64,000 nucleotides of DNA from Marmoricola sp. Leaf446. Lineage in GTDB: Bacteria; Actinomycetota; Actinomycetes; Propionibacteriales; Nocardioidaceae. The translations under genes and the position numbers were made by a program. The DNA lies in NCBI RefSeq assembly GCF_001424755.1, contig NZ_LMRF01000005.1:62001-126000 (forward strand). The letters run 5' to 3'. Below the pieces are notes generated by a model that did no database searches, was not told where the DNA came from, and saw only the letters and a list, made by a program, of their open reading frames with translations. Shown here one piece after another: positions 1 to 64,000 of the stretch (within the stretch, counting starts at the first letter, position 1; every line of letters starts with the position of its first letter).

Positions 1-2
1 TG

Positions 3-1256
3 CCGCCCGCCCCGCACCTGGCCGAGCCGTCGCTGGAGCAGGTCACCCCCGCGACGTTCGTCGACTGGACCAAGGCGTTCGCGCGCGGGTTCCACGAGGA
101 GCACCACCCGGAGACCGAGGACCTCGACCGCGAGGTGTTCGAGGACGACCGCTCCTTCGGCTTCCGGGTCGGCGACCGCTGGGTCGCCACGTGCGGGGCG
201 CTGACCCGCGAGCTCACCGTGCCGGGCGGCGCGTCGGTGCCGACGGCCGCGGTGACGGTGGTGACCGTGCACCCGCCGTACCGGCGACGGGGCCTGCTGA
301 GCGCGATGATGCGCCACCAGCTCGACGACGTCGCCCGGCGCGGCGAGCCGCTGGCGGCGCTGTGGGCCTCGGAGTCGCTGATCTACGGCCGCTTCGGCTA
401 CGGCCCGGCGGTGTCACGGCTGCGGCTGCACGGGCGCACCCGGTCGCTCGACTTCCTCCCGGGCGTGGCGACCGGCGGCTCGGTCGACGAGGTCACCCGC
501 GAGCAGTTCGAGGCGGTGGTCCGGCCGCTGCACGAGCGGCTGCGGCGGACGCGCCCCGGCACGATGGCGCGCCCCGCCGACCACTCCTGGGAGATGGCGC
601 TCCTCGACCGGCCGTTCGTCCGCGACGGTGCCACCGAGCTGCGCCACGTCGTGCACTGGAGCCGGGCGGGCGAGGTCGACGGGTTCGCGACGTACCGCTT
701 CAAGGAGGGCGGCACCGCCACCGAGCCCGACAGCGAGGTGCGGGTGCAGGAGCTGTGGGCCGAGGACCCCGTCGCGCACGCGACGCTGTGGCGCTACCTG
801 CTCGACCTCGACCTCGCGCGTCGTTTCCTCGCCCGCAACGCGGCCTCCGACGAGCCGCTGCGGCTGCTGGTGCGCGACGCCCGTGCCGTGGGCACGGAGG
901 TCCTCGACGCGCTCTACGTGCGCCTGGTCGACGTGCCCGCCGCGCTCCGCGCCCGGTCGTACGCCGCCCCGGTCGACGTCGTGCTCGAGGTCACCGACGA
1001 GCTGCTCCCCGCCAACGCCGGCCGCTGGCGGCTGCGCACCGACGGCCCGGCGGCGAGCACCACCGTCGAGCGCACCTCGGACCCGGCCGACGTCTCGCTG
1101 GGGGTGCTGGAGCTGGGCACGGCCTACCTCGGCGGCGTACGGCTGACCGACCTGCACCGCGTCGACCGCGTCACCGAGCACACGAGCGGGGCGGTCGCGG
1201 CGGCCGGCACCGCGCTGTCGTGGCACCGCGACCCCTGGTGCCCCGACTTCTTCTAG
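3..1256 (+). CDS. eis: Eis-family GNAT N-acetyltransferase (5' end outside window)
   Basis: The reading frame is already open at the first bases of the window, so the true start lies upstream; 417 residues are visible. The N-terminal half carries a GNAT fold with the acetyl-CoA loop PPYRRRGLLSAMMR at about visible residues 95-108. The C-terminal half matches the sterol-carrier-like domain of Eis proteins, and the protein ends in DPWCPDFF. A free C-terminal aromatic carboxylate of this kind acts as general base in known Eis enzymes. Known members acetylate amines on aminoglycosides and lysines; the substrate here cannot be read from sequence. It converges on the downstream dehydrogenase gene with a 30-nt gap. 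Confidence 0.85.
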   Translation, partial: PPAPHLAEPSLEQVTPATFVDWTKAFARGFHEEHHPETEDLDREVFEDDRSFGFRVGDRWVATCGALTRELTVPGGASVPTAAVTVVTVHPPYRRRGLLSAMMRHQLDDVARRGEPLAALWASESLIYGRFGYGPAVSRLRLHGRTRSLDFLPGVATGGSVDEVTREQFEAVVRPLHERLRRTRPGTMARPADHSWEMALLDRPFVRDGATELRHVVHWSRAGEVDGFATYRFKEGGTATEPDSEVRVQELWAEDPVAHATLWRYLLDLDLARRFLARNAASDEPLRLLVRDARAVGTEVLDALYVRLVDVPAALRARSYAAPVDVVLEVTDELLPANAGRWRLRTDGPAASTTVERTSDPADVSLGVLELGTAYLGGVRLTDLHRVDRVTEHTSGAVAAAGTALSWHRDPWCPDFF

Positions 1257-1286
1257 CCGGCGGAGGGCGGTCCCGGCGCGCCCGCG

Positions 1287-2246
1287 TCAGGTGCCCGTAC
1301 GCCGGGCCGGCCGGCCGAGCCGCTCCTCGAGCACCTTGACGACGGCGACCGAGTCCTCGGCGCCGTGGCCCGCCTCGACCGCCTGCTCGTGCAGCGCCAG
1401 GGCGGCGGCACCGACCGGCAGCTCGACGCCGAGCGAGGCGGCGAGCCCGACAGCGAGCGCGTTGTCCTTGCGCACCAGGTCGAGCGCGAAGATCGGGTCG
1501 AAGTCGCCGGCCACGGCCCGGGGCGCGATCGAGCGGAACAGGCCGCTCACGCTGGCGGCGCCCGAGTCGACGACGGTGTCGACGAAGACACCGGGGTCGA
1601 GCCCGGCGGCGGTCGCGAGCACCAGCGCCTCGGCGGTGACGGCGTTGATGACGCTGAACATCAGGTTGTTGGCGACCTTGAGCGTCGCCCCCGCCCCCAC
1701 GTCGCCGACGTGGACCACCCGGGCCGCCACCGGCGCGAGCACCCGGGCGACCTCGGGCTGCGCGGCGGCCGGGCCGCCCATCGGCACCGTCCAGCGGCCG
1801 ACCATCTCGGGGCGGCCGAGCACCGGGGTGTCGAGGTAGGTCGCCCCGGCGGCGCGTGCCGTGGCGGCGATGCTCCGGGAGTCCTCGGGCCCGATCGTGC
1901 TGGTGTCGAGCAGCAGCAGCTCCGGGCCCGCACCGGCCACCTCCGCCACCTGGGCCACCACCTCCGACACCACCTGGGCCACCACCTGGGCCACCACCGC
2001 GGCCGACGGGAGCGAGAGCACGACGGCCCCGCACTCCCGGGCCAGGTGCTCCAGCGACGTGGCGAGCGCGACGCCCTCGCCGACCGCCCGGTCGCGGGCG
2101 CCGGGGTCGGCGTCCCAGGCGAGCACCGGACCGGCCGACCCGAGCGCGAGCGCCATCGGCCGGCCCATCGCGCCGAGACCGACGACCCCGACGACCCCGA
2201 CAGGGAGCTCCCCGGCGGGGTCGTCGGCAGCAGGGACGTCGGTCAC
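1287..2246 (-). CDS. NAD(P)-dependent beta-hydroxyacid dehydrogenase (3-hydroxyisobutyrate dehydrogenase family)
   Basis: A GTG start overlaps the stop of the upstream binding-protein gene by 4 nt, giving 319 residues. The N-terminus has the Rossmann motif VGLGAMGRPMA (about residues 20-30). The substrate loop TSTIGPEDS and the catalytic-lysine region GATLKVANNL follow, as expected for the 3-HIBADH/tartronate semialdehyde reductase family. It is last in a four-gene operon behind a sulfonate/nitrate-type ABC transporter, so it probably oxidises or reduces a hydroxy or semialdehyde acid derived from the imported substrate (inference). Oddity: between the PS loop and the TSTI motif there is an expanded valine/alanine/glutamine run (VVAQ repeats) coded by near-perfect 12-nt repeats at about 1936-1997, making this segment roughly ten residues longer than I would expect. 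Confidence 0.85.
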   Translation of the reverse strand: MTDVPAADDPAGELPVGVVGVVGLGAMGRPMALALGSAGPVLAWDADPGARDRAVGEGVALATSLEHLARECGAVVLSLPSAAVVAQVVAQVVSEVVAQVAEVAGAGPELLLLDTSTIGPEDSRSIAATARAAGATYLDTPVLGRPEMVGRWTVPMGGPAAAQPEVARVLAPVAARVVHVGDVGAGATLKVANNLMFSVINAVTAEALVLATAAGLDPGVFVDTVVDSGAASVSGLFRSIAPRAVAGDFDPIFALDLVRKDNALAVGLAASLGVELPVGAAALALHEQAVEAGHGAEDSVAVVKVLEERLGRPARRTGT

Positions 2247-3286
2247 TGCTTGGCCTTGGCCGCCTCGATGAACAGCGAGGTGTCGAAGAACTCCTGCGGG
2301 TCGACGTACTCCGGCACGCCGCCGAGCTCGACGTAGGCCTTCTCGGCCTGGCCGACCCAGTCGAGGACGTCGCCGTCCTCGTAGGCCTCGAGCCACTCCT
2401 CGTTGGTGTAGTCCTCCTGGAAGCCCACCTGGTACTGCAGGTCAGAGAGCTCGGCCGCGTCCTGGTAGCCCGCCTCGTGGACCTTCTCCAGCGACGCCTC
2501 CGGGTCGGCGCGGAAGGCCTCGTTGACGTCGAGCCAGGCGCCGATCAGCTGCTTCACGGTGTCCTGGTTCTCGGCGTACCACTCGTTGTTGGCGATCCAG
2601 CCGTCACCGACGCCGGCGTCGGGGTAGCTGCCCGCGTCGTCGATCTCGCGGGCGTCGATGCCCGACTCCTTGACGCGCAGGTCGAAGGGGACCCAGAGCG
2701 CGATGGCGTCGACCTGGCCGCTGATGAAGGCCTGGACGGCGTCGGGCATCTTGGCGTTGACCACCTCGACGTCCTCGCGGGTGAGGTCGGCCTTCTGCAG
2801 GGCGCGGTGCAGGAAGATGTCGGCCGTCGTGCCCTCGGTCGTGATGACCTTCTTGCCCTTCAGGTCGGCCGCGCTCTCGATGCCGCTGTCGCCCTGCACC
2901 CACAGCCGCGCCGTGGCGGTCTCGCGGGAGTTGAGCATGAAGATCTTGCCCTGGCCCTGGGCCGGGAAGTTGGAGGTGACGCCGCCCATGATGGCGACGT
3001 CGACGCTGCCGCCGGTCAGCGCCTGCGCCAGCTCGACGCCGGTGTCGAACTGGGTGGTCTGCAGGTCCAGCCCGGCGTCGGCCCACTGGCCCTCGACCTG
3101 GCCGAGCCACAGCTTGTCGTCCACGGCGATGGTGTGCAGGTAGCCGACCTTGACCGGGGTCGCGCCCTCCTTGGGCTCCGCGGCCGCGTCGTCGCCGCCC
3201 CCGCCCTCGTCCAGCGCCCCGCACGCCGCCAGCAGCAGCGTGAGCAGGGCGGCCAGCAGCGTCCCGAGCAAACGTCGTGTCCTCAT
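2243..3286 (-). CDS. ABC transporter substrate-binding lipoprotein (SsuA/TauA/NMT1 type)
   Basis: 347 residues from ATG at 3286. The first 22 residues are an arginine n-region, a leucine-rich h-region and a lipobox ending LLLAAC, so the mature protein should be a membrane-anchored lipoprotein. The body matches the periplasmic nitrate/sulfonate/taurine/thiamine-precursor binding family: a KVGYLHTIAVD start strand, and a central GKKVITTEGTTADIFL segment typical of these folds. The gene overlaps the ATPase gene upstream and the dehydrogenase gene downstream by 4 nt each, so the four are translationally coupled. The ligand is unknown; sulfonate, taurine-like or other small organic acid is likely from the family. 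Confidence 0.88.
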   Translation of the reverse strand: MRTRRLLGTLLAALLTLLLAACGALDEGGGGDDAAAEPKEGATPVKVGYLHTIAVDDKLWLGQVEGQWADAGLDLQTTQFDTGVELAQALTGGSVDVAIMGGVTSNFPAQGQGKIFMLNSRETATARLWVQGDSGIESAADLKGKKVITTEGTTADIFLHRALQKADLTREDVEVVNAKMPDAVQAFISGQVDAIALWVPFDLRVKESGIDAREIDDAGSYPDAGVGDGWIANNEWYAENQDTVKQLIGAWLDVNEAFRADPEASLEKVHEAGYQDAAELSDLQYQVGFQEDYTNEEWLEAYEDGDVLDWVGQAEKAYVELGGVPEYVDPQEFFDTSLFIEAAKAKQ

Positions 3287-4113
3287 CGGTGTTCCTTCTC
3301 TCTGGGCTCTCGCCCCGGGCGGAGGGTCATGGACCTCATGACCTCTTCGAGGTGCTGCCGGAGCTCGACGAACTCCGGGGTGTGGCGTGACTGCGGGGTG
3401 CGCGGCCACGCGACGTCGACGTCGACGACCTCGTGGACCCGCGTGGGGCGGTTGGTGAGCACGACGATGCGGCGCGAGAGGAAGATCGCCTCCTCCACCG
3501 AGTGGGTGATGAGCATCGCCGCGCGCCGGTCCTGCCGGCTCGTGTCGTGGAGGAGCTCTTGCATGTACTCCCGGGTCTGCGCGTCCAGCGCCGCGAAGGG
3601 CTCGTCGAGCAGCATCACGTCGGGGTCCGTGGCGTAGGCCCGCGCCAGCGCGACCCGCTGCCGCATCCCGCCCGAGAGCGTCTTGGGCAGCGCCTTCTCG
3701 AACCCCTCCAGGCCCATCAGCCGGACGTAGCGCGCGACCACCTCGCGCACCTCGGCGGTCGGGCGGCGGTTGGCCCGCAGCGTCAGCCCGAAGGCGATGT
3801 TCTTCTCCACCGTCAGCCACGGGAAGATGGCGTACTGCTGGAACACCACCCCGCGCCGGGCGTCCAGGCCGCGCACCTCCTCGCCGTCGACGGCGACCGC
3901 GCCGGCGTCCGGGCGCAGGAAGCCCGCGGCGAGGTTGAGCAGCGTCGACTTGCCGCACCCGCTGGGGCCCAGCACGCTCACGAACTCGCCCGCGCCGACC
4001 GTGAAGCCGACGCCGTCGAGCACCTCCAGGCGCTGCCTGCCCCGGCCGAAGCCCAGGTGCACGTCGTCGAAGCGGATCCGCTCGCTCGTCGGGGCGCCGA
4101 CCTGGTCGCTCAT
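3283..4113 (-). CDS. ABC transporter ATP-binding protein (SsuB/TauB type)
   Basis: 276 residues from ATG 4113. All nucleotide-binding motifs are present: Walker A GPSGCGKST near residue 50, Q-loop VVFQQYAIFPW, signature LSGGMRQR, Walker B VMLLDEPFAALD, and the switch histidine in LITHSVEEAIFLS. The sequence is typical of nitrate/sulfonate/taurine importers. It overlaps permease and binding-protein genes by 4 nt on both sides, giving permease-ATPase-binding protein order. The C-terminal tail, about 30 residues after the last motif, is short and charged. Confidence 0.92.
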   Translation of the reverse strand: MSDQVGAPTSERIRFDDVHLGFGRGRQRLEVLDGVGFTVGAGEFVSVLGPSGCGKSTLLNLAAGFLRPDAGAVAVDGEEVRGLDARRGVVFQQYAIFPWLTVEKNIAFGLTLRANRRPTAEVREVVARYVRLMGLEGFEKALPKTLSGGMRQRVALARAYATDPDVMLLDEPFAALDAQTREYMQELLHDTSRQDRRAAMLITHSVEEAIFLSRRIVVLTNRPTRVHEVVDVDVAWPRTPQSRHTPEFVELRQHLEEVMRSMTLRPGREPREKEHR

Positions 4114-4868
4114 CGGGCCACCCGCTCCTGCCAGCGCACCGTGCGGGCCATGGCGAGCTGCACCAGCTTGTCCATCACCAGGGCGCTCAGGCCGATCAGG
4201 ATGATGCCGGCGTAGACCTCGTCCTGGCGGAAGAAGTTCTGCGCGTCCTGCATCATCGCGCCGAGGCCGCGCTGGGCCGCCACGAGCTCGGCTGCGACCA
4301 CGGTGGCCCAGCAGACGCCGAGCGCGACGCGGACCGCGACGAAGAGCTGCGGAACGGTCAGCGGCACCACCACCCGGCGGAACAGCTCGAGCTGGGTGGC
4401 ACCCAGCGCCAGCCCGGCACGGACGTAGAGGTCGTCGACGGCGGCCACGCTCTCGTAGATCACGATCACGGCGGAGAAGAAGGCGGCGTAGGTCAGCACC
4501 GAGATCCGCGCCGTCTCACCGATGCCGAGGTAGACGATCACCAGGGGGATCAGGGCGAGCGGCGGCAGCGCCCGGAAGAAGCTGACGAGCGGGTTGAACA
4601 TCGCGCGCACGACCGGGAACCACGCCAGCGCGAAGCCCACCGGGACGGCCGCCGTCGCCCCGAGGGCGACCCCGATGAGCACGCGCAGGACCGAGAGCCG
4701 GGTGTCGAGCAGCAGTCCGTCGGGCTCCACCAGGCCCCGGCCGACGACGCCCAGGACCGCGACCGGGCCGGGGGTCCGGTCGTCGAGCTCGCTCGCGAGC
4801 CACCAGGCCGCGAGGGCGAGGGCGATGCCCGCGAGCGGCAGCAGCACGCGTCGTACGGTGGCGGTCAC
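4110..4868 (-). CDS. ABC transporter permease (SsuC/TauC type)
   Basis: 252 residues from a GTG start at 4868. About six hydrophobic segments are visible, with the first at residues 9-25. The cytoplasmic EAA loop that contacts the ATPase is visible as AGLALGATQLELFRRVVVP. It is the first gene of the minus-strand operon with ATPase, binding protein and dehydrogenase. The 68-nt gap to the divergent larA-like gene must hold both promoters. Partner and substrate class are as for the binding protein. Confidence 0.9.
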   Translation of the reverse strand: MTATVRRVLLPLAGIALALAAWWLASELDDRTPGPVAVLGVVGRGLVEPDGLLLDTRLSVLRVLIGVALGATAAVPVGFALAWFPVVRAMFNPLVSFFRALPPLALIPLVIVYLGIGETARISVLTYAAFFSAVIVIYESVAAVDDLYVRAGLALGATQLELFRRVVVPLTVPQLFVAVRVALGVCWATVVAAELVAAQRGLGAMMQDAQNFFRQDEVYAGIILIGLSALVMDKLVQLAMARTVRWQERVAR

Positions 4869-4936
4869 CCGAGCTCCCCGAGTCGTCTAAGTCAATGGGT
4901 CCGGTGCACAATAAGCGGACCCACGAGAGGAAACGC

Positions 4937-6376
4937 ATGCGACTCGCCCTGGAGCACGGCGACGGTCACGTCGAGGTCGAGCTGCCCGACGACACCACCG
5001 TCGTGTCGCCGTCGTACGCCGCGCGGGCCGGGCACCGCGAGCCCGAGCCGCTGCCCGACCCGGTCGCCGCCACCCGGGCCGCGCTCGCCGACCCGCTCGG
5101 CTCGGCGCCGCTGCGCGAGCTGGTGGGCCGCGGGAGCAGCGTGACCGTCGCCTTCCCCGACCGGGTCAAGGGCGGCGCCCACGACACCGCCCACCGCAAG
5201 GTGGCGCTGCCGCTGGTGCTCGACGAGCTCGAGGCCGGCGGCGTCGACCTGCGCGACGTGCGCCTGGTCTGCGCCATCGGGCTGCACCGCAAGAACCACC
5301 GCGACGAGATCGAGGGCTACCTCGGAGCAGAGACGCTCGCGCGGCTGCGGCCCGAGCAGGTCGTCAACCACGACGCCGAGGACCCCGACGGCATGGTCGA
5401 CCTCGGGTCGTCCGCGCTCGGCGACCCCGTCCAGGTCAACCGCGCCGTCGTCGACTCCGACCTCACGGTGCTGGTCGGGCACGCGGCGGGCAACCCCTAC
5501 GGCGGCTTCAGCGGCGGCTACAAGATGCCCGCCACCGGGCTCACCTCGTGGCGCTCGATCGCCTCCCACCACGCGCCGCGCTCGCTCTACCGCGACGACT
5601 TCGTGCCGGTCTCGGCGCGCAGCCGGTTCCGCGACCAGCTGCGGTCGATCGGCGAGGGCATCGAGGCCGCGATGCCGCAGCCGTTCTTCAGCATCGACGC
5701 CGTGCTCGACTCCGGCTCGCGCCAGCTCGGCGTCAGCGCCGGACGCATCCCCGACGTCGAGCAGGCCACCTGGCCGCTGGCCGGGCGGCGTACCGACCTG
5801 GAGGTGGTGGGCGAGCCCGCCGACGTCCTGGTCGTCGGGATCCCCCGGAACTTCCACTACGGCCCCGGCATGGGCAGCAACCCGATCCTGATGATGCAGG
5901 CGGTCGGCGCCTCGCTGGTGCGGGCCAAGCGGGCGCTGGTCGAGCGGCCGATCGTGATCGCGGCGGCGGTGTGCGACGGGTGGTTCAACGACGACGAGTT
6001 CCCGCCCTACCGCGCCGCCTTCGAGCTGCTGCAGACCTGCCAGCACCCGGCCGACATGGTCGACCACCAGGAGCTGCTGGCCACCGACCCGGTGTGGGTG
6101 GAGAAGTACCGCCACGGCTACGGCTACCACCCCTTCCACGCGTTCTCGATGGTCTACGTCGGCGGCATCGCCCGCGACCGGTCCAGCGCGGTCTACGTCG
6201 CCGGCGCGAAGCGGCCCGACCTCGCCCGTGCCATGGGCGCCCGCACCACGGCCACCGTCGAGGAGGCGCTGCGCGAGGCCACCGCCACCCTCGGCCGGGC
6301 GCCGCGGGTGCTGGCCGTCCCCGAGCTGTCCAAGCCGGCCTTCCACCTCGCCACCGCCGGGGGTCGCACGGCCTGA
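4937..6376 (+). CDS. LarA-family nickel-pincer racemase/epimerase (DUF2088)
   Basis: 479 residues. I start at ATG 4937 because a GAGAGG ribosome site lies 6 nt upstream and homology begins there; an in-frame TTG at 4895 has no such support. Residues known to be essential in lactate racemase LarA are all placed as expected: D75-R76 (phosphate contact), H117-R118 in GLHRKN, H182, K196 in FSGGYK (would carry the pyridinium pincer cofactor) and H212, exactly 16 after the lysine as in LarA. The family isomerises alpha-hydroxy acids such as lactate, malate or sulfonated analogues. No larB, larC or larE cofactor genes are in the window. It is divergent from a sulfonate-type transporter and followed by an aminotransferase, suggesting a shared hydroxy-acid/amino-acid pathway (inference). 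Confidence 0.82.
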   Translation: MRLALEHGDGHVEVELPDDTTVVSPSYAARAGHREPEPLPDPVAATRAALADPLGSAPLRELVGRGSSVTVAFPDRVKGGAHDTAHRKVALPLVLDELEAGGVDLRDVRLVCAIGLHRKNHRDEIEGYLGAETLARLRPEQVVNHDAEDPDGMVDLGSSALGDPVQVNRAVVDSDLTVLVGHAAGNPYGGFSGGYKMPATGLTSWRSIASHHAPRSLYRDDFVPVSARSRFRDQLRSIGEGIEAAMPQPFFSIDAVLDSGSRQLGVSAGRIPDVEQATWPLAGRRTDLEVVGEPADVLVVGIPRNFHYGPGMGSNPILMMQAVGASLVRAKRALVERPIVIAAAVCDGWFNDDEFPPYRAAFELLQTCQHPADMVDHQELLATDPVWVEKYRHGYGYHPFHAFSMVYVGGIARDRSSAVYVAGAKRPDLARAMGARTTATVEEALREATATLGRAPRVLAVPELSKPAFHLATAGGRTA

Positions 6377-6411
6377 GCGGGCGCTCCCGCGCGGCTCCTA
6401 CGATGGCTGCG

Positions 6412-7593
6412 ATGACGCAGCTGCCGGACACCCGACTCCAGGTCGCCTCGCGGGCGAACGTGCCGCCCTTCCACGTGATGGACCTGCTGGCCGCCGCGCA
6501 GCGGCGCCAGCTCTCGCACGGCGACCTCGTCAACTGCGTGGCGGGGCAGCCCTCGACCGGCGCGCCGCGGGCGGTGCGCGAGGAGGCCAAGCGGCTGCTC
6601 GACGCCGAGGTGCTCGGCTACACCGTCTCGACCGGGATCCCCGGGCTGCGCCAGGCCGTGGCCGACCACCACCGCCGCACCAGCGGCATCGACGTCGACC
6701 TCGACGACGTGGTGATCACGACCGGGTCCTCGGGCGGCTTCCTGCTGGCGTTCCTGGCGTCCTTCGAGCCCGGCGACCGCGTCGTGATGGCCCGGCCCGG
6801 CTACGCCTGCTACCGCAACGTGCTGCGCGCGCTCGGGTGCGAGGTGGTCGAGGTCGAGTGCGGCCCGGAGACCCGCTTCCAGCCGACCGTCGAGCTGCTC
6901 GACGCCGTCGAGGGGCCCGTGGCCGGGCTGGTCATCGCCTCCCCGGCCAACCCGACCGGCACGATGATCGAGCCCGACGAGCTCGCCGCCGTCGCCCGGT
7001 GGTGCGAGGCGCGCGGCGTACGCCTGGTGAGCGACGAGATCTACCACGGCATCACCTACGACACCGGCGGCCCGACGACCAGCTCGGCCTGGGAGACCTC
7101 CCGGACGGGCGTGGTGTTCGGGTCGTTCAGCAAGTACTTCTCGATGACCGGCTGGCGGCTCGGCTGGATGCTCGTGCCCGAGGACCTGCGCCGCCCGGTC
7201 GAGGTGCTGACCGGCAACTTCACGATCTGTCCGCCGGCGCTCGGCCAGTACGCCGCCCTCGCGGCCTTCACCCCGGAGTCGTACGCCGAGCTCGACGGCC
7301 ACGTCGCCCGCTACGCCACCAACCGCGCGCTGCTGCTCGACCGGCTCCCGCGGCTCGGCATCGACCGGCTGGCCCCCGCCGACGGGGCGTTCTACGTCTA
7401 CGCCGACGTCTCCCACCTCACCGACGACTCCTACGCCTGGTGCCTGCGGCTGCTCGACCAGACCGGCGTGGCCACCGCGCCGGGCCTCGACTTCGACACC
7501 GTCCGGGGCCACGAGTTCGTCCGGCTGTCCTTCGCCGGCGGCACCGAGGAGATCGCCACCGGCCTCGACCGGCTGGCCGCCTGGCTCCCCTGA
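6412..7593 (+). CDS. PLP-dependent class I/II aminotransferase
   Basis: 393 residues from ATG 6412; an in-frame ATG at 6403 is an equal alternative, and neither has a strong ribosome site. Fold-type I motifs are clear: NPTGTM in the PLP pocket, the aspartate-tyrosine pair in SDEIYHGITYD, the Schiff-base lysine K241 in SFSKYFSMTGWRLGWM, and an arginine in FVRLSFA near the C-terminus that would hold the substrate carboxylate. It begins 35 nt after the LarA-like gene and probably shares its transcript. Together they could interconvert a 2-oxo, 2-amino and 2-hydroxy acid set (inference). Many such enzymes act on aspartate, alanine or aromatic amino acids; the substrate is undetermined. Confidence 0.87.
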   Translation: MTQLPDTRLQVASRANVPPFHVMDLLAAAQRRQLSHGDLVNCVAGQPSTGAPRAVREEAKRLLDAEVLGYTVSTGIPGLRQAVADHHRRTSGIDVDLDDVVITTGSSGGFLLAFLASFEPGDRVVMARPGYACYRNVLRALGCEVVEVECGPETRFQPTVELLDAVEGPVAGLVIASPANPTGTMIEPDELAAVARWCEARGVRLVSDEIYHGITYDTGGPTTSSAWETSRTGVVFGSFSKYFSMTGWRLGWMLVPEDLRRPVEVLTGNFTICPPALGQYAALAAFTPESYAELDGHVARYATNRALLLDRLPRLGIDRLAPADGAFYVYADVSHLTDDSYAWCLRLLDQTGVATAPGLDFDTVRGHEFVRLSFAGGTEEIATGLDRLAAWLP

Positions 7594-7721
7594 CCCACCC
7601 GGAGCATCCACTGGGCCAGCCCGAGGTAGACCACTTCGTCATTTCCGCCCGGTTTGTGACGCCGCTGTCTAGCGTCGGGCGTCGTCCGACCTCCCCCCAC
7701 TCGGACCTCGGGAGCTGTGCT

Positions 7722-8351
7722 GTGTCCACGTCTGGTCGTGTCCCCCTCGTCCGTCCGTCCGCCGTCGGCGCGCGGCTGGCCGCCCTCGTCGCGGCCCTGC
7801 TCGCCGCCTCGGTCGTCGCCCTCGCGCCGTCCGCCGCCCAGGCCGCGTCGAGCAGCGACGCCGACAGCCGGAGCGACGTCGTCGTGCAGGGCGGAGCCGC
7901 GCCGGGCCGTGTCGACGCCGGTCGCAGCAACGGCGACGTCACCTCCGTCCGCGTCGTCCACGGCCGCCGGGCCGTCAGCCTCGAGCTGCGCTTCGCCACG
8001 CTGCAGGCGACGGGGTCCTGGCACCGCCACTGGTTCCGGATGGTCACCGACGAGGGCGTGCGCCGCGAGCTCGCCGTCACCGCCGGCCCCGGCGCCTGGC
8101 AGGGCCGGGCGCAGCTGACCGGCGTCGACCGCAGCCCCGAGGGCTGCGTGCTGCGCAGCACCATCGGCTACGGCGCCGGCGCCACCGTCCGTGTCGTCGT
8201 CCCCCGCGCCTGCCTGAGCTCGCCCGCCTGGGTGCGGGTGGCGGCCGGCACCGTCACCGCCTCGGGCACCCGCGTGTGGGCCGACGACGCGCGCACCCGC
8301 GGGCAGCTCTGGGACGCCCCGGTCTTCGGCCCCCGGGTCCACCGCGGCTGA
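7722..8351 (+). CDS. secreted protein of unknown function
   Basis: 209 residues from a GTG start with a GGGAG ribosome site (7710-7714) at good spacing. The N-terminus is a clear Sec signal: arginines, a leucine/alanine/valine core and a likely cleavage after AAQA near residue 40. The mature part is about 170 residues of alternating charged/hydrophobic strands with two cysteines (in EGCVLR and RACLSS) that could form a disulfide; I see no catalytic motif. It does not match a family I can name. The 128-nt gap upstream contains AT-richer sequence and may hold its promoter. Confidence 0.7.
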   Translation: MSTSGRVPLVRPSAVGARLAALVAALLAASVVALAPSAAQAASSSDADSRSDVVVQGGAAPGRVDAGRSNGDVTSVRVVHGRRAVSLELRFATLQATGSWHRHWFRMVTDEGVRRELAVTAGPGAWQGRAQLTGVDRSPEGCVLRSTIGYGAGATVRVVVPRACLSSPAWVRVAAGTVTASGTRVWADDARTRGQLWDAPVFGPRVHRG

Positions 8352-8390
8352 CCCCGTCGAGGTGGCCCCCCGTGGACGCTGTCGGTGCCA

Positions 8391-8404
8391 GTGACTAACG
8401 TCAC
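8391..8404. promoter_or_regulatory. inverted repeat GTGAC-N4-GTCAC upstream of phoX
   Basis: A perfect 5-bp dyad GTGAC/GTCAC with a TAAC spacer lies 22 nt before the PhoX start codon. Position and symmetry suit a repressor operator or activator site, but I cannot name the regulator. A related uninterrupted palindrome occurs at 63310-63319. Confidence 0.35.
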
Positions 8405-8426
8405 AGACCTACTCGGAGGAGGCACC

Positions 8427-9851
8427 ATGACGGACACCCAGACCAGCGCCGCCGCGCTCAGCCGCCGCGCCCTGCTGCTCGGCACCGGCTCGGCCGGCCT
8501 GGCGATCGGGCTCTCGGGCCGCGCCGACGCGCTCTACACCGCGATGCCGGACGCCGGCCGCCGCGGTCCCCGCAAGGGCTACGGCCCGCTGGTGCGCGAC
8601 CCCCGCGGCATCCTCGACCTGCCCCGCGGCTTCTCCTACCGGATCCTGTCCCGCGAGGGCCGGCCGATGCGCTCGGGCGGCGGCGCGGTCCCCAGCAACC
8701 ACGACGGCATGGGCAGCTTCGCCAACCGCCGCGGCGGCGGCTTCCGGCTGGTGCGCAACCACGAGGTCTACCCCGACGCCGAGTTCCGGGTGCCGACCAG
8801 GGGCCTGGCGACGACGTACGACCCGGGCGCCGGCGGCGGCACGACCAACCTCGTGCTCGGCAGCGACCTCAAGCTGCGCGAGGAGTACGTCAGCCTCGGC
8901 GGCACGGCCATCAACTGCTCCGGCGGCATCACCCCGTGGGGCACCTGGCTGACCTGCGAGGAGACCGAGGACCGCACCGGCACCAACGGCTACACCAAGG
9001 ACCACGGCTGGATCTTCGAGGTCGACCCCTACGACAACCGGCGCAACGCCGACCCCGTGCCGTTGACCGACATGGGCCGGTTCATGCACGAGGCCGTGGC
9101 CATCGACCCGAGCACCGGCATCGCCTACGAGACCGAGGACGCGTTCTCCGGTGCGCCGCTCGGCAGCTACTACCGCTTCCTGCCCCACAAGCCACGCGGC
9201 GGCTACGGCTCGCTGCGGGCCGGCGGCAGGCTCCAGGCGCTCCACGTGCCCGGGCTCGAGGACCTCAGCACCGTCCGCGAGGCCGGCACCACCTTCCGCG
9301 GGATCGAGTGGCTCGACGTGCCCGACCCGACCGCCGCGACGACCCCGACGCGCGCCCAGGCCTACAAGAAGCCGATCACCCGCGGGCAGAAGCTCGAGGG
9401 CGCGTGGTGGGGGCGGGCCGACAGCTCGTCCTACTTCGTCTCCAGCTTCGCCCGGCCCAAGGACGGCTCCGCGGCCAGCCACGACGGGCAGGTGTGGCGC
9501 TACGACACCCGTCGCAACACCCTGACGCTCGAGCTGATCTTCGTCGGCACCGAGGGCGACGACGTCTACGAGTGCCCCGACAACATCTGCGTCTCGCCGT
9601 ACGGCGGGCTGATGATCTGCGAGGACTCCGACGGCCAGAACTACATGCTCGGCACCACCGCCGCGGGCGAGCCCTTCGTCTTCGCCCGCAACCGCCAGGC
9701 CACCACGCCCGGCAACACCGGCGAGCTGTCCGGCGTCTCGTTCTCCCCCGACGGCCGGGTGATGTTCTTCAACGTCTACGACCCCGGCACCACGTTCGCC
9801 GTCACCGGCCCCTGGCGCCGCCGGGGCGGCCGTCGTCGCGGCGGCCGCTGA
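8427..9851 (+). CDS. phoX: PhoX-family (DUF839) phosphatase, Tat-exported
   Basis: 474 residues from ATG 8427, preceded by a purine-rich GGAGGAGG ribosome site. Residues 12-35 form a twin-arginine signal (SRRALLLGTG and an alanine/glycine-rich core ending GRADA), so the enzyme should be folded and metallated before export. The body matches PhoX/DUF839 proteins: an early VRNHEVYPDAEF segment, a central CSGGITPWGTWLTCEE segment and a late PDNICVSPYGGLMICED metal-site region. PhoX enzymes are calcium/iron phosphomonoesterases that release phosphate from organic esters; some DUF839 relatives have other roles. The C-terminus is an arginine/glycine tail. The gene converges on the enoyl-CoA hydratase gene. 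Confidence 0.82.
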   Translation: MTDTQTSAAALSRRALLLGTGSAGLAIGLSGRADALYTAMPDAGRRGPRKGYGPLVRDPRGILDLPRGFSYRILSREGRPMRSGGGAVPSNHDGMGSFANRRGGGFRLVRNHEVYPDAEFRVPTRGLATTYDPGAGGGTTNLVLGSDLKLREEYVSLGGTAINCSGGITPWGTWLTCEETEDRTGTNGYTKDHGWIFEVDPYDNRRNADPVPLTDMGRFMHEAVAIDPSTGIAYETEDAFSGAPLGSYYRFLPHKPRGGYGSLRAGGRLQALHVPGLEDLSTVREAGTTFRGIEWLDVPDPTAATTPTRAQAYKKPITRGQKLEGAWWGRADSSSYFVSSFARPKDGSAASHDGQVWRYDTRRNTLTLELIFVGTEGDDVYECPDNICVSPYGGLMICEDSDGQNYMLGTTAAGEPFVFARNRQATTPGNTGELSGVSFSPDGRVMFFNVYDPGTTFAVTGPWRRRGGRRRGGR

Positions 9852-9873
9852 GGGGGTGGGCGGGCGGCCGGCG

Positions 9874-9895
9874 GCGGACGGGGACGGCCGTCCGC
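9874..9895. terminator. stem-loop between convergent genes
   Basis: GCGGACGG and CCGTCCGC pair perfectly over 8 bp around a GGACGG loop, 22 nt after the PhoX stop and touching the left arm of the long inverted repeat. There is no T tract, which is common for actinobacterial terminators. It could terminate both convergent transcripts. Confidence 0.5.
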
Positions 9896-9968
9896 ATGTA
9901 ACGCGGAGTTATTGATTCTGAACAAGGGGCGTACGCCGCACTCGGCAGCAACAGCACCGCACCAGATG
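9895..9968 (+). repeat. left arm of 74-nt inverted repeat flanking the enoyl-CoA hydratase gene
   Basis: These 74 bases match the reverse complement of 10786-10859 without gaps at 67 of 74 positions; the outer 31 bases are identical. The arm starts CATGTAACGCGGAGTTATTG and contains the dyad TAAC-N5-GTTA (9899-9911). It is clearly less GC-rich than its surroundings. It ends 12 nt after the hydratase stop codon. Confidence 0.9.
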
Positions 9969-9979
9969 GGGCGGCCGGG

Positions 9980-10738
9980 CTAGCCCTTGCGGCGCTCGAG
10001 GAACGCCGCCATCGCCTCCCGGGCGCCTTCCGATCCGAACAGCCGGGCGCTGAGGGTCGCCATCTCCTCGGCCTGGGAGTCGATGCGCCGCAGCAGGTCG
10101 CCGGCGAGCAGCGCCTTGGTCTCGCGCAGGCCCTGCGGGTGGGCCTGGCGCAGCTCCTCGCAGGCCTGCTCGACCTCCGTGTCGAGCTGGTCGGCGGGCA
10201 CCGCGCGGGTCACCAACCCCATCGCGGCCGCCTCGGCGGCGTCGAAGGTGCGCCCGGTCAGGAAGGTGTCGGCGGCCGCCCGGCTGGTCAGCCGCGGCAC
10301 GACGGTCAGCGAGATCACCGCCGGCGCCAGGCCCAGCCGGCTCTCGGTGAACGCGAACGTCACGTCGTCGCTGCACAACACCACGTCGCTGGCGGCCACG
10401 ATGCCAAGCCCACCCGCGCGGACCGGACCGGCGAGCCGGGTCACGACCGGCTTGGGGTGCGCCACGATCGTGCGCTGCAGCGCGACCAGCGCCCGAGCGC
10501 CCTGCTGCATCCCGCCGGCGCCGGCCTCCTTGAGGTCGGCGCCGCTGCAGAAGACCCGGTCGGCCGAGCGCAGCAGCACGATCCGCGCCGCGTCGTCGTC
10601 CGCCGCCCGGTCGAGCGCGTCGAGCAGCTGGGTCACCAGCAGCGCCGAGAGCGCGTTGCGGTTGTGGGGCGAGTCCAGCGTGATGGTCGCGACGGCCTGC
10701 TGGACGTCGTACGTCACGAGGGTGGTGGTCTCGGTCAT
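9980..10738 (-). CDS. enoyl-CoA hydratase/isomerase family protein (AtuE/EchA7-like position)
   Basis: 252 residues from ATG 10738, with a GAGGAG ribosome site just upstream; a longer frame starting at 10783 lacks one. Crotonase motifs are present: the oxyanion-hole segment FCSGADLKEAG (about residues 62-72) and the second oxyanion segment RAGGLGIVAASD. The usual active-site acidic position lies in FAFTESRLGLAP. It is the last gene of an operon whose order matches mycobacterial echA7-fadE12-accA2-accD2-fadE13, so it probably hydrates the carboxylated branched enoyl-CoA, as AtuE or methylglutaconyl-CoA hydratase does (inference). Unlike its overlapping operon mates, it is separated by 166 nt and enclosed by a 74-nt inverted repeat. 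Confidence 0.85.
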   Translation of the reverse strand: MTETTTLVTYDVQQAVATITLDSPHNRNALSALLVTQLLDALDRAADDDAARIVLLRSADRVFCSGADLKEAGAGGMQQGARALVALQRTIVAHPKPVVTRLAGPVRAGGLGIVAASDVVLCSDDVTFAFTESRLGLAPAVISLTVVPRLTSRAAADTFLTGRTFDAAEAAAMGLVTRAVPADQLDTEVEQACEELRQAHPQGLRETKALLAGDLLRRIDSQAEEMATLSARLFGSEGAREAMAAFLERRKG

Positions 10739-10785
10739 GCGGTCTCCTCGGGGCGGGTCTGTGGCTGCGCACGCGGCGTGCACCG

Positions 10786-10859
10786 CATCTGACGCGGCGC
10801 TGTTGCTGCCGAGTGCGGCGTGTGCGGCTTGTTCAGAATCAATAACTCCGCGTTACATG
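10786..10859 (-). repeat. right arm of 74-nt inverted repeat
   Basis: Reverse-complement partner of 9895-9968 (67 of 74 matches, no gaps). It lies in the gap between the upstream acyl-CoA dehydrogenase stop and the hydratase ribosome site, so it sits in the 5' leader of the hydratase if that gene is expressed from its own promoter. It contains the same TAAC-N5-GTTA dyad (10843-10855). No transposase or target-site duplication is visible at either outer edge. Confidence 0.9.
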
Positions 10860-10860
10860 G

Positions 10861-10899
10861 GATCCGGCGGGCCGATCCGGCGGGCCGATCCGGCGAGCC
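10861..10899. repeat. three tandem 13-bp repeats
   Basis: GATCCGGCGGGCC occurs twice exactly and a third time with one change (GATCCGGCGAGCC), directly abutting the right arm of the long inverted repeat and ending 5 nt before the acyl-CoA dehydrogenase stop. Confidence 0.85.
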
Positions 10900-10904
10900 G
10901 ACGC

Positions 10905-12065
10905 TCAGTACGACTTCGGGAGGCCGAGGGAGTGCATGCCGACGTAGTTGAGGATCATCTCGCGGCTGACCGGGGCGATCCGGCCCGCGCGGGCGGCGAC
11001 GAGGAGGCCGGCGACGCCGTACTCCTGGGTGATGCCGTTGCCGCCGTGGGCCTGGACGGCGCGGTCGGCCGCGTCGCAGGCGGCCTCGGCCGCGGCGTAC
11101 TTGGCCATGTTGGCCGCCTCGCCCGCCTCGGAGTCGAGGCCGGCGTCGTAGAGGGCGGCGGCCTTCTGCGTCATCAGCCGGGCCAGCTCGATCTCGATCT
11201 TGGACTGCGCCAGCGGGTGGGCGAGGCCCTGGTGGGAGCCGATCGGGACGCCCCAGACCTCCCGCTCCTTGACGTACGCCGTGGCCTTGTCGAGGGCGAA
11301 GCGCGCGAGGCCGGTCGAGAACGACGCCGCCATGATGCGCTCGGGGTTGAGCCCGGCGAAGAGCTGCACCAGGCCGCCGTCCTCGTCGCCGACCACCGCG
11401 TCGGCGGGGAGCCGGACGTCGTCGAGGAAGACCTGGAACTGCCGCTCGGGGCTGACGATCTCCATCGGGATCGCCCGCGCCTCGAAGCCGGGCGCGTCGG
11501 TGGGCACCACGAACAGCACCGGCTTGACCCGGCCGCTGCCGTCGTCGGTCACCCGGGCCACGACGAGCACGTGGTCGGCCTCGTCGATGCCGGAGATCCA
11601 GACCTTGCGACCGTTGAGCACCCACTCGTCGCCGTCCTTGCGGCCGGTCGTGGTGATCTTGTGGGTGTTGGTGCCGGCGTCGGGCTCGGTGATGGCGAAG
11701 GCCATGGTGCCGGTGCCGTCGCAGATGCCGGGCAGCCACTTCTGCTTCTGGGCCTCGGTGCCGTAGCGACCGATGATCGTGCCGCAGATGGCGGGGCTGA
11801 CGACCATGAGCAGCAGCGGGCAGCCCTGCGCGGCCAGCTCCTCGCAGACCGCAGCGGTGTCGCCGATGCCGCCGCCTCCGCCGCCGTACTCCTCGGGCAG
11901 GTTGGTGCCGAGGAACCCCTGCTTGCCGATCTCGAGCCACAGCTCGGTCGTCTTCTCGCCGGAGCGGGCCTTCTCGGTGAAGTACTCCCGGCCGTACGCC
12001 GACGCGAGCGACCTCACCGCCTTGCGCAGCTCCAGCCGCTCGTCGGACTCGGTGTAGGTGCTCAT
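10905..12065 (-). CDS. acyl-CoA dehydrogenase (FadE12-like)
   Basis: 386 residues from ATG 12065, overlapping the biotin carboxylase stop by 4 nt. It has the full acyl-CoA dehydrogenase layout: N-terminal helical domain, the FAD/beta-domain signature FAITEPDAGTNTHKI and the QAHGGNGITQEYG segment near the C-terminus, which contacts FAD. It should introduce an alpha-beta double bond into a branched acyl-CoA and pass electrons to ETF. Operon order matches fadE12 beside accA2/accD2 in mycobacteria. In the citronellol pathway the comparable role is AtuD (citronellyl-CoA dehydrogenase); which of the two dehydrogenases here plays it is not decidable from sequence. Confidence 0.88.
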   Translation of the reverse strand: MSTYTESDERLELRKAVRSLASAYGREYFTEKARSGEKTTELWLEIGKQGFLGTNLPEEYGGGGGGIGDTAAVCEELAAQGCPLLLMVVSPAICGTIIGRYGTEAQKQKWLPGICDGTGTMAFAITEPDAGTNTHKITTTGRKDGDEWVLNGRKVWISGIDEADHVLVVARVTDDGSGRVKPVLFVVPTDAPGFEARAIPMEIVSPERQFQVFLDDVRLPADAVVGDEDGGLVQLFAGLNPERIMAASFSTGLARFALDKATAYVKEREVWGVPIGSHQGLAHPLAQSKIEIELARLMTQKAAALYDAGLDSEAGEAANMAKYAAAEAACDAADRAVQAHGGNGITQEYGVAGLLVAARAGRIAPVSREMILNYVGMHSLGLPKSY

Positions 12066-14125
12066 GCGGGTTCTCCTTCGTCGTGGTGGGTCGTGCCGTC
12101 ATCGCTGGTCGAGCTCGTCGAGACCACCGCGAGCACGTCGCCCGCGGCCACCTGCTGGCCCGCGGCGACGAGGTCGGTGACGACGCCGTCGACGGGGGCC
12201 TTGATCGTGTGCTGCATCTTCATGGCCTCGAGGACCACGACGGGGTCGCCGGCGGCGACCTGCGCGCCCTCGGCGACCGGGACGCCCACCACGGTGCCGG
12301 GCATGGGCGCCAGCAGCGACCCCTCGGCGAGCACGTCGGCGGGGTCGACGAAGCGCGGGAGCGCGACGAGCGCCAGGTGGCCGGCCGCCGCGTCGACGTC
12401 GACCGCGTGGGGGACGAGGTCGCCGTGGAGCGTCACCTCGACCGGGTGGCTCACCCCGCCGTGCTCGACCACGACCTGCCACCGCTCCGGGCCGCCGGTG
12501 ACCGACACCGCCCGGGCGCCGTGGACCTCGCCGTAGGTGTCGACGAACCGGTAGCCGCCCCGCCCGCCGAGCCAGCCCACGTCGACCCGCGTCCCGCGCA
12601 CCTCCAGCGGCGTCACCTGCGGGGCCGAGACCACGTTGCGCCACCCCGACGGGATCCCGCGCTGCACCGGGCGCCGAGCGACGTCGCGCTCGGTCAGCGC
12701 CACCGCCGCCGCGAAGCAGAGCAGGCCCTGGTCGGTCGCGGTGCCGGGCAGCGCGTCGTCCTCGATGCTGGCGAACGCGTGGTCGTGCAGGAAGTCGGTG
12801 GACAGGTCTCCGGCCAGGAACGCCTCGTGGCCGAGCACCTCGACGAGCAGCTCCCGGTTGGTGCGTACGCCGTGCAGCCGGGCGCGGCGCAGCGCCCCGG
12901 CCAGCCGCCGGGCGGCCTGCTCGCGGGTCGGCGCCCAGGCGATCACCTTGGCCAGCATCGCGTCGTAGTGGGTGCCGACCTCGTTGCCGCTCTCGAAGCC
13001 GGAGTCGAGCCGGATCCCCGGGCCGGCGAGCGGCCCGAACGCGACGTCGACGTCGGGGACCTCGAAGCGACCGAGCCGGCCGCTCTGCGGCTGGTAGTCG
13101 GCCGACGGGTCCTCGGCGTACAGGCGGACCTCGATGGCGTGGCCGATCGGGTCGTGAGGCTGGGAGGGCGCTCCAGCGCCCGGTGGGACACACGACTCCC
13201 CCTCGGCGACCTGCAGCTGCAGCTCGACCAGGTCGACGCCGAAGACCGCCTCGGTCACGGGGTGCTCGACCTGGAGGCGGGTGTTCATCTCCAGGAAGGC
13301 GACCTTCTCGCCGGCCACCATGAACTCCACGGTGCCCGCGCCGACGTAGTCGATCGCGGCGGCCGCGTCGCGGGCGGCGTCGTGCAGCGTGCGGCGCACG
13401 TCGTCGGACAGGCCGGGGGCCGGCGACTCCTCGACCACCTTCTGGTGACGGCGCTGGACCGAGCAGTCGCGCTCGCCGAGCACCAGCACCTCGCCGCGGC
13501 CGTCGCCGACGACCTGCACCTCGACGTGACGGCCGTGCTCGAGATAGCTCTCGACGAAGACCGTGCCGTCACCGAAGGCCGACTCCGCCTCGGCGCGGGC
13601 ACTCGTGACCGCGTCGGGGAGCGCGTCCAGGAGGCGCACGACCCGCATGCCGCGCCCGCCGCCACCGGCCGACGCCTTCACCAGCACCGGCAGGTCGGCC
13701 TCGGTGACGGCCGCGGGGTCGAGGTCGCGCAGCACCGGCACGCCGGCCGCCTTCATCAGCTTCTTGGCCTCGATCTTGGAGCCCATCGCCTCGATCGAGG
13801 CGGGGGCCGGACCGATCCAGGTGAGCCCGGCGTCGAGCACCGCCCGGGCGAAGCCGGCGTTCTCGGACAGGAAGCCGTAGCCGGGGTGGATCGCGTCGGC
13901 GCCGGTGCGGCGGGCGGCGTCGAGCACGAGGTCGGCCCGCAGGTAGGTGTCCGCGGGCGCGTCGCCGGGAAGTCGCACCGCGAGGTCGGCCTCGCGGACG
14001 AACGGCAGCCCCGCGTCGGCGTCGGAGTGGATCGCCACGGTCTCGATGCCCAGGCGCCGGCAGGTCGCGAAGACGCGGCGCGCGATCTCGCCGCGGTTGG
14101 CGACGAGCAGTCGGGTGATGGTCAT
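12062..14125 (-). CDS. acyl-CoA carboxylase alpha subunit (biotin carboxylase + BCCP)
   Basis: 687 residues from ATG 14125. The biotin carboxylase domain (about 1-450) shows the ATP-grasp glycine loop SAGGGGRGMRVV, the SYLEHGRHVEVQ segment and ERDCSVQRRHQK; a linker domain follows, and the BCCP domain closes with EAMKMQH, K636 being the biotinylation site. It pairs with the downstream-oriented carboxyltransferase to carboxylate an acyl-CoA (methylcrotonyl-, geranyl- or a related branched acyl-CoA). Position corresponds to mycobacterial accA2. A small oddity is a proline/glycine-rich insert (CVPPGAGAPSQPHD) in the biotin carboxylase domain whose DNA holds the hairpin GGCGCTCCAGCGCC. Confidence 0.9.
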   Translation of the reverse strand: MTITRLLVANRGEIARRVFATCRRLGIETVAIHSDADAGLPFVREADLAVRLPGDAPADTYLRADLVLDAARRTGADAIHPGYGFLSENAGFARAVLDAGLTWIGPAPASIEAMGSKIEAKKLMKAAGVPVLRDLDPAAVTEADLPVLVKASAGGGGRGMRVVRLLDALPDAVTSARAEAESAFGDGTVFVESYLEHGRHVEVQVVGDGRGEVLVLGERDCSVQRRHQKVVEESPAPGLSDDVRRTLHDAARDAAAAIDYVGAGTVEFMVAGEKVAFLEMNTRLQVEHPVTEAVFGVDLVELQLQVAEGESCVPPGAGAPSQPHDPIGHAIEVRLYAEDPSADYQPQSGRLGRFEVPDVDVAFGPLAGPGIRLDSGFESGNEVGTHYDAMLAKVIAWAPTREQAARRLAGALRRARLHGVRTNRELLVEVLGHEAFLAGDLSTDFLHDHAFASIEDDALPGTATDQGLLCFAAAVALTERDVARRPVQRGIPSGWRNVVSAPQVTPLEVRGTRVDVGWLGGRGGYRFVDTYGEVHGARAVSVTGGPERWQVVVEHGGVSHPVEVTLHGDLVPHAVDVDAAAGHLALVALPRFVDPADVLAEGSLLAPMPGTVVGVPVAEGAQVAAGDPVVVLEAMKMQHTIKAPVDGVVTDLVAAGQQVAAGDVLAVVSTSSTSDDGTTHHDEGEPA

Positions 14126-14135
14126 GTCGTGTCCC

Positions 14136-15718
<1,583 letters not shown>

Positions 15719-15722
<4 letters not shown>

Positions 15723-16876
15723 CCGGCGTACCCCAGCAGTCGGGCGGTCAGGTCGGTCAGCACCTCGGTGGCTCCTCCTCCGATGGCCAGGATCCGGGAG
15801 TCGCGGTAGTGCCGCTCCACCTCGGTCCCGTGCATGTAGCCCGCACCGCCGTGCAGCTGCACGGCGCGGTCGACCACGTGGTCGCAGGCCTCGACGGCCG
15901 TCTGCTTCGCCAGGCACGCGTCGGCGACCACGTCCTCGCCGGCGACGTGGCGGGCGGCGACGTGGCGGGTGTAGACGCGGGCCGTCTCGACGAGCCGGTG
16001 CATCTCGACCAGCTGGTGCTGCACGACCTGGCGCGAGGCGAGCGGGCGGCCGAAGGTGTCGCGCTCCTGGGCGTACGCCGCCGCGAGGGCCAGCGACCGG
16101 GCCGCAATGCCGTAGGCGTGCACGGCCAGCGCGATCCGCTCGACGACGAACTGCTCGGCGATCTGGTAGAAGCCGCTGTCCTGCTCGCCGACCAGGTTCG
16201 CGACCGGGACCCGCACGTCGACGTAGGACAGCTCGGCGGTATCGGAGCAGTGCCAGCCCATCTTGGTCAGCGCCCGGTCGACGGTGAAGCCGGGCGTGCC
16301 CTTCTCGACCACCAGCAGGCTGATGCCGCCGTGGCCGGCGCCGCCGGTGCGCACGGCGGTCGTCACGAAGTCGGCCCGGACCCCGCTGGTGATGTAGGTC
16401 TTGGCGCCGTTGACGACGAAGTGGTCGCCGTCGCGGACCGCAGTCGTGCGGAGGCCGGCGACGTCGGAGCCGCCGCCGGGCTCGGTGACCGCCAGCGAGC
16501 CGATCTTCTCGCCGGCCAGCGTGGGCCGGACCCAGGCGTCGACCTGGTCGGGGGTGCCGTGGGCGGCGAGGTGGGGCAGCGCGATGCCGCCGGTGAACAG
16601 CCCGGCGGCCAGGCCGGACGAGCCGCCGGCGGCGAAGAACGCCTCCTGCAGCGCGACCGAGTCGAGCAGGTCGCCGCCCTGGCCGCCGACGGCCTCGGGG
16701 AAGCTCACGCCCAGCAGCCCGGCCTCGGCGGCGGTGAGGTGCAGCTCGCGGGGGATCTCACCGGCGTCCTCCCAGACCTGGAGGTGGGGGGTCACCTCCC
16801 GGCGTACGAACTCGGTCGTGGCGTCCTGCAGCGCGCGCTGCTCGGGGGTCCAGCCCCCGGGGGTCGGGCGGCTCAC
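15719..16876 (-). CDS. acyl-CoA dehydrogenase (FadE13-like)
   Basis: 385 residues from GTG 16876, chosen because it overlaps the AtuA stop by 4 nt as everywhere else in this operon. Motifs include SLAVTEPGGGSDVAGL, the MGWHCSDTAELSYVDVRVP beta-domain strand and the C-terminal QLHGGAGYMHGTEVERHYRD segment. It is paralogous to the dehydrogenase at 10905-12065 but clearly diverged, suggesting two successive or alternative chain-dehydrogenation steps. It corresponds in position to mycobacterial fadE13. Confidence 0.88.
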
Positions 16877-18633
16877 AGCAGCTCCTCGGGGATCTCGACG
16901 TGCCGGGAGCGGATCCACTCGCCGACGGCCTTGGCCTGGGGGTCGAACCGGGTGGACGCGGCCACGCCCTCGCCGAGCAGCCCCCGCAGCAGCACGTTGA
17001 CGCCGTGCAGGTTGGGCAGCGGGTGCACCTCGACGTCGAGGTCGGCCGCCTCGGGCAGCAGCGTGCGCACCAGGTCGGGGGTGACCAGGTCGAGCAGCCA
17101 TGCGGCCCGCTCGGCCTGCTTCTCGCCGCTCCTCACCCACAGCCCGACGTTGGCGTCGCCGCCCTTGTCGCCGGACCGGGCGTGCACGAAGGTGCCGAGC
17201 GGGACGCGGTGGGTGGGGCCGGCAGCGGGAGCGTCCCGGGTGGTCGAGGAAGGACGGAGTCCTGTCACGAGACCCCCCGCACCGGGTGCGTCCGCCACCA
17301 CCCTTCGAGACGGTCGCTGCGCGACCTCCTCAGGGACCACCTCCACCGACCCGTCGGGCAGGTGGACGCTGTGGGTGACGGCCGCGCGGTCGACGTACGC
17401 CGCCCGGTAGACGCCGTAGGGCGAGGCGGGGCCGGGTGGGGCGGTCAGCGTGAAGCCGGGGTACGACGCGAGCGCGAGCTCGACGCCGGGCGCGGTGAAC
17501 GCCTTGCCGACGACCTCCTGGTCGGGGTCGCGCACGGTGACGCGCAGCCGCAGCGAGGCGGCCTCCTCGGTGTCGGCGTCGGCGACCGGCGAGCCCGAGC
17601 GCGACCAGGTGACCGAGTCGGCGCGCAGCGAGGACTCGAGCTGGGCCCGGACCCAGGCCTCCTTCTCCTCGAGGTCGAGCCCGGTGAGCACCAGCTCGAG
17701 GGAGTTGCGCCACCCGCCGAGCGCGTTGACGCACACCTTGAGCCGCTCGGGCGGCGGCAGGCCGCGCACGCCGGCGATCCGGACCCGGTCGGGGCCCTCC
17801 TGGTCGAGGGCGACCGAGGCGAGGTCGACGGACACGTCGGGGCCGAGGTAGTGCGTCGACTGCACCTCGTAGAGCAGCTGCGCGGTCACGGTGTCGACGG
17901 TGACGGCCCCGCCGGTGCCGGCGTGCTTGGTCACCACGGCCGAGCCGTCGGCGGCGACCTCGGCGAGCGGGAAGCCGAGCGGGCGGGCGTCACGGGGCAG
18001 GTCCAGGAAGCCGGAGAAGTTGCCGCCGGTGGCCTGGGTGCCGCACTCGAGGACGTGGCCCGCCACCATCGCGCCCGCGAGCGCGTCGAGGTCGGCGGGG
18101 GTCCAGCCGTGGTGCCAGGCCGCGGGTCCCACCACCACCGAGGCGTCGGTGACCCGGCCGGTGACCACGACGTCGGCGCCGGCCGCCAGTGCCCGGGCGA
18201 TGCCCCACCCGCCGAGGTAGGCGTTGGCGGTGAGGGCGTCGTCCCAGCCGTGGCTGGCGGCCTGCGGGGCCAGGTCGTCGCCGTCGACCCACGCGATCCG
18301 GGGCGAGAGGCCCTGGGCCTCGGCGACCTCGCGCAGCCGCGCGGCCAGTCCGGCGGGGTTGAGGCCGCCCGCGTTGCTGACGATCCGCACCCCGCGCTCC
18401 AGCGCGAGCCCGAGGCAGTCCTCGGCCTGGCGCACGAAGGTGCGGGCGTAGCCCAGGCCCGCGTCCCGCATCCGGTCCCGGCCCAGGATCAGCATCGTCA
18501 GCTCGGCCAGGTAGTCGCCGGTGACGACGTCGACCCCCTGCCCGTCCGAGCCGCCCTCCAGCACCTCGCGCATCGCCGAGAGCCGGTCGCCGTAGAACCC
18601 GCTGCAGTTCGCGATCCGCAGCACGCCGCTCAT
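16873..18633 (-). CDS. AtuA-like protein (DUF1446, acyclic terpene utilisation)
   Basis: 586 residues from ATG 18633. The N-terminal two thirds is DUF1446, starting RIANCSGFYGDRLSAM and containing VSNAGGLNPAGLAARL and GRVTDASVVVGPAAWHHGW. The C-terminal about 110 residues form the AtuA-like ferredoxin-fold domain, with HARSGDKGGDANVGLW. AtuA is required for growth on citronellol/geraniol in Pseudomonas, but its biochemical reaction is not established. The mycobacterial counterpart is the DUF1446 gene at the end of the accA2/accD2 cluster. It overlaps both neighbours by 4 nt. Confidence 0.85.
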   Translation of the reverse strand: MSGVLRIANCSGFYGDRLSAMREVLEGGSDGQGVDVVTGDYLAELTMLILGRDRMRDAGLGYARTFVRQAEDCLGLALERGVRIVSNAGGLNPAGLAARLREVAEAQGLSPRIAWVDGDDLAPQAASHGWDDALTANAYLGGWGIARALAAGADVVVTGRVTDASVVVGPAAWHHGWTPADLDALAGAMVAGHVLECGTQATGGNFSGFLDLPRDARPLGFPLAEVAADGSAVVTKHAGTGGAVTVDTVTAQLLYEVQSTHYLGPDVSVDLASVALDQEGPDRVRIAGVRGLPPPERLKVCVNALGGWRNSLELVLTGLDLEEKEAWVRAQLESSLRADSVTWSRSGSPVADADTEEAASLRLRVTVRDPDQEVVGKAFTAPGVELALASYPGFTLTAPPGPASPYGVYRAAYVDRAAVTHSVHLPDGSVEVVPEEVAQRPSRRVVADAPGAGGLVTGLRPSSTTRDAPAAGPTHRVPLGTFVHARSGDKGGDANVGLWVRSGEKQAERAAWLLDLVTPDLVRTLLPEAADLDVEVHPLPNLHGVNVLLRGLLGEGVAASTRFDPQAKAVGEWIRSRHVEIPEELL

Positions 18634-19445
18634 GGGTGGTCCTGCAGGCCGGTGTCGCCGGGCGGGCGCCCCGGTCCGGGCGGGCCGGCGAAGGCCTGGG
18701 CGAGGTCGAGCCAGCGGTCGGCGTCGGGCCCGACCGCGTGGAGGTCGAGGTCGTCGCGGTGGCGGCGCTGGGTGACCCGCAGGCAGAAGTCGTACGCCGA
18801 CCCGGTGACCCGCTGCTCGGCGTCCTCGGCCCCCCAGGTCCAGGTCTCCCCCGACGGCGCGACCAGCTCGACGCGCACCTCGGCGGTGGGCGGCTCGAGC
18901 CCGTTCGCGGCATACGCGAAGCCGCGGGTGCGCACCCCGAGGTGGGCGACGTGACGGATCCGGTCGGTCGGGAGGGGGACGACACCCAGCGCGTCGGCGA
19001 CGTCGAGCGCGTGGGCCCAGGTCTCCATGAACCGGGCGGTGGCCATCGAGGTCGGGCTCATCGGCGGGCCGAACCACGGCAGCTTCTGCCCGGCCGGCAC
19101 GCCACGGAGCGCGGCGGCCAGCGCGTCCCGCCCCGCCCGCCACCGGGCGAGCAGCTCCTCGGCGGGAGAGCGACCACCGGCCAGCGCGACGGTGTCGACG
19201 AACCCCTCGGGATCCCCGATCGCGTCCATCACCACGGCGTCCCAGGCGGCCTTGTCCGTCGCGGCGGCCACCGCGACCTCGTCGGTCCAGGCGAGGTGGG
19301 CGACCTGGGTGGCGACGTCCCAGCCGGCGGCCGGGGTGGGGGTGCGCCAGCCGGCGTCGTCGAGCGGGGCGACCAGCTCCTCCAGAGCCGCCCCCTCGGC
19401 GGCGAGGTCGGCGAGCACCTGGTCGAGCACGTCCTGGCTGGTCAC
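18630..19445 (-). CDS. TIGR03084 family protein (DinB/maleylpyruvate-isomerase-like metal-binding fold)
   Basis: 271 residues from GTG 19445. The N-terminal part is a four-helix bundle of the DinB/mycothiol-dependent maleylpyruvate isomerase type, with histidines suited to metal binding in VAHLAWTDE and METWAHALDVAD. A C-terminal domain with WTWGAEDAEQRVTG follows. TIGR03084 proteins recur beside AtuA/acyl-CoA genes in actinobacteria, but the reaction is unknown; a mycothiol-dependent isomerase or hydrolase is possible. It overlaps TetR and AtuA genes by 4 nt. Confidence 0.8.
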   Translation of the reverse strand: MTSQDVLDQVLADLAAEGAALEELVAPLDDAGWRTPTPAAGWDVATQVAHLAWTDEVAVAAATDKAAWDAVVMDAIGDPEGFVDTVALAGGRSPAEELLARWRAGRDALAAALRGVPAGQKLPWFGPPMSPTSMATARFMETWAHALDVADALGVVPLPTDRIRHVAHLGVRTRGFAYAANGLEPPTAEVRVELVAPSGETWTWGAEDAEQRVTGSAYDFCLRVTQRRHRDDLDLHAVGPDADRWLDLAQAFAGPPGPGRPPGDTGLQDHP

Positions 19446-20062
19446 GGGGCCTCCGCTGCGGCGTCGGGGTCCAGTGCGGCGTCGAGGGTGCGCGCCCACC
19501 GGTCGAGGATCCGGCGGCGCCGGGCGGCGTCGTCGCTGATGGTGTCGGCCAGGCCGAGGCCGCGCACCAGGTCGAGCGTGGCCTGCACCAGCTCGCGGAC
19601 CCCCGGGCGCGACTCGTCGGCGCCGAGGGCGTCGAGCGCGATCCGGTGGGCCTCGCGCCCGACCCGCTGCTCGAGCGGCCCGACGGCGGCGCGCAGCTCG
19701 GCGTCGGTGCGGGCCGCGACCCACAGCTCGAGCGCGGCGGCGAAGACCGGCGAGGTGAAGTGGTCGGCGAGCATCTCCAGCACCGCGCGCGTACGCCGCT
19801 CCCCCTCCGGGAGGCCGGCGGCGGCAACCCGCAGCTCCTGGCCCCGCACCTCGCTGAGGTGGGCGACGGCGGCCAGCACCAGGTCGCTCTTGCTCGGGAA
19901 GTGGTGCAGCTGGGCGCCCCGGCTGACCCCGGCCCGCTGCGAGACCAGCGTCGTCGAGGTGCCGCTCCAGCCGTGCTCGACCAGGCACTCCACGGTCGCC
20001 TCGAGCAGGCGCTGCCGCATCACGCGGCTCCGCTCGCCCTGGGGCACCCGCGTCGTGGTCAC
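19442..20062 (-). CDS. TetR-family transcriptional regulator
   Basis: 206 residues from GTG 20062. The N-terminal helix-turn-helix is typical: LLEATVECLVEHGW, then TTLVSQRAGVSRGAQLHHFPSKSDLV. The C-terminal ligand domain is helical. As first gene of the operon it should be autoregulatory, controlling the whole acyl-CoA pathway in response to a pathway acyl-CoA (inference). A matching palindrome lies 24 nt upstream of the start codon. Confidence 0.9.
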   Translation of the reverse strand: MTTTRVPQGERSRVMRQRLLEATVECLVEHGWSGTSTTLVSQRAGVSRGAQLHHFPSKSDLVLAAVAHLSEVRGQELRVAAAGLPEGERRTRAVLEMLADHFTSPVFAAALELWVAARTDAELRAAVGPLEQRVGREAHRIALDALGADESRPGVRELVQATLDLVRGLGLADTISDDAARRRRILDRWARTLDAALDPDAAAEAP

Positions 20063-20085
20063 GCGGGGATCCTCGCCCGGCCACC

Positions 20086-20113
20086 AACAAACAGTCAAGC
20101 CTGTCTGTTTTGT
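20086..20113. promoter_or_regulatory. TetR operator candidate upstream of the acyl-CoA operon
   Basis: AACAAACAG (20086-20094) and CTGTTTTGT (20105-20113) form an imperfect dyad (7 of 9) with an exact AAACAG/CTGTTT core and 10-nt spacer. It is the only AT-rich sequence in this region and lies where the TetR promoter should be. Its last base touches the stop codon of the neighbouring signal peptidase gene. Confidence 0.65.
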
Positions 20114-21693
20114 CAGCGACCCGCCGCGGCGTAGTGGGCCTGGATCCGGGTCCCGGCCAGGGCCGTGCCGTAGACCGCGACCTCGTCGACCAGGCCGGAC
20201 AGGGCGCCCGTCCCGGTGGGGGCGTTGGCGTAGCCGGTCAGGCTGCCCCCTCCCACCCGCCAGTAGCCGTTGTTGAGGACGGGCTTGCCCTTGAGGCCCG
20301 TCCCCTGGGACTGGCCGTCGACGTAGAGCGTCGCGTCGAGGTTGCCGTTGCCGTCCAGCACGCCCGCGACGTGGTGCCACCTGCCGTCGTTGAGCAGTGC
20401 CCTGCTGGAGGCGACGACCTTGCCGTCGACGCCGAGGCGCAGGCGGCCGTCGGGCGAGAGGTAGAGGACGCGGTCGAGGGCCGACGGGTCGGCGGCGCCG
20501 CCCGTGCTCCCGAGTCCGACGAGCAGACCCCCGGTGCCGGAGCTCGTTCTGAACCACGCCTCGACGGTGAAGCGGGCCGTCTGGGTCGAGGTCGGGTTGT
20601 CCTCCACCAGGGTCGCCGCGGTGAACACGGCCGAGCGCGACGACGGCTCCGAGGGCACGCCGCTCTCGGTCCCGCGGGTCCAGGACCCCCGCAGCGTGCC
20701 CGGGTCGGCGGCACCCGTCGCGGAGTCGGCCACGGTGGCGCCGGAGAGCTCGTCGAGCCGCCAGTACAGGAGCGGACCGTCGGCCCGCACCGCGTCGGGG
20801 TAGGCACCGCTGTCGAAGAGCGCGGCGGCCGCGAAGCTGTTGGCGGGGTTGGACGTGGTCGCCGACAGGGCGGCGTACGTCGTCTGGGTGGTCAGCGCGG
20901 TGGCGACGAGCGCCCCCAGGCCGGCCGCGGCCAGGCCGAGCAGACGGGGCCGACGTGCACCGGACACCTGCGCCGAGCGGGTGACGACACGTCCGCCGTG
21001 TCGCGCCGCCCGCGCGCGGAGGTCCGCGCGGCGGCGCTCGGCGTCCGCCCCGAGGACGCCGAGCCCGGCGTCCCGGTCGTCGGGAGCGTCGTCGTCCACA
21101 TCGTCGTCGGCGTCGGCGTCGACGTCGGGATCGGCGAACCTGAGCGGCGCGGTCGCGGCGAGAGCGAGGAGGAGCAGCATCGTGACGGTGATGCCGACGG
21201 GCGCGAGCTGCCCCTGGGCCGTCCAGGTGACCGGGAGCCCGACGAGGGGGACCCGGAGCGCGGCCACGCCCAGGACGTCGTCCGGGTCGACCGGGGTCGA
21301 GTCGGGGGCGTCGTTGGCGTCGCCCTGGGTGACGAGCCTCCCGTCCTCGTCGAGGCGCAGGAAGCGGTGGGTGCGGGTCTTCTCGGGGTGGTCGGGGTCG
21401 GTGACGGTGACGATCCGCCCCTCGGTGAGGGCGCTCGGGTCGACCGGACGGTCGACGACCACGTCGCCGACGTGGATCCGGGGCATCATCGAGCCGGACA
21501 TGATCACCCGGGGCGACCACCCCAGGACCGCCGGCAGCAGCGACCAGACCACGAGCGAGAGCACCACCGCGAGGGCGGCCCGCGAGCCGGCGACCAGCAT
21601 CACCCGTGACCAGGCCGGGTCCCCGGCCGGCGCCGCGTCAGCGGACGCCGGGCCGGGGGCCGGACGCTGGAGAGGGAGGTGGATGGTGCTCAT
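20113..21693 (-). CDS. SipW-type signal peptidase I fused to a SipW-type signal and LamG domain
   Basis: 526 residues from ATG 21693. Residues 31-56 are a membrane segment; SGSMMPRIHVGD follows with S68 as the likely nucleophile, and the general base is H109 (KTRTHRFL), i.e. the Ser-His form of SipW/ER signal peptidases rather than Ser-Lys. The acidic box is GDANDAPDS; a second membrane segment spans about 166-187. After an aspartate-rich linker comes a third hydrophobic stretch (251-268) ending TTYAALSATTSNP, the hallmark of SipW substrates, then a concanavalin/LamG fold (about 300-526, with RWHHVAGVLDG and LVDEVAVYG). So protease and apparent substrate are one reading frame. An internal GTG at 20967 (residue 243) could instead start a separate LamG preprotein. 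Confidence 0.82.
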   Translation of the reverse strand: MSTIHLPLQRPAPGPASADAAPAGDPAWSRVMLVAGSRAALAVVLSLVVWSLLPAVLGWSPRVIMSGSMMPRIHVGDVVVDRPVDPSALTEGRIVTVTDPDHPEKTRTHRFLRLDEDGRLVTQGDANDAPDSTPVDPDDVLGVAALRVPLVGLPVTWTAQGQLAPVGITVTMLLLLALAATAPLRFADPDVDADADDDVDDDAPDDRDAGLGVLGADAERRRADLRARAARHGGRVVTRSAQVSGARRPRLLGLAAAGLGALVATALTTQTTYAALSATTSNPANSFAAAALFDSGAYPDAVRADGPLLYWRLDELSGATVADSATGAADPGTLRGSWTRGTESGVPSEPSSRSAVFTAATLVEDNPTSTQTARFTVEAWFRTSSGTGGLLVGLGSTGGAADPSALDRVLYLSPDGRLRLGVDGKVVASSRALLNDGRWHHVAGVLDGNGNLDATLYVDGQSQGTGLKGKPVLNNGYWRVGGGSLTGYANAPTGTGALSGLVDEVAVYGTALAGTRIQAHYAAAGR

Positions 21694-21739
21694 GGCTCGC
21701 TTCCTGGGGTCCCGAGACGGAGGGTGCTGTGCGGGTCGG

Positions 21740-22357
21740 TCAGCTGGTGCTCTGCGTCTCCCAGGTGAGGCCGATCGCCGCGGTCGCGGTCTGGTAGGCG
21801 TTGCCCGCGCTGCTGGCGAAGGTGTAGGTGACCTTGTAGGACTTGCTCTCGGTGGCGGGGCTGGTGACACCGGCCGGCGACCAGGTGCCGACGCCGGAGG
21901 CGTAGTCGGTCTTGCCCGCGGCGAACGCGGAGAGCGTGCCGTTGAAGACGGTCGCGGCCGGGGCGGTGTCGGCGACGAAGCCGGCGCAGGCGGCGTCGGT
22001 GGCACCGGCGCCCTCCTGCACGGTCAGGTTGATGACGTCGCCCAGGCTCTTGGTCGAGGTGAAGCCGGTGCCGTAGAGCTTGACGTTGGAGGCCACCGAG
22101 CCGGTCGAGGTGACGGTGATGCAGCGCGAGAGCGTGGCGCCGGGCTTGAGGTTGGTGGCGTTGAACAGCGCCGTGCCGGAGTCGTTGTCGGCGAGCTTGA
22201 CCGTGCCGGTCGACCAGTTGCTGGTCGGGTTCGCCGTGGTGTCGGAGAACGCGGCGTACGTCGACTGCCAGACCAGCGCGCCGGAGGCGATCACGGCGAC
22301 CGGGACGGACGCGGCGGCGACGAGGCGCTTGTGGCGGAAAGCGGAGCGAACAGACAT
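21740..22357 (-). CDS. TasA/CalY-like exported protein with SipW-dependent signal
   Basis: 205 residues from ATG 22357, which has a strong GGAGGGGG ribosome site. The N-terminus has basic residues (SAFRHKR), a hydrophobic core and STYAAFSDTTANPTSNW, the motif that marks camelysin/TasA-type SipW substrates. The mature part is rich in threonine, serine and short beta strands, with cysteines in SRCITV and DAACAGF. Such proteins form surface fibres or matrix components in Bacillus; that role is inferred here. The gene lies 46 nt upstream of the SipW-LamG gene on the same strand, so protease and substrate are probably co-transcribed. Confidence 0.82.
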   Translation of the reverse strand: MSVRSAFRHKRLVAAASVPVAVIASGALVWQSTYAAFSDTTANPTSNWSTGTVKLADNDSGTALFNATNLKPGATLSRCITVTSTGSVASNVKLYGTGFTSTKSLGDVINLTVQEGAGATDAACAGFVADTAPAATVFNGTLSAFAAGKTDYASGVGTWSPAGVTSPATESKSYKVTYTFASSAGNAYQTATAAIGLTWETQSTS

Positions 22358-22564
22358 TGGGATTCCCCCTCCAGGAAGCGACCCGCGGTGGTGCGGGCCG
22401 GTTCGAGAAGGGTGACGCCTCAACCATCGACATCTCTACTCGAAATGGTGCATCGGGCCCATAGCCGCTTGAAGTGTCTATATGGGACTAGACCGGCGGG
22501 TGGTTTACGCGGCAACTTCCCGACAGATCTGCACGAATACCTGAACAACGAGCGCAGGCCTGCT
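22358..22564 (-). promoter_or_regulatory. upstream region of the TasA/SipW operon
   Basis: 207 nt without a gene and markedly AT-richer than its surroundings, so probably regulatory. It contains an exact inverted repeat GTCTA-N8-TAGAC (22476-22493) and, close to the ribosome site, a short stem CCCGC/GCGGG (22382-22397) in the presumed leader. I cannot assign a sigma factor, regulator or riboswitch class. Confidence 0.45.
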
Positions 22565-23971
22565 TCACTGGTGGGCCGCTCGGCGCCGCGACACCAGCAG
22601 CACGGCCGCCGCCCCCGCCCAGGACAGGCCCGCGGAGACCAGGACGGCCACGCTCCAGCCGGCCACCAGCCCGTCCGGGGTCGCAGCACCGCCGGCGTGC
22701 TGCGTCAGGACCGTGAACAGCGTGATGCCGGAGGCCGCGCCCAGGTAACGGGCGGTGTTGTTGGTCCCGCTGCCCATCGCCGCCCGGTCACGCGGCACCG
22801 ACGCCACCGCCTCCCGACCCAGCACCGCGTTGAGCACCCCGCTCGCGAGACCGGCGACGACCATCGAGGGCAGCAGCCGCCACGGTGAGGAGTCGCCCGC
22901 CAGCCCGAGACCCAGGAGCTGGCCGGCCCCGACCACGGCCAGACCGGCCGCGATCGTCGGGCCACCCACGAGGGGGCGTCGCCACCGCCGCAGCAGCAGC
23001 GAGGAGACGACGCTGGTCGCGGACCAGACGACGACCAGCCAGGTCGCGACCCACAGGCTCCCGCCCAGCCCGACCTGCACCAGCAACGGGACGTTGGAGG
23101 TCATGCCGATGATGCCGAGGCCCACCGCGAGCGCCCCCGCGGTGGCCGCGAGGAAGCCGGGCTGCCGCAGCAGCGCGAGCTCGACCATGGGCTCGCGCAC
23201 CCGAGCCTCCACCAGCGCGAACGACCCGAGGGCCAGGGCCGCCGCGACGAGGAGCCCGACCACGACGCCGGACACGCCCCCACGCACCTGGGTCAGCCCC
23301 GCGACGAGCAGGGTGAGGCCCAGCCCGAGCAGGACGGCCCCGGGCAGGTCCAGCCGCCGCGGGTGCGCCGCGGCCGACTCGGTGAGTCCCCGCACGCTCG
23401 GCAGCGCCAGGGCCAGGGCCGCCGCGCCCGTGAGGGCGTAGGTCTCGCGCCACCCGGTGCCGACCTCGAGGCCGGCGGCCAGCAGCGCCCCGGCCGTGAT
23501 GCCGAGCCCGACGCTCGCCCCCCAGACCCCCGTGGCCCGAGCGCGAGCCGCCGGCTCCGGGAAGGCGTGGGCGAGCACCGCGAGGCCGCAGGACAGCACG
23601 GCGGCCCCGCCCAGTCCCTGCACCACCCGTGCCGCGACCAGGACCACGCCCGTCGGGGCGGCGGCGCAGGCGAGCGCCCCGAGCCCCAGGGCGACCAGCC
23701 CGGCGACGTACACCCGACGCCGTCCGCGGGCGTCGCCCAGCGCCCCGGCGGAGAGCAGGCCGGCCGCGAGACCCACGCTCATCGAGCTCAGCACCCACGC
23801 ACGGGTGCCCGGTCCCAGGTCGAGGTCGGCCGCCGTCAGCGGCACGGTGGCCATCGGCGTCACGTAGGTGACCAGCACCAGCGCCGTCCCCAGCGCGACG
23901 AGCAGCAGGGTGCGGTCGGGGCGGGTGCCGGCGGCCCGGGTCGGCGTCGTCGGTTTGACATTCGAACTCAC
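22565..23971 (-). CDS. MFS transporter (drug/metabolite exporter type)
   Basis: 468 residues from GTG 23971. About twelve hydrophobic helices are visible, starting LLLVALGTALVLVTY. The motif-A region between helices 2 and 3 reads GALGDARGRRRVYVAG, and a glycine-rich GVWGASVGLGITAG stretch resembles the antiporter motif of DHA-type exporters. It is divergent from an HxlR regulator gene, with a 70-nt shared promoter region, a common arrangement for regulator-controlled efflux pumps. Substrate unknown. Confidence 0.85.
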   Translation of the reverse strand: MSSNVKPTTPTRAAGTRPDRTLLLVALGTALVLVTYVTPMATVPLTAADLDLGPGTRAWVLSSMSVGLAAGLLSAGALGDARGRRRVYVAGLVALGLGALACAAAPTGVVLVAARVVQGLGGAAVLSCGLAVLAHAFPEPAARARATGVWGASVGLGITAGALLAAGLEVGTGWRETYALTGAAALALALPSVRGLTESAAAHPRRLDLPGAVLLGLGLTLLVAGLTQVRGGVSGVVVGLLVAAALALGSFALVEARVREPMVELALLRQPGFLAATAGALAVGLGIIGMTSNVPLLVQVGLGGSLWVATWLVVVWSATSVVSSLLLRRWRRPLVGGPTIAAGLAVVGAGQLLGLGLAGDSSPWRLLPSMVVAGLASGVLNAVLGREAVASVPRDRAAMGSGTNNTARYLGAASGITLFTVLTQHAGGAATPDGLVAGWSVAVLVSAGLSWAGAAAVLLVSRRRAAHQ

Positions 23972-24041
23972 CGGGCCGAACCTAGCCTCGAACCCCGTCG
24001 ACCGCCACCCCCGACCCCACCACCCCCCACACGGAGGCACC

Positions 24042-24461
24042 GTGACCGCCGTCCCGCTCGCGCAGCTGCCCGGTCGCCCCTGCCCGGTGGCCGCCACCCT
24101 CGAGCTGGTGGGCGAGCGCTGGTCGCTGCTCGTGGTCCGCGAGGTCGCCCTCGGCGCGCACCGCTTCGGCGAGATCGTCACCGGCACGGGGGCGCCGCGG
24201 GACCGGGTCGCTGCTCGGCTGCGCTCGCTGACCGCGGCGGACGTGCTCGAACGACGGCAGTACCAGTCCGCCCCCGACCGGTTCGACTACCACCTCACCG
24301 CCTCGGGTCGGGACCTGCTGCCCGTGCTCACGGCGCTGCTCGTGTGGGGCCGTGACCACGCGGTGGACCCCGACGACCCCGACCGGCACCGCTACCGCGA
24401 CACCCTGCGGCTGCTGCGCGACCGCACCCCGACGCCCGACCCCACCCAGGAGCCCCGATGA
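24042..24461 (+). CDS. HxlR/MarR-like winged-helix regulator
   Basis: 139 residues from GTG 24042 with a CGGAGG ribosome site. The HxlR signature is clear: CPVAATLELVGERWSLLVVR at residues 12-31, then RFGEIVTGTGAPRDRVAARL and the wing with ERRQYQSAPDRFDYHLT. The N-terminal cysteine (C12) is often redox- or electrophile-sensing in this family. It is divergent from the MFS gene and probably controls it; its stop overlaps the thioesterase start by 4 nt. Confidence 0.88.
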   Translation: MTAVPLAQLPGRPCPVAATLELVGERWSLLVVREVALGAHRFGEIVTGTGAPRDRVAARLRSLTAADVLERRQYQSAPDRFDYHLTASGRDLLPVLTALLVWGRDHAVDPDDPDRHRYRDTLRLLRDRTPTPDPTQEPR

Positions 24462-24997
24462 CCGAGCCGACCTCCACCGACGAGCCCGACCGGGCCTGGG
24501 GCGAGCCGCGCTCGCGCACCGTGACCTGGCACGACCCGCTGCGCTCCGCCGCCGCCGGGCTGGCGCTGCCGGGCCTGGACTACCTGCAGGCGATGGTCGA
24601 GGGGCGGATCGCGCCGCCGCCGATCTCGAGCCTGGTGCAGATGGAGCTGGTCAGCGCCGAGCACGGCCGGGTCGAGTTCGCGTGCACGCCGGACGAGTCG
24701 GCGTACAACCCGATCGGGGCGGTCCACGGCGGCCTGGTCTGCACCCTCCTCGACTCGGTGGCCGGCTGCGCGCTGCACAGCACGCTGCCGGCGGGCAAGG
24801 GCTACACCTCGGTCGAGATCAAGGTCAGCTACCTCAAGGCGGTGCGGGCGACCAGCGGTCGGCTGACCGCGGTCGGCACGGTCGTCAAGGCGGGGTCGCG
24901 GGTCGGCTTCACCGAGGGCGTGGTCACCGACGCGTCGGGCGCCGTGGTGGCGACCTGCTCGAGCACGCTGCTCGTCTTCGACCTGCCGACCGGCTGA
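24458..24997 (+). CDS. PaaI-family hotdog thioesterase
   Basis: 179 residues, start overlapping the HxlR stop by 4 nt. The hotdog core with NPIGAVHGGLVCTLLDSVAG contains the HGG motif and following acidic residue used by PaaI-type acyl-CoA thioesterases; TSVEIKVSYLKAV is the conserved second strand. It probably hydrolyses an aryl- or acyl-CoA. Co-transcription with the regulator suggests a link to the substrate that the MFS pump exports (weak inference). Confidence 0.85.
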   Translation: MTEPTSTDEPDRAWGEPRSRTVTWHDPLRSAAAGLALPGLDYLQAMVEGRIAPPPISSLVQMELVSAEHGRVEFACTPDESAYNPIGAVHGGLVCTLLDSVAGCALHSTLPAGKGYTSVEIKVSYLKAVRATSGRLTAVGTVVKAGSRVGFTEGVVTDASGAVVATCSSTLLVFDLPTG

Positions 24998-25025
24998 GAC
25001 GCGCCGACCTGGGCACTGCGCGGGT

Positions 25026-25502
25026 GTGAGCGACCCCCGCGATCCCGGCGACGCCCGGGCCCACCCCGAGACCTACCGCGTCGCCCGGGGGGAGCAGGGC
25101 GTGCTCACGGTGCAGCCCTACAAGTCCGAGCTGCTCCCGCTGTGGCGCTTCGCCACGCCCGACAAGGCCCGGGAGAGCGCGGCCGCGATCACCGAGCGCT
25201 TCCACGCCTACCTCGCGGCGGGCGACGTCGTGGGCGCCGACATGGCGCGGAAGTACCTCCAGATGGGCTTCACCCGGTCGCGGCGCTACGCCAACCACCC
25301 CGGCGGCAAGAAGTACGACGGCCCGGTGCCCGCCGACAAGCGGGGGCAGAGCGGCTCCCACGGCCGCGCCGAGCTGCCCCGCGGGCCGGAGGACCCCGTC
25401 AAGGCCGAGTGCGCCCGCATCTTCAAGGCCGCCTGGGACGCCGTGGAGCGGATCGAGGCCTACACGCAGGCGCGCGAGGAGCACCGCCGCCGATTCGGCT
25501 GA
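25026..25502 (+). CDS. DUF4385 domain protein
   Basis: 158 residues from GTG 25026. The sequence matches DUF4385: TYRVARGEQGVLTVQPYKSE, LPLWRF, ADMARKYLQMGFTRSRRYANH and KAECARIFKAAWDAV. It is cytoplasmic (no signal or membrane segment), rich in basic and aromatic residues. No biochemical role is known for the family. Confidence 0.82.
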   Translation: MSDPRDPGDARAHPETYRVARGEQGVLTVQPYKSELLPLWRFATPDKARESAAAITERFHAYLAAGDVVGADMARKYLQMGFTRSRRYANHPGGKKYDGPVPADKRGQSGSHGRAELPRGPEDPVKAECARIFKAAWDAVERIEAYTQAREEHRRRFG

Positions 25503-25548
25503 GCGCGAACGTCGCCCTCGCCGCCCGCGGGCTGTCGGCCCCCGCCGG

Positions 25549-25554
25549 TAGATT
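25549..25554 (+). promoter_or_regulatory. -10-like hexamer TAGATT for a possibly leaderless transcript
   Basis: TAGATT ends 7 nt before the GTG start of the M13 peptidase gene and there is no ribosome site. That spacing puts the transcription start at or next to the GTG, the normal geometry for leaderless actinobacterial mRNAs. Confidence 0.5.
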
Positions 25555-25561
25555 CGACGAG

Positions 25562-27514
25562 GTGACGATCCTCGACGACGCCCGCGAGGGCATGGACCCC
25601 GACATCCGCCCGCAGGACGACCTGTTCGGCCACGTCAACGGCCGGTGGCTCGACACCGCGACCATCCCCGACGACCGCTCCTCGTGGGGCCCGTTCGTGA
25701 TGCTCGCCGACCAGGCCGAGGAGCACGTCCGCGAGATCGTCGAGGCCTGCGCCCAGGGCCGCATCGAGGGCGAGGAGGCGCGCAAGATCGGCGACCTCTA
25801 CGCCAGCTTCATGGACGAGGAGCGCGTCGACGAGCTCGGCTACAGCCCGATCGTGCCGCTGCTCGAGCAGGTCGACGCGATCTCCGACCTGGGGTCGTTG
25901 TCCCGCTTCCTCGGCTCCTTCGAGCGGCGCGGCGGCGGCGGGCTGTTCGGCTCCTTCGTCGACACCGACGACCGCGACTCCGACCGCTACCTCGTGCAGG
26001 TCGGGCAGGGCGGCATCGGGCTGCCCGACGAGAGCTACTACCGCGAGGACAAGCACGCCGAGGTCCGCGACAAGTACGTCGCCTACCTGCGCCGGCTGCT
26101 CACCCTGGCCGAGCGGCCCGACGCCGAGGCCACCGCCGCGCGCGTGCTGGCGCTGGAGACACGCATCGCCGAGGGCCACTGGGAGCGCGCGGCCACCCGC
26201 GACGTCATCAAGACCTACAACCTGCGCACCCTGGCCGAGCTCGAGACCACCGTGCCGAGCTTCGACTTCACCGCCTGGATCACCGCGCTCGGCGGCGACC
26301 GGTCCACGATCGCGGAGACGATCGTGCGGCAGCCGTCCTTCTTCGAGCACCTCGAGGTGGTGCTCGGCGAGTCCGACATCGAGGACTGGAAGGCGTTCCT
26401 GACCGTGCGGGCGCTGCGCACCGCCGCGGCCTACCTCTCGGGCGACTTCGTGGAGACCAACTTCGACTTCTACGGCCGCACCCTGTCCGGCACGCCCGAG
26501 CTGCGGGCGCGGTGGAAGCGCGGCGTCGCCCTGGTGCAGGGCGCGCTGGGCGAGGCGGTCGGCCGGGAGTACGTCTCCCGCCACTTCCCGCCGCGCTCCA
26601 AGGAGCTCATGGACGGCCTCGTGGCCAACCTGCTCGAGGCCTACCGGCAGTCGATCTCCGGCCTGGACTGGATGACCGAGGAGACCAAGGAGCGGGCCTA
26701 CGACAAGCTCGACACCTTCGTGCCCAAGATCGGCTACCCCGAGAAGTGGCGCGACTACTCCGACCTGGCGATCTCCGCCGACGACCTGCTCGGCAACGTG
26801 CTCGCCTCCACGGCCTACGAGACCGACCGCGAGCTGCGCAAGATCGGCGCCCCGGTCGACCGCGACGAGTGGTTCATGCTCCCGCAGACCGTCAACGCCT
26901 ACTACAACCCCGGCACCAACGAGATCTGCTTCCCCGCGGGCATCCTGCAGAAGCCGTTCTTCGACGCCGAGGCCGACCCGGCCGAGAACTACGGCGGCAT
27001 CGGCGCGGTCATCGGTCACGAGATCGGCCACGGCTTCGACGACCAGGGCGCGCAGTACGACGGCCACGGCAACCTGAACGACTGGTGGACCCCGGCCGAC
27101 AAGGCCGCCTTCGAGGTCAAGTCCAAGGCGCTCGTCAGCCAGTACGACGGCTACGAGCCGCGCGACCTCCCGGGCGAGCACGTCAACGGCGCCCTGACGG
27201 TCGGCGAGAACATCGGCGACCTCGGCGGCCTCACCATCGCGCTCAAGGCCTACCGGATCTTCCTGGGCGACGACCCGGTCCCCGAGCGCGACGGCCTCAC
27301 CGGCGTGCAGCGCCTGTTCCTCAACTGGGCCTACGTCTGGCGCACCAAGCGCCGCCAGGAGCTGGCGACGACCTTCCTCGCCACCGACCCCCACTCGCCG
27401 CCGGAGTTCCGCGCCAACATCGCCCGCAACCTCGAGGAGTTCCACGAGGCGTTCGAGGTGCAGCCCGGCGACGGCCTCTGGCTCGACGAGGCCGACCGCG
27501 TCCGCATCTGGTAG
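25562..27514 (+). CDS. M13 family zinc metallopeptidase (neprilysin/PepO-like)
   Basis: 650 residues from GTG 25562; homology begins at about residue 15 (QDDLFGHVNGRWLDT), and upstream in-frame codons belong to the preceding gene's region. The zinc site is complete: H486-E487-xx-H490 in IGHEIGHGFDD and the third ligand E549 in GENIGDLGG. NAYYNPGTNEICFPAG, the substrate-binding segment, is also present. There is no signal peptide, so it is probably cytoplasmic, as for several actinobacterial M13 enzymes, and degrades short peptides. The family's usual length is 630-700. Confidence 0.92.
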   Translation: MTILDDAREGMDPDIRPQDDLFGHVNGRWLDTATIPDDRSSWGPFVMLADQAEEHVREIVEACAQGRIEGEEARKIGDLYASFMDEERVDELGYSPIVPLLEQVDAISDLGSLSRFLGSFERRGGGGLFGSFVDTDDRDSDRYLVQVGQGGIGLPDESYYREDKHAEVRDKYVAYLRRLLTLAERPDAEATAARVLALETRIAEGHWERAATRDVIKTYNLRTLAELETTVPSFDFTAWITALGGDRSTIAETIVRQPSFFEHLEVVLGESDIEDWKAFLTVRALRTAAAYLSGDFVETNFDFYGRTLSGTPELRARWKRGVALVQGALGEAVGREYVSRHFPPRSKELMDGLVANLLEAYRQSISGLDWMTEETKERAYDKLDTFVPKIGYPEKWRDYSDLAISADDLLGNVLASTAYETDRELRKIGAPVDRDEWFMLPQTVNAYYNPGTNEICFPAGILQKPFFDAEADPAENYGGIGAVIGHEIGHGFDDQGAQYDGHGNLNDWWTPADKAAFEVKSKALVSQYDGYEPRDLPGEHVNGALTVGENIGDLGGLTIALKAYRIFLGDDPVPERDGLTGVQRLFLNWAYVWRTKRRQELATTFLATDPHSPPEFRANIARNLEEFHEAFEVQPGDGLWLDEADRVRIW

Positions 27515-27550
27515 GCCGGGGCACCGCGCGAGGGGGGCGGCCGCGCGAGC

Positions 27551-27674
27551 GGGCAGTTGCTGCACGCGTGAGGACGCCGACCGGGCAGGTGCTGCACGCT
27601 CAAGGACGCCGACCGGGCAGTTGGCGCACGCGTGGGGACGCTGACCGGGCGGTCCTGCTCAGCACGCCCGGGCC
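27551..27674 (-). repeat. 32-nt tandem repeats, left array
   Basis: Three full 32-nt copies start at 27551, 27583 and 27615 (each begins GGGCAGTTG or a close variant and ends GACC), followed by a degenerate partial copy. The array sits between the convergent M13 and lipoprotein genes. Reverse-complemented, the unit resembles that of the array at 28771-28927 (roughly three quarters identical in the best pair). Confidence 0.85.
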
Positions 27675-27698
27675 TTGTCAGGTCGGTCGCCCCTCACC

Positions 27699-28748
27699 TC
27701 ACAGCTGGCCCTGGTCGCTCTCGACGAGGAAGTACGGCGACTCGTCGGCCACCAGCTCCCGCGTCGGGATGACCGGGCTGACCGGCGTGCAGCCGAGCGT
27801 CCGCACCTCGCACCTGACCACCTGGCTGGCCTGGAGCGGGTTGACGTCGTCGCGGGCGTCGATGTCCTCGGCGACCCCGAAGAAGGTGTCGTCGTCGACC
27901 CACCCGACGAGGGTGAAGTGCTCCCAGGGGGCGTCGATCGGCCTCTGGCGACCGGTCGTCGCGTCGTACGCCACGGCATCGGTGGGCCACCGCCCCGTGT
28001 CGAAGAGGGTGGTGCGGTCGGGCGAGAGCACCCCGACGCCGTACACCGCGGAGCCGGCCACCCGCCGGGTCCGACCCTCGCCCCGGATGCCCACCCGGTA
28101 GCCGTCGGCGAACCGGGTCTCGGGGTACCCCTCGAAGACGTCGTTGTCCTCGCTGTCCTTCGTCATCGGCCGGATCGAGCCGTCGCCGAGGTCGATGGTG
28201 CTGCTGCCGAAGAAGAGCCGCTCGGTGCTGACGCCCTGGAGCAGCGGCATCGTCTCGCTGTAGAGGTCGGCCAGGTCGTCGCTGCCGTCCGGCTCCTCGT
28301 CGGGGGTCCGGTAGAGCTGCTCGCCGGTGCGGGTGTCGAAGGCCGCCGCCTGCAGGACGTGGGTGCCGTAGCGGTCGGTCGGGCCGCGCGACTGGTCGAC
28401 CGTGGCGAAGACCGACCGGTCGGCCGAGACCGCGAGGTTGCCCCAGCCGACGTCCTCGACCCGCTGGGTCTCACCCTCGGCGGAGGTGAACATCAGCGTC
28501 CGGCCGCGCATCCAGTAGACGCCCGTGGCGCCGAGGGCGAACTGGTCCACGTCGTCGCCGAGCTCGACGGTGCGCTCACCGACGTGCAGCGTGCCGTCGA
28601 GCAGCCAGGCCGGCGCGGTGGCGTCCCAGCGCGTCGGGCCGACCGGGAGCGTGAAGGGCCGGTCCCCCGACGCGCCGCCGACGTCGCCGCACCCGGTGAG
28701 CGCCAGGCAGGCGAGGACGCCCCCGACGAGGACCCCGCGCAGCTTCAC
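27699..28748 (-). CDS. putative lipoprotein of unknown function (propeller-like)
   Basis: 349 residues from GTG 28748. The N-terminus KLRGVLVGGVLACLALTGC is a lipoprotein signal with the lipidated cysteine at about residue 20. The rest is a run of beta strands with recurring segments such as NLAVSADRSVFATVD, AAAFDTRTGEQLYRTP and VAYDATTGRQRP, in the style of WD/PQQ-like beta-propellers. No catalytic residues are recognisable. The gene is isolated: mirrored 32-nt tandem arrays lie on both sides, one in its 3' flank and one in its promoter region. Confidence 0.75.
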   Translation of the reverse strand: MKLRGVLVGGVLACLALTGCGDVGGASGDRPFTLPVGPTRWDATAPAWLLDGTLHVGERTVELGDDVDQFALGATGVYWMRGRTLMFTSAEGETQRVEDVGWGNLAVSADRSVFATVDQSRGPTDRYGTHVLQAAAFDTRTGEQLYRTPDEEPDGSDDLADLYSETMPLLQGVSTERLFFGSSTIDLGDGSIRPMTKDSEDNDVFEGYPETRFADGYRVGIRGEGRTRRVAGSAVYGVGVLSPDRTTLFDTGRWPTDAVAYDATTGRQRPIDAPWEHFTLVGWVDDDTFFGVAEDIDARDDVNPLQASQVVRCEVRTLGCTPVSPVIPTRELVADESPYFLVESDQGQL

Positions 28749-28770
28749 CGGCTCATCGTGGCACCCGGAC

Positions 28771-28927
28771 GTGGCAGAAGTGCCCGCTCGACGCTCCTGG
28801 GCGCACCACAAGTGCCTGGTCGTCGTCCCCACGGTGACCACAAGTGCCCGGTCGACGTCCCCACGGTGACCACAACTGCCCGGTCGGCGCTCCCCGGCGG
28901 GCGCGGACTGCCCGGTCGCGCGCTAGG
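28771..28927 (+). repeat. 32-nt tandem repeats, right array
   Basis: Four full copies start at 28786, 28818, 28850 and 28882 (GGTCG...TGCCC units), with partial copies at both ends; the middle two agree at 30 of 32 positions. The array lies just upstream of the lipoprotein start and runs into the stop codon of the MetF gene. It is oriented opposite to the related array at 27551-27674. Confidence 0.87.
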
Positions 28928-29819
28928 CGAGCTCGGCGAGGAGCTTCTGGCGCCAGGCCTCGGTCTCCGCGACCTGGTTGAAGGTGAAGACGTGGAGGCC
29001 CTCGATGCCGGCGGTGGGCTGGGCGGCCACCACCGCGCAGTCGCGCAGGAAGCGTTCGCCGGTGAAGCCGCCCGGGGCGGCGAGGCGAGCGAAGGTGCCC
29101 TTGTGCTTGGCCAGGAAGCGGGTGGACTCCCCCACCCCGATCTTGGTCGCCATGGTCAGCAGCTTGGCCCGGTCGATCGGGCCGGGCATCCCGAGCAGCA
29201 GCGGCATCGTGATGCCGCGCAGCCGCATCCGGCCGACCCAGTCGCGGATGGTGGCGGCGTCGAAGGTCAGGTTGCTGACGACGTGGGTGGCGTGGCGCCG
29301 CTTGTCCCACATCGCCTGGACGGTCAGGTCGTCGGCGATCGTGGGGTGGCTCTCGGGATAGCCGGCGATGCCGACGTGGGTGAACGGGTCGGCCAGCGTC
29401 GCGAGGTCCTCGAGCAGGCTGAAGGCGTCGGTGTAGTCGCCGGCCGGCTCGGCGTCGCCGCCCGGCACGAAGACCGCGGAGATGCCGGCGGCGCGGAGCC
29501 GGGCCCGGATGTCGACCAGCTCGGCGTGGTCGCGGACCATGCGGGCGGCGAGGTGGGGCACGACGGCGTACCCGTGGCCGGCGAGGGTCTCGCTCAGCGC
29601 CAGCGTCGCCTCGAGCCCCTTGCCCGGCGACGCGGTCACCGTCACCGCGACGTCGGTGGGCACCGCGGCGACCACCTTGTCCTCGGTGGTCGCGGTCGGG
29701 AGCACCTCGTAGCGGGCGTGCTCGAGCAGCCGGCGCATGGCCTGCTCCCGGCTCGCCCGGTGGCCGCGCTGGCCGCGCTGGACACGACGTACGCCGGTGG
29801 GGATCTTCACGGTGGACAC
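28923..29819 (-). CDS. metF: methylenetetrahydrofolate reductase (MetF family)
   Basis: 298 residues from GTG 29819, overlapping the DUF1638 gene by 13 nt. It has the TIM-barrel MetF pattern: VAVTVTASPGKGLEATL near the start, AVFVPGGDAEPAGDYTDA, HVGIAGYPESHP and the FTFNQVAETEAWR end. It interconverts methyl-THF and methylene-THF with FAD. As last gene of the corrinoid methyltransferase operon it most likely runs in the oxidative direction on methyl-THF produced from betaine (inference), rather than for methionine synthesis. Confidence 0.85.
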   Translation of the reverse strand: MSTVKIPTGVRRVQRGQRGHRASREQAMRRLLEHARYEVLPTATTEDKVVAAVPTDVAVTVTASPGKGLEATLALSETLAGHGYAVVPHLAARMVRDHAELVDIRARLRAAGISAVFVPGGDAEPAGDYTDAFSLLEDLATLADPFTHVGIAGYPESHPTIADDLTVQAMWDKRRHATHVVSNLTFDAATIRDWVGRMRLRGITMPLLLGMPGPIDRAKLLTMATKIGVGESTRFLAKHKGTFARLAAPGGFTGERFLRDCAVVAAQPTAGIEGLHVFTFNQVAETEAWRQKLLAELA

Positions 29820-30490
29820 AGGGCCTCCTCGGGGAGCAGCGACCGCAGGGCCAGCATCAGCCCGTCGGTGCCGGTGGTCAGGACCTGCAGCGGCAGCCCG
29901 AGGCGGTCCGCGGCATCCAGGGCGAGCGGCCGCAGCTCGGCCAGCTCGGTCGCGTCGTCGCTCTGGGCCAGCCACACGACGCGGGTGTAGTGGCCGAAGT
30001 AGGCGTCCAGCAGCTCGGGGTGACGGTCCAGGCCGAGCTCTTGCTCGACGGTCCGCGCGAACGAGCGCACCAGGAAGTCGGTCAGCAGGTAGGTGCCCGG
30101 CTGGTCCTCGAGGAGGGTCTCGACGCGGATCGCCCCGGCGAAGACGTCGTAGCAGTGCAGGCCGGCCAGGCGGCGTACGTCGAGCCGCTCGCACACCGCG
30201 TCGAGGGCGCCGTAGGTGCCGCAGTCGGCGTACCCCACCACCACCGCGTCGTACGCCGGACGCAGCCGTGCGACGAGGGTCTCCACCTCGCCGGCGATGC
30301 GGTCGGGCCGGTTGTGGAGCAGCGGCGGCAGCGGGTGGACGTCGACCGGCCACCCCTGGGCGGAGACGACCCGCGCGGCCGGATGGGCGATCGCCCCGCA
30401 GGCGACCAGCGCGGCGCGACCCTCACCCCGGGAAGGAGAGCTGGTCGACGAACCGGTCGTTGAACTCGGGACGGTCCGAGAGCTCGACAT
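29807..30490 (-). CDS. DUF1638 protein
   Basis: 227 residues if it starts at ATG 30490. I chose this because it is the only standard start codon in frame before the conserved region and has a strong GGAGGAGG site upstream; this gives a 68-nt overlap with the activator gene. Conserved DUF1638 features follow: ALVACGAIAHP, VVVGYADCGTYGALD, GLHCYDVFAG and TYLLTDFLVRSF. Several cysteines and histidines could bind metal or corrinoid. The family repeatedly occurs with MttB-type methyltransferases and corrinoid activators, but its function is unknown. It is probably translationally coupled to the activator. Confidence 0.8.
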   Translation of the reverse strand: MSSSRTVPSSTTGSSTSSPSRGEGRAALVACGAIAHPAARVVSAQGWPVDVHPLPPLLHNRPDRIAGEVETLVARLRPAYDAVVVGYADCGTYGALDAVCERLDVRRLAGLHCYDVFAGAIRVETLLEDQPGTYLLTDFLVRSFARTVEQELGLDRHPELLDAYFGHYTRVVWLAQSDDATELAELRPLALDAADRLGLPLQVLTTGTDGLMLALRSLLPEEALCPP

Positions 30491-32357
30491 ACTCCACCTC
30501 CTCCAGGAGCGTGGTGGCGCCGACGCGCTCGCGCAGCGACAGCAGCGCCATCTTGGCGCCCTCGCCCGCGACGTTGCCGGCCGAGACGATGCGCAGCACC
30601 GGGATCTTGGGCACCAGGCCGATCCGGATCGCGGAGGCGGGCGAGAGGTAGGACCCGAACGACCCGGCGAGCAGCACCTGCTGCACGTCGCCCTGCTCCA
30701 GGCCGAGCTGCTCGAGCAGCAGCGCCCAGCCGGTGGCAATGGCGGCCTTGGCGAACTGCAGCTCGCGCACGTCGCGCTGGGAGAGGTAGACGCACTCGGC
30801 GACGTCGGTGTCCGGGGCGGGCCGGTGCAGCACGAACACCCGCTCCTCGCCCACCTTGGTCAGCCGGTCGGCGAGCAGCGGCAGCGCGACGGCGGCCTGC
30901 TCCTCGGGCACGAACCGGCCCGAGGCGTCGAGCAGACCGACGCGGACCAGCTCGGCGACGGCGTCGACCAGGCCGGAGCCGCACAGGCCGCGGGGCTCGA
31001 CGTCGCCGATCACCCCGAGCTCCACCGACCCGGCGGCCGGGTCGACCCTGACCACCTCGATCGCCCCGTCGGCGGCGCGCATGCCGCAGCGGATGGCGCC
31101 GCCCTCGAAGGCGGGCCCGGCCGGGGCCGCGGTCGAGACGAGGGTGTCGCCGTCGCTGAGCACGATCTCGCAGTTGGTGCCGACGTCGACGAACAGCCGG
31201 GTGCGCTTGTCGCGGTCCATGCCCGTGGCGAGCATGCCGGCCACGATGTCGCCGCCGACGTAGGCGCCGAGCGCCGGGAACAGCGCCAGCCGCGCCCGCG
31301 GGTGCAGCCGGAGCCCGACCTCGGCCGCCAGCACGACCGGCGGGTGGGCGGTCGGCATCACGAACGGCGCCACCCCGAGCGGCTCGGGGTCGATGCCGAG
31401 CAGCAGCGAGGTCATCGTGGCGTTGCCCGCCACGGCGCACTCGTAGACGTGGGTGGGGTCGACGCCGCCCTCGGCGCAGACCTGCTGGGCCAGCTCGTCG
31501 AGTGTCGCGGCGGCCAGTCCCTGGAGCCGGTCGAGCGCGTCGGGGTCGAGCATCACCGCGCTGATCCGGGTGATCACGTCACCGCCGAAGGGCTGCTGGG
31601 CGTTGAGCCGCGAGGCCACCGCGACCGGGGTGCCGGTGGTGAGGTCGAGCAGCGTCGCCACGACGGTGGTGGTGCCCAGGTCGAAGGCGATGCCGTACGC
31701 CGAGCCGGTGGTGTCGCCGGGCTCGACGTCGACCAGCGCCTCGTCGACGACGACGGCGGTGACCGACCAGTCGGCCTCGCGCAGCACCCGACCCAGCCGA
31801 CGCAGCACCGGCAGGTCGACGGTGACCTCGAGGTCGTCGAGGGCGTCGGTGAGCCGCACCAGGTCGGTGCGCTGGTCGGCCAGTGTGGGCTCGACCAGCT
31901 CGACGTGACGCTTCTGCACGGCGGGGCGCAGGATCACCTGGCGCCCGACGCCGACCGTGGCCGCCTTGGGCCGGGTGGTCAGCGGCGGCACCTCGACGGC
32001 GAGGTCGCGGGTCGCGGTGGCCAGGCAGGCCAGCCGCCAGCCCTGGTCGAGCTCGCCGTCGGAGAAGGTGCGCCGGTCGTGGCGCGTCACCGGGGTGCCG
32101 ACGTCGAGCCGCACCTTGCACTTGTGGCAGGTGCCGTGGCCGCCGCAGGTGGAGTCGATCGCGATGCCGTTCCACGACGCCGAGTCGAAGACCGTGACCC
32201 CCGTGGGCACGCGGACGGTGCGGTTATGCCCGTCGACGACGGTGAACGCGAGCTGCACCCGCCCGGTGCCGTCGTGGATCGGGGTCGGGGCGCCCGGCGT
32301 CTCCATCAGCCCCTCGCGGCCGATGGCGTCGAGGTCGACGTCCGGGCCGGCGCTCAC
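30423..32357 (-). CDS. RACo/RamA-type reductive activator of corrinoid protein (DUF4445, ASKHA)
   Basis: 644 residues from GTG 32357. The N-terminal ferredoxin domain holds a plant-type [2Fe-2S] set C71-x5-C77-x2-C80 and C111 (STCGGHGTCHKCKVRL, RLACLA). The large C-terminal ASKHA domain has FDLGTTTVVATLLDL, a second phosphate segment LFVDVGTNCEIVLS and LLAGSFGSYLSPASA. This matches activators that use ATP to reduce inactive Co(II) corrinoid to Co(I). I see no C-terminal tandem 4Fe-4S ferredoxin, so it is RACo-like rather than RamA-like. Its neighbours are the methyltransferase and corrinoid protein it should serve; overlap with the former is 4 nt. Confidence 0.88.
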   Translation of the reverse strand: MSAGPDVDLDAIGREGLMETPGAPTPIHDGTGRVQLAFTVVDGHNRTVRVPTGVTVFDSASWNGIAIDSTCGGHGTCHKCKVRLDVGTPVTRHDRRTFSDGELDQGWRLACLATATRDLAVEVPPLTTRPKAATVGVGRQVILRPAVQKRHVELVEPTLADQRTDLVRLTDALDDLEVTVDLPVLRRLGRVLREADWSVTAVVVDEALVDVEPGDTTGSAYGIAFDLGTTTVVATLLDLTTGTPVAVASRLNAQQPFGGDVITRISAVMLDPDALDRLQGLAAATLDELAQQVCAEGGVDPTHVYECAVAGNATMTSLLLGIDPEPLGVAPFVMPTAHPPVVLAAEVGLRLHPRARLALFPALGAYVGGDIVAGMLATGMDRDKRTRLFVDVGTNCEIVLSDGDTLVSTAAPAGPAFEGGAIRCGMRAADGAIEVVRVDPAAGSVELGVIGDVEPRGLCGSGLVDAVAELVRVGLLDASGRFVPEEQAAVALPLLADRLTKVGEERVFVLHRPAPDTDVAECVYLSQRDVRELQFAKAAIATGWALLLEQLGLEQGDVQQVLLAGSFGSYLSPASAIRIGLVPKIPVLRIVSAGNVAGEGAKMALLSLRERVGATTLLEEVEYVELSDRPEFNDRFVDQLSFPG

Positions 32358-33288
32358 GCCGTCACGGCCGCTTCCCCGGCCGATGCCTGGGCCGACTTCT
32401 GGGCCGACTTCGCCGCCGCCTGGGCGGCGCGGGCGCGCGAGATCCACGCCATGCCCCACTCGTCGTGACCCAGGAGCAGGTCGGCGGCGCGGACGGCGGA
32501 GACGACGCTCGGCGTGCGGGCGTCCATGATCGCGCTGGAGAGCCCGGCGGTCATGGCCATCGCGAGCCAGGCGCCGTTGAGCTCGTGGCGCCCGGGCATG
32601 CCGAAGGAGACGTTGGAGGCGCCACAGGTCATGTTCATGCCCCAGCGCTCGCGGATGCCGCGCATCGTCTCCAGCGTCGAGAGCCCGGTGGCCTGGTCGG
32701 CGCCGATCGGCATCGCCAGCGGGTCGATGACGATGTCCTCGATCGCGATGCCGTACTCCTGGGTCGCGACGCGCACGATCTTCTCCACCAGCAGGAGGCG
32801 CTTCTCGGCCTCCATCGGGATCTCGTCGACGTCGTTGGGCAGCGCGACGACCGCGGCGTCGTACTTCTTCACCAGCGGCAGCACCTGCTCAAGGCGCTCG
32901 TCCTCGGCGGTGATCGAGTTGACCAGCGCCCGGCCCTGGTAGACCGACAGGCCCGCCTCCAGCGCCTCGACGACCGAGGAGTCGATGCAGATCGGCAGGT
33001 CGGTCAGGTCCTGGACCATCCGGATGACCTTCGCCAGCAGCTCGGCCTCGTCGACGAGCGGGACGCCCATGTTGATGTCGAGAACGTCGGCGCCGCCCTC
33101 GACCTGGGCCTTGACGTCCCGCTCGACCGCGGAGAGGTCGCCGGCCTTGATCTGGTCCTGGAAGATCCGGCGCCCCGTGGGGTTCAGGCGCTCGCCGATG
33201 ATGCAGAACGGCCGGTCGCTGCCGATCACGAACTCGCGCGTGGCCGAACGGATGGTGGTGTGCAGCGGGGCTGCCAGCTCGCCCGACA

Positions 33289-33289
<1 letters not shown>
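32354..33289 (-). CDS. methyltetrahydrofolate:corrinoid methyltransferase (pterin-binding)
   Basis: 311 residues from ATG 33289, starting in the TGATG junction with the corrinoid gene. It is a dihydropteroate-synthase-like barrel: IIGERLNPTGRRIFQ, VDINM-type segment DVLDINMGVPLVDE, PICIDSSVVEAL, and NMTCGASNVSFGMPGR. These match MetH pterin domains, AcsE and MtgA/MtvA-type enzymes. Expected reaction: moves the methyl group from methyl-Co(III) corrinoid protein to tetrahydrofolate. The C-terminal 25 residues are an alanine/lysine tail. Confidence 0.9.
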
Positions 33290-33950
<661 letters not shown>

Positions 33951-33954
<4 letters not shown>

Positions 33955-34733
33955 GTCGCGCCTTCCGTGGGGGTGCCGGGCTGGAGCCGCCTCGAGAGCG
34001 TCCGGGCGTGGTGGACCAGGAGCTGTCCGACCTCCTCGGCGCGCTGCTCCAGCCGCGCCGTGGGACCGGACACACCGACCGCGGCGACCACGTCGTCGTC
34101 GGGGCCGAAGACAGGGGCGGCGACGCCGGAGAGCCCGATCTCGAGCTCGTCGTGGGTGACGGCGTAGCCGTGCTCGCGCACCCACTCCAGGTCCCACTCG
34201 AGGTCGGATCGCAGCGTGATGGTCTGGTCGGTCGGGGCGGCCAGACGGCCCTCGGGCAGCTCGACCTGCTTCCAGGCGAGCAGCACCTTGCCGAGCGCCG
34301 AGCAGTGGAGCGGCACCTCGACGTCGTTCCAGTTCACCGCGCCCAGCAGGTAGGTGCCGTCGACCTGGGCGACGTGCTCGAGCCGGCCACCGTTGGCCAC
34401 GGCCAGGTGGGAGGTCTCGCGGGTCTCCTCGCCCAGCTGCTCGAGCATCGGCAGCGCGAGCCGGGCCAGCTGCTGGGTGCGGTCGTGGCGGGCGGCGTAG
34501 AGCACGAAGAGCGGGCCGCCGCGGTAGGCCCCGGGACCGGTGCGCTCGACCAGGCGGCCGCGCTCCAGCGCGGCGAGCAGCCGGGAGGTGGTCGAGCGGG
34601 CCAGCCCGAACTCCTCGGTGAGCTCACCGAAGGTGACCGGGCCGTCGGCCTCGACGATGCGCGTCAGCAGGGCGGCGGCGCGGTCGACCGCCTGGGTCCC
34701 GCTGGTGCCCTCGCCACTCCGGTCGCCCGTCAC
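33951..34733 (-). CDS. IclR-family regulator of the betaine methyltransferase genes
   Basis: 260 residues from GTG 34733. The start is set by where IclR homology begins (GTQAVDRAAALLTRIVE); a much longer open frame upstream has no such similarity. The winged HTH contains VTFGELTEEFGLARSTTSRL, and the effector domain has HCSALGKVLLAW and DDELEIGLSGVAAP-like segments (HDELEIGLSGVAAPVF). It is first in the minus-strand operon and divergent from the MttB-family gene; the palindrome at 34784-34813 is its likely site. The effector is probably betaine or a related compound (inference). Confidence 0.88.
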
Positions 34734-34783
34734 GCTTGACCGCCCTCCGCGGCTAGGTCCAAGGTTGTCCCACGCGGGATTCC

Positions 34784-34813
34784 CATGATGTGGATCACGT
34801 TGACCACATGGTG
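34784..34813. promoter_or_regulatory. palindromic operator between divergent IclR/corrinoid and MttB operons
   Basis: ATGTGG (34788-34793) and CCACAT (34804-34809) are an exact dyad with a 10-nt spacer; extended to 10-bp arms it matches at 8 of 10. It lies midway in the 197-nt divergent intergenic region, 51 nt from the IclR start and 118 nt from the MttB start, so one bound dimer pair could control both directions. A TAGGTT -10-like hexamer follows at 34818. Confidence 0.65.
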
Positions 34814-34930
34814 AGGCTAGGTTTTCCGTGTCGTCACGGTCAAGCACCCACCCCGCGTCGGTCTCGGCGCCGTCCGCCCGATCCGCCCCCGCCAGTCCTG
34901 CCAGCCCCGCCACCGCCTTCGAGGAGCCGC

Positions 34931-36391
34931 ATGTTCCGCAACCGGATGCCCCACTACGAGGTGCTCTCCGCCGACGCCATGGCCACGCTCGACAAGGGCT
35001 GGCGCCGGCTGGTCTCGGAGCTGGGCGTGGAGTTCATGAGCCAGCGCGCGCTCGACCTGCTCGCCGCCGAGGGCCAGCAGGTCGAGGGCGACAACGTGAA
35101 GTTCGACCCCGACTGGATCCTGGCCCAGGTCGCGAAGGCGCCCCGCGAGTTCGACCTGCAGGCCCGCAACCCCGAGCACACCGTCCACGTCGGCGGCGAC
35201 GCGATGGCCTTCGGCGCGGTCTACGGCCCGCCGTTCGTCCGGCAGGGCGACGTACGCCGCGACGCGACGATGGAGGACTTCCGCAACTTCACCAAGCTGG
35301 CCCAGGTCTTCCCGGTCCTCGACTCCGCGGGCGGCGTGATCTGCGAGCCCAACGACACCCCGCTCGACAGCCGCCACCTCGACATGACCTACGCGCTGGC
35401 CACGCTGACCGACAAGCCGTTCATGGGCAACGTCGTCTCGGGCCCCAACGCCCGCGACACCATCGAGCTGACCTCGATCCTGCTCGGCGGGTCGGCGGGC
35501 CGCGAGGCCGGCCGGGCCAGCATGGAGCAGACCCCGGCGCTGATCTCGCTGATCAACTGCAACTCCCCGCTGCGGTGGGACGACCGGATGCTCGACTCGC
35601 TCTTCGAGTACGCCGAGGCCAACCAGGCCGTCGTGCTCACGCCGTTCATCCTGATGGGCGCGATGTCGCCGGTGACCATCCCGGCGGCGCTGGTGCAGCA
35701 GATCGCCGAGGCGCTGACCGGCATCGCGCTGGCGCAGACCATCCGCCCGGGCTGCCCGGTCGTGTTCGGGTCGTTCCTGTCCAACATCGACATGCAGTCG
35801 GGATCGCCCACCTTCGGCACGCCCGAGTCGGGCATGGGCCTGCTCTGCACCGGTCAGATCGCACGCCACTTCGGGCTGCCGTTCCGCTCCGGCGGCACGC
35901 TGACCTCCTCGCAGGTGCCGGACGCGCAGGCCGGCTACGAGGCGCTGATGACGCTGCTGCCGACCTTCCTGGCCGGCACCAACTGGGTGATGCACTCGGC
36001 CGGCTGGCTCGAGGGCGGCCTGGTCGCGGGCTACGAGAAGTTCATCGTCGACGTCGAGCTGCTGCAGATGATGCGCGCCGAGTTCACCCCGCTCGAGATC
36101 GACGAGGCCTCGCTGGCGTTCGGCGCCCACGAGGAGGTCGGCGCGGGCGGCCACTTCCTGGGCGCGATGCACACCATGGAGCGGTTCCGCACCTGCTTCT
36201 ACCGGCCGCTGCTGTCCTCCTCGGAGAACTACGAGAAGTGGTCGCGCAACGGCGGGCTGGACGCCGCGGCCCGCGCCTCGAAGATCTACGCCGACCGGCT
36301 GGAGTCCTACGAGCAGCCGCCCCTCGACGAGGCCGTCCGGGAGGAGATGGAAGAGTTCGTCGTACGCCGTCGCAAGGAGCTCGGGGACTGA
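34931..36391 (+). CDS. MttB-family methyltransferase, non-pyrrolysine (glycine betaine MtgB-like)
   Basis: 486 residues from ATG 34931 with GAGGAG upstream; a GTG at 34790 would add unrelated sequence across the operator. The sequence fits the trimethylamine methyltransferase superfamily along its length (GWRRLVSELGVEFMS, AFGAVYGPPFVRQG, NCNSPLRWDDRML, GSFLSNIDMQSGSPTFGTPE, MHSAGWLEGGLVAGYEKF). There is no in-frame amber codon, so it belongs to the pyrrolysine-free branch that includes glycine betaine methyltransferase MtgB. Expected role: methyl transfer from betaine to Co(I) corrinoid, leaving dimethylglycine. Neighbouring choline oxidation, betaine transport and dimethylglycine genes support betaine over other quaternary amines. 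Confidence 0.87.
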   Translation: MFRNRMPHYEVLSADAMATLDKGWRRLVSELGVEFMSQRALDLLAAEGQQVEGDNVKFDPDWILAQVAKAPREFDLQARNPEHTVHVGGDAMAFGAVYGPPFVRQGDVRRDATMEDFRNFTKLAQVFPVLDSAGGVICEPNDTPLDSRHLDMTYALATLTDKPFMGNVVSGPNARDTIELTSILLGGSAGREAGRASMEQTPALISLINCNSPLRWDDRMLDSLFEYAEANQAVVLTPFILMGAMSPVTIPAALVQQIAEALTGIALAQTIRPGCPVVFGSFLSNIDMQSGSPTFGTPESGMGLLCTGQIARHFGLPFRSGGTLTSSQVPDAQAGYEALMTLLPTFLAGTNWVMHSAGWLEGGLVAGYEKFIVDVELLQMMRAEFTPLEIDEASLAFGAHEEVGAGGHFLGAMHTMERFRTCFYRPLLSSSENYEKWSRNGGLDAAARASKIYADRLESYEQPPLDEAVREEMEEFVVRRRKELGD

Positions 36392-37287
36392 TGGTCACAC
36401 CTGCGTCCACCAACGCCGGACCACCGTCCGGCGACTTCGTGCTCGCGCTCGACTGCCCCGACCGGCCCGGCATCGTGCACGCGGTCACGGGCTTCCTGGT
36501 GCGCCACGGCGGCAACATCGTGGAGAGCCAGCAGTTCGGCGACCGGCTCAACGGGCGCTTCTTCATGCGCATCGACTTCGCGATGACCACGCCGCCCCGG
36601 GACCGGCCGACGGTGGAGCAGCTGCGGACGGACTTCGCCGCGGTGGCCGAGACGTTCGAGATGACCTTCGAGCTGTGGGACGCGGTGACGCCGTACCGCA
36701 CCCTGATCATGGTCAGCAAGCACCTGCACTGCCTCAACGACCTGCTCTTCCGGCACTCGACCGGGTCGCTGCACGTGGACATCCCGGTGGTGGTCTCCAA
36801 CCACCGCGACGCCGAGCCGCTGGTGCGCTCCCACGGCCTGGAGTTCCGCCACATCCCGGTCACGGCGGCGAGCAAGGCCGACGCCGAGGCCGAGCTGATG
36901 GCCCTGCACGAGGAGCTCGACATCCACCTCGTGGTGCTGGCGCGCTACATGCAGGTGCTCTCCGACGACGTCTGCCGCCGACTCTCGGGCCAGGCGATCA
37001 ACATCCACCACTCGTTCCTGCCGAGCTTCAAGGGCGCCAAGCCCTACCACCAGGCCTTCGACCGCGGCGTGAAGCTCATCGGCGCGACCGCGCACTACGT
37101 CACCGCCGACCTCGACGAGGGCCCCATCATCGAGCAGGACGTCATCCGCGTCGACCACAACCACGACCAGGACCAGCTGGTCGCGGCCGGTCGCGACGTC
37201 GAGGCCGCGGTGCTCTCGCGGGCCGTGCGCTGGCACAGCGAGTCGCGGGTGCGCCTCGACGGCCACCGCACGGTGGTCTTCCGCTGA
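36391..37287 (+). CDS. purU: formyltetrahydrofolate deformylase
   Basis: 298 residues; the ATG shares one base with the MttB stop (TGATG). An N-terminal ACT domain (LDCPDRPGIVHAVTGFL, about residues 15-90) precedes a formyltransferase-type catalytic domain with NIHHSFLPSFKGAKPYHQ and TADLDEGPIIEQD, holding the conserved Asn, His and Asp. It hydrolyses 10-formyl-THF to formate and THF. Coupling to the MttB gene suggests it regenerates THF and vents excess one-carbon units from betaine demethylation. Confidence 0.93.
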   Translation: MVTPASTNAGPPSGDFVLALDCPDRPGIVHAVTGFLVRHGGNIVESQQFGDRLNGRFFMRIDFAMTTPPRDRPTVEQLRTDFAAVAETFEMTFELWDAVTPYRTLIMVSKHLHCLNDLLFRHSTGSLHVDIPVVVSNHRDAEPLVRSHGLEFRHIPVTAASKADAEAELMALHEELDIHLVVLARYMQVLSDDVCRRLSGQAINIHHSFLPSFKGAKPYHQAFDRGVKLIGATAHYVTADLDEGPIIEQDVIRVDHNHDQDQLVAAGRDVEAAVLSRAVRWHSESRVRLDGHRTVVFR

Positions 37288-37337
37288 CGGCCCGGCCGGT
37301 GGGCTAGCGCGACTGTCCTATTCAGGGCATTTAAGAG

Positions 37338-37362
37338 GTTTCATCCGCTTCGGGGTGGGAAC
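37338..37362 (+). promoter_or_regulatory. possible SigB/SigF-type promoter of the sensor kinase
   Basis: GTTT (37338-37341), a 15-nt spacer and GGGAAC (37357-37362) resemble the GTTT-N14/15-GGGTAT class used by general-stress sigma factors. The distance to the ATG at 37371 would make the transcript leaderless. Only a pattern match. Confidence 0.3.
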
Positions 37363-37370
37363 GTACCTCC

Positions 37371-39194
37371 ATGCCGTCGCCGCGCCTCCGGGCGTCCCCG
37401 GGCCTCGACCGGGCCGTGCTGCGGCTCGGTGCGGCCCTCGTCGGGTCGCTGCTCGTGCTGTCGTGCGTCGTCATCCTCGGTGGGCAGTCGTGGGGCCCGG
37501 TGAACAGCGACTCGGTCGGCGTCCTGGCCGCCGCGCTCGCCTCGGTCTGCGCGTCGTACGCCGCCCTGCGCAACACCGGCCCGATGCGACTGTCCTGGCT
37601 GCTGTTTGCGCTGATGATCCTGCTCAACACCGTGGCGGCGTCGTACTGGCTCGCCGACGGCGGCTCCGACGGCACCCGCTCGCTGTCCTGGTCCGACGCG
37701 CTCTACCTCGCCGCGGTCGTGCCCGCGGGCGTCGCACTGCTGCGCTACCCGATGGCGAGCGGCCTGCGGCGCGCCTGGCGACCGGCGCTGCTCGACGGCC
37801 TGGTGGTGGCCTCCTCGACGCTGCTGCTCAGCATGGCGCTCGGCCTGAGCGAGGTGGCGCGGACCCTGACCGGCACCCGCGCCTTCGTGTTCCTGGTCTA
37901 CCCCGTGATGGACGTCGTCATCATGTCGCTGCTGGTCGTGCTGCTGCTCCGCACGGCCGGACGGCTGCGCGTCGACGTCGTGCTGATCGCCTCCACCTTC
38001 GCCGTCTTCGCGGTCGCCGACCTGGGCTTCGCGCTGAGCAGCGTGCGCGACGAGCAGCTGGGCGACGCCTACCTGCTGGGGTACGTCGTGGCCGCGCTCC
38101 TGCTCGCCGGCTCCGCGCTGGCCGCCGCGACGCTCGAGACCCGCGTCCGCCGGCTGCTGCCCCACCTCACCGGGCCGGTCGCCCCGCTGCTGCCCGACCT
38201 CGCCGCCTTCGCCGCGCTCGGCGTCGCCGTGGTCGCCGGCGTCAGCGACACCGCGCAGGCGGTCCTGGTCGCGCTCGTCCTCGGGATCACCGGCCTGCGC
38301 CAGGTGCTGCTGACCACCACCAACCTGCGGCTGCGCGGCGACCTCGAGCGCCGCGTCGCCGACCGCACCCAGGAGCTGGAGCAGCTCACCGCCGAGCACC
38401 GGCGCCTGGACGCCATGAAGCAGGAGTTCGTCTCCGCCGTCAGCCACGAGCTGCGCACCCCGCTCACCGCCATCCGCGGCTCGCTCGAGCTGCTGGCCGA
38501 CGGCGATGCCGGCGAGCTGCCCGCCCCCGCCCGGCCGGTGGTGGAGATGGCCGCGCGAGGCAGCGAACGGCTGTCCCGACTGGTCGACGACATCATCGAC
38601 CTCGAGCGTCTCGAGAGCGGCGAGTTCGGCGTCCACCCCGCCCCGCACGACCTGCTCCCGCTGCTGGCCGACGCCGTCGGGTCGCTGAGCGTGCTGGCGT
38701 GCGACGCCGGCGTCGTGGTCCGGATCGCCGCCTGCCCCGCCCGGGTCGTGTGCGACGGCGACCGGATCACCCAGGCGCTGGTCAACCTGGTCGGCAACGC
38801 CCTGAAGTTCACCCCGCCCGGCGGCACCGTCACCGTCGACGCCCGCCGCACGGGCGAGGCCCTGCTGGTCTCGGTCGCCGACACGGGTCGGGGCATCCCC
38901 CCGGGCGAGCTCGAGGCCGTCTTCGACCGCTTCCACCAGGTCGAGCCCGACGACGCCCGGCAGCAGTCCGGCACCGGTCTCGGGCTCTCCATCACGCGCC
39001 GCATCGTCGAGGCCAACGGCGGCCGCATCTGGGCCGAGAGCGAGCCGGGCGTCGGCTCGAGGTTCTCCTTCACGCTGCCGCTCGCGGACGACGGCGCTGC
39101 CGGCGGGTCGGACGTCGGGTCCGTCCCCCACCCCGTCGCCACAGCGGGCCCGGGTCCGCTGCTGCGGGTCGCGGTCGGCCTGGTCGGGCCCTGA
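37371..39194 (+). CDS. membrane sensor histidine kinase (orphan)
   Basis: 607 residues. Around nine hydrophobic helices occupy the first 310 residues, forming an integral-membrane sensor rather than a large extracellular one. A short coiled region ([20 protein letters not shown]) leads to the dimerisation/phosphoacceptor helix with H359 in [16 protein letters not shown]. The ATPase has N box [12 protein letters not shown]1 DTGRGIP and G2 [14 protein letters not shown]. No response regulator lies nearby. It interrupts the betaine island, and nothing in sequence shows it regulates that pathway. Confidence 0.88.
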
Positions 39195-39213
39195 CCCGCG
39201 GCCGCAGGCTGCC

Positions 39214-39894
39214 TCAGCCCGCCTGGTGGCTCGCCTCGACGGCCAGCCGGTCGACGAGGTCGTTCATCGGGTGTCCGGAGTGGCCCTTGACCCAGCGGAA
39301 CGACACGTCGCCGCGCTCCTCGACCAGGTCGATCAGCGGCTCCCACAGGTCGCGGTTGGCCACCGGCTTCTTGGCCGAGTTGACCCAGCCGCGCGAGCGC
39401 CAGCCGACCCACCACCCGTTCTTGAAGCAGTTCACGACGTACGTCGAGTCGCTAACCACCACCAGCGGCCCCGGCAGCGCCACGATCGCCTCGTAGGCCG
39501 CCCGCACCTCCATCCGCTGGTTGGTGGTCGCCGGGTCGTGGCCCGATCCCTGCGGCCCGTCCTGCACCGCCCACGCCCAGCCGCCGGGGCCGGGATTGCC
39601 CCGGCACGCGCCGTCGGTGAACGCGACCGTGGTGCCGGCCGGCACCGGCTCGTCGGCCGTCTGCACCATCGGGACGCGCTTCGCGGTCCGCTTCGCGGCC
39701 TTCGCGGCCGGGGCCTTGGCGGGGGCCTTGGCCAGGGCCTTCGCAGGCGCGTCGCTGTCGGTCGGGGCCGCGCCCGCACAGGCGGCGTGGACCCAGGCGG
39801 AGCCGTCGGCGGAGCGCACGATCTCCTCGCCGGGCGCGATCCGGGTCGGGCAGGCGGCGCACCGGGTGGCGTACTTGGCGAGCATGGGCGCCAT
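39214..39894 (-). CDS. rnhA: ribonuclease HI with N-terminal zinc-finger-like module
   Basis: 226 residues from ATG 39894 (ATG 39885 is an alternative). The catalytic domain (about 85-226) has all four acidic residues: D in FTDGACRGNPGPGGW, E in QRMEVRAAYEA, D in VVSDSTYVV and D in VDRLAVEAS, plus the histidine in KGHSGHP. It cleaves RNA in RNA-DNA hybrids. In front is a small cysteine/histidine module (CAACPTRI ... WVHAAC) followed by an alanine-lysine-proline linker like that of histone H1, likely to bind nucleic acid. Divergent from the IclR gene by 69 nt. Confidence 0.9.
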   Translation of the reverse strand: MAPMLAKYATRCAACPTRIAPGEEIVRSADGSAWVHAACAGAAPTDSDAPAKALAKAPAKAPAAKAAKRTAKRVPMVQTADEPVPAGTTVAFTDGACRGNPGPGGWAWAVQDGPQGSGHDPATTNQRMEVRAAYEAIVALPGPLVVVSDSTYVVNCFKNGWWVGWRSRGWVNSAKKPVANRDLWEPLIDLVEERGDVSFRWVKGHSGHPMNDLVDRLAVEASHQAG

Positions 39895-39963
39895 TGTGTC
39901 GCCCCGCCCCACCACCCACGCACCCACCTGGCGGAGTTGCGCGATGAGGTCTAGGTTCGCGCC

Positions 39964-40758
39964 ATGAGCAACACGGCATCGGACGAGGAGCTGCTGCCGG
40001 CCGCCCCGGGGGGCGTGCAGTCCGTCGACCGGGCACTGCGGATCCTCGAGATCCTGGCACGCTCGGGCGAGTCGGGGGTGACCGAGGTCGCCGCGGCCCT
40101 CGCGGTGCACAAGAGCACCGCCTTCCGGCTGGTGGCCACGCTGGAGCAGCACGGGCTGGTCGAGCAGGTCGAGGGCCGGGGCAAGTACCGCCTCGGGGTC
40201 GGCCTGCTCCGTCTCGCCGGGGCCACCAGCGCCCGGCTCGACGTGGTGCAGGAGGCCCGGCCGCTGTGCAAGCAGCTGGCCACCGCGACCGGGGAGACGG
40301 TCAACCTGGCCACGCTCAGCGGCGGGTCGGCGCTCTACCTCGACCAGGTGGCCGGACCGAGCGCGCTGCAGCCGCACAACTGGGTGGGGCAGCACATCCC
40401 GCTGCACGCCACCAGCAACGGCAAGGTGCTGATGGCCTGGCTCGAGGACGACGAGCTCAAGCAGCTGCTGGGCCGGCTGCCGTCGTACACCGGGCTGACC
40501 ATCACCTCGCGGGCCGCGCTGCGCAAGGAGCTGGAGCTGGTCCGCGAGCAGGGCTACGCCCTCGCCGTCGACGAGCTCGAGGTCGGCCTGGCCGCGGCCG
40601 CGGCGCCGGTGCGCAACGCCCACGGTGACGTCGTCTGCTCGGTGAGCGTCTCGGGACCGACCTTCCGGCTGACCGACGAGCGGATGCCACACGTGCTCCC
40701 GCTGCTGGTCGAGGCGGCCGACGAGCTCTCCCACCGCCTCGGCTGGGGCGCCCGGTGA
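39964..40758 (+). CDS. IclR-family regulator (choline/betaine genes)
   Basis: 264 residues from ATG 39964. HTH: GVTEVAAALAVHKSTAFRLV after the conserved SVDRALRILEILA; effector domain: HATSNGKVLMAWL and VDELEVGLAAAAAPV. It is paralogous to the IclR at 33951-34733. Lying 161 nt upstream of betB on the same strand, it is the obvious candidate regulator of the choline oxidation/transport operon, though co-transcription is uncertain. Confidence 0.87.
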   Translation: MSNTASDEELLPAAPGGVQSVDRALRILEILARSGESGVTEVAAALAVHKSTAFRLVATLEQHGLVEQVEGRGKYRLGVGLLRLAGATSARLDVVQEARPLCKQLATATGETVNLATLSGGSALYLDQVAGPSALQPHNWVGQHIPLHATSNGKVLMAWLEDDELKQLLGRLPSYTGLTITSRAALRKELELVREQGYALAVDELEVGLAAAAAPVRNAHGDVVCSVSVSGPTFRLTDERMPHVLPLLVEAADELSHRLGWGAR

Positions 40759-40831
40759 AGCGCCCGGCGAGACGCCCGGTGGGGCGCCGGGGCCGGGGGC
40801 GGCTCGGTCTGCACCGCGACCACCCCGCACC

Positions 40832-40860
40832 TTGACGGGGACCCTCCCCGACCCGATGGT
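40832..40860 (+). promoter_or_regulatory. candidate promoter of the choline operon
   Basis: TTGACG (40832-40837), a 17-nt spacer and a weak GATGGT -10 lie 60-90 nt before betB. The spacer contains the stem CGGGG/CCCCG. Pattern-based only. Confidence 0.35.
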
Positions 40861-40919
40861 GTCCACGACGACGCCGCTCGGTCGCCCCGCAGGCGCCGAC
40901 GGCCAGGACGGATGAGCAG

Positions 40920-42401
40920 ATGCCCGAGAACTTCATCGCCGGAGCCTGGACCTCGGCGCGCGCCGGCGGTCGTCGCGAGATCCGCTGCCCCGCCGACGGC
41001 GCGCTGGTGGCTGAGGTCGACGAGTCGACGCAGGTCGACACCGAGGCGGCCGTGGCCGCGGCCCGTGCCGCGTTCGACGAGGGCACCTGGCCCGGCACCA
41101 GCGCCCGCGAGCGCGGCGACCTGCTGCTCCGCGTGGCCGACCTGCTCCAGCGCGACCGGGCCGAGCTCGCGCGCGCGGAATCCCTCGACACCGGCAAGCG
41201 GCTCGCCGAGAGCGAGCTCGACATCGACGACGTCACCAGCGTCTTCCGCCACTTCGGCCACGTCGCCGACGCGGGCGCCGGGCGGGTCGTCGACACCGGC
41301 AACCCCGGCGTCGTCAGCCGCGTCGTCACCGAGCCGGTCGGGGTCTGCGGCCTGATCACGCCGTGGAACTACCCGCTGCTCCAGGTCTCGTGGAAGGTCG
41401 CACCCGCGCTCGCCGCCGGCTGCACCTTCGTGATCAAGCCCAGCGAGCTCTCGCCCAGCACGGCGATCCACCTGCTGCGCCTGCTCGACGAGGCCGGGCT
41501 GCCCCCGGGCGTCGGCAACCTCGTCCTCGGCGACGGGCCCCACGCCGGCGCGCTGCTGAGCGAGGACCCCCGCGTCGACCTCGTCTCCTTCACCGGCGGC
41601 CTGGAGACCGGCAAGCGCATCATGGCCGCGGCCTCGCGCACGGTGAAGAAGGTCGCCCTCGAGCTCGGCGGCAAGAACCCCAACATCGTCTTCGCCGACG
41701 CCGACCTCGAGGTCGCGCTCGACATGGCGCTGACCGCGGTGTTCCTGCACTCCGGCCAGGTCTGCTCCGCCGGCGCCCGGCTGCTCGTCGAGGACGCGGT
41801 CGCCCAGGACTTCACCGCCGAGCTCGTGCGCCGCGCCGCCGCCATCCGGCTCGGCGGCCCCTTCGACGAGCACGCCGAGACCGGGGCCCTGATCTCGCAG
41901 GCGCACCTCGACAAGGTCACGGCCTACGTCGAGGCCGGGGTGGCCGAGGGCGCCACCGTCCTCGTCGGCGGCCACCGGGTGACCGACGGCGACCTGGCCC
42001 AGGGGTTCTTCTTCGCCCCGACCGTGCTGGGGGACGTGCACTCCTCGATGAGCGTGGCCCAGGACGAGTCGTTCGGGCCGGTGCTGACCGTGGAGACCTT
42101 CAGCGGCGAGGACGAGGCGGTCCGCATCGCCAACGACTCGATCTACGGCCTGGCCGGCGCGGTGTGGACCCGCGACGCGGGCCGGGGCCAGCGGGTGGCG
42201 GCCCGGCTGCGGATGGGCACGGTGTGGATCAACGACTACCACCCCTACGTCGCCCAGGCCGAGTGGGGCGGCTACAAGCAGTCGGGCATCGGACGCGAGC
42301 TCGGCGAGCACGGCCTGGCGGAGTACCAGGAGGTCAAGCACGTCTGGCACAACATCGCGCCGGCGCGATCGGACTGGTTCGCCGACGGGAGCGCGTCGTG
42401 A
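40920..42401 (+). CDS. betB: betaine aldehyde dehydrogenase
   Basis: 493 residues from ATG 40920. NAD-dependent aldehyde dehydrogenase with general base E248 in LELGGKNPN and nucleophile C282 in HSGQVCSAG; cofactor segment [14 protein letters not shown] and C-terminal [14 protein letters not shown]. Length and sequence fit glycine betaine aldehyde dehydrogenases; context with a choline dehydrogenase overlapping by 4 nt makes betaine aldehyde the likely substrate. Other amino-aldehydes remain possible. Confidence 0.87.
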
Positions 42402-44236
42402 GCCGCCGCGACCGCTACGACTTCGTCATCGTCGGGGGCGGCTCGGCGGGGTGCGCCCTGGCCAACCGGCTCAGCGCCGACCCCTCCACCACCGTGCTCG
42501 TGCTGGAGGCGGGCCGCACCGACCGGTTCGACCCGCTGATCCACGCGCCGGCGGCGCTGCCGTTCCCGATCGGCAACCCGCTCTACGACTGGCGCTACGA
42601 GTCCGAGCCGGAGCCGGGCATGGGCGGCCGCCGGGTCTACCACGCCCGCGGCAAGGTGCTCGGGGGCTCGAGCTCGATCAACGGGATGATCTTCCAGCGC
42701 GGCAACCCGATGGACTACGAGCGCTGGGCCGCTGACCCCGGCCTGGAGCGCTGGGACTACCGCCACTGCCTGCCCTACTTCCGACGCATGGAGTCGCTCG
42801 TGCTGCCCGACGGACAGGTCGGCGCCGACGCCTGGCGCGGCGGGTCCGGCCCGCTCGTCCTCGAGCGCAGCCCGGCGACCAACCCGCTGTTCAGCGCCTT
42901 CTTCGAGGCTGCCCAGCAGGCGGGCTACCCGCGCTCGGACGACGTCAACGGCTACCGCCAGGAGGGGTTCGGGCGCTTCGACCGCAACATCGTCCGGGGC
43001 GTGCGGATGTCGGCCGCCCGGGCCTACCTCCACCCCGTGATGCACCGGCCCAACCTCACCGTCGAGACCTTCGCCCAGGCGACCCGGGTGCGCTTCGAGG
43101 GCACGCGGGCCGTCGGCGTCGACTACCTGCGCGGCGGCCGCGCCCGGCGCCACGCCGCCGCGGGCGAGGTGCTGCTGTGCGGCGGCGCCATCGGCACGCC
43201 CCAGCTGCTCCAGCTCTCCGGCGTGGGCGACCCCGACCACCTGCGGCCCCTGGGCGTCGAGGTGGTCCACGACCTGCCCGGCGTGGGCGAGAACCTCCAG
43301 GACCACCTCGAGGTCTACGTCCAGCACGCCTCGCTCCAGCCGGTCTCCATCGTGGAGGGACTGAAGTGGCGCAACCGGCCGCTGGTCGGGCTGGAGTGGC
43401 TGGTCCGGCGCACCGGCACCGCCGCGTCCAACCACTTCGAGGGCGGGGGCTTCGCCCGCAGCAACGACGACGTCGACTGGCCCAACCTGATGTTCCACTT
43501 CCTGCCCATCGCGATCCGCTACGACGGGTCGCCCCCGGCCGGGCAGGACCGCTACGCCCACGGCTACCAGGTCCACGTGGGCCCGATGTATGCCGACACC
43601 CGCGGCTGGGTCCGCATCGACAGCACCGACCCGCGGCGCAAGCCGAGGATGCAGTTCAACTACCTCACCACGCCCAACGACCGCCGGGAGTGGGTCGAGG
43701 CCGTCCGGGTCGCCCGCGAGATCCTGGGCCAGCCGGCGTTCGCGCCGTTCGACGGCGGTGAGCTGTCGCCCGGGGCGGATGTGGAGACCGACGAGGAGAT
43801 CCTCGACTGGGTGCGTCGGGACGCCGAGACCGCGCTGCACCCGTCCTGCACGGCCAAGATGGGTCTCGACGCGGGCTCGGTCACCCACCCCGACTCGCTG
43901 CGGGTCCACGGGGTCGAGGGGCTCCGGGTGGTGGACGCCAGCGTGTTCCCCTACGTCACCAACGGCAACATCTACGCCCCGGTGATGATGGTCGCCGAGA
44001 AGGCGGCCGACCTGGTCCTGGGCAACACCCCGCTCGCGCCGACGGACACGCCGTACTACCGCCACCGCGGCGGCTCCCCGCTCCACCCTCCCGGTGACCC
44101 CCGCAACGACAGCGAGCCGGTGCCGCCGCGCGTCGCCGCGGCGTACGGCCGCTCGATCCACCCGCACCAGCACCCCGGCGCCGCCCGCCAGGACGACCTG
44201 GCGCCCATCCCCGCGACAGCTGAGGACACGCCATGA
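42398..44236 (+). CDS. betA: GMC oxidoreductase, choline dehydrogenase-like
   Basis: 612 residues from GTG 42398, overlapping betB by 4 nt. The FAD motif is [16 protein letters not shown] at residues 9-24; GMC signatures follow ([35 protein letters not shown]). The active-site region is HPSCTAKMG and the C-terminal histidine/asparagine part is [12 protein letters not shown]. It should oxidise choline to betaine aldehyde. It is about 50 residues longer than typical BetA because of a proline/histidine-rich C-terminal tail of unknown role (after [10 protein letters not shown]), running into the ABC ATPase start with a 4-nt overlap. Confidence 0.87.
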
Positions 44237-45339
44237 CCGCCACCGACGCCCGGCCCACCCCCGACGCCACCGGCCGCACCGGCGGGGCCGGCCTCGAGGT
44301 CCGTGACCTGTGGAAGATCTTCGGCCCCAAGGCCGACAGGATCATCGGCACGCCGGACGCCGAGCTCTCGCGCGCCGACCTCAAGGCCAAGACCGGCTGC
44401 GTGGTGGGCGTCAAGGACGTCTCCTTCGACGTCGCGCCGGGCGAGGTGTTCGTGGTGATGGGCCTCTCCGGCTCGGGCAAGTCCACGTTGGTGCGCTGCC
44501 TGACCCGGCTGATCGAGCCCACCCACGGCACCGTGCGGATCGGCGACGACGAGGTGACCAGCTGCTCGGAGTCCCAGCTGCGCGAGCTGCGCCGCCACCA
44601 GGTCTCGATGGTGTTCCAGCACTTCGGGCTGCTGCCCCACAAGCAGGTCATCGACAACGTCGCCTACGGCCTCGAGGTCCGCGGGATGAGCAAGAAGGAG
44701 CGGCGCGCCAAGGCCGGCGAGGTCGTCGACCTAGTGGGTCTCTCGGGCTACGAGACCAGCTACCCCGACCAGCTCTCCGGCGGCATGCAGCAGCGCGTCG
44801 GCCTGGCGCGGGCGCTGGCCGGCGACCCGTCGATGCTGCTCTTCGACGAGCCGTTCTCCGCGCTCGACCCGCTGATCCGTCGTGACATGCAGAACGAGGT
44901 CATCCGGCTGCACCGCGAGGTCGGCAAGACGATGGTCTTCATCACCCACGACCTCGCCGAGGCGCTCAAGCTCGGCGACCGGATCATGATCCTGCGCGAC
45001 GGCGAGGTGGTGCAGGTCGGCACGCCCGACGAGGTGGTGGGCGCCCCGGCCGACGACTACGTCGCCGACTTCACCTCCGACGTCCCCCGCTCCCACGTGC
45101 TGACGCTGAAGTGGGTGATGCGGCCCCCGCGCCCCGACGACTCCTCCGAGGGCCCGGTGATGAGCTCCTCGACCATCGTGCGCGAGGCCGCCCAGGCGGC
45201 GCTGGCCTCCGACCACCCGGTGCGCGTCGTCGACGACGGCGAGCTGGTGGGCATCGTCGACGACGACGCCATCCTGCGGGTCGTGGTCGCCGAGCAGGCC
45301 CCGCCCTCGGCCCGACAGGGGTCGGGCGAGCGCCGATGA
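44233..45339 (+). CDS. glycine betaine/choline ABC transporter ATPase (ProV/OpuAA type)
   Basis: 368 residues. Walker [16 protein letters not shown]-loop [11 protein letters not shown], signature [15 protein letters not shown], Walker [21 protein letters not shown] and switch [13 protein letters not shown] all match quaternary amine transporters (QAT family). The N-terminal WKIFGPK motif is typical of ProV. A single CBS-like half (about 290-360, [18 protein letters not shown]) may sense ionic strength or nucleotide. It overlaps betA upstream and the permease downstream by 4 nt. Confidence 0.92.
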
Positions 45340-47393
45340 GCACGGCCACCGACACCACGACCCCGGCGGTCGACACGACCCCCGCGGCGTCTCCCGAGCC
45401 GGAGGCGCGCAGCGGTCCGTCGCGCTGGGTGCTGGTCGTCGCGGTCGTCGTCGGCTGGGTGCTGCTGTGGCTCGTCGTGCGCGGGCAGGACACGCTCCAG
45501 CTCGCGGGCCGCGAGCGCACCGACGTGATGCGCTGGCTGGGCGAGTTCCGCGACGGCGTCATCGCGAGCCGCGACACCAACGCGCTCGTCGCCTTCACCG
45601 GAGCCGTCGGCGAGGGGATCCGCACGCTGTTCGGCGAGCTCCAGCAGGTGTTCTCGCTCCCGGCCTTCCCGCGTCCGGTGCCCCAGATCGGCTGGCTCGG
45701 CGTGGTCGCCCTCGCGACCTGGGCCGGGACGGCCGTGGCCAACCTGCGCATCGCGGTGCTGGTCGCGGTCACCTTCGTGTCCTACGGCGTCCTCGGCTAC
45801 TGGGAGCAGGGCATCGACCTGCTGCTCGTCACCGGCCTGTCCGTCGCCGCGGTCGTCGTGATCGGGATGCCGCTCGCCGTCGCCGTCGGCACCAGCCGAC
45901 GCGCCCGGGCCGTGATCACGCCGGTCCTCGACGCGATGCAGACCATGCCGACCTTCGTCTACCTGCTGCCGGTGGTGCTCTTCTTCGGCATCGGCGTCTC
46001 GAGCGCGATCGTGTGCACCCTGGTCTACGCGCTGCCGCCGCTCATCCGCATCGGCGGCTACGGCATCAGCGCCGTCTCGACCTCGGCCATCGAGGCCACC
46101 GACTCGACCGGGCAGACGAGCTGGCAGCGACTCCGCAAGGTGCAGCTGCCCCTGGCCCGCACGACCATCGTGGTCGGCCTCAACCAGAGCACGATGGCGG
46201 CCCTGTCGATGGCCATCATCGCGTCGTACGTCGACGGGCCGGGGCTCGGCGAGCCGGTGCTGTCGGCGCTGATCCGCAACGACGTGGGCGCCTCCCTGGT
46301 GCCCGGGCTGCTGATCGTGCTGACCGCGATCATGCTCGACCGCGCCACCACGGCCGCCAGCGAGCGGGCCGAGCTGGCCGCGCGGGGCCGGGGGCTGCGC
46401 GGACGCGCCCGCACGGTGGTGCTCGGCGTCGGCGGCGTCGTCGTCCTGGTCTGCGTCTACCTCTCCCGCACCTACCTCCCGCTCGCGGCCTGGCCCGAGA
46501 CCTCCCTGGGCCGCGACCTGGCCGACACCCTCGACTCGGCCACGGACGCGGTCGTGGGGGTGCTGGGCGGCGCCGGCGAGGCGCTGCGCAACGCGATCTC
46601 CTACGGCCTGCTCAACCCGATGCAGTCGCTGCTCGCCGAGTCGCCGTGGTGGCTCGCGGCGAGCGCCCTCGTGCTGGTCTCCGCCGCGCTGGGCGGCCTG
46701 CGGGCCGTCGTGCCCACGGTGGTCTTCGGCACCGGCATCCTGCTCCTCGGCCTGTGGCACAGCACCATGCTGACCCTGACGATGGTGCTGGTCGCGACCG
46801 TCCTGGTCATGGTGATCGCCCTGGTCCTCGGCGTGTGGATGGCCCGCAGCCGCCGGGTCGACCTGCTGCTGCGGCCGCTGCTCGACGCCGGCCAGACCAT
46901 CCCGGCCTTCTGCTACCTGATCCCGGTCCTGGCGCTCTTCGGCTTCGGGCGGTTCGCGGCCATCGCGGCCGCCATCGTCTACGCCGCACCCGCGGCCATC
47001 AAGCTCGTCGCCGACGGCGTCCGCGCCGTGCCCGAGACGACACTGGAGGCCTCGCGCTCGACCGGCACCACGTCGTGGCAGGAGATCACCCAGGTGCAGC
47101 TGCCCATGGCCCGCGGCTCGCTCGCCCTGGCCGCCAACCAGGGGCTGCTCTACGTGCTGGCCATGATCGTGATCGGTGGCCTGGTCGGCGCCCAGGCGCT
47201 GGGCTACGACGTCGTGCTCGGCTTCTCGCGCAGCGAGGAGTGGGGGCTCGGCGCGGCCGCGGGCATCACCATCGTGCTGCTCGGGCTGATGCTCGACCGG
47301 GTGGCCCGGGCGGCCGCCGACCGCACCGGCGGCCGCGTCGACGCACGGAGCCGCTTCACGCTGCCGCGCCGGCTCTCACCGACCCGGACCTGA
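45336..47393 (+). CDS. double-length ProW-type permease (two fused permease domains)
   Basis: 685 residues from ATG 45336. Two complete binding-protein-dependent permease domains are arranged in tandem. The first has [20 protein letters not shown] and the second [20 protein letters not shown] as their EAA loops, each near a [22 protein letters not shown] helix. Most ProW proteins have one such domain and work as homodimers, so this fusion would supply both halves of the pore and allow them to diverge. An extra N-terminal segment with one helix precedes the first domain. Confidence 0.9.
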
Positions 47394-47524
47394 CCGACCC
47401 CCGACCCCCGACCCGGCGCGGCGCCGTACGCCGCAGCACCATCCCCGCTCCAACCCCAGCTCCACCCCGGCACCACCGGAACCACCCCCATCCACCGCAC
47501 CACCGCACACACCTGGAGACCACG

Positions 47525-48511
47525 ATGAGGACGAGCCTGAAGCGGTCCGGGAGGCTCGCCGCCGCAGCGGCGTGCGCCACCCTGGCCCTCTCCGCCTGCG
47601 GCAGCAGCTCGATCGACGAGCAGACCAGCGAGAACAAGGAGAACGCCGCCGCCTCGGGCGACTGCGGCGAGCTCAACATGGCCGTCAACCCGTGGGTCGG
47701 CTACCAGGCCGACGCCTACGTCGTCGGCACGCTGGCCAAGGAGAAGTTCGGCTGCACCGTGAACTACAAGGACCTCAAGGAGGACGTCTCCTGGCAGGGC
47801 TTCGGCACCGGGGAGGTCGACCTCGTCATCGAGGACTGGGGCCACCCCGACCTGGAGAAGAAGTTCTTCGAGGGCGAGGGCGACGGCAGCGCCCAGGACC
47901 TCGGCCCGACCGGCAACGAGGGGATCATCGGCTGGTACGTCCCGCCGTGGCTCGCCGAGAAGTACCCCGACATCCTCGACCACGAGAACCTCGACAAGTA
48001 CGCCCAGCAGTTCAAGACCTCCGAGTCCGGCGGCAAGGGCCAGTTCCTCGGCGCCGACCCGTCCTACGTCCAGTTCGACGAGGCCATCGTCAGCAACCTG
48101 GACCTGGACTTCAAGGTCGTCTTCTCCGGCTCCGAGGCCGCCAGCATCGAGGCGTTCGAGAAGGCCGAGAAGGACAAGGAGTTCCTGATCGGCTACTTCT
48201 ACGAGCCGCAGTGGCTCTTCGCCGAGGTACCGCTGAAGAAGGTCGAGCTGCCCGACTACGAGGACGGGTGCCAGGACGACCCCGCCGAGGTCGCCTGCGA
48301 CTACCCCGTGACCACGCTCAAGAAGGTCGCCTCCACCTCGTGGGTGGAGGAGGGCGGCCCCGCCGTCGACCTGGTGAAGAACTTCGAGTGGACCAACGAC
48401 GACCAGAACGAGGTCGCGAAGTACATCGCCAAGGACAAGATGGAGCCCGAGGCGGCGGCCCAGAAGTGGATCGAGGAGAACCCCGACAAGGTCGAGGCCT
48501 GGCTCGGCTGA
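47525..48511 (+). CDS. glycine betaine/choline-binding lipoprotein (OpuAC domain)
   Basis: 328 residues from ATG 47525 with a GGAG site. Lipoprotein signal ends LALSAC (cysteine about residue 25). The OpuAC fold shows tryptophan/tyrosine-rich ligand segments (MAVNPWVGYQ, IEDWGHPD, GWYVPPWLAEK, YFYEPQWLF) suited to an aromatic cage for a quaternary ammonium group. It completes the transporter with the upstream ATPase and permease. The 131-nt gap before it is a cytosine-rich low-complexity stretch with no gene. Confidence 0.92.
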   Translation: MRTSLKRSGRLAAAAACATLALSACGSSSIDEQTSENKENAAASGDCGELNMAVNPWVGYQADAYVVGTLAKEKFGCTVNYKDLKEDVSWQGFGTGEVDLVIEDWGHPDLEKKFFEGEGDGSAQDLGPTGNEGIIGWYVPPWLAEKYPDILDHENLDKYAQQFKTSESGGKGQFLGADPSYVQFDEAIVSNLDLDFKVVFSGSEAASIEAFEKAEKDKEFLIGYFYEPQWLFAEVPLKKVELPDYEDGCQDDPAEVACDYPVTTLKKVASTSWVEEGGPAVDLVKNFEWTNDDQNEVAKYIAKDKMEPEAAAQKWIEENPDKVEAWLG

Positions 48512-48527
48512 CGCCGGGCGGGTCCGG

Positions 48528-49094
48528 GTGAGCATCACCTCCGAGCCGTGGCCGCACCCGGACCCGACCCGGTCGCGGCTGCGGCTGGTGCAGGTGCCGG
48601 CGCCGCTCCTGCACGCGCTCGCCCGGGGCGCGGCGGGAGCGGCGGACCCCGTCGTGGGCGGCTACGTCGCCGACCCCGGGCTGCGGCCCCTGTGGGGACT
48701 GCGCAGCCGTCAGGTGACGGCCCGGCCCGACGACGCGGCGTGGGTGACCCGGCTTGTCGTGGTGCCGGGCGTCGCGGTGCCGGTCGGCGTGGCCGGCTTC
48801 CACGGCCCGCCCGACGACGCCGGGATGGTCGAGGTGGGCTACCGCACCGACCCCGCGCACCGCCGCCGGGGGCACGCCCGGCACGCGCTGCAGACCCTCC
48901 TCGCCGTGGCCGCCGCCCACCCGGACGTGCGGGTGGTGCGCGCCACCGTCAGCCCCGACAACCACGTCTCGCGCGCCCTCGTCGAGGCCCACGGCTTCGT
49001 CGAGACCGGTGAGCAGTGGGACGAGGAGGACGGGCTCGAGATCGTGCTCGAGCGGCCCGCCGCGGTGCTTGACACCCCCGAACCACCGGGGTGA
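48528..49094 (+). CDS. GNAT-family N-acetyltransferase
   Basis: 188 residues from GTG 48528, 16 nt after the binding-protein stop. Acetyl-CoA motif A is VEVGYRTDPAHRRRGHARHAL, followed by VRATVSPDNHVSRALVEAHGF. It resembles RimJ/RimL-like acetyltransferases. The acceptor is unknown; its place between betaine transport and dimethylglycine dehydrogenase genes may reflect co-regulation only. Confidence 0.83.
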   Translation: MSITSEPWPHPDPTRSRLRLVQVPAPLLHALARGAAGAADPVVGGYVADPGLRPLWGLRSRQVTARPDDAAWVTRLVVVPGVAVPVGVAGFHGPPDDAGMVEVGYRTDPAHRRRGHARHALQTLLAVAAAHPDVRVVRATVSPDNHVSRALVEAHGFVETGEQWDEEDGLEIVLERPAAVLDTPEPPG

Positions 49095-49107
49095 CGATGG
49101 AGTCGCG

Positions 49108-49142
49108 TTCCGCATAGCGCACCGCGTTGCACATGACGCAAC
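49108..49142. promoter_or_regulatory. operator-like inverted repeats upstream of the dimethylglycine dehydrogenase gene
   Basis: Two dyads fall in the 73-nt gap: TTCCGCATAGCG (49108-49119), which looks like one side of an IclR-type TTCCGCA-TGCGGAA site, and an exact GTTGC-N7-GCAAC (49126-49142). Either could bind one of the two IclR proteins of the island. Confidence 0.45.
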
Positions 49143-49167
49143 TCAGACTCGAACTCCGGGAGGGCCC

Positions 49168-51690
49168 GTGGCCACCGTCCCCAGCACCGCCAACGTCGTC
49201 GTGATCGGCGCCGGCATCGTCGGCAACAGCCTGGTCCACCACCTCACCCGCCTGGGGTGGAAGGACGTCGTCCAGCTCGACAAGGGAGCCCTGCCCAACC
49301 CGGGCGGCTCGACCGGTCACGCGTCCAACTTCATCTTCCCGGTGGACCACTCCCGGGAGATCACGGACCTGACCATGGACTCGGTCCGGCAGTACCAGGA
49401 GATGGGCGTCTTCACCCAGTCCGGCGGCTTCGAGGTCGCTCGCACCGAGGAGCGCATGGAGGAGCTGCGGCGCCGGATGTCCAGCGCCAAGGCGTGGGGC
49501 ATCGACTCCGAGCTGGTCACCCCGGCGCAGGTCGTCGAGAAGGTGCCGTTCCTCGACCCCGACCAGATCATCGGCGCGTTCTGGACGCCCACCGTCGGCG
49601 TCGTCGACAGCCTCCGCGCCGGCACGATCATGCGCGAGCAGGCGCTGGCCACCGGCGAGCTCACCGTCGTCGCGGGGGCCGAGGTCGAGGACCTGGTCGT
49701 CGAGGACGGCGAGCACGGACGGCGCATCCGGAGCGTCGTCACCGACCAGGGCACCATCGAGGCGTCGTACGTCGTGATCGCCGCCGGCGTCTGGAGCCCC
49801 AAGCTCGGCGACATGGCCGGCGTGCGGATCGCGCTGACCCCGGCGGTGCACCAGATGATCTCGGTCGGCCCGTGCCCGCAGCTGGCGGAGACCGACGGCG
49901 AGATCTCGTTCCCGATCATCCGGGACATGGACACCTTCTGCTACGAGCGCCAGCACGGTGCCGACATGGAGGTCGGCTCCTACGCCCATCGGCCGATCCT
50001 GCACGAGCCCGAGGAGATCCCCTCGATCGAGCAGGCCCGGCTCAGCCCGACCGAGATGCCGTTCACCGAGGACGACTTCGACCAGCAGCTCGAGGAGGCC
50101 CTGGAGCTGATGCCGGAGCTGCTCGGCGCCGAGGGCGCGGAGATCCGCTACGCCATCAACGGCCTGCTCTCGCTGACCGCCGACGGCAACCCCATCCTGG
50201 GCGAGAGCGAGGTCAAGGGCCTGTGGGTCTCGGCCGCGGTCTGGATCAAGGAGGGTCCGGGCGTCGGACGCGCGGTGGCGGAGTGGATGACCCACGGCCA
50301 CTCCGAGATCGACCTGCACCACAGCGACATCGCCCGCTTCCACCCCCACGAGACCACCCGCGAGCACGTCCGGGCGCGCACCAGCGAGGCGTTCAACAAG
50401 ACCTACGGGATCGTCCACCCCGGCGAGCAGTGGGGCTCGGACCGCGAGGTCCGCTACTCCCCGATGGCCGACTCGCAGAAGGCGCTCGGCGCCGTCTTCC
50501 ACGAGACCGTCGGCTGGGAGCGGCCGTTCTGGTACGACTCCAACGCCGACCTGCTGGAGACGTACGGCGACCGGGTGATGCCCCGCGAGCACGAGTGGGA
50601 CAGCCGCTGGTGGAGCCCGATCATCAACGCCGAGCACCTCGCGATGCGCGAGCACGCCGGCGTCGTCGACCTGACCGCGTTCTCGATCTTCGACATCACC
50701 GGTCCGGGCGCGCTCGCCTCGGTGCAGCGCACCTGCGTCGCCCAGTGCGACGTCGCGGTCGGCAAGGTCGTCTACACGCCGGTGCTCGACGCCAAGGGCG
50801 GGTTCCTCTCCGACCTGACCGTGATGCGTCTCGGCGAGGACCGCTTCCGCGTCGTCACCGGTGGCGCCCACGGCATGGCCGACCGCAAGCACTTCACCGA
50901 CCGCCTCGTCGACGGCGCCGAGCTGGCCGACGTCACCGAGGAGGTCTCCACGATCGGCATCTGGGGCCCGAAGGCCCGCGAGGTGCTCGCCTCGCTCTCC
51001 TCCGACGACCTCAGCGACGGCGGCTTCGGCTTCCTGACCTCGCGCGAGATCGACGTCAAGGGCGTCGACGCCCCGGTCCTGGCCTCGCGGATCTCCTACG
51101 TCGGCGACCTCGGCTGGGAGCTCTACGTGCCGTTCTCGGCGGCGGCCTCGCTGTGGGACGCGCTGCTCACGGCCGGACGTGAGCACGGCGTGCGGCCGGT
51201 GGGGATCGGCGTCTACGGCACCACCGGCCGCCTCGAGAAGGGCTACCGCGCCTTCGGCGCCGAGCTCGACGCGGAGCGGACCATCGTGGAGACCGGGATG
51301 CAGCGGCCCAAGGTCAAGGCGGCCGACTTCCTCGGCCGGGAGGCCTACCTCGCCCAGCGGGAGGCGGCGCCGGCCGCGGTGCTGTGCACGCTGACCGTCG
51401 ACGACCACACCTCGGCCAGCGGCGTGAAGCGCTACATGCTCGGCGGCGAGCCGATCCTGACCACCGACGGGCAGCTGCTCACCGACGGCCACGGCCACCA
51501 CTCCTACGTCACCAGCGCCGGGTCGGCCCCCTCCCTGGGCAAGCACGTGCTGCTGGCGTTCCTGCCGCCCGAGGAGGCCACGATCGGCAACCGGCTCGCC
51601 GTGTCCTACATGGAGGAGCTCTACCCGGTCACGGTCGGCTCGGTGGACGCGACGCCGCTGCTCGACCCCGACAACGAGCGGCTGCGCTGA
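49168..51690 (+). CDS. dimethylglycine/sarcosine dehydrogenase-like flavoprotein (DAO + GcvT domains)
   Basis: 840 residues from GTG 49168 after GGGAGGG. Residues 1-400 are a D-amino-acid-oxidase-type FAD domain (NVVVIGAGIVGNSLVHHL; H51 in GSTGHASNF aligns with the histidine that binds FAD covalently in dimethylglycine enzymes). The FAO_M linker and C-terminal GcvT domains follow (REHAGVVDLTAFSIFDITG, GDLGWELYVPF, GIGVYGTTGRLEKGY), which bind THF and capture formaldehyde as methylene-THF. The ETF pair directly downstream marks it as a dehydrogenase rather than an oxidase. Dimethylglycine is the likely substrate because betaine demethylation is encoded nearby. Confidence 0.87.
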   Translation: MATVPSTANVVVIGAGIVGNSLVHHLTRLGWKDVVQLDKGALPNPGGSTGHASNFIFPVDHSREITDLTMDSVRQYQEMGVFTQSGGFEVARTEERMEELRRRMSSAKAWGIDSELVTPAQVVEKVPFLDPDQIIGAFWTPTVGVVDSLRAGTIMREQALATGELTVVAGAEVEDLVVEDGEHGRRIRSVVTDQGTIEASYVVIAAGVWSPKLGDMAGVRIALTPAVHQMISVGPCPQLAETDGEISFPIIRDMDTFCYERQHGADMEVGSYAHRPILHEPEEIPSIEQARLSPTEMPFTEDDFDQQLEEALELMPELLGAEGAEIRYAINGLLSLTADGNPILGESEVKGLWVSAAVWIKEGPGVGRAVAEWMTHGHSEIDLHHSDIARFHPHETTREHVRARTSEAFNKTYGIVHPGEQWGSDREVRYSPMADSQKALGAVFHETVGWERPFWYDSNADLLETYGDRVMPREHEWDSRWWSPIINAEHLAMREHAGVVDLTAFSIFDITGPGALASVQRTCVAQCDVAVGKVVYTPVLDAKGGFLSDLTVMRLGEDRFRVVTGGAHGMADRKHFTDRLVDGAELADVTEEVSTIGIWGPKAREVLASLSSDDLSDGGFGFLTSREIDVKGVDAPVLASRISYVGDLGWELYVPFSAAASLWDALLTAGREHGVRPVGIGVYGTTGRLEKGYRAFGAELDAERTIVETGMQRPKVKAADFLGREAYLAQREAAPAAVLCTLTVDDHTSASGVKRYMLGGEPILTTDGQLLTDGHGHHSYVTSAGSAPSLGKHVLLAFLPPEEATIGNRLAVSYMEELYPVTVGSVDATPLLDPDNERLR

Positions 51691-52463
51691 TGGCCGACGT
51701 GCTGGTCTGCGTCAAGCGCGTCCCGGACTTCTCCGGCGAGGTGCTGCTCAGCGACGACGCACAGTCCGCCGACGCCCGCTACGTCGGCCACACCCTGTCC
51801 AACCACGACCTGTGCGCGGTCGAGACGGCCGTGCAGCTCGCGGCCGCGACCGGCGGGTCGGCGACGGTGCTGACGGTCGGCTCGGCCGACGCGGTCGAGC
51901 AGCTGCGCACGGCGCTGGGCGTCGGCTGCGCGGCGGCGGTGCTCGTCGAGGCCGACCCGGTCACCCTCGGTCCGGCCGACGTGGCACGGGAGGTCGCCGC
52001 GGTGGTGGCCGACCACGAGGCGTCGCGCGGAGCGTCGTACGACCTGGTGCTGCTGGGCAACGACGCCGCCGACTCCGGCGACTTCCAGGTCGGCATCCGG
52101 CTGGCCCGGCTGCTCGACCGGCCCGTCGTCACCGGGGTGCAGACCGTCACCCTCGACGGCGACCGGGCGACGCTGGTCAGCGACGTGGCCGAGGGGCGCG
52201 AGACCTACCGGGTGCCCACGCCCGCGGTGGTGACGGTCCTGGAGGGCGGCGTCGAGCCGCGCTACCCCACCATCACCGGCCGGATGAAGGCCAAGAAGAT
52301 CCCCGTCGAGGAGCGTGCCCTCAGCGCCGAGCCCGTGGGCAGCGGCCGGGTGCGGCTGCGCGTGCCCGCCCCGCAGTCGTCGACCTCGACCCTGCTCGGC
52401 GAGGGACCCGAGGCGGCGCCCGCCGTCGTCGACCTGCTGCAGCAGCTGGGGGTGGCCCGATGA
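51690..52463 (+). CDS. etfB: electron transfer flavoprotein beta subunit
   Basis: 257 residues, ATG in the TGATG junction with the dehydrogenase gene. ETF-beta pattern: VLVCVKRVPDFSGEV start, LLGNDAADSGDFQVG, GRETYRVPTPAVVTV and MKAKKIPVEE near the C-terminus. It is more similar to the divergent ETFs linked to trimethylamine/dimethylglycine catabolism than to housekeeping ones (impression). Coupled to etfA by a 4-nt overlap. Confidence 0.9.
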   Translation: MADVLVCVKRVPDFSGEVLLSDDAQSADARYVGHTLSNHDLCAVETAVQLAAATGGSATVLTVGSADAVEQLRTALGVGCAAAVLVEADPVTLGPADVAREVAAVVADHEASRGASYDLVLLGNDAADSGDFQVGIRLARLLDRPVVTGVQTVTLDGDRATLVSDVAEGRETYRVPTPAVVTVLEGGVEPRYPTITGRMKAKKIPVEERALSAEPVGSGRVRLRVPAPQSSTSTLLGEGPEAAPAVVDLLQQLGVAR

Positions 52464-53437
52464 TCGTGGTCTACGTCGAGACGGTGCGCGGCGTCGTCGC
52501 GGAGGTCTCCCTGGAGGCCGTCGCCTTCGCCCGCACCCTGGCCGCCGCCGGCGGGGGCATCCCCGTCGACGCCGTGGTCTGCGGACCGCTGGGCGACGCC
52601 GGGCCCAAGGAGCTCGCCGAGGCCGGGGTGCGCACGGTGCTGCACGCCGACACGGGCGAGTTCGACGTCTTCTCCGGTGCCGCCCACGCCCGGGCGGTGC
52701 TCGCGGCGCGCGAGCAGACCCGGGCGGTCGTGCTGATGGGCGGCGGAACCAACCGCGGCAACGACGTGATGGCGCGCGTGGCCACCGAGCTCGACGTCGC
52801 GATGGCCGCCAACGTCGTCGCCTTCGAGGGCCTCTCCCCCTTCACCGTCACCCGCCAGGTCGTCGGCGGCGCGGCGCTGGAGGAGGTGCGGCTCGGCTCG
52901 CGCCCGGCCGTCTTCAGCGTCGCCGGCCACGCGGTCGAGGCCACGCCCGCCGAGACCGCCGGACCGGCCACGCTCACCCCGCTCGCCGTCGCCCTCGAGC
53001 CCGGCGACCTGACCGTCCAGGCGGTCTCGGTCCAGCCCGTCGACACCGAGGCGGCCGGCAACCTGAAGTCGGCCCGCGTCGTCGTCGGCGCCGGGCGCGG
53101 CGCCGGCGGGCCGGAGGGCTTCGGCGACGCGCTCGAGCTCGCCGAGCTGCTCGGCGGCCAGCTCGGGGTCTCCCGCGTGGTCACCTCGCTCGGCTGGCGG
53201 CCCCACCACGAGCAGGTCGGCCAGACCGGCAGCCGGATCTCCCCGGAGGTCTACATCCCCTGCGGCATCTCCGGCGCGATCCAGCACTGGGCCGGCTGCG
53301 CCAGCTCCAAGGTGATCCTCGCCGTCAACACCGACGCCGACGCGCCGATGATGACCAAGGCGACGTACGCCGTGGTGGGCGACATGCACGAGGTCGTCCC
53401 CGCCGTCAACGAGGAGATCCGGCGGCGCCGGGGGTGA
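52460..53437 (+). CDS. etfA: electron transfer flavoprotein alpha subunit
   Basis: 325 residues. The C-terminal FAD domain is well preserved: SARVVVGAGRGAGGPEGF, TSLGWRPHHEQVGQTG, YIPCGISGAIQHWAGC and ILAVNTDADAPMM. It accepts electrons from the dehydrogenase encoded two genes upstream and passes them, through beta/alpha ETF, to an ETF:quinone oxidoreductase not found in this window. Confidence 0.92.
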   Translation: MIVVYVETVRGVVAEVSLEAVAFARTLAAAGGGIPVDAVVCGPLGDAGPKELAEAGVRTVLHADTGEFDVFSGAAHARAVLAAREQTRAVVLMGGGTNRGNDVMARVATELDVAMAANVVAFEGLSPFTVTRQVVGGAALEEVRLGSRPAVFSVAGHAVEATPAETAGPATLTPLAVALEPGDLTVQAVSVQPVDTEAAGNLKSARVVVGAGRGAGGPEGFGDALELAELLGGQLGVSRVVTSLGWRPHHEQVGQTGSRISPEVYIPCGISGAIQHWAGCASSKVILAVNTDADAPMMTKATYAVVGDMHEVVPAVNEEIRRRRG

Positions 53438-53459
53438 GCCCGCGCCTACGCTGACCGGC

Positions 53460-54779
53460 GTGCGCGGGAGATGGCTGGTGGTGGCGCTGGTCGTCGCGGT
53501 CGTCGCGGCGGGGGTCGGCACCTGGCTGACCCGGCGCGAGGCCGCTCCCGGGTGCGGCGCCGAGGTCACGTCGTACGCCGCGGCCGACTCCGCCAGCCCC
53601 TTCCTCGACGCCGAGGCCCGCGCGGCCGACCCCGACGAGCGGCGCGACCGGCTGGTCGAGGTGCTCCAGGAGGACGGCGGGCCCGTCGGGGAGGTGCTCG
53701 GCGCGGTCGGCTACGACTACCAGCAGTGGGCGCAGGTCGGCGGCTACGGCCAGGGCATCGGCGTCCGCACCCGCGACGACCCCGACTTCACGATGCTCGA
53801 CGACCGGACGCTCGAGCCGCGGTGGAGCGTGGCGGTCAGCACCCAGCGGTCGACGTACGACGCCGACGACTCCCGCTACGTCGTCCTCACCCTGCCGACG
53901 CAGCACGCCCCCGACGTCGTGGTGCTCGACGCCGACAGCGGCGAGCGGCGCTGGTGCGCCCGTCTCGGCGGCGAGGCGCTGTCGCGGGAGGCGGCGGTCT
54001 CCACGCAGCTGCTCGACGACGGGGTGGCGGTGCTGGCCGGCGACCTGCTGACCCGGCTCGGCCCCGACGGACCCGGCTGGGAGCGGGAGACCACGCTGAC
54101 CGGCACCGACTTCCTGGGCTCCCTCGACGGCGGCCTGCTGGTCGGTGGCAGCCCGCTGACCGACCTGCTCGACCCGGCGGCACTGGAGCGCCGCGAGGCC
54201 GGGCCCGCGCTGGCGCTGCTCGACGCCGACACCGGTCAGGCCCGGTGGACCGACGACCTGCCCGCCGGCGCCGGGGTCTCGGTGGTGGGCACCACGCAGG
54301 ACCGGGCGGTGCTGACACGGTGGGACGCCGGGGACGCCGAGGGGCGGCTCGTGGCCCTCGACACCGACGGACGGGAGGCCTGGTCGGTCGTGCCCGCCCG
54401 CGGGACGGCGTACGACGCGACGGTGCGCGCGGGGCGGGTGCTGGTGCGCGCGGGCACCCGCTGGTCGGCGTACGACACGACGGACGGACGGCGGCTCTGG
54501 GCCTTCAGCGTGCCCGCGACCCCGCAGTTCCTGCCCTACGGCTCCGAGCTGGCCGCGGTGCCGCTGCTCGACGACGACCACGTCCTGGTCGCGGGCACCG
54601 ACGCGCTGCACGTGCTCGACCTGCGCACCGGACGGCGCACGTCTACCCCGCTGCCCACCGACGGCGTCAGCACCACCTTCTGGCCGTACGCCGTGGCGCT
54701 CTCCCCCTCGCTGGTCGCGCTGGCCACCAACACCGGGGCCGTCGTGGCCCGCCGGGCGGACCGGGCCGACGCCTCCTGA
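53460..54779 (+). CDS. membrane-anchored PQQ-like beta-propeller protein
   Basis: 439 residues from GTG 53460. A single N-terminal membrane anchor (WLVVALVVAVVAAGVGTWL) is followed by repeated propeller strands with tryptophan motifs: VLDADSGERRWCARL, ALLDADTGQARWTDDL, ALDTDGREAWSVV, SAYDTTDGRRLWAF, HVLDLRTGRR. No enzyme residues are recognisable, so a scaffold or binding role is likely. It resembles in style the lipoprotein at 27699-28748. Confidence 0.78.
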   Translation: MRGRWLVVALVVAVVAAGVGTWLTRREAAPGCGAEVTSYAAADSASPFLDAEARAADPDERRDRLVEVLQEDGGPVGEVLGAVGYDYQQWAQVGGYGQGIGVRTRDDPDFTMLDDRTLEPRWSVAVSTQRSTYDADDSRYVVLTLPTQHAPDVVVLDADSGERRWCARLGGEALSREAAVSTQLLDDGVAVLAGDLLTRLGPDGPGWERETTLTGTDFLGSLDGGLLVGGSPLTDLLDPAALERREAGPALALLDADTGQARWTDDLPAGAGVSVVGTTQDRAVLTRWDAGDAEGRLVALDTDGREAWSVVPARGTAYDATVRAGRVLVRAGTRWSAYDTTDGRRLWAFSVPATPQFLPYGSELAAVPLLDDDHVLVAGTDALHVLDLRTGRRTSTPLPTDGVSTTFWPYAVALSPSLVALATNTGAVVARRADRADAS

Positions 54780-54847
54780 GAGGGCTCGCGGGCGCCCCTG
54801 TGGACGCCGCCGGGCGGCTGTCGGACCCGGTTGACACACTCAGGGGC

Positions 54848-56932
54848 ATGGACACCCGCGACGAGGCCGAACGTCACCTGCGCGCCCTCGTCGGCTCCGA
54901 CGACGCGACCCTCCACGACGACCAGTGGGCGGCGATCGAGGCGCTCGTGGTCCACCAGCGGCGCTCCCTGGTGGTGCAGCGCACCGGCTGGGGCAAGTCG
55001 GCGGTCTACTTCGTGGCCACCGCCCTGCTGCGCGAGCTCGGCGCCGGCCCGACGGTGATCATCTCGCCCCTGCTGGCCCTGATGCGCAACCAGATCGAGG
55101 CCGCCCAGCGCGCCGGCATCCGCGCGGCGACCATCAACTCCACCAACCTCGAGGACTGGGAGTCGGTGCGGGCCCGCGTCGACGCGGGCGAGGTCGACGT
55201 GCTGCTGGTCAGCCCCGAGCGGCTCAACAACCCCTCCTTCCGCGAGCAGGTGCTGCCCCAGCTGACCGAGACCGTCGGGCTGCTGGTGGTCGACGAGGCC
55301 CACTGCATCTCCGACTGGGGCCACGACTTCCGGCCCGACTACCGCCGGATCCGCCAGATGCTGGCCACGCTGCCCGAGGGCATCCCGGTGCTGGCCACCA
55401 CCGCGACCGCCAACAGCCGGGTCACCCACGACGTCGCCGAGCAGCTCGGCCACGACGTGCTCGTGCTCCGCGGCACGCTCGACCGGGAGTCGCTGCACCT
55501 CGGCGTCGTCGAGCTCGAGCGTCCCGAGCACCGGCTGGCGTGGCTGGCCGACCACCTCGACGAGCTGCCCGGGTCGGGGATCGTCTACACGCTCACGGTC
55601 GCCGCCACCCAGGAGATCGCCGAGCACCTCCGCTCGCGCGGCCACGCCGTCGCGGCGTACTCCGGGCAGACCGAGGCCACCGAGCGCCTCGCGCTCGAGC
55701 AGGACCTGCTGGCCGGCCGGCTCAAGTGCCTGGTCGCCACCAGCGCGCTCGGGATGGGCTTCGACGCCCGCCTCGGGTTCGTGGTCAACGTCGGCGCGCC
55801 GTCGTCCCCGGTGGCCTACTACCAGCAGGTGGGCCGTGCCGGTCGCGGCACCGACGACGCGACCGTGGTGCTGCTGCCCGCCTTCGAGGACCGCGAGATC
55901 TGGCGCTACTTCGCGTCGCTGGCGTTCCCGCCCGAGCAGCACGTCCGCAGCACGCTGCGCGCGCTCACCGACGCCGGCACGCCGCTGTCGACCGCCGCTC
56001 TCGAGACCCACGTCGACCTCAGCCGCACCCGCCTGGAGACGATGCTCAAGGTGCTCGACGTCGACGGTGCCGTTGACCGGGTCCGCGGCGGCTGGACCGC
56101 GACCGGGCAGGAGTGGGCCTACGACCAGGAGCGCTTCGACCGCGTCGCCGAGGCGCGACGCCAGGAGCAGGACGCGATGCTGGCCTACGTCGCGACCACC
56201 GGCTGCCGGATGCGCTACCTGCGCGAGCAGCTCGACGACCCCGACGCCGCCGACTGCGGCCGCTGCGACAACTGCGGAGGGCTCAGCCTGGCCGGCTCGG
56301 TCAGCGACGCCGCCGTCGAGGCCGCGGGCGAGCAGTTGCGCCGACCCGGCGTCACGGTCGCCCCGCGCAAGATGTGGCCGACCGCGCTGGCCGGCATGGG
56401 CATCGACCTGACCGGCAAGCTCAAGGAGCCCGCCGAGCCCGGCCGGGCCGTGGCCCGGCTGACCGACCTCGGCTACGGCCAGCAGCTCCGCGGCCTGCTC
56501 GCCGAGGGCGCGCCCGACGGGCCCGTGCCCCCGCAGCTGGTCGAGGCCGTGATGGCCGTGATGCGCGAGTGGGCGCCCGACTGGCCCGCCCGACCGACGG
56601 GCGTGGTCCAGGTCGGCTCGGCCCGGCGACCCCAGCTCGTCGCCGACCTGACCCAGGGGATCGCCCGCACCATGCGGATCCCCGTGGTCGCCACCTGGGC
56701 GGTGGCCGACGACTCCGTCCCGCCGCTGGCCGGGTCGTCCAACTCGGCGCAGCGCGTGGCCGCCGTACGCCGCCGCCACGCCCTCCAGGTCACCGGCGAC
56801 CTCGACGGCGGGCCGGTGCTGCTGGTCGACGACCTCGTCGCGACCGGTTGGTCGCTCACGCTGGCCGCCCAGGCGCTCCGGGCCGCCGGCTCGGGCCCCG
56901 TCCTGCCGCTGGCGCTCGCCACCCAGTCGTGA
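54848..56932 (+). CDS. recQ: RecQ-type DNA helicase fused to a phosphoribosyltransferase-like domain
   Basis: 694 residues from ATG 54848. Helicase motifs: Walker A RTGWGKSAV (K50), motif II VVDEAHCISDWGHD, motif III LATTATAN, motif VI QQVGRAGRG. The RecQ zinc site follows (TTGCRMRYLREQ ... CGRCDNCGG). After that comes no HRDC domain; instead the last about 170 residues form a type I phosphoribosyltransferase-like fold whose PRPP loop is VLLVDDLVATGWSLTLA. RecQ unwinds duplex DNA in repair; what the extra domain binds is unknown (nucleotide sensing or a role like ComF are possible). Confidence 0.88.
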   Translation: MDTRDEAERHLRALVGSDDATLHDDQWAAIEALVVHQRRSLVVQRTGWGKSAVYFVATALLRELGAGPTVIISPLLALMRNQIEAAQRAGIRAATINSTNLEDWESVRARVDAGEVDVLLVSPERLNNPSFREQVLPQLTETVGLLVVDEAHCISDWGHDFRPDYRRIRQMLATLPEGIPVLATTATANSRVTHDVAEQLGHDVLVLRGTLDRESLHLGVVELERPEHRLAWLADHLDELPGSGIVYTLTVAATQEIAEHLRSRGHAVAAYSGQTEATERLALEQDLLAGRLKCLVATSALGMGFDARLGFVVNVGAPSSPVAYYQQVGRAGRGTDDATVVLLPAFEDREIWRYFASLAFPPEQHVRSTLRALTDAGTPLSTAALETHVDLSRTRLETMLKVLDVDGAVDRVRGGWTATGQEWAYDQERFDRVAEARRQEQDAMLAYVATTGCRMRYLREQLDDPDAADCGRCDNCGGLSLAGSVSDAAVEAAGEQLRRPGVTVAPRKMWPTALAGMGIDLTGKLKEPAEPGRAVARLTDLGYGQQLRGLLAEGAPDGPVPPQLVEAVMAVMREWAPDWPARPTGVVQVGSARRPQLVADLTQGIARTMRIPVVATWAVADDSVPPLAGSSNSAQRVAAVRRRHALQVTGDLDGGPVLLVDDLVATGWSLTLAAQALRAAGSGPVLPLALATQS

Positions 56933-56936
56933 GCCC

Positions 56937-57392
56937 GTGGTGAGACGGCCCGTCCCGGCCGGGCTCGTGGTGGCCGCGGTCGCGGGCACCCTGCACGCCG
57001 CCGTGAGCGCCTACTGGGGCCTGGGCGGCGACGCGCTGCTCGAGACCCTCGGCCGGCGCGTCGTCGAGCAGTTCGCCGACGCCCGTTGGGTGCTGCTCGT
57101 CGTCGCGGCGGTCAAGCTCGCCGGCGCGCTGGTGCCGCCGCTCCTCGCCCGTCGTGGCCGCCTCGGGCGGGGGTGGCGGGTGCTGTGCTGGCTGGGGGCC
57201 GCGGTCCTGGTGCTCTGGGGCGGGCTCAACACCGTCGTCGGCGGACTGGTGCTCTCCGGGGTGATCGACCCCGACGGCGGCTACGACCGCCCGGCGATGG
57301 TCGGGCACGCCCTGCTGTGGGACCCGCTGTTCCTCGTCTGGGGCATCGCCCTGGCGCTCGGCCTGCGGGCCCACGCGCGGTCTGCCCGCTGA
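56937..57392 (+). CDS. DUF3995 integral membrane protein
   Basis: 151 residues from GTG 56937 (GTG 56940 equally possible), 4 nt after recQ. Four hydrophobic helices with AGTLHAAVSAYWGLGGD near the start and AMVGHALLWDPLFLVWG near the end match DUF3995. Function unknown. Confidence 0.78.
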   Translation: MVRRPVPAGLVVAAVAGTLHAAVSAYWGLGGDALLETLGRRVVEQFADARWVLLVVAAVKLAGALVPPLLARRGRLGRGWRVLCWLGAAVLVLWGGLNTVVGGLVLSGVIDPDGGYDRPAMVGHALLWDPLFLVWGIALALGLRAHARSAR

Positions 57393-57434
57393 CCGTGTCG
57401 CCCGGTCGGCGCCGGGCCCGGCGTACGCACCACC

Positions 57435-57543
57435 GGACGTCATCACGATCGTGGCCTGGAACCCACGCTCCCGATGACGTCCCGACACCCCCTCAGGACG
57501 TCATGCGAACCGGTCGCCCGGACGACCACCACGTATGACGTCC
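57435..57543. repeat. duplicated inverted-repeat module of GGACGTCAT/ATGACGTCC
   Basis: Four exact 9-nt copies lie at 57435-57443, 57474-57482, 57496-57504 and 57535-57543, alternating in orientation. They make two identical-geometry inverted repeats: 9-bp arms with exactly 30 nt between them, repeated with a 61-nt period and a 13-nt gap. The inner sequences differ but each has its own small dyad (CACGATCGTG; GCGA-N5-TCGC). The module fills the space between two convergent genes, so it may act as a tandem terminator or a protein-binding site. Confidence 0.88.
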
Positions 57544-57570
57544 GGGGCCCGAGGACGGTCCCCGCGGCGC

Positions 57571-59169
57571 TCAGTGGCCGACGAGGACCGGGGCCTGCTC
57601 GCCTGCGGGGTGCTCGATCTTGCGCCGGGGCAGGAACGCAGCCGGCACCAGGCAGAGCGCGACCAGGCCGGTGGCGACCCAGAAGACGAAACCGAAGGTG
57701 TCGGCCATCTCCGCGATCACGCGGCCCTGGAGGCCGGCGAGGTCGGAGGGGGCGAGGCCCTGCTGCTCCAGGAACGCGGCCAGCCGCTGCGGGGAGTCCT
57801 GCAGCGCGGCGACCGCGGTGCCCAGCGTGACGGTCGGGCTGTCCTTGAAGCCGTTGGTCAGCAGCACCGAGAACAGCGCCGTGCCCATCGAGGCGGCGAC
57901 CTGCTGGGTGATGTTGAGGAAGGTCGAGCCGCGGGCGACGTTGCGCGGCGACAGGGTCGCGAGCGCGGCGGTCATGATCGGCATCATCGTGCCGCCCATG
58001 CCGAGGCCCATCACGAACAGGGCGACGATCAGGGCGAGGTAGCCCGAGCCCTGGCCTACGAACATCGCGAACATGCCCATGCCGGCGGTGATGACGGCGA
58101 TGCCGACGAGCACGATCTTGCCGGGCCCGATCTTGTCCGCGAGCATGCCGGCGATGGGCATCGTGATCATGGCGCCGATCCCCTGCGGGGCCAGCAGCAG
58201 GCCGGAGCTGAGCGCCGACTCGCCGCGCACCTGCTGGAAGTAGAGCGGGAACAGCAGGCTCGCCCCGAAGAACGCGATCGCGAAGAGCATCATCGCCAGC
58301 ACGGCGACGGTCATGTTCTTGTTCTTCAGCAGCCGCAGCTCGATCAACGGGTGCACGTTGGCCTTGCGCAGCGCCCACGGCACGAACGCCGCGATCAGCG
58401 CCAGGCCGAGCAGCGTCCACACCATCACGCGGGCGGAGAAGAAGGTGCCGGTCTCGGGGATCGAGGAGACGCCGTACAGGAACGCCGCGAGGCCGGGCGA
58501 GAGCAGCAGCATGCCGACGAAGTCGAAGGACTCCGAGGGCTCGACGGAGTCGCGCGGCAGCACGATCCAGGCGTACGCCAGGGCGGCGGCGCCGATCGGC
58601 AGGTTGATCAGGAAGATCCAGTGCCACGAGAACGCGTCGATCATCCAGCCGCCGAGGATGGGGCCGAAGATCGGCCCGAGCAGCATCGGCACGCCGAGGA
58701 CGGCCATCACGCGACCGATCCGCTCCGGGCCCGCCGCCCGGGTCAGGATGGTCATGCCGAGCGGCATCAGCATGCCCCCGCCGAGGCCCTGGAGCACCCG
58801 GAAGGCGACCAGCGTCTCGAGCGTGTTCGCCGCCGCGCAAAGCACCGAGCCGGCGGTGAACAGCGTGACCGCGAGCAGGTAGAGCCGCTTCGTGCCGAAG
58901 CGGTCGGCGGCCCAGCCGGTCAGCGGGATGACGCTGGCCAGGGCGAGGGTGTAGCCGGTCATCGTCCAGGCGACCTGCGCCGCGGTGGCGTCGAACTCCT
59001 CCTGGAAGGTGCGCAGCGCGACCGAGACCACGGTGATGTCCAGGATCGACATGATCGCGCCGAGCACGACCACCCCGGCGACCATCAGCACGTCGCGGTC
59101 GAGCTTGTCGGTGCTGGAGGGTCCGGTCGGGCCGGTGGGCTGCGGGGGTGTGTCGAGGTCCTGGCTCAC
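57571..59169 (-). CDS. DHA2-family MFS multidrug exporter (EmrB/QacA type)
   Basis: 532 residues from GTG 59169. About fourteen membrane helices, starting MVAGVVVLGAIMSILDITVV, where the aspartate in helix 1 (motif D1) is typical of DHA2 pumps. Motif A reads GWAADRFGTKRLYL and motif C-like segments are GVPMLLGPIFGPILGGWM. Proton-driven efflux of cationic or lipophilic compounds is the likely role. It is divergent from a DUF1275 gene by 65 nt; no adjacent TetR/MarR regulator is present. Confidence 0.9.
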   Translation of the reverse strand: MSQDLDTPPQPTGPTGPSSTDKLDRDVLMVAGVVVLGAIMSILDITVVSVALRTFQEEFDATAAQVAWTMTGYTLALASVIPLTGWAADRFGTKRLYLLAVTLFTAGSVLCAAANTLETLVAFRVLQGLGGGMLMPLGMTILTRAAGPERIGRVMAVLGVPMLLGPIFGPILGGWMIDAFSWHWIFLINLPIGAAALAYAWIVLPRDSVEPSESFDFVGMLLLSPGLAAFLYGVSSIPETGTFFSARVMVWTLLGLALIAAFVPWALRKANVHPLIELRLLKNKNMTVAVLAMMLFAIAFFGASLLFPLYFQQVRGESALSSGLLLAPQGIGAMITMPIAGMLADKIGPGKIVLVGIAVITAGMGMFAMFVGQGSGYLALIVALFVMGLGMGGTMMPIMTAALATLSPRNVARGSTFLNITQQVAASMGTALFSVLLTNGFKDSPTVTLGTAVAALQDSPQRLAAFLEQQGLAPSDLAGLQGRVIAEMADTFGFVFWVATGLVALCLVPAAFLPRRKIEHPAGEQAPVLVGH

Positions 59170-59234
59170 CGCACAAGGTTAGTTGCCTACGGCACCTGTG
59201 TCGCACCGGTTTCCTGGTGGTCTGGGTCACCGTC

Positions 59235-59960
59235 ATGATCTCTCGGGTGACCTCCCGCCGACCGCTGCTCACCCGCGTCGAGGACGACCGGATGCACCTG
59301 GTGCTGATGCTCGTCCTCACCTTCGGCACCGGCCTGGTCGACGCCGTGGGCTACCTCGGCCTCGACCGCGTCTTCACCGGCAACATGACCGGCAACGTCG
59401 TCATCCTCGGCATGGCGCTCGTCGGCGGCAACGGGCTGCCCGTGCTCGGTCCCGTCCTCGCGCTCGGGGGCTTCCTGCTGGGCGCCGCCCTGGGCGGGCG
59501 GGTGCTCAGGGGCGCCGAGCACGCCTGGACCGGCCGTACGACGCTCCTGCTGGCCCTCGTCGGCCTCCTGGTGCTCGGCCCGGCGGTGCTGCTGCTGGTG
59601 CTGCCCGACCCGGGCGAGCCGGTGCTGCTGGGCGTGACCGGCGTGCTGGGCGGGGCGATGGGCCTGCAGGCGGCCACCGCCCGGTTCGTGGCCGTCAAGG
59701 ACGTCACCACCGTCGTGGTCACCTCGACCCTGACCGGCCTCGCGGCCGATTCCGTGCTGGGCAGCGGCAAGGGCGGCGGCACCGGTCGCCGGCTGGCCGC
59801 CGTCGTCCTGATCCTGCTCGGCGCGACCGCCGGGGCGGCGCTGCTGCGCTGGGACGGCGGCCTGGGCCTGGCACCGGGCCTGGTCGTCGAGGCCGGCCTG
59901 GTGCTGCTCGTGACGCTGATCGGTGCGCTGCACGCCCGCGCCCGTGGCGCCACGGGCTGA
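59235..59960 (+). CDS. DUF1275 (YoaK-like) membrane protein
   Basis: 241 residues from ATG 59235; GTG 59247 is an alternative. Six or seven hydrophobic helices, with the family's VDAVGYLGLDRVFTGNMTGN motif in the first helix pair and MGLQAATARFVAVKDVTTVVV later. No transport or enzyme role is proven for the family. The last codons before the stop are written within a perfect 18-nt palindrome. Confidence 0.82.
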   Translation: MISRVTSRRPLLTRVEDDRMHLVLMLVLTFGTGLVDAVGYLGLDRVFTGNMTGNVVILGMALVGGNGLPVLGPVLALGGFLLGAALGGRVLRGAEHAWTGRTTLLLALVGLLVLGPAVLLLVLPDPGEPVLLGVTGVLGGAMGLQAATARFVAVKDVTTVVVTSTLTGLAADSVLGSGKGGGTGRRLAAVVLILLGATAGAALLRWDGGLGLAPGLVVEAGLVLLVTLIGALHARARGATG

Positions 59961-59980
59961 GGCCCGTCGCGCCACGGGCC
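59940..59980. terminator. double hairpin at a convergent gene junction
   Basis: A perfect 18-nt palindrome GCCCGTGGCGCCACGGGC (59940-59957) covers the end of the DUF1275 coding sequence, and a second hairpin GGCCCGT-CGCGCC-ACGGGCC (59961-59980) follows directly after the stop. The other gene ends at 59986 on the opposite strand. No T tract. Together they look like a compact bidirectional terminator. Confidence 0.6.
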
Positions 59981-59985
59981 GAGCC

Positions 59986-61032
59986 TCAGGTGGAGGTCCC
60001 GGACGCGAGGACCCGCGCCGCCTCCCGGTCCGCGTTGGTGTTGGCCACGCCCGCGCGCGAGCCGGCCAGCTTGGCCCGCAGGTGCTCCTGCACGGTGATC
60101 GGCTCGTACGGCGATCCCGACCCCACGCAGGTCGGCAGCGTCGAGATCACGGCGTCGATGTTGCCGTCGTGGAAGTACGCCGCGCTCCGCCGACGCCGGA
60201 TCGAGCCGTCGACGATGGGCGGCTTGACCCGGTGCACCGTCGAGCGCCACGCGTCGTTGGTCCAGCGCGCCATCAGGTCGCCGAGGTTGACCAGCAACGC
60301 GCCGTCGGCCGGCTGCACGTCGTTCCAGGCCCCGTCGTGGCCCAGGACCTGCAGCCCGGCGACCTGGTCGGCCCACAGCACGGTGACGATGCCGTAGTCG
60401 GTGTGTGCGCCCATCCCGGTCAGCTCCCCGTCGAGGACGACCGCACCCGGCTCGAGGGCGTAGTTGTTCATCCGCAGCACGTCGACGCTGTGGTCGGTGA
60501 AGCGGTCGAACCAGCCCGGGGACAGGCCGAGGGCGGCCTCGAAGACCGAGGTGAGGGTGGACGCGACCCGCCCGGCCTCCTCGAAGTACGCCGAGACGCT
60601 CGCCCGGAAGCCGGGCACCTCGGGCCACACGTTCTCGGGGTAGTCCTCGACCGGGAGGTCGAGGCCGGGGAAGTCCGAGACCGCCAGACCGACGTTGAAC
60701 GCCTCGAAGAAGTCGTGCATCCGGTTGGACGGCGACACCCCGAGCGAGAGCGACAGCGACTCGGTCTTGGGCGGGCTGTAGCCGCGGTTGACCTCGGGCG
60801 GCGTCCGGTAGGCCTGCTTGTCCTCGAGCGGCTGGCCGAAGAACCCGTCGAGCGCGGCGGCGAAGTCGGCGAGCACCTCGTCGGGCACGCCGTGGCCGAC
60901 GACCTGCACGAAGCCGACCGTGCGCGCCGCCTCGTCGAACGCCGCTGCGGCGGCGGCGCGGGAGGCCGGGTCGCCGTCCCCGACCCAGGCGGCGATGTCG
61001 ACGGTGGGGACGTGGAAGCCGGGCGTGCTCAT
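59986..61032 (-). CDS. isopenicillin-N-synthase-like 2-oxoglutarate/Fe(II) oxygenase (copy 1)
   Basis: 348 residues from ATG 61032, overlapping the deaminase-like gene by 4 nt. N-terminal DIOX_N domain (VPTVDIAAWVGDG, VGFVQVVGHGVPDEV), then the 2OG-Fe(II) core with H-x-D in GMGAHTDYGIVTVLW, distal histidine in RSTVHRVKPP and arginine in RRRRSAAYFHDGN. Thymine hydroxylase and many natural-product oxygenases share this fold; the substrate is unknown. It is a close paralogue of the gene at 62132-63193. Third gene of the operon. Confidence 0.87.
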   Translation of the reverse strand: MSTPGFHVPTVDIAAWVGDGDPASRAAAAAAFDEAARTVGFVQVVGHGVPDEVLADFAAALDGFFGQPLEDKQAYRTPPEVNRGYSPPKTESLSLSLGVSPSNRMHDFFEAFNVGLAVSDFPGLDLPVEDYPENVWPEVPGFRASVSAYFEEAGRVASTLTSVFEAALGLSPGWFDRFTDHSVDVLRMNNYALEPGAVVLDGELTGMGAHTDYGIVTVLWADQVAGLQVLGHDGAWNDVQPADGALLVNLGDLMARWTNDAWRSTVHRVKPPIVDGSIRRRRSAAYFHDGNIDAVISTLPTCVGSGSPYEPITVQEHLRAKLAGSRAGVANTNADREAARVLASGTST

Positions 61033-62135
61033 GGGTTCTCCTCGGGGTGCGGTGGGTCGGTGGGTGGGGGCGAGATCTCGGTCAGCCGCGCCTGGACGCG
61101 GTCTCGCAGCGCGGCCTTGTCGGTGTCGTCGAGCCACGTGGCCTCGACCCCGTCGAGCGCCAGCCGGCCGAGCTCGGCGTGGCCCCACCCCAGCGCGTGC
61201 GCGAGCACGCGGTGGTCGTGGGTGGGGTCGGTGCCGAACATGGGCGGGTCGTCGGAGTCGATCGTCACCAGCAGCCCGGCGTCGACCATCTCGGCGATCC
61301 GGCGGTGGCTGCCGTCGCCGGAGCCGGAGTAGCGGCCGATGTCGGAGCTGACCGGGGTGCAGGTGAACGGCACCCGCTCCTCGACGCAGCGCGCGGTGAT
61401 CTCGGGGTCGTCGACGACGTGGTAGCCGTGGTCGACCCGGTCGCAGCCGAGCTCGTTGAGCAGGGTCAGGACGTGGGCGGGCGGGCCGGACTCGGAGTGC
61501 GCCGTGCGTCGCAGCTTGGCGCGACCGGCCGCGGCGAAGGCCTCGACGAACCGGCCCGGCGGGCCCTTGACCTCCTCGTAGTCGAGCCCGACGCCCCAGA
61601 CCTCGTCGCGGCGGTGACGCACCACCTCCTCGACCAGGGAGAGTGCCTCGGCCCCGCTGCGCTCCCGGCACAGCCCGATGACCAGGCCGCTGCTGATGCC
61701 CGTGTCGGCCCGCGCGTCGCGCATGCCGGCCACGACCCCGTCGAGGATCGTCGGGTAGGCGACGCCCGGGTGGCCCGGCGGGCTGAGGTGGAGCTCGCGG
61801 TGCAGCACGCCGTGGGCGGCGCCGCCGTCGGTCAGCGACTCGTAGGTGATCCGGTGGAAGTCGTCGGCGTCGCGCACCACGGAGCCGACCAGGTCGAGCA
61901 CGCGCAGGAACTCGCCGAGGTCCTCGTAGCTGTCGTGGTCGTAGAGGTCGTCCGCGGTCCGGCCCTCCAGGCCCACGCCGTGCTTGCGGGCCAGGTCGAC
62001 CACGGTCGTGGCCGCCACGGACCCGATCAGGTGGCAGTGCAGGCTGATCTTGGGCAGCGCGGCCACCAGCCGCTCCACCTCGGGGTCGTGCCCCGTGGGG
62101 CGGGAGTACGCCGGTGCGCTGGTCGGGACCGTCAT
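61029..62135 (-). CDS. adenosine deaminase-like amidohydrolase
   Basis: 368 residues from ATG 62135. Metal-site motifs of the adenosine/AMP deaminase family: HCHLIGSV (where classical enzymes have HxHLDGS/HLEG), RTAHSESG (HAGE position), RVDHGYHVVDDPE and TIDSDDPPMFGT. The first two motifs deviate from canonical adenosine deaminase, so its substrate may be a different or modified purine or aminopterin-like ring. It is sandwiched between two oxygenase genes with 4-nt overlaps on both sides, implying a shared pathway. Confidence 0.83.
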   Translation of the reverse strand: MTVPTSAPAYSRPTGHDPEVERLVAALPKISLHCHLIGSVAATTVVDLARKHGVGLEGRTADDLYDHDSYEDLGEFLRVLDLVGSVVRDADDFHRITYESLTDGGAAHGVLHRELHLSPPGHPGVAYPTILDGVVAGMRDARADTGISSGLVIGLCRERSGAEALSLVEEVVRHRRDEVWGVGLDYEEVKGPPGRFVEAFAAAGRAKLRRTAHSESGPPAHVLTLLNELGCDRVDHGYHVVDDPEITARCVEERVPFTCTPVSSDIGRYSGSGDGSHRRIAEMVDAGLLVTIDSDDPPMFGTDPTHDHRVLAHALGWGHAELGRLALDGVEATWLDDTDKAALRDRVQARLTEISPPPTDPPHPEENP

Positions 62136-63193
62136 CGCGCCGCCCCCAGCACGCGCTCGCGCTCGGAGCCCGCGGCCGTGTTGAGCCGGCCCAGGTTGGA
62201 GCCCTCGACCTTGGCCCGGACGTGCTCGTCCACGCTCACCTCGGTGTAGCGCGCGGGGTGGTCGGCGTCGACGAAGCCGGGCAGCGGCGCGACGCGGGCG
62301 TCGGCGTTGCCGTCGTGGAAGTACGCCGCGGACCGACGCCGCAGCACCCTCCCGTCGAGCACGGGCGGGACCACGCGGTGCAGCGTCGAGGACCACTGGT
62401 CGTTGGTCAGCCGTGCGGTCAGGTCGCCGAGGTTGACCAGGAGCGCGCCCTCGTCGGGCATCACGTCGTGCCACGACCCGTCGCGTCCCAGCACCTGCAG
62501 CCCCGCCACCCGGTCGGCCCACAGCACGGTCAGCAGGCCGTAGTCGGTGTGCTCGCCCATCCCCCGCAGGTCGCCGTCCAGGGCGACGTCGGTGCCGGCC
62601 GGCAGGGCGTAGTTGATCAGCCGCATCGCGCCGATGGTGTGGTCGCTCAGCCCCTGCAGCGCGCCGGGCGCCAGGCCGAGGGCGTCCTCGGCCACGGTGA
62701 CCAGGGTGGTGGCGACCCGCTCGGCCTCGGACAGGTAGGCCTCGACCCGGTCGCGGAAGCCGGTGAGGTGGCGCTCCTCAGGCCACACGTTGGCGGCGTA
62801 GTGGCCGGCGTACGCCTCGAGGCCGGGGACGTCCGGGTGGTCGTCCAGGCCGCGTCCGACGCCGAAGGCCTCGAAGAAGTCGTTCATGCGGTTGGCCGGC
62901 TGCACCCCGAGGCTGAGGCTCTGGCTCTCCGAGCGCGGCGGGGTGTAGCCCCGGTTGAGCGCCGGGTCGACGCGCACCGCCAGCTTCGCGGCCTCGTCGA
63001 GGGCGAAGAAGTCGTCGATCGCCGAGGCCAGACCGGCGAGGACCTCGGGCCGGACGCCGTGGCCCTGCACCTGGACGAAGCCGACCTCGCGGCAGGCCCG
63101 GTCGAGGTCGGCGGCGACCTGCGCCCGGGCTGCGGCCGTGCCGCGTGCGACGTAGGGCGCCAGGTCGACGGTGGGGACGACGAAGGGGGACAT
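62132..63193 (-). CDS. isopenicillin-N-synthase-like 2-oxoglutarate/Fe(II) oxygenase (copy 2)
   Basis: 353 residues from ATG 63193 after a GAGGAG site; first gene of the three-gene operon. DIOX_N segment VPTVDLAPYVARG, core GMGEHTDYGLLTVLW (H-x-D), SSTLHRVVPP (third ligand) and RRRSAAYFHDGNAD. It aligns with copy 1 over its whole length, including NRGYTPP/NRGYSPP and NRMNDFFEAF/NRMHDFFEAF, so the pair arose by duplication and may act on successive intermediates. The 136-nt gap upstream must contain the operon promoter. Confidence 0.87.
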   Translation of the reverse strand: MSPFVVPTVDLAPYVARGTAAARAQVAADLDRACREVGFVQVQGHGVRPEVLAGLASAIDDFFALDEAAKLAVRVDPALNRGYTPPRSESQSLSLGVQPANRMNDFFEAFGVGRGLDDHPDVPGLEAYAGHYAANVWPEERHLTGFRDRVEAYLSEAERVATTLVTVAEDALGLAPGALQGLSDHTIGAMRLINYALPAGTDVALDGDLRGMGEHTDYGLLTVLWADRVAGLQVLGRDGSWHDVMPDEGALLVNLGDLTARLTNDQWSSTLHRVVPPVLDGRVLRRRSAAYFHDGNADARVAPLPGFVDADHPARYTEVSVDEHVRAKVEGSNLGRLNTAAGSERERVLGAAR

Positions 63194-63309
63194 GGTTCTC
63201 CTCGGGGACGTGCTCCCGGAGGTGTCCGTGTCCCGGCGCCGGTCGACGCCTTCGTGTCCGTTGGAACTGTGGGGCGTGAGCGAGCCTAGGACCGCGGTGT
63301 TACGGCCGC

Positions 63310-63319
63310 GTGACGTCAC
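63310..63319. promoter_or_regulatory. palindrome GTGACGTCAC
   Basis: A perfect 10-bp palindrome between the partial permease gene and the oxygenase operon, followed at once by another half-site CGTCAC. It is placed about 117 nt upstream of the oxygenase start. Operator role is a guess. Confidence 0.35.
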
Positions 63320-63329
63320 CGTCACCGCT

Positions 63330-64000
63330 TCAGGCACGTCCGCCCGCGTCGCCGAAGCGGCTCAGCACGACCGCCTCGACCAGCTGCGCGACGAGGTAGA
63401 GCAGCAGCGCGGTCAGCGTGACCACGACGACCAGCGCCCAGGTGCGGCCGTTCTGCGACCGGCTGGCGGCCGAGACCACGGCGTACCCGATGCCGTTGCC
63501 GGTGGCGAGCCACTCGGCCAGCAGGGCGCCCGTCATGGCCCCGGGGATCGCGATCCGGACCGAGGCGAAGAACGCGGGCAGCGCCGAGGGGAAGCCCACC
63601 TTGCGCATCACCGTCATCGGGGAACCGCCGTAGACGAGCACCAGGTCGCGCATCTGCGGGGTGACCGAGCGCAGCCCGAGCACGATGTTCACCAGCGCGG
63701 GGAACAGCACCACGATCGTGCTCATCATCGCCACGATGGCGTAGCCGCGTCCCACCAGCAGGATCAGCAGCGGCGCCAGCGCGATCAGCGGCACCGTCTG
63801 CAGGACCAGCGCGACCGGCATCACCGCGCTCTCCAGGGTGCGGTAGCGGACCACGGTCACGGCGAGGACCACCGCCGAGACCATGCCGGCCACGAAGCCG
63901 ATCCCGGCGTCGACGAGGGTCTCGCGGAGCAGCACCGCGATCTCGCCACGCAGCTCGGCCGAGTCGTCCTCGCCGAACAGGATGGTCCAGACCTCGCCCG
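63330..64000 (-). CDS. ABC transporter permease (nitrate/taurine/pyrimidine-precursor type), 5' end outside window
   Basis: The frame stays open to the last base, so the N-terminus lies beyond the window; about 222 residues are visible. Five or so membrane helices and the EAA loop LVYGGSPMTVMRKVGFPSALP match SsuC/TauC/ThiX-type permeases. A periplasmic/extracellular segment GEVWTILFGEDDSAEL precedes the first complete helix. It is on the same strand as the oxygenase-deaminase operon, 136 nt upstream, so it may import that pathway's substrate (inference). Confidence 0.85.
   Translation of the reverse strand, partial: GEVWTILFGEDDSAELRGEIAVLLRETLVDAGIGFVAGMVSAVVLAVTVVRYRTLESAVMPVALVLQTVPLIALAPLLILLVGRGYAIVAMMSTIVVLFPALVNIVLGLRSVTPQMRDLVLVYGGSPMTVMRKVGFPSALPAFFASVRIAIPGAMTGALLAEWLATGNGIGYAVVSAASRSQNGRTWALVVVVTLTALLLYLVAQLVEAVVLSRFGDAGGRA

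What the first reader, a model, noticed from the sequence alone, without database searches (positions are those of the whole stretch)
28923..53437. Corrinoid (B12)-dependent betaine demethylation built into an aerobic choline-degradation island
Directly visible: MttB-family enzyme without an amber codon, corrinoid protein with DVHDIG, pterin methyltransferase, RACo-type activator, DUF1638, MetF, PurU, then betB, betA, a quaternary-amine ABC transporter, a DMG dehydrogenase-like enzyme and ETF. MtgB-type betaine methyltransferases are best known from anaerobes; aerobic actinobacteria are usually expected to use oxidase or homocysteine-dependent routes. Here the module appears to feed methyl groups into THF oxidation and formate release, giving a full choline-to-sarcosine pathway. 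I infer the pathway; no enzyme is proven.
Basis: partly seen in the sequence, partly recalled or inferred. Interest (0 to 1): 0.9.

Follow-up and report, generated by a model that had tools for sequence, protein, structure and literature searches.

The report
B12-dependent betaine demethylation island
A soil actinobacterium carries, next to its choline-oxidising genes, a gene set that most likely strips a methyl group from glycine betaine using vitamin B12 and burns it to formate; the chemistry is known from other bacteria, but this actinobacterial version has not been tested.

Summary
The corrinoid arm is metF–DUF1638–RACo–mtgD–mtgC–iclR, divergent from mttB–purU (28923-37287). The choline arm is iclR–betB–betA–ABC transporter–DMG dehydrogenase–ETF (39964-53437). 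Of related loci with enough flank, 61 of 61 keep mtgC, mtgD and RACo beside mttB, and 49 of 65 have betA downstream; 11 of the 16 without it have a DMG-dehydrogenase-type gene instead. All 80 orthologues keep the four betaine-pocket residues proposed for D. hafniense MtgB, which vary in many paralogues. An inverted repeat lies upstream of mttB in 72 of 80 loci. Best reading: B12-dependent glycine betaine demethylation with folate-linked methyl oxidation. The idea is not new: Ruegeria pomeroyi does this aerobically (2025), and Paracoccus and Sinorhizobium carry related clusters. What differs: the MttB lineage is separate from characterised MtgB, MetF is divergent, and the genome has an apparently full-length MetH, unlike R. 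pomeroyi, though other MtgBCD bacteria also have one. A GbcA-like oxygenase elsewhere in this genome is a rival, but 57 of 64 mttB-bearing genomes sampled in the family lack it. Nothing here measures activity.

The parts
28923..29819 (-). metF-like: divergent methylene-THF reductase, proposed to oxidise CH3-THF to CH2-THF
   Evidence: PF02219 36.6 bits; nearest PDB chain 7xg9; lacks the SFEFFPP-like segment of the genome's own canonical MetF in the alignment
29807..30433 (-). DUF1638 protein, proposed helper in corrinoid reactivation (start codon not fixed; coordinates are of the stretch scanned)
   Evidence: PF07796 79.7 bits; role proposed in PMC12478193
30423..32357 (-). RACo-type ATP-dependent corrinoid reductive activase with N-terminal 2Fe-2S domain (Cys 71, 77, 80, 111)
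   Evidence: PF14574, PF17651, PF17650, PF00111; nearest PDB 3zyy and 4c1n; cysteines; below the cut-off of the AcsV model, 433 of 800 bits
32354..33289 (-). mtgD/mtgA-like methylcorrinoid:THF methyltransferase
   Evidence: PF00809; NF005719 309.8 bits, above the 259 cut-off; nearest PDB 2yck; 46-48% to Paracoccus and S. meliloti mtgD
33289..33954 (-). mtgC-like corrinoid protein, DVHDIG motif at residue 102
   Evidence: PF02310 and PF02607; NF047996 MtgC 192.5 bits, below the 370 cut-off; nearest PDB 1y80; 43-47% to S. meliloti and Paracoccus MtgC
33951..34733 (-). IclR-family regulator 1, first gene of the corrinoid operon
   Evidence: PF01614 and PF09339; present in 60 of 61 loci with flank
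34784..34813 (.). Inverted repeat CATGATGTGGAAC-N3-5-GTTCCACATCATG, proposed operator between the divergent arms (window copy 20 of 26 matches)
   Evidence: 72 of 80 loci have it (19 of 26 or better) within 320 bp upstream of mttB; 10 other hits in 1,484,418 bp
34931..36391 (+). mttB-family methyltransferase without amber codon, proposed glycine betaine:corrinoid methyltransferase (mtgB-like)
   Evidence: PF06253 612 bits; 39% to DhMtgB, 45% to 4yyc; Y94/N199/R309/H345 equivalents conserved
36439..37287 (+). purU: formyl-THF deformylase with intact N..H..D motif (motif recalled)
   Evidence: TIGR00655 336 bits, above the 285.95 cut-off; sequence
37371..39194 (+). Histidine kinase, not conserved in the island
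   Evidence: PF02518 and PF00512; matched in 0 of 65 loci
39964..40758 (+). IclR-family regulator 2, head of the choline arm
   Evidence: 58 of 65 loci
40920..42401 (+). betB: aldehyde dehydrogenase, called betaine aldehyde dehydrogenase from its place before betA
   Evidence: PF00171 547.8 bits
42398..44236 (+). betA: choline dehydrogenase
   Evidence: TIGR01810 783 bits, above the 732.1 cut-off
44233..48511 (+). Quaternary-amine ABC transporter: ATPase 44233-45339, permease 45336-47393, OpuAC binding protein 47525-48511
   Evidence: PF00005, PF00528, PF04069; binding protein nearest PDB 4xz6
48528..49094 (+). GNAT acetyltransferase, role unknown, not matched in related loci
   Evidence: PF13302; 0 of 65 loci
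49168..51690 (+). Dimethylglycine dehydrogenase/oxidase (FAD plus GCV_T folate domain): DMG to sarcosine with CH2-THF
   Evidence: PF01266, PF16350, PF01571, PF08669; nearest PDB 1pj5 N,N-dimethylglycine oxidase 479 bits
51690..53437 (+). ETF beta (51690-52463) and alpha (52460-53437), proposed electron acceptor of the DMG dehydrogenase
   Evidence: PF01012 and PF00766

Best explanation
The island is a two-arm catabolic module for choline and glycine betaine. BetA and BetB oxidise choline to betaine, and betaine also enters by the OpuAC-type ABC transporter. The MttB-family protein moves one methyl of betaine to cob(I)alamin on the MtgC-like protein, giving dimethylglycine. MtgD passes the methyl to THF. 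The divergent MetF oxidises CH3-THF to CH2-THF, a housekeeping FolD would take it to 10-formyl-THF, and PurU releases formate and frees THF. RACo, with DUF1638 as helper, re-reduces cob(II)alamin that oxygen or side reactions produce. The DMG dehydrogenase and ETF take DMG to sarcosine with a second CH2-THF. IclR regulator 1 switches both halves of the corrinoid arm from an inverted repeat between them. Shown here: gene content, conservation, pocket residues, conservation of the repeat, and a cobalamin-synthesis gene (CbiJ) and MetH in the genome. Inferred: substrate, direction of flow, electron partners and regulation. FolD was not searched for.
For: Corrinoid arm conserved with mttB: raco, mtgD and mtgC 61 of 61, DUF1638 and iclR1 60 of 61, metF 57 of 61. 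betA downstream in 49 of 65; in 11 of the 16 without betA a DMG-dehydrogenase-type gene is there instead. Betaine pocket residues proposed for DhMtgB (PMC6855144) conserved in 80 of 80 orthologues, whereas many MttB paralogues show A, S, G, N, Q or T at Tyr94. DMG dehydrogenase nearest to DMG oxidase 1pj5. In 3 of 7 loci examined a further protein, identified in L014 as formate-THF ligase, lies beside mttB or purU, and this genome has such a gene elsewhere. CbiJ and haem-copper oxidase subunit I present. Related clusters in Paracoccus and S. meliloti, and the homologous system demethylates betaine in R. pomeroyi (PMC12478193). 57 of 64 mttB genomes in the family sample lack the GbcA-like rival at E 1e-90.
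Against: No activity, expression or growth data. The MttB protein does not fall inside a characterised MtgB clade. The aromatic at DhMtgB position 353 is Gly here. MtgC scores 192.5 bits against a 370 cut-off for the MtgC model. MetF is so divergent that its direction and cofactor are unknown, and it is only 24% identical to the Paracoccus cluster MetF with no match to the S. meliloti one. In this genome a GbcA-like/GbcB-like/OYE cluster could demethylate betaine oxidatively. betA is not downstream in 16 of 65 loci, and 5 of those 16 also lack a matched DMG dehydrogenase and ABC genes within the flank; in the two Asanoa loci the DMG-dehydrogenase-type gene is only 37% identical. The pocket residues come from docking, not mutagenesis.
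Confidence: 0.75

Rival explanations
1. The corrinoid arm demethylates a different quaternary or tertiary amine (proline betaine, carnitine, a choline derivative), and glycine betaine itself is demethylated by the GbcA-like Rieske oxygenase encoded elsewhere in the genome.
For: GbcA-like 407 bits with GbcB-like reductase (320 of 500 bits) and an OYE-type flavoenzyme at G000:C1; MttB phylogeny closer to uncharacterised paralogues than to MtgB; pocket position 353 differs.
Against: The Rieske protein is below the GbcA cut-off (670) and its nearest solved homologues include 3vca and 4qup, which I recall as stachydrine demethylase. Only 16 of 197 family genomes have it at E 1e-90, and 57 of 64 with mttB lack it; the overlap of 7 is about what chance gives (Fisher p 0.40). 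The four pocket residues match MtgB in 80 of 80 loci. Downstream genes are mostly betAB and DMG dehydrogenase.
Confidence: 0.15
2. Betaine is demethylated mainly by a homocysteine methyltransferase (BHMT type), and the corrinoid arm serves methionine synthesis or methyl recycling.
For: A BHMT-like protein (277 bits, cut-off 338) and a homocysteine S-methyltransferase (NF007020, 352 bits, cut-off 215) are in the genome.
Against: The BHMT-like protein is below cut-off and scores almost as high with a bifunctional homocysteine/MTHFR model. An apparently full-length MetH is present, so the corrinoid arm should not be needed for methionine. None of the genome's three PF02574 matches lies in the island. 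According to PMC12478193, the S. meliloti bhmt mutant grows on betaine when methionine is supplied.
Confidence: 0.06
3. The corrinoid arm is a scavenging or methylation route running in reverse (THF methyl to an acceptor), not a catabolic one.
For: Methyl transfers of this type are reversible (recalled); MetF direction is untested and the protein is divergent.
Against: purU lies downstream of mttB in 48 of 65 loci; DMG dehydrogenase, ETF and the uptake system are downstream; the R. pomeroyi homologues are more abundant on betaine, and mtgC is needed to consume it (PMC12478193).
Confidence: 0.04

Closest known systems
Aerobic MtgBCD of Ruegeria pomeroyi DSS-3 and relatives (PMC12478193, PNAS 2025)
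   Same: MttB-family MtgB, MtgC corrinoid protein, MtgD pterin methyltransferase, MetF2, RamA-type activase and DUF1638; aerobic; betaine to DMG with H4F-linked oxidation. The paper says that in other marine Proteobacteria the genes are often colocated, also with later demethylation steps.
   Different: In R. pomeroyi MtgC and MtgD double as a split methionine synthase in cells without MetH, and the genes are scattered; here an apparently full-length MetH exists and the parts form one island with betAB, transporter, DMG dehydrogenase, PurU and IclR regulators. MetH beside MtgBCD is not unique: the paper counts 28 of 239 marine metH genomes with MtgBCD. The MetF here is divergent. SPO2108 and SPO2134 sequences were not compared.
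MtgB/MtgC/MtgA of Desulfitobacterium hafniense (2QNE, 9YCE)
   Same: Non-pyrrolysine MttB homologue with cognate corrinoid protein and methylcorrinoid:THF methyltransferase; Y94, N199, R309 and H345 conserved.
   Different: Anaerobe; 39% identity; separate branch in the tree; position 353 aromatic there, Gly here.
S. meliloti pSymB and Paracoccus methylovorus mtg clusters (4YYC family)
   Same: ASKHA activase, mtgD, metF, DUF1638 and mtgC facing mttB; DUF1638 39-44%, RACo 33%, mtgC 43-47%, mtgD 46-48% identical.
   Different: 45-46% MttB identity, separate clade; their MetF is barely or not matched by the window's (24% to Paracoccus, no hit to S. meliloti) and has a C-terminal-domain partner gene not found here; the formyl transferase in the S. 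meliloti run gave no BLAST match to the window's PurU at E 1e-3; no betAB annotated within 9-10 kb.
Chloromethane utilisation (CmuA/CmuB/MetF2/PurU) of aerobic methylotrophs (recalled)
   Same: Aerobic corrinoid methyl transfer to THF followed by MetF- and PurU-linked oxidation.
   Different: Different methyltransferase family and substrate.

Membership tests
MtgB-type glycine betaine:corrinoid methyltransferase | PF06253 protein without an in-frame amber codon | tested here: met
   612 bits; 486-codon frame without internal stop
MtgB-type glycine betaine:corrinoid methyltransferase | Docked betaine-pocket residues Y94, N199, R309, H345 | tested here: met
   Conserved in window and 80 of 80 loci; residues from PMC6855144, mapped by taking native number = 9yce chain number minus 1, which fits all five residues
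MtgB-type glycine betaine:corrinoid methyltransferase | Aromatic residue at position 353 | tested here: not met
   Gly in the window, as in 4yyc
MtgB-type glycine betaine:corrinoid methyltransferase | Groups with characterised MtgB rather than MtpB, MtcB or MtyB | tested here: inconclusive
   Own clade (100/96), apart from the DhMtgB branch and the 4yyc clade; midpoint root; MtpB, MtcB and MtyB sequences not available
MtgB-type glycine betaine:corrinoid methyltransferase | Methylates cob(I)alamin or MtgC from glycine betaine | not testable with these tools
   Needs enzyme assay
Pyrrolysine trimethylamine methyltransferase MttB | Amber codon and score above TIGR02369 cut-off | tested here: not met
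   No amber codon; 263 of 525 bits
Glycine betaine-specific MtgC (NCBIfam NF047996/NF047995) | Score above curated cut-off | tested here: not met
   192.5 of 370 and 164.1 of 310 bits
Aerobic MtgBCD pathway (R. pomeroyi type) | mtgB, mtgC, mtgD with metF2, activase and DUF1638 | tested here: met
   All present in one locus
Aerobic MtgBCD pathway (R. pomeroyi type) | MtgC/MtgD double as split methionine synthase with MtgE in place of MetH | tested here: inconclusive
   MetH elsewhere in the genome (1269-residue frame; 855 residues scanned, TIGR02082 1282 bits), no PF02574 match in the island; dual use not excluded without a mutant
RACo corrinoid activase | 2Fe-2S, linker, middle and ASKHA C-terminal domains with four Cys | tested here: met
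   the narrower AcsV and RamA models are below cut-off, 433 of 800 and 105 of 500 bits
GbcAB glycine betaine monooxygenase | Rieske oxygenase above NF058607 cut-off | tested here: not met
   Not in the island; the genome's one PF00848 protein scores 407 of 670 bits
Betaine-homocysteine methyltransferase | Score above NF005718 cut-off | tested here: not met
   277 of 338 bits for L084

The most novel reading that the evidence does not exclude
Actinomycetota hold a distinct lineage of oxygen-tolerant, B12-dependent betaine methyltransferases, in about a third of sampled genomes of this family (64 of 197), with a dedicated divergent MetF and an IclR switch, devoted purely to methyl oxidation and uncoupled from methionine synthesis. 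It would supply the missing betaine-to-dimethylglycine step of many soil actinobacteria.
Probability: 0.5. Interest if true: 0.55.

Novelty: new variant of a known kind. Interest (0 to 1): 0.5.

Why it matters
The betaine demethylation step of actinobacteria may lack an assigned enzyme: an Arthrobacter genome paper listed the pathway as incomplete although the strain grows on betaine (PMC3534580). If this reading holds, a large group of soil bacteria links choline and betaine turnover to vitamin B12 rather than to oxygenases, and conserves the first methyl as reducing power and formate instead of releasing formaldehyde. If MetH covers methionine synthesis, it does so without the entanglement found in Ruegeria. 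The reading gives clear predictions (B12 need, mutants) that separate it from the marine system.

Tried and rejected
Chance assemblage: rejected, since the gene set recurs across loci from Nocardioides, Marmoricola, Mumia, Phycicoccus, Jatrophihabitans, Asanoa and Kineosporia, among others. Pyrrolysine MttB for trimethylamine: rejected, since there is no amber codon and TMA MttB (7xcl) lacks Arg309 and His345 equivalents. Choline as direct substrate: disfavoured, because betA is not downstream in 16 of 65 loci while 11 of these have a DMG-dehydrogenase-type gene. Shared operator linking the two arms: looked for and not found in the window, where the repeat (18 of 26 or better) was seen only between iclR1 and mttB apart from a 19 of 26 hit at 57311; in the loci, one of the 10 other hits lies about 300 bp from iclR2 (L062, 19 of 26) and one beside iclR1 of L019. 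Anticorrelation of mttB with the GbcA-like gene: none (7 both, 9 GbcA-like only, 57 mttB only, 124 neither, Fisher p 0.40, overlap read by me from the lists). MtpB, MtcB, MtyB and R. pomeroyi MtgB sequences were not obtained, so the decisive substrate tree was not possible. Papers searched for an actinobacterial version. I saw the listings and opened passages or parts of only some of the listed papers; in those I saw nothing beyond the remark in PMC12478193 that 5% of marine mtgC reads were Actinomycetota. No structure prediction was run.

Limits: neighbourhood counts use only loci with enough flank (61 of 80 upstream, 65 of 80 downstream) and tblastn of window proteins at E 1e-15, so diverged genes count as absent. 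The repeat was read off 15 sequences (window plus 14 of the 80 loci) and then counted on all 80, which is partly circular. The tree used 21 of the 80 loci and 77 of 78 rows; one 248-residue fragment, L140, was dropped. It is rooted at the midpoint, and the program flags DhMtgB for letter make-up and warns of several long branches.

Changed on rechecking: interest of the novel case lowered from 0.60 to 0.55, because PMC12478193 already reports bacteria with both MetH and MtgBCD.

Full report
Observation. Gene calling by codon-position composition and Pfam and NCBIfam scans confirm each component at the stated coordinates. Minus strand, 28923-34733: metF, DUF1638, RACo, mtgD, mtgC, iclR1. Divergent on the plus strand: mttB (34931-36391) and purU (36439-37287). 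A histidine kinase and a 769-bp gap follow, then iclR2, betB, betA, the ABC transporter, a GNAT gene, DMG dehydrogenase and ETF to 53437. The mttB frame has no amber codon. The genome (G000, 3.8 Mb, 9 contigs) has one PF06253 match and a haem-copper oxidase subunit.

Conservation. One scan of GTDB species genomes gave 461 relatives by pattern and kept the best 80 loci, 76-91% identical over the best segment. tblastn of the window's proteins against them, counted only where flank allows, gives upstream: mtgC, mtgD and raco 61 of 61, DUF1638 and iclR1 60 of 61, metF 57 of 61 (in most loci on the other strand, facing the operon). Downstream: iclR2 58, abcA 54, betB 50, betA 49, purU 48 and DMG dehydrogenase 24 of 65; the last often lies beyond the 10-kb flank. 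The kinase and GNAT genes are in 0 of 65 and so look incidental. Of 16 loci without betA, 11 (Phycicoccus and allies, Jatrophihabitans, Asanoa, one Nocardioides) carry a DMG-dehydrogenase-type gene downstream (only 37% identical in the two Asanoa loci), and 5 (L010, L028, L043, L078, L081) have none of betA, DMG dehydrogenase or the ABC genes matched downstream within the flank. The more constant theme is therefore betaine to DMG, not choline oxidation. Of seven loci whose downstream genes were called, three (L014, L020, L043) have a 559-residue protein, identified in L014 as formate-THF ligase, beside mttB or purU; this genome has such a gene on another contig.

How common. In 396 Actinomycetota genomes drawn evenly, 64 have PF06253 at E 1e-20, many of them with proteins outside the window clade. 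In 197 genomes of the window's own family, 64 have the window-type protein.

Substrate. 2QNE is D. hafniense MtgB (PMC6855144 and PMC9842639, passages), and 9yce has the same aligned sequence and is named glycine betaine methyltransferase. The residues proposed by docking to hold betaine are Y94, N199, R309 and H345, with an aromatic at 353. In the window the first four are kept and 353 is Gly. All 80 actinobacterial orthologues keep the four. Among the 12 proteobacterial plasmid copies read, the three with a corrinoid-protein gene in the fetched stretch (L095, L097, L102) and the one near betAB (L096) keep all four. Of the other eight, seven do not and L104 (a shorter, diverged copy beside phosphonate genes) does. 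Of the 40 unnamed Actinomycetota copies in the tree set, the 20 best PF06253 scorers all keep the four and 1 of the 20 others (L136) does; their surroundings were not read. A second actinobacterial paralogue (L070, G452, G208; 54-56% identical) reads NNRQ or QNRQ, so it may have another substrate. The tetrad therefore discriminates within the family, but it rests on docking, not mutagenesis.

Phylogeny. A 77-row maximum-likelihood tree, rooted at the midpoint, makes the window type one clade (100/96) across several actinobacterial families. It lies apart from the clade of 4yyc, S. meliloti and Paracoccus and from DhMtgB, in a 37-row group (97/89) with uncharacterised paralogues; its nearer join with the Leisingera-type paralogues is weak (82/19). 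Orthology with a proven MtgB is therefore not shown. Sharing of YNRH by DhMtgB, the 4yyc clade and the window clade fits retention of an ancestral betaine pocket, but MtpB, MtcB, MtyB and the R. pomeroyi copies were not available.

Partners. MtgC has DVHDIG and is 43-47% identical to proteobacterial MtgC; MtgD is 46-48% identical; RACo has the four 2Fe-2S cysteines and 3zyy as nearest PDB chain. MtgC is below the NCBIfam MtgC cut-offs and RACo below the AcsV and RamA cut-offs. MetF is divergent: it is 24% identical to the Paracoccus cluster MetF and does not match the S. meliloti one, its nearest PDB chain is 7xg9, an MTHFR whose organism the tool does not give, and it lacks the FEFFPP segment of the genome's canonical MetF (that this segment carries the catalytic Glu is recalled). 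A review (PMC13001107, passages) describes both an oxidative MTHFR subfamily and flavin-free mycobacterial ones, so cofactor and direction need assay. The DMG dehydrogenase is nearest to N,N-dimethylglycine oxidase 1pj5 (479 bits) and the binding protein to 4xz6. Apart from a gcvT-like gene, the island's DMG dehydrogenase and two short matches in one frame at C2, no GCV_T protein such as a heterotetrameric sarcosine oxidase alpha subunit was found, so the fate of sarcosine is open.

Rivals in the same genome. A GbcA-like Rieske protein (407 bits, cut-off 670) with a GbcB-like reductase and an OYE-type enzyme lies at G000:C1 about 1.66 Mb; its nearest solved relatives include 3vca and 4qup. It occurs, at E 1e-90, in 16 of 197 family genomes; 7 of these also have mttB, 57 have mttB only and 124 have neither (Fisher p 0.40). 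It cannot be the general route in the mttB-bearing species, but it could matter in this strain. A BHMT-like protein is below cut-off. A MetH (1269-residue open frame; the 855 residues scanned give 1282 bits against a 1011 cut-off) and a CbiJ are present, so B12 is probably made and methionine synthesis should not need the island's MtgC and MtgD. In R. pomeroyi, by contrast, mtgC and mtgD mutants are methionine auxotrophs. The contrast is not unique: PMC12478193 counts 28 of 239 marine metH genomes that also have MtgBCD.

Regulation. The region upstream of mttB carries a 26-position inverted repeat (19 matches or more) in 72 of 80 loci within 320 bp, against 10 other hits in 1.48 Mb. The window copy is 34784-34813, 20 of 26. 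The motif was read from 15 of these sequences first, so the count is partly circular. The eight misses are L037, L051 (which has no iclR1 match), L070, L073, L076, L078, L080 and L081. In the window it was not found at the choline arm, so the arms are probably switched separately; one locus (L062) has a weak copy about 300 bp from iclR2.

What is known. PMC12478193 (parts 1-4 of 6 read, and a find) shows by proteomics and mutants of mtgC and mtgD that an aerobic Ruegeria demethylates betaine through this machinery, names RamA, DUF1638 and MetF2, says that the genes are often colocated in other marine Proteobacteria, and mentions 5% of marine mtgC reads as Actinomycetota; its MtgB candidates rest on proteomics. 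Six paper searches listed no paper that I could see describing an actinobacterial locus; not every listed paper was opened, and the library holds only open-licence papers. I therefore rate this a new variant of a known kind: the same chemistry, a distinct enzyme lineage, a compact island in an actinobacterium, a MetH that may free it from methionine synthesis, and wide occurrence in this family.

Noticed in passing
window 27546-27650 and 28778-28895: Two arrays of about 32-bp tandem repeats flank a gene without a Pfam match that looks like a lipoprotein (27699-28748); their units share a TGCCCGGTCG-like core in opposite orientation.
   Followed up: no
G000:C1 about 1659-1664 kb (L099 8430-12911): GbcA-like Rieske oxygenase, GbcB-like reductase and OYE-type flavoenzyme in a row, a possible second betaine or stachydrine demethylation route.
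   Followed up: partly
L070 about 19.0 kb; G452:C62:4263-5702; G208:C87:84800-86242: Second mttB paralogue (54-56% identical) with NNRQ or QNRQ in place of YNRH, possibly with another substrate.
   Followed up: partly
L014 11447-13126: Formate-THF ligase between mttB and purU; a protein of the same length and near-identical N-terminus in L020 and L043. It sits next to a formyl-THF deformylase of opposite effect.
   Followed up: partly
window 28923-29819: MetF homologue lacking the FEFFPP segment of canonical MetF, with the same absence in the eight related loci aligned, and on the opposite strand in most loci.
   Followed up: partly
window 59986-63193: Two 2OG-Fe(II) oxygenase-family genes flanking an adenosine deaminase-family gene, an apparent small cluster.
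   Followed up: no
window 39195-39963: 769-bp stretch without a called gene between the histidine kinase and iclR2.
   Followed up: no
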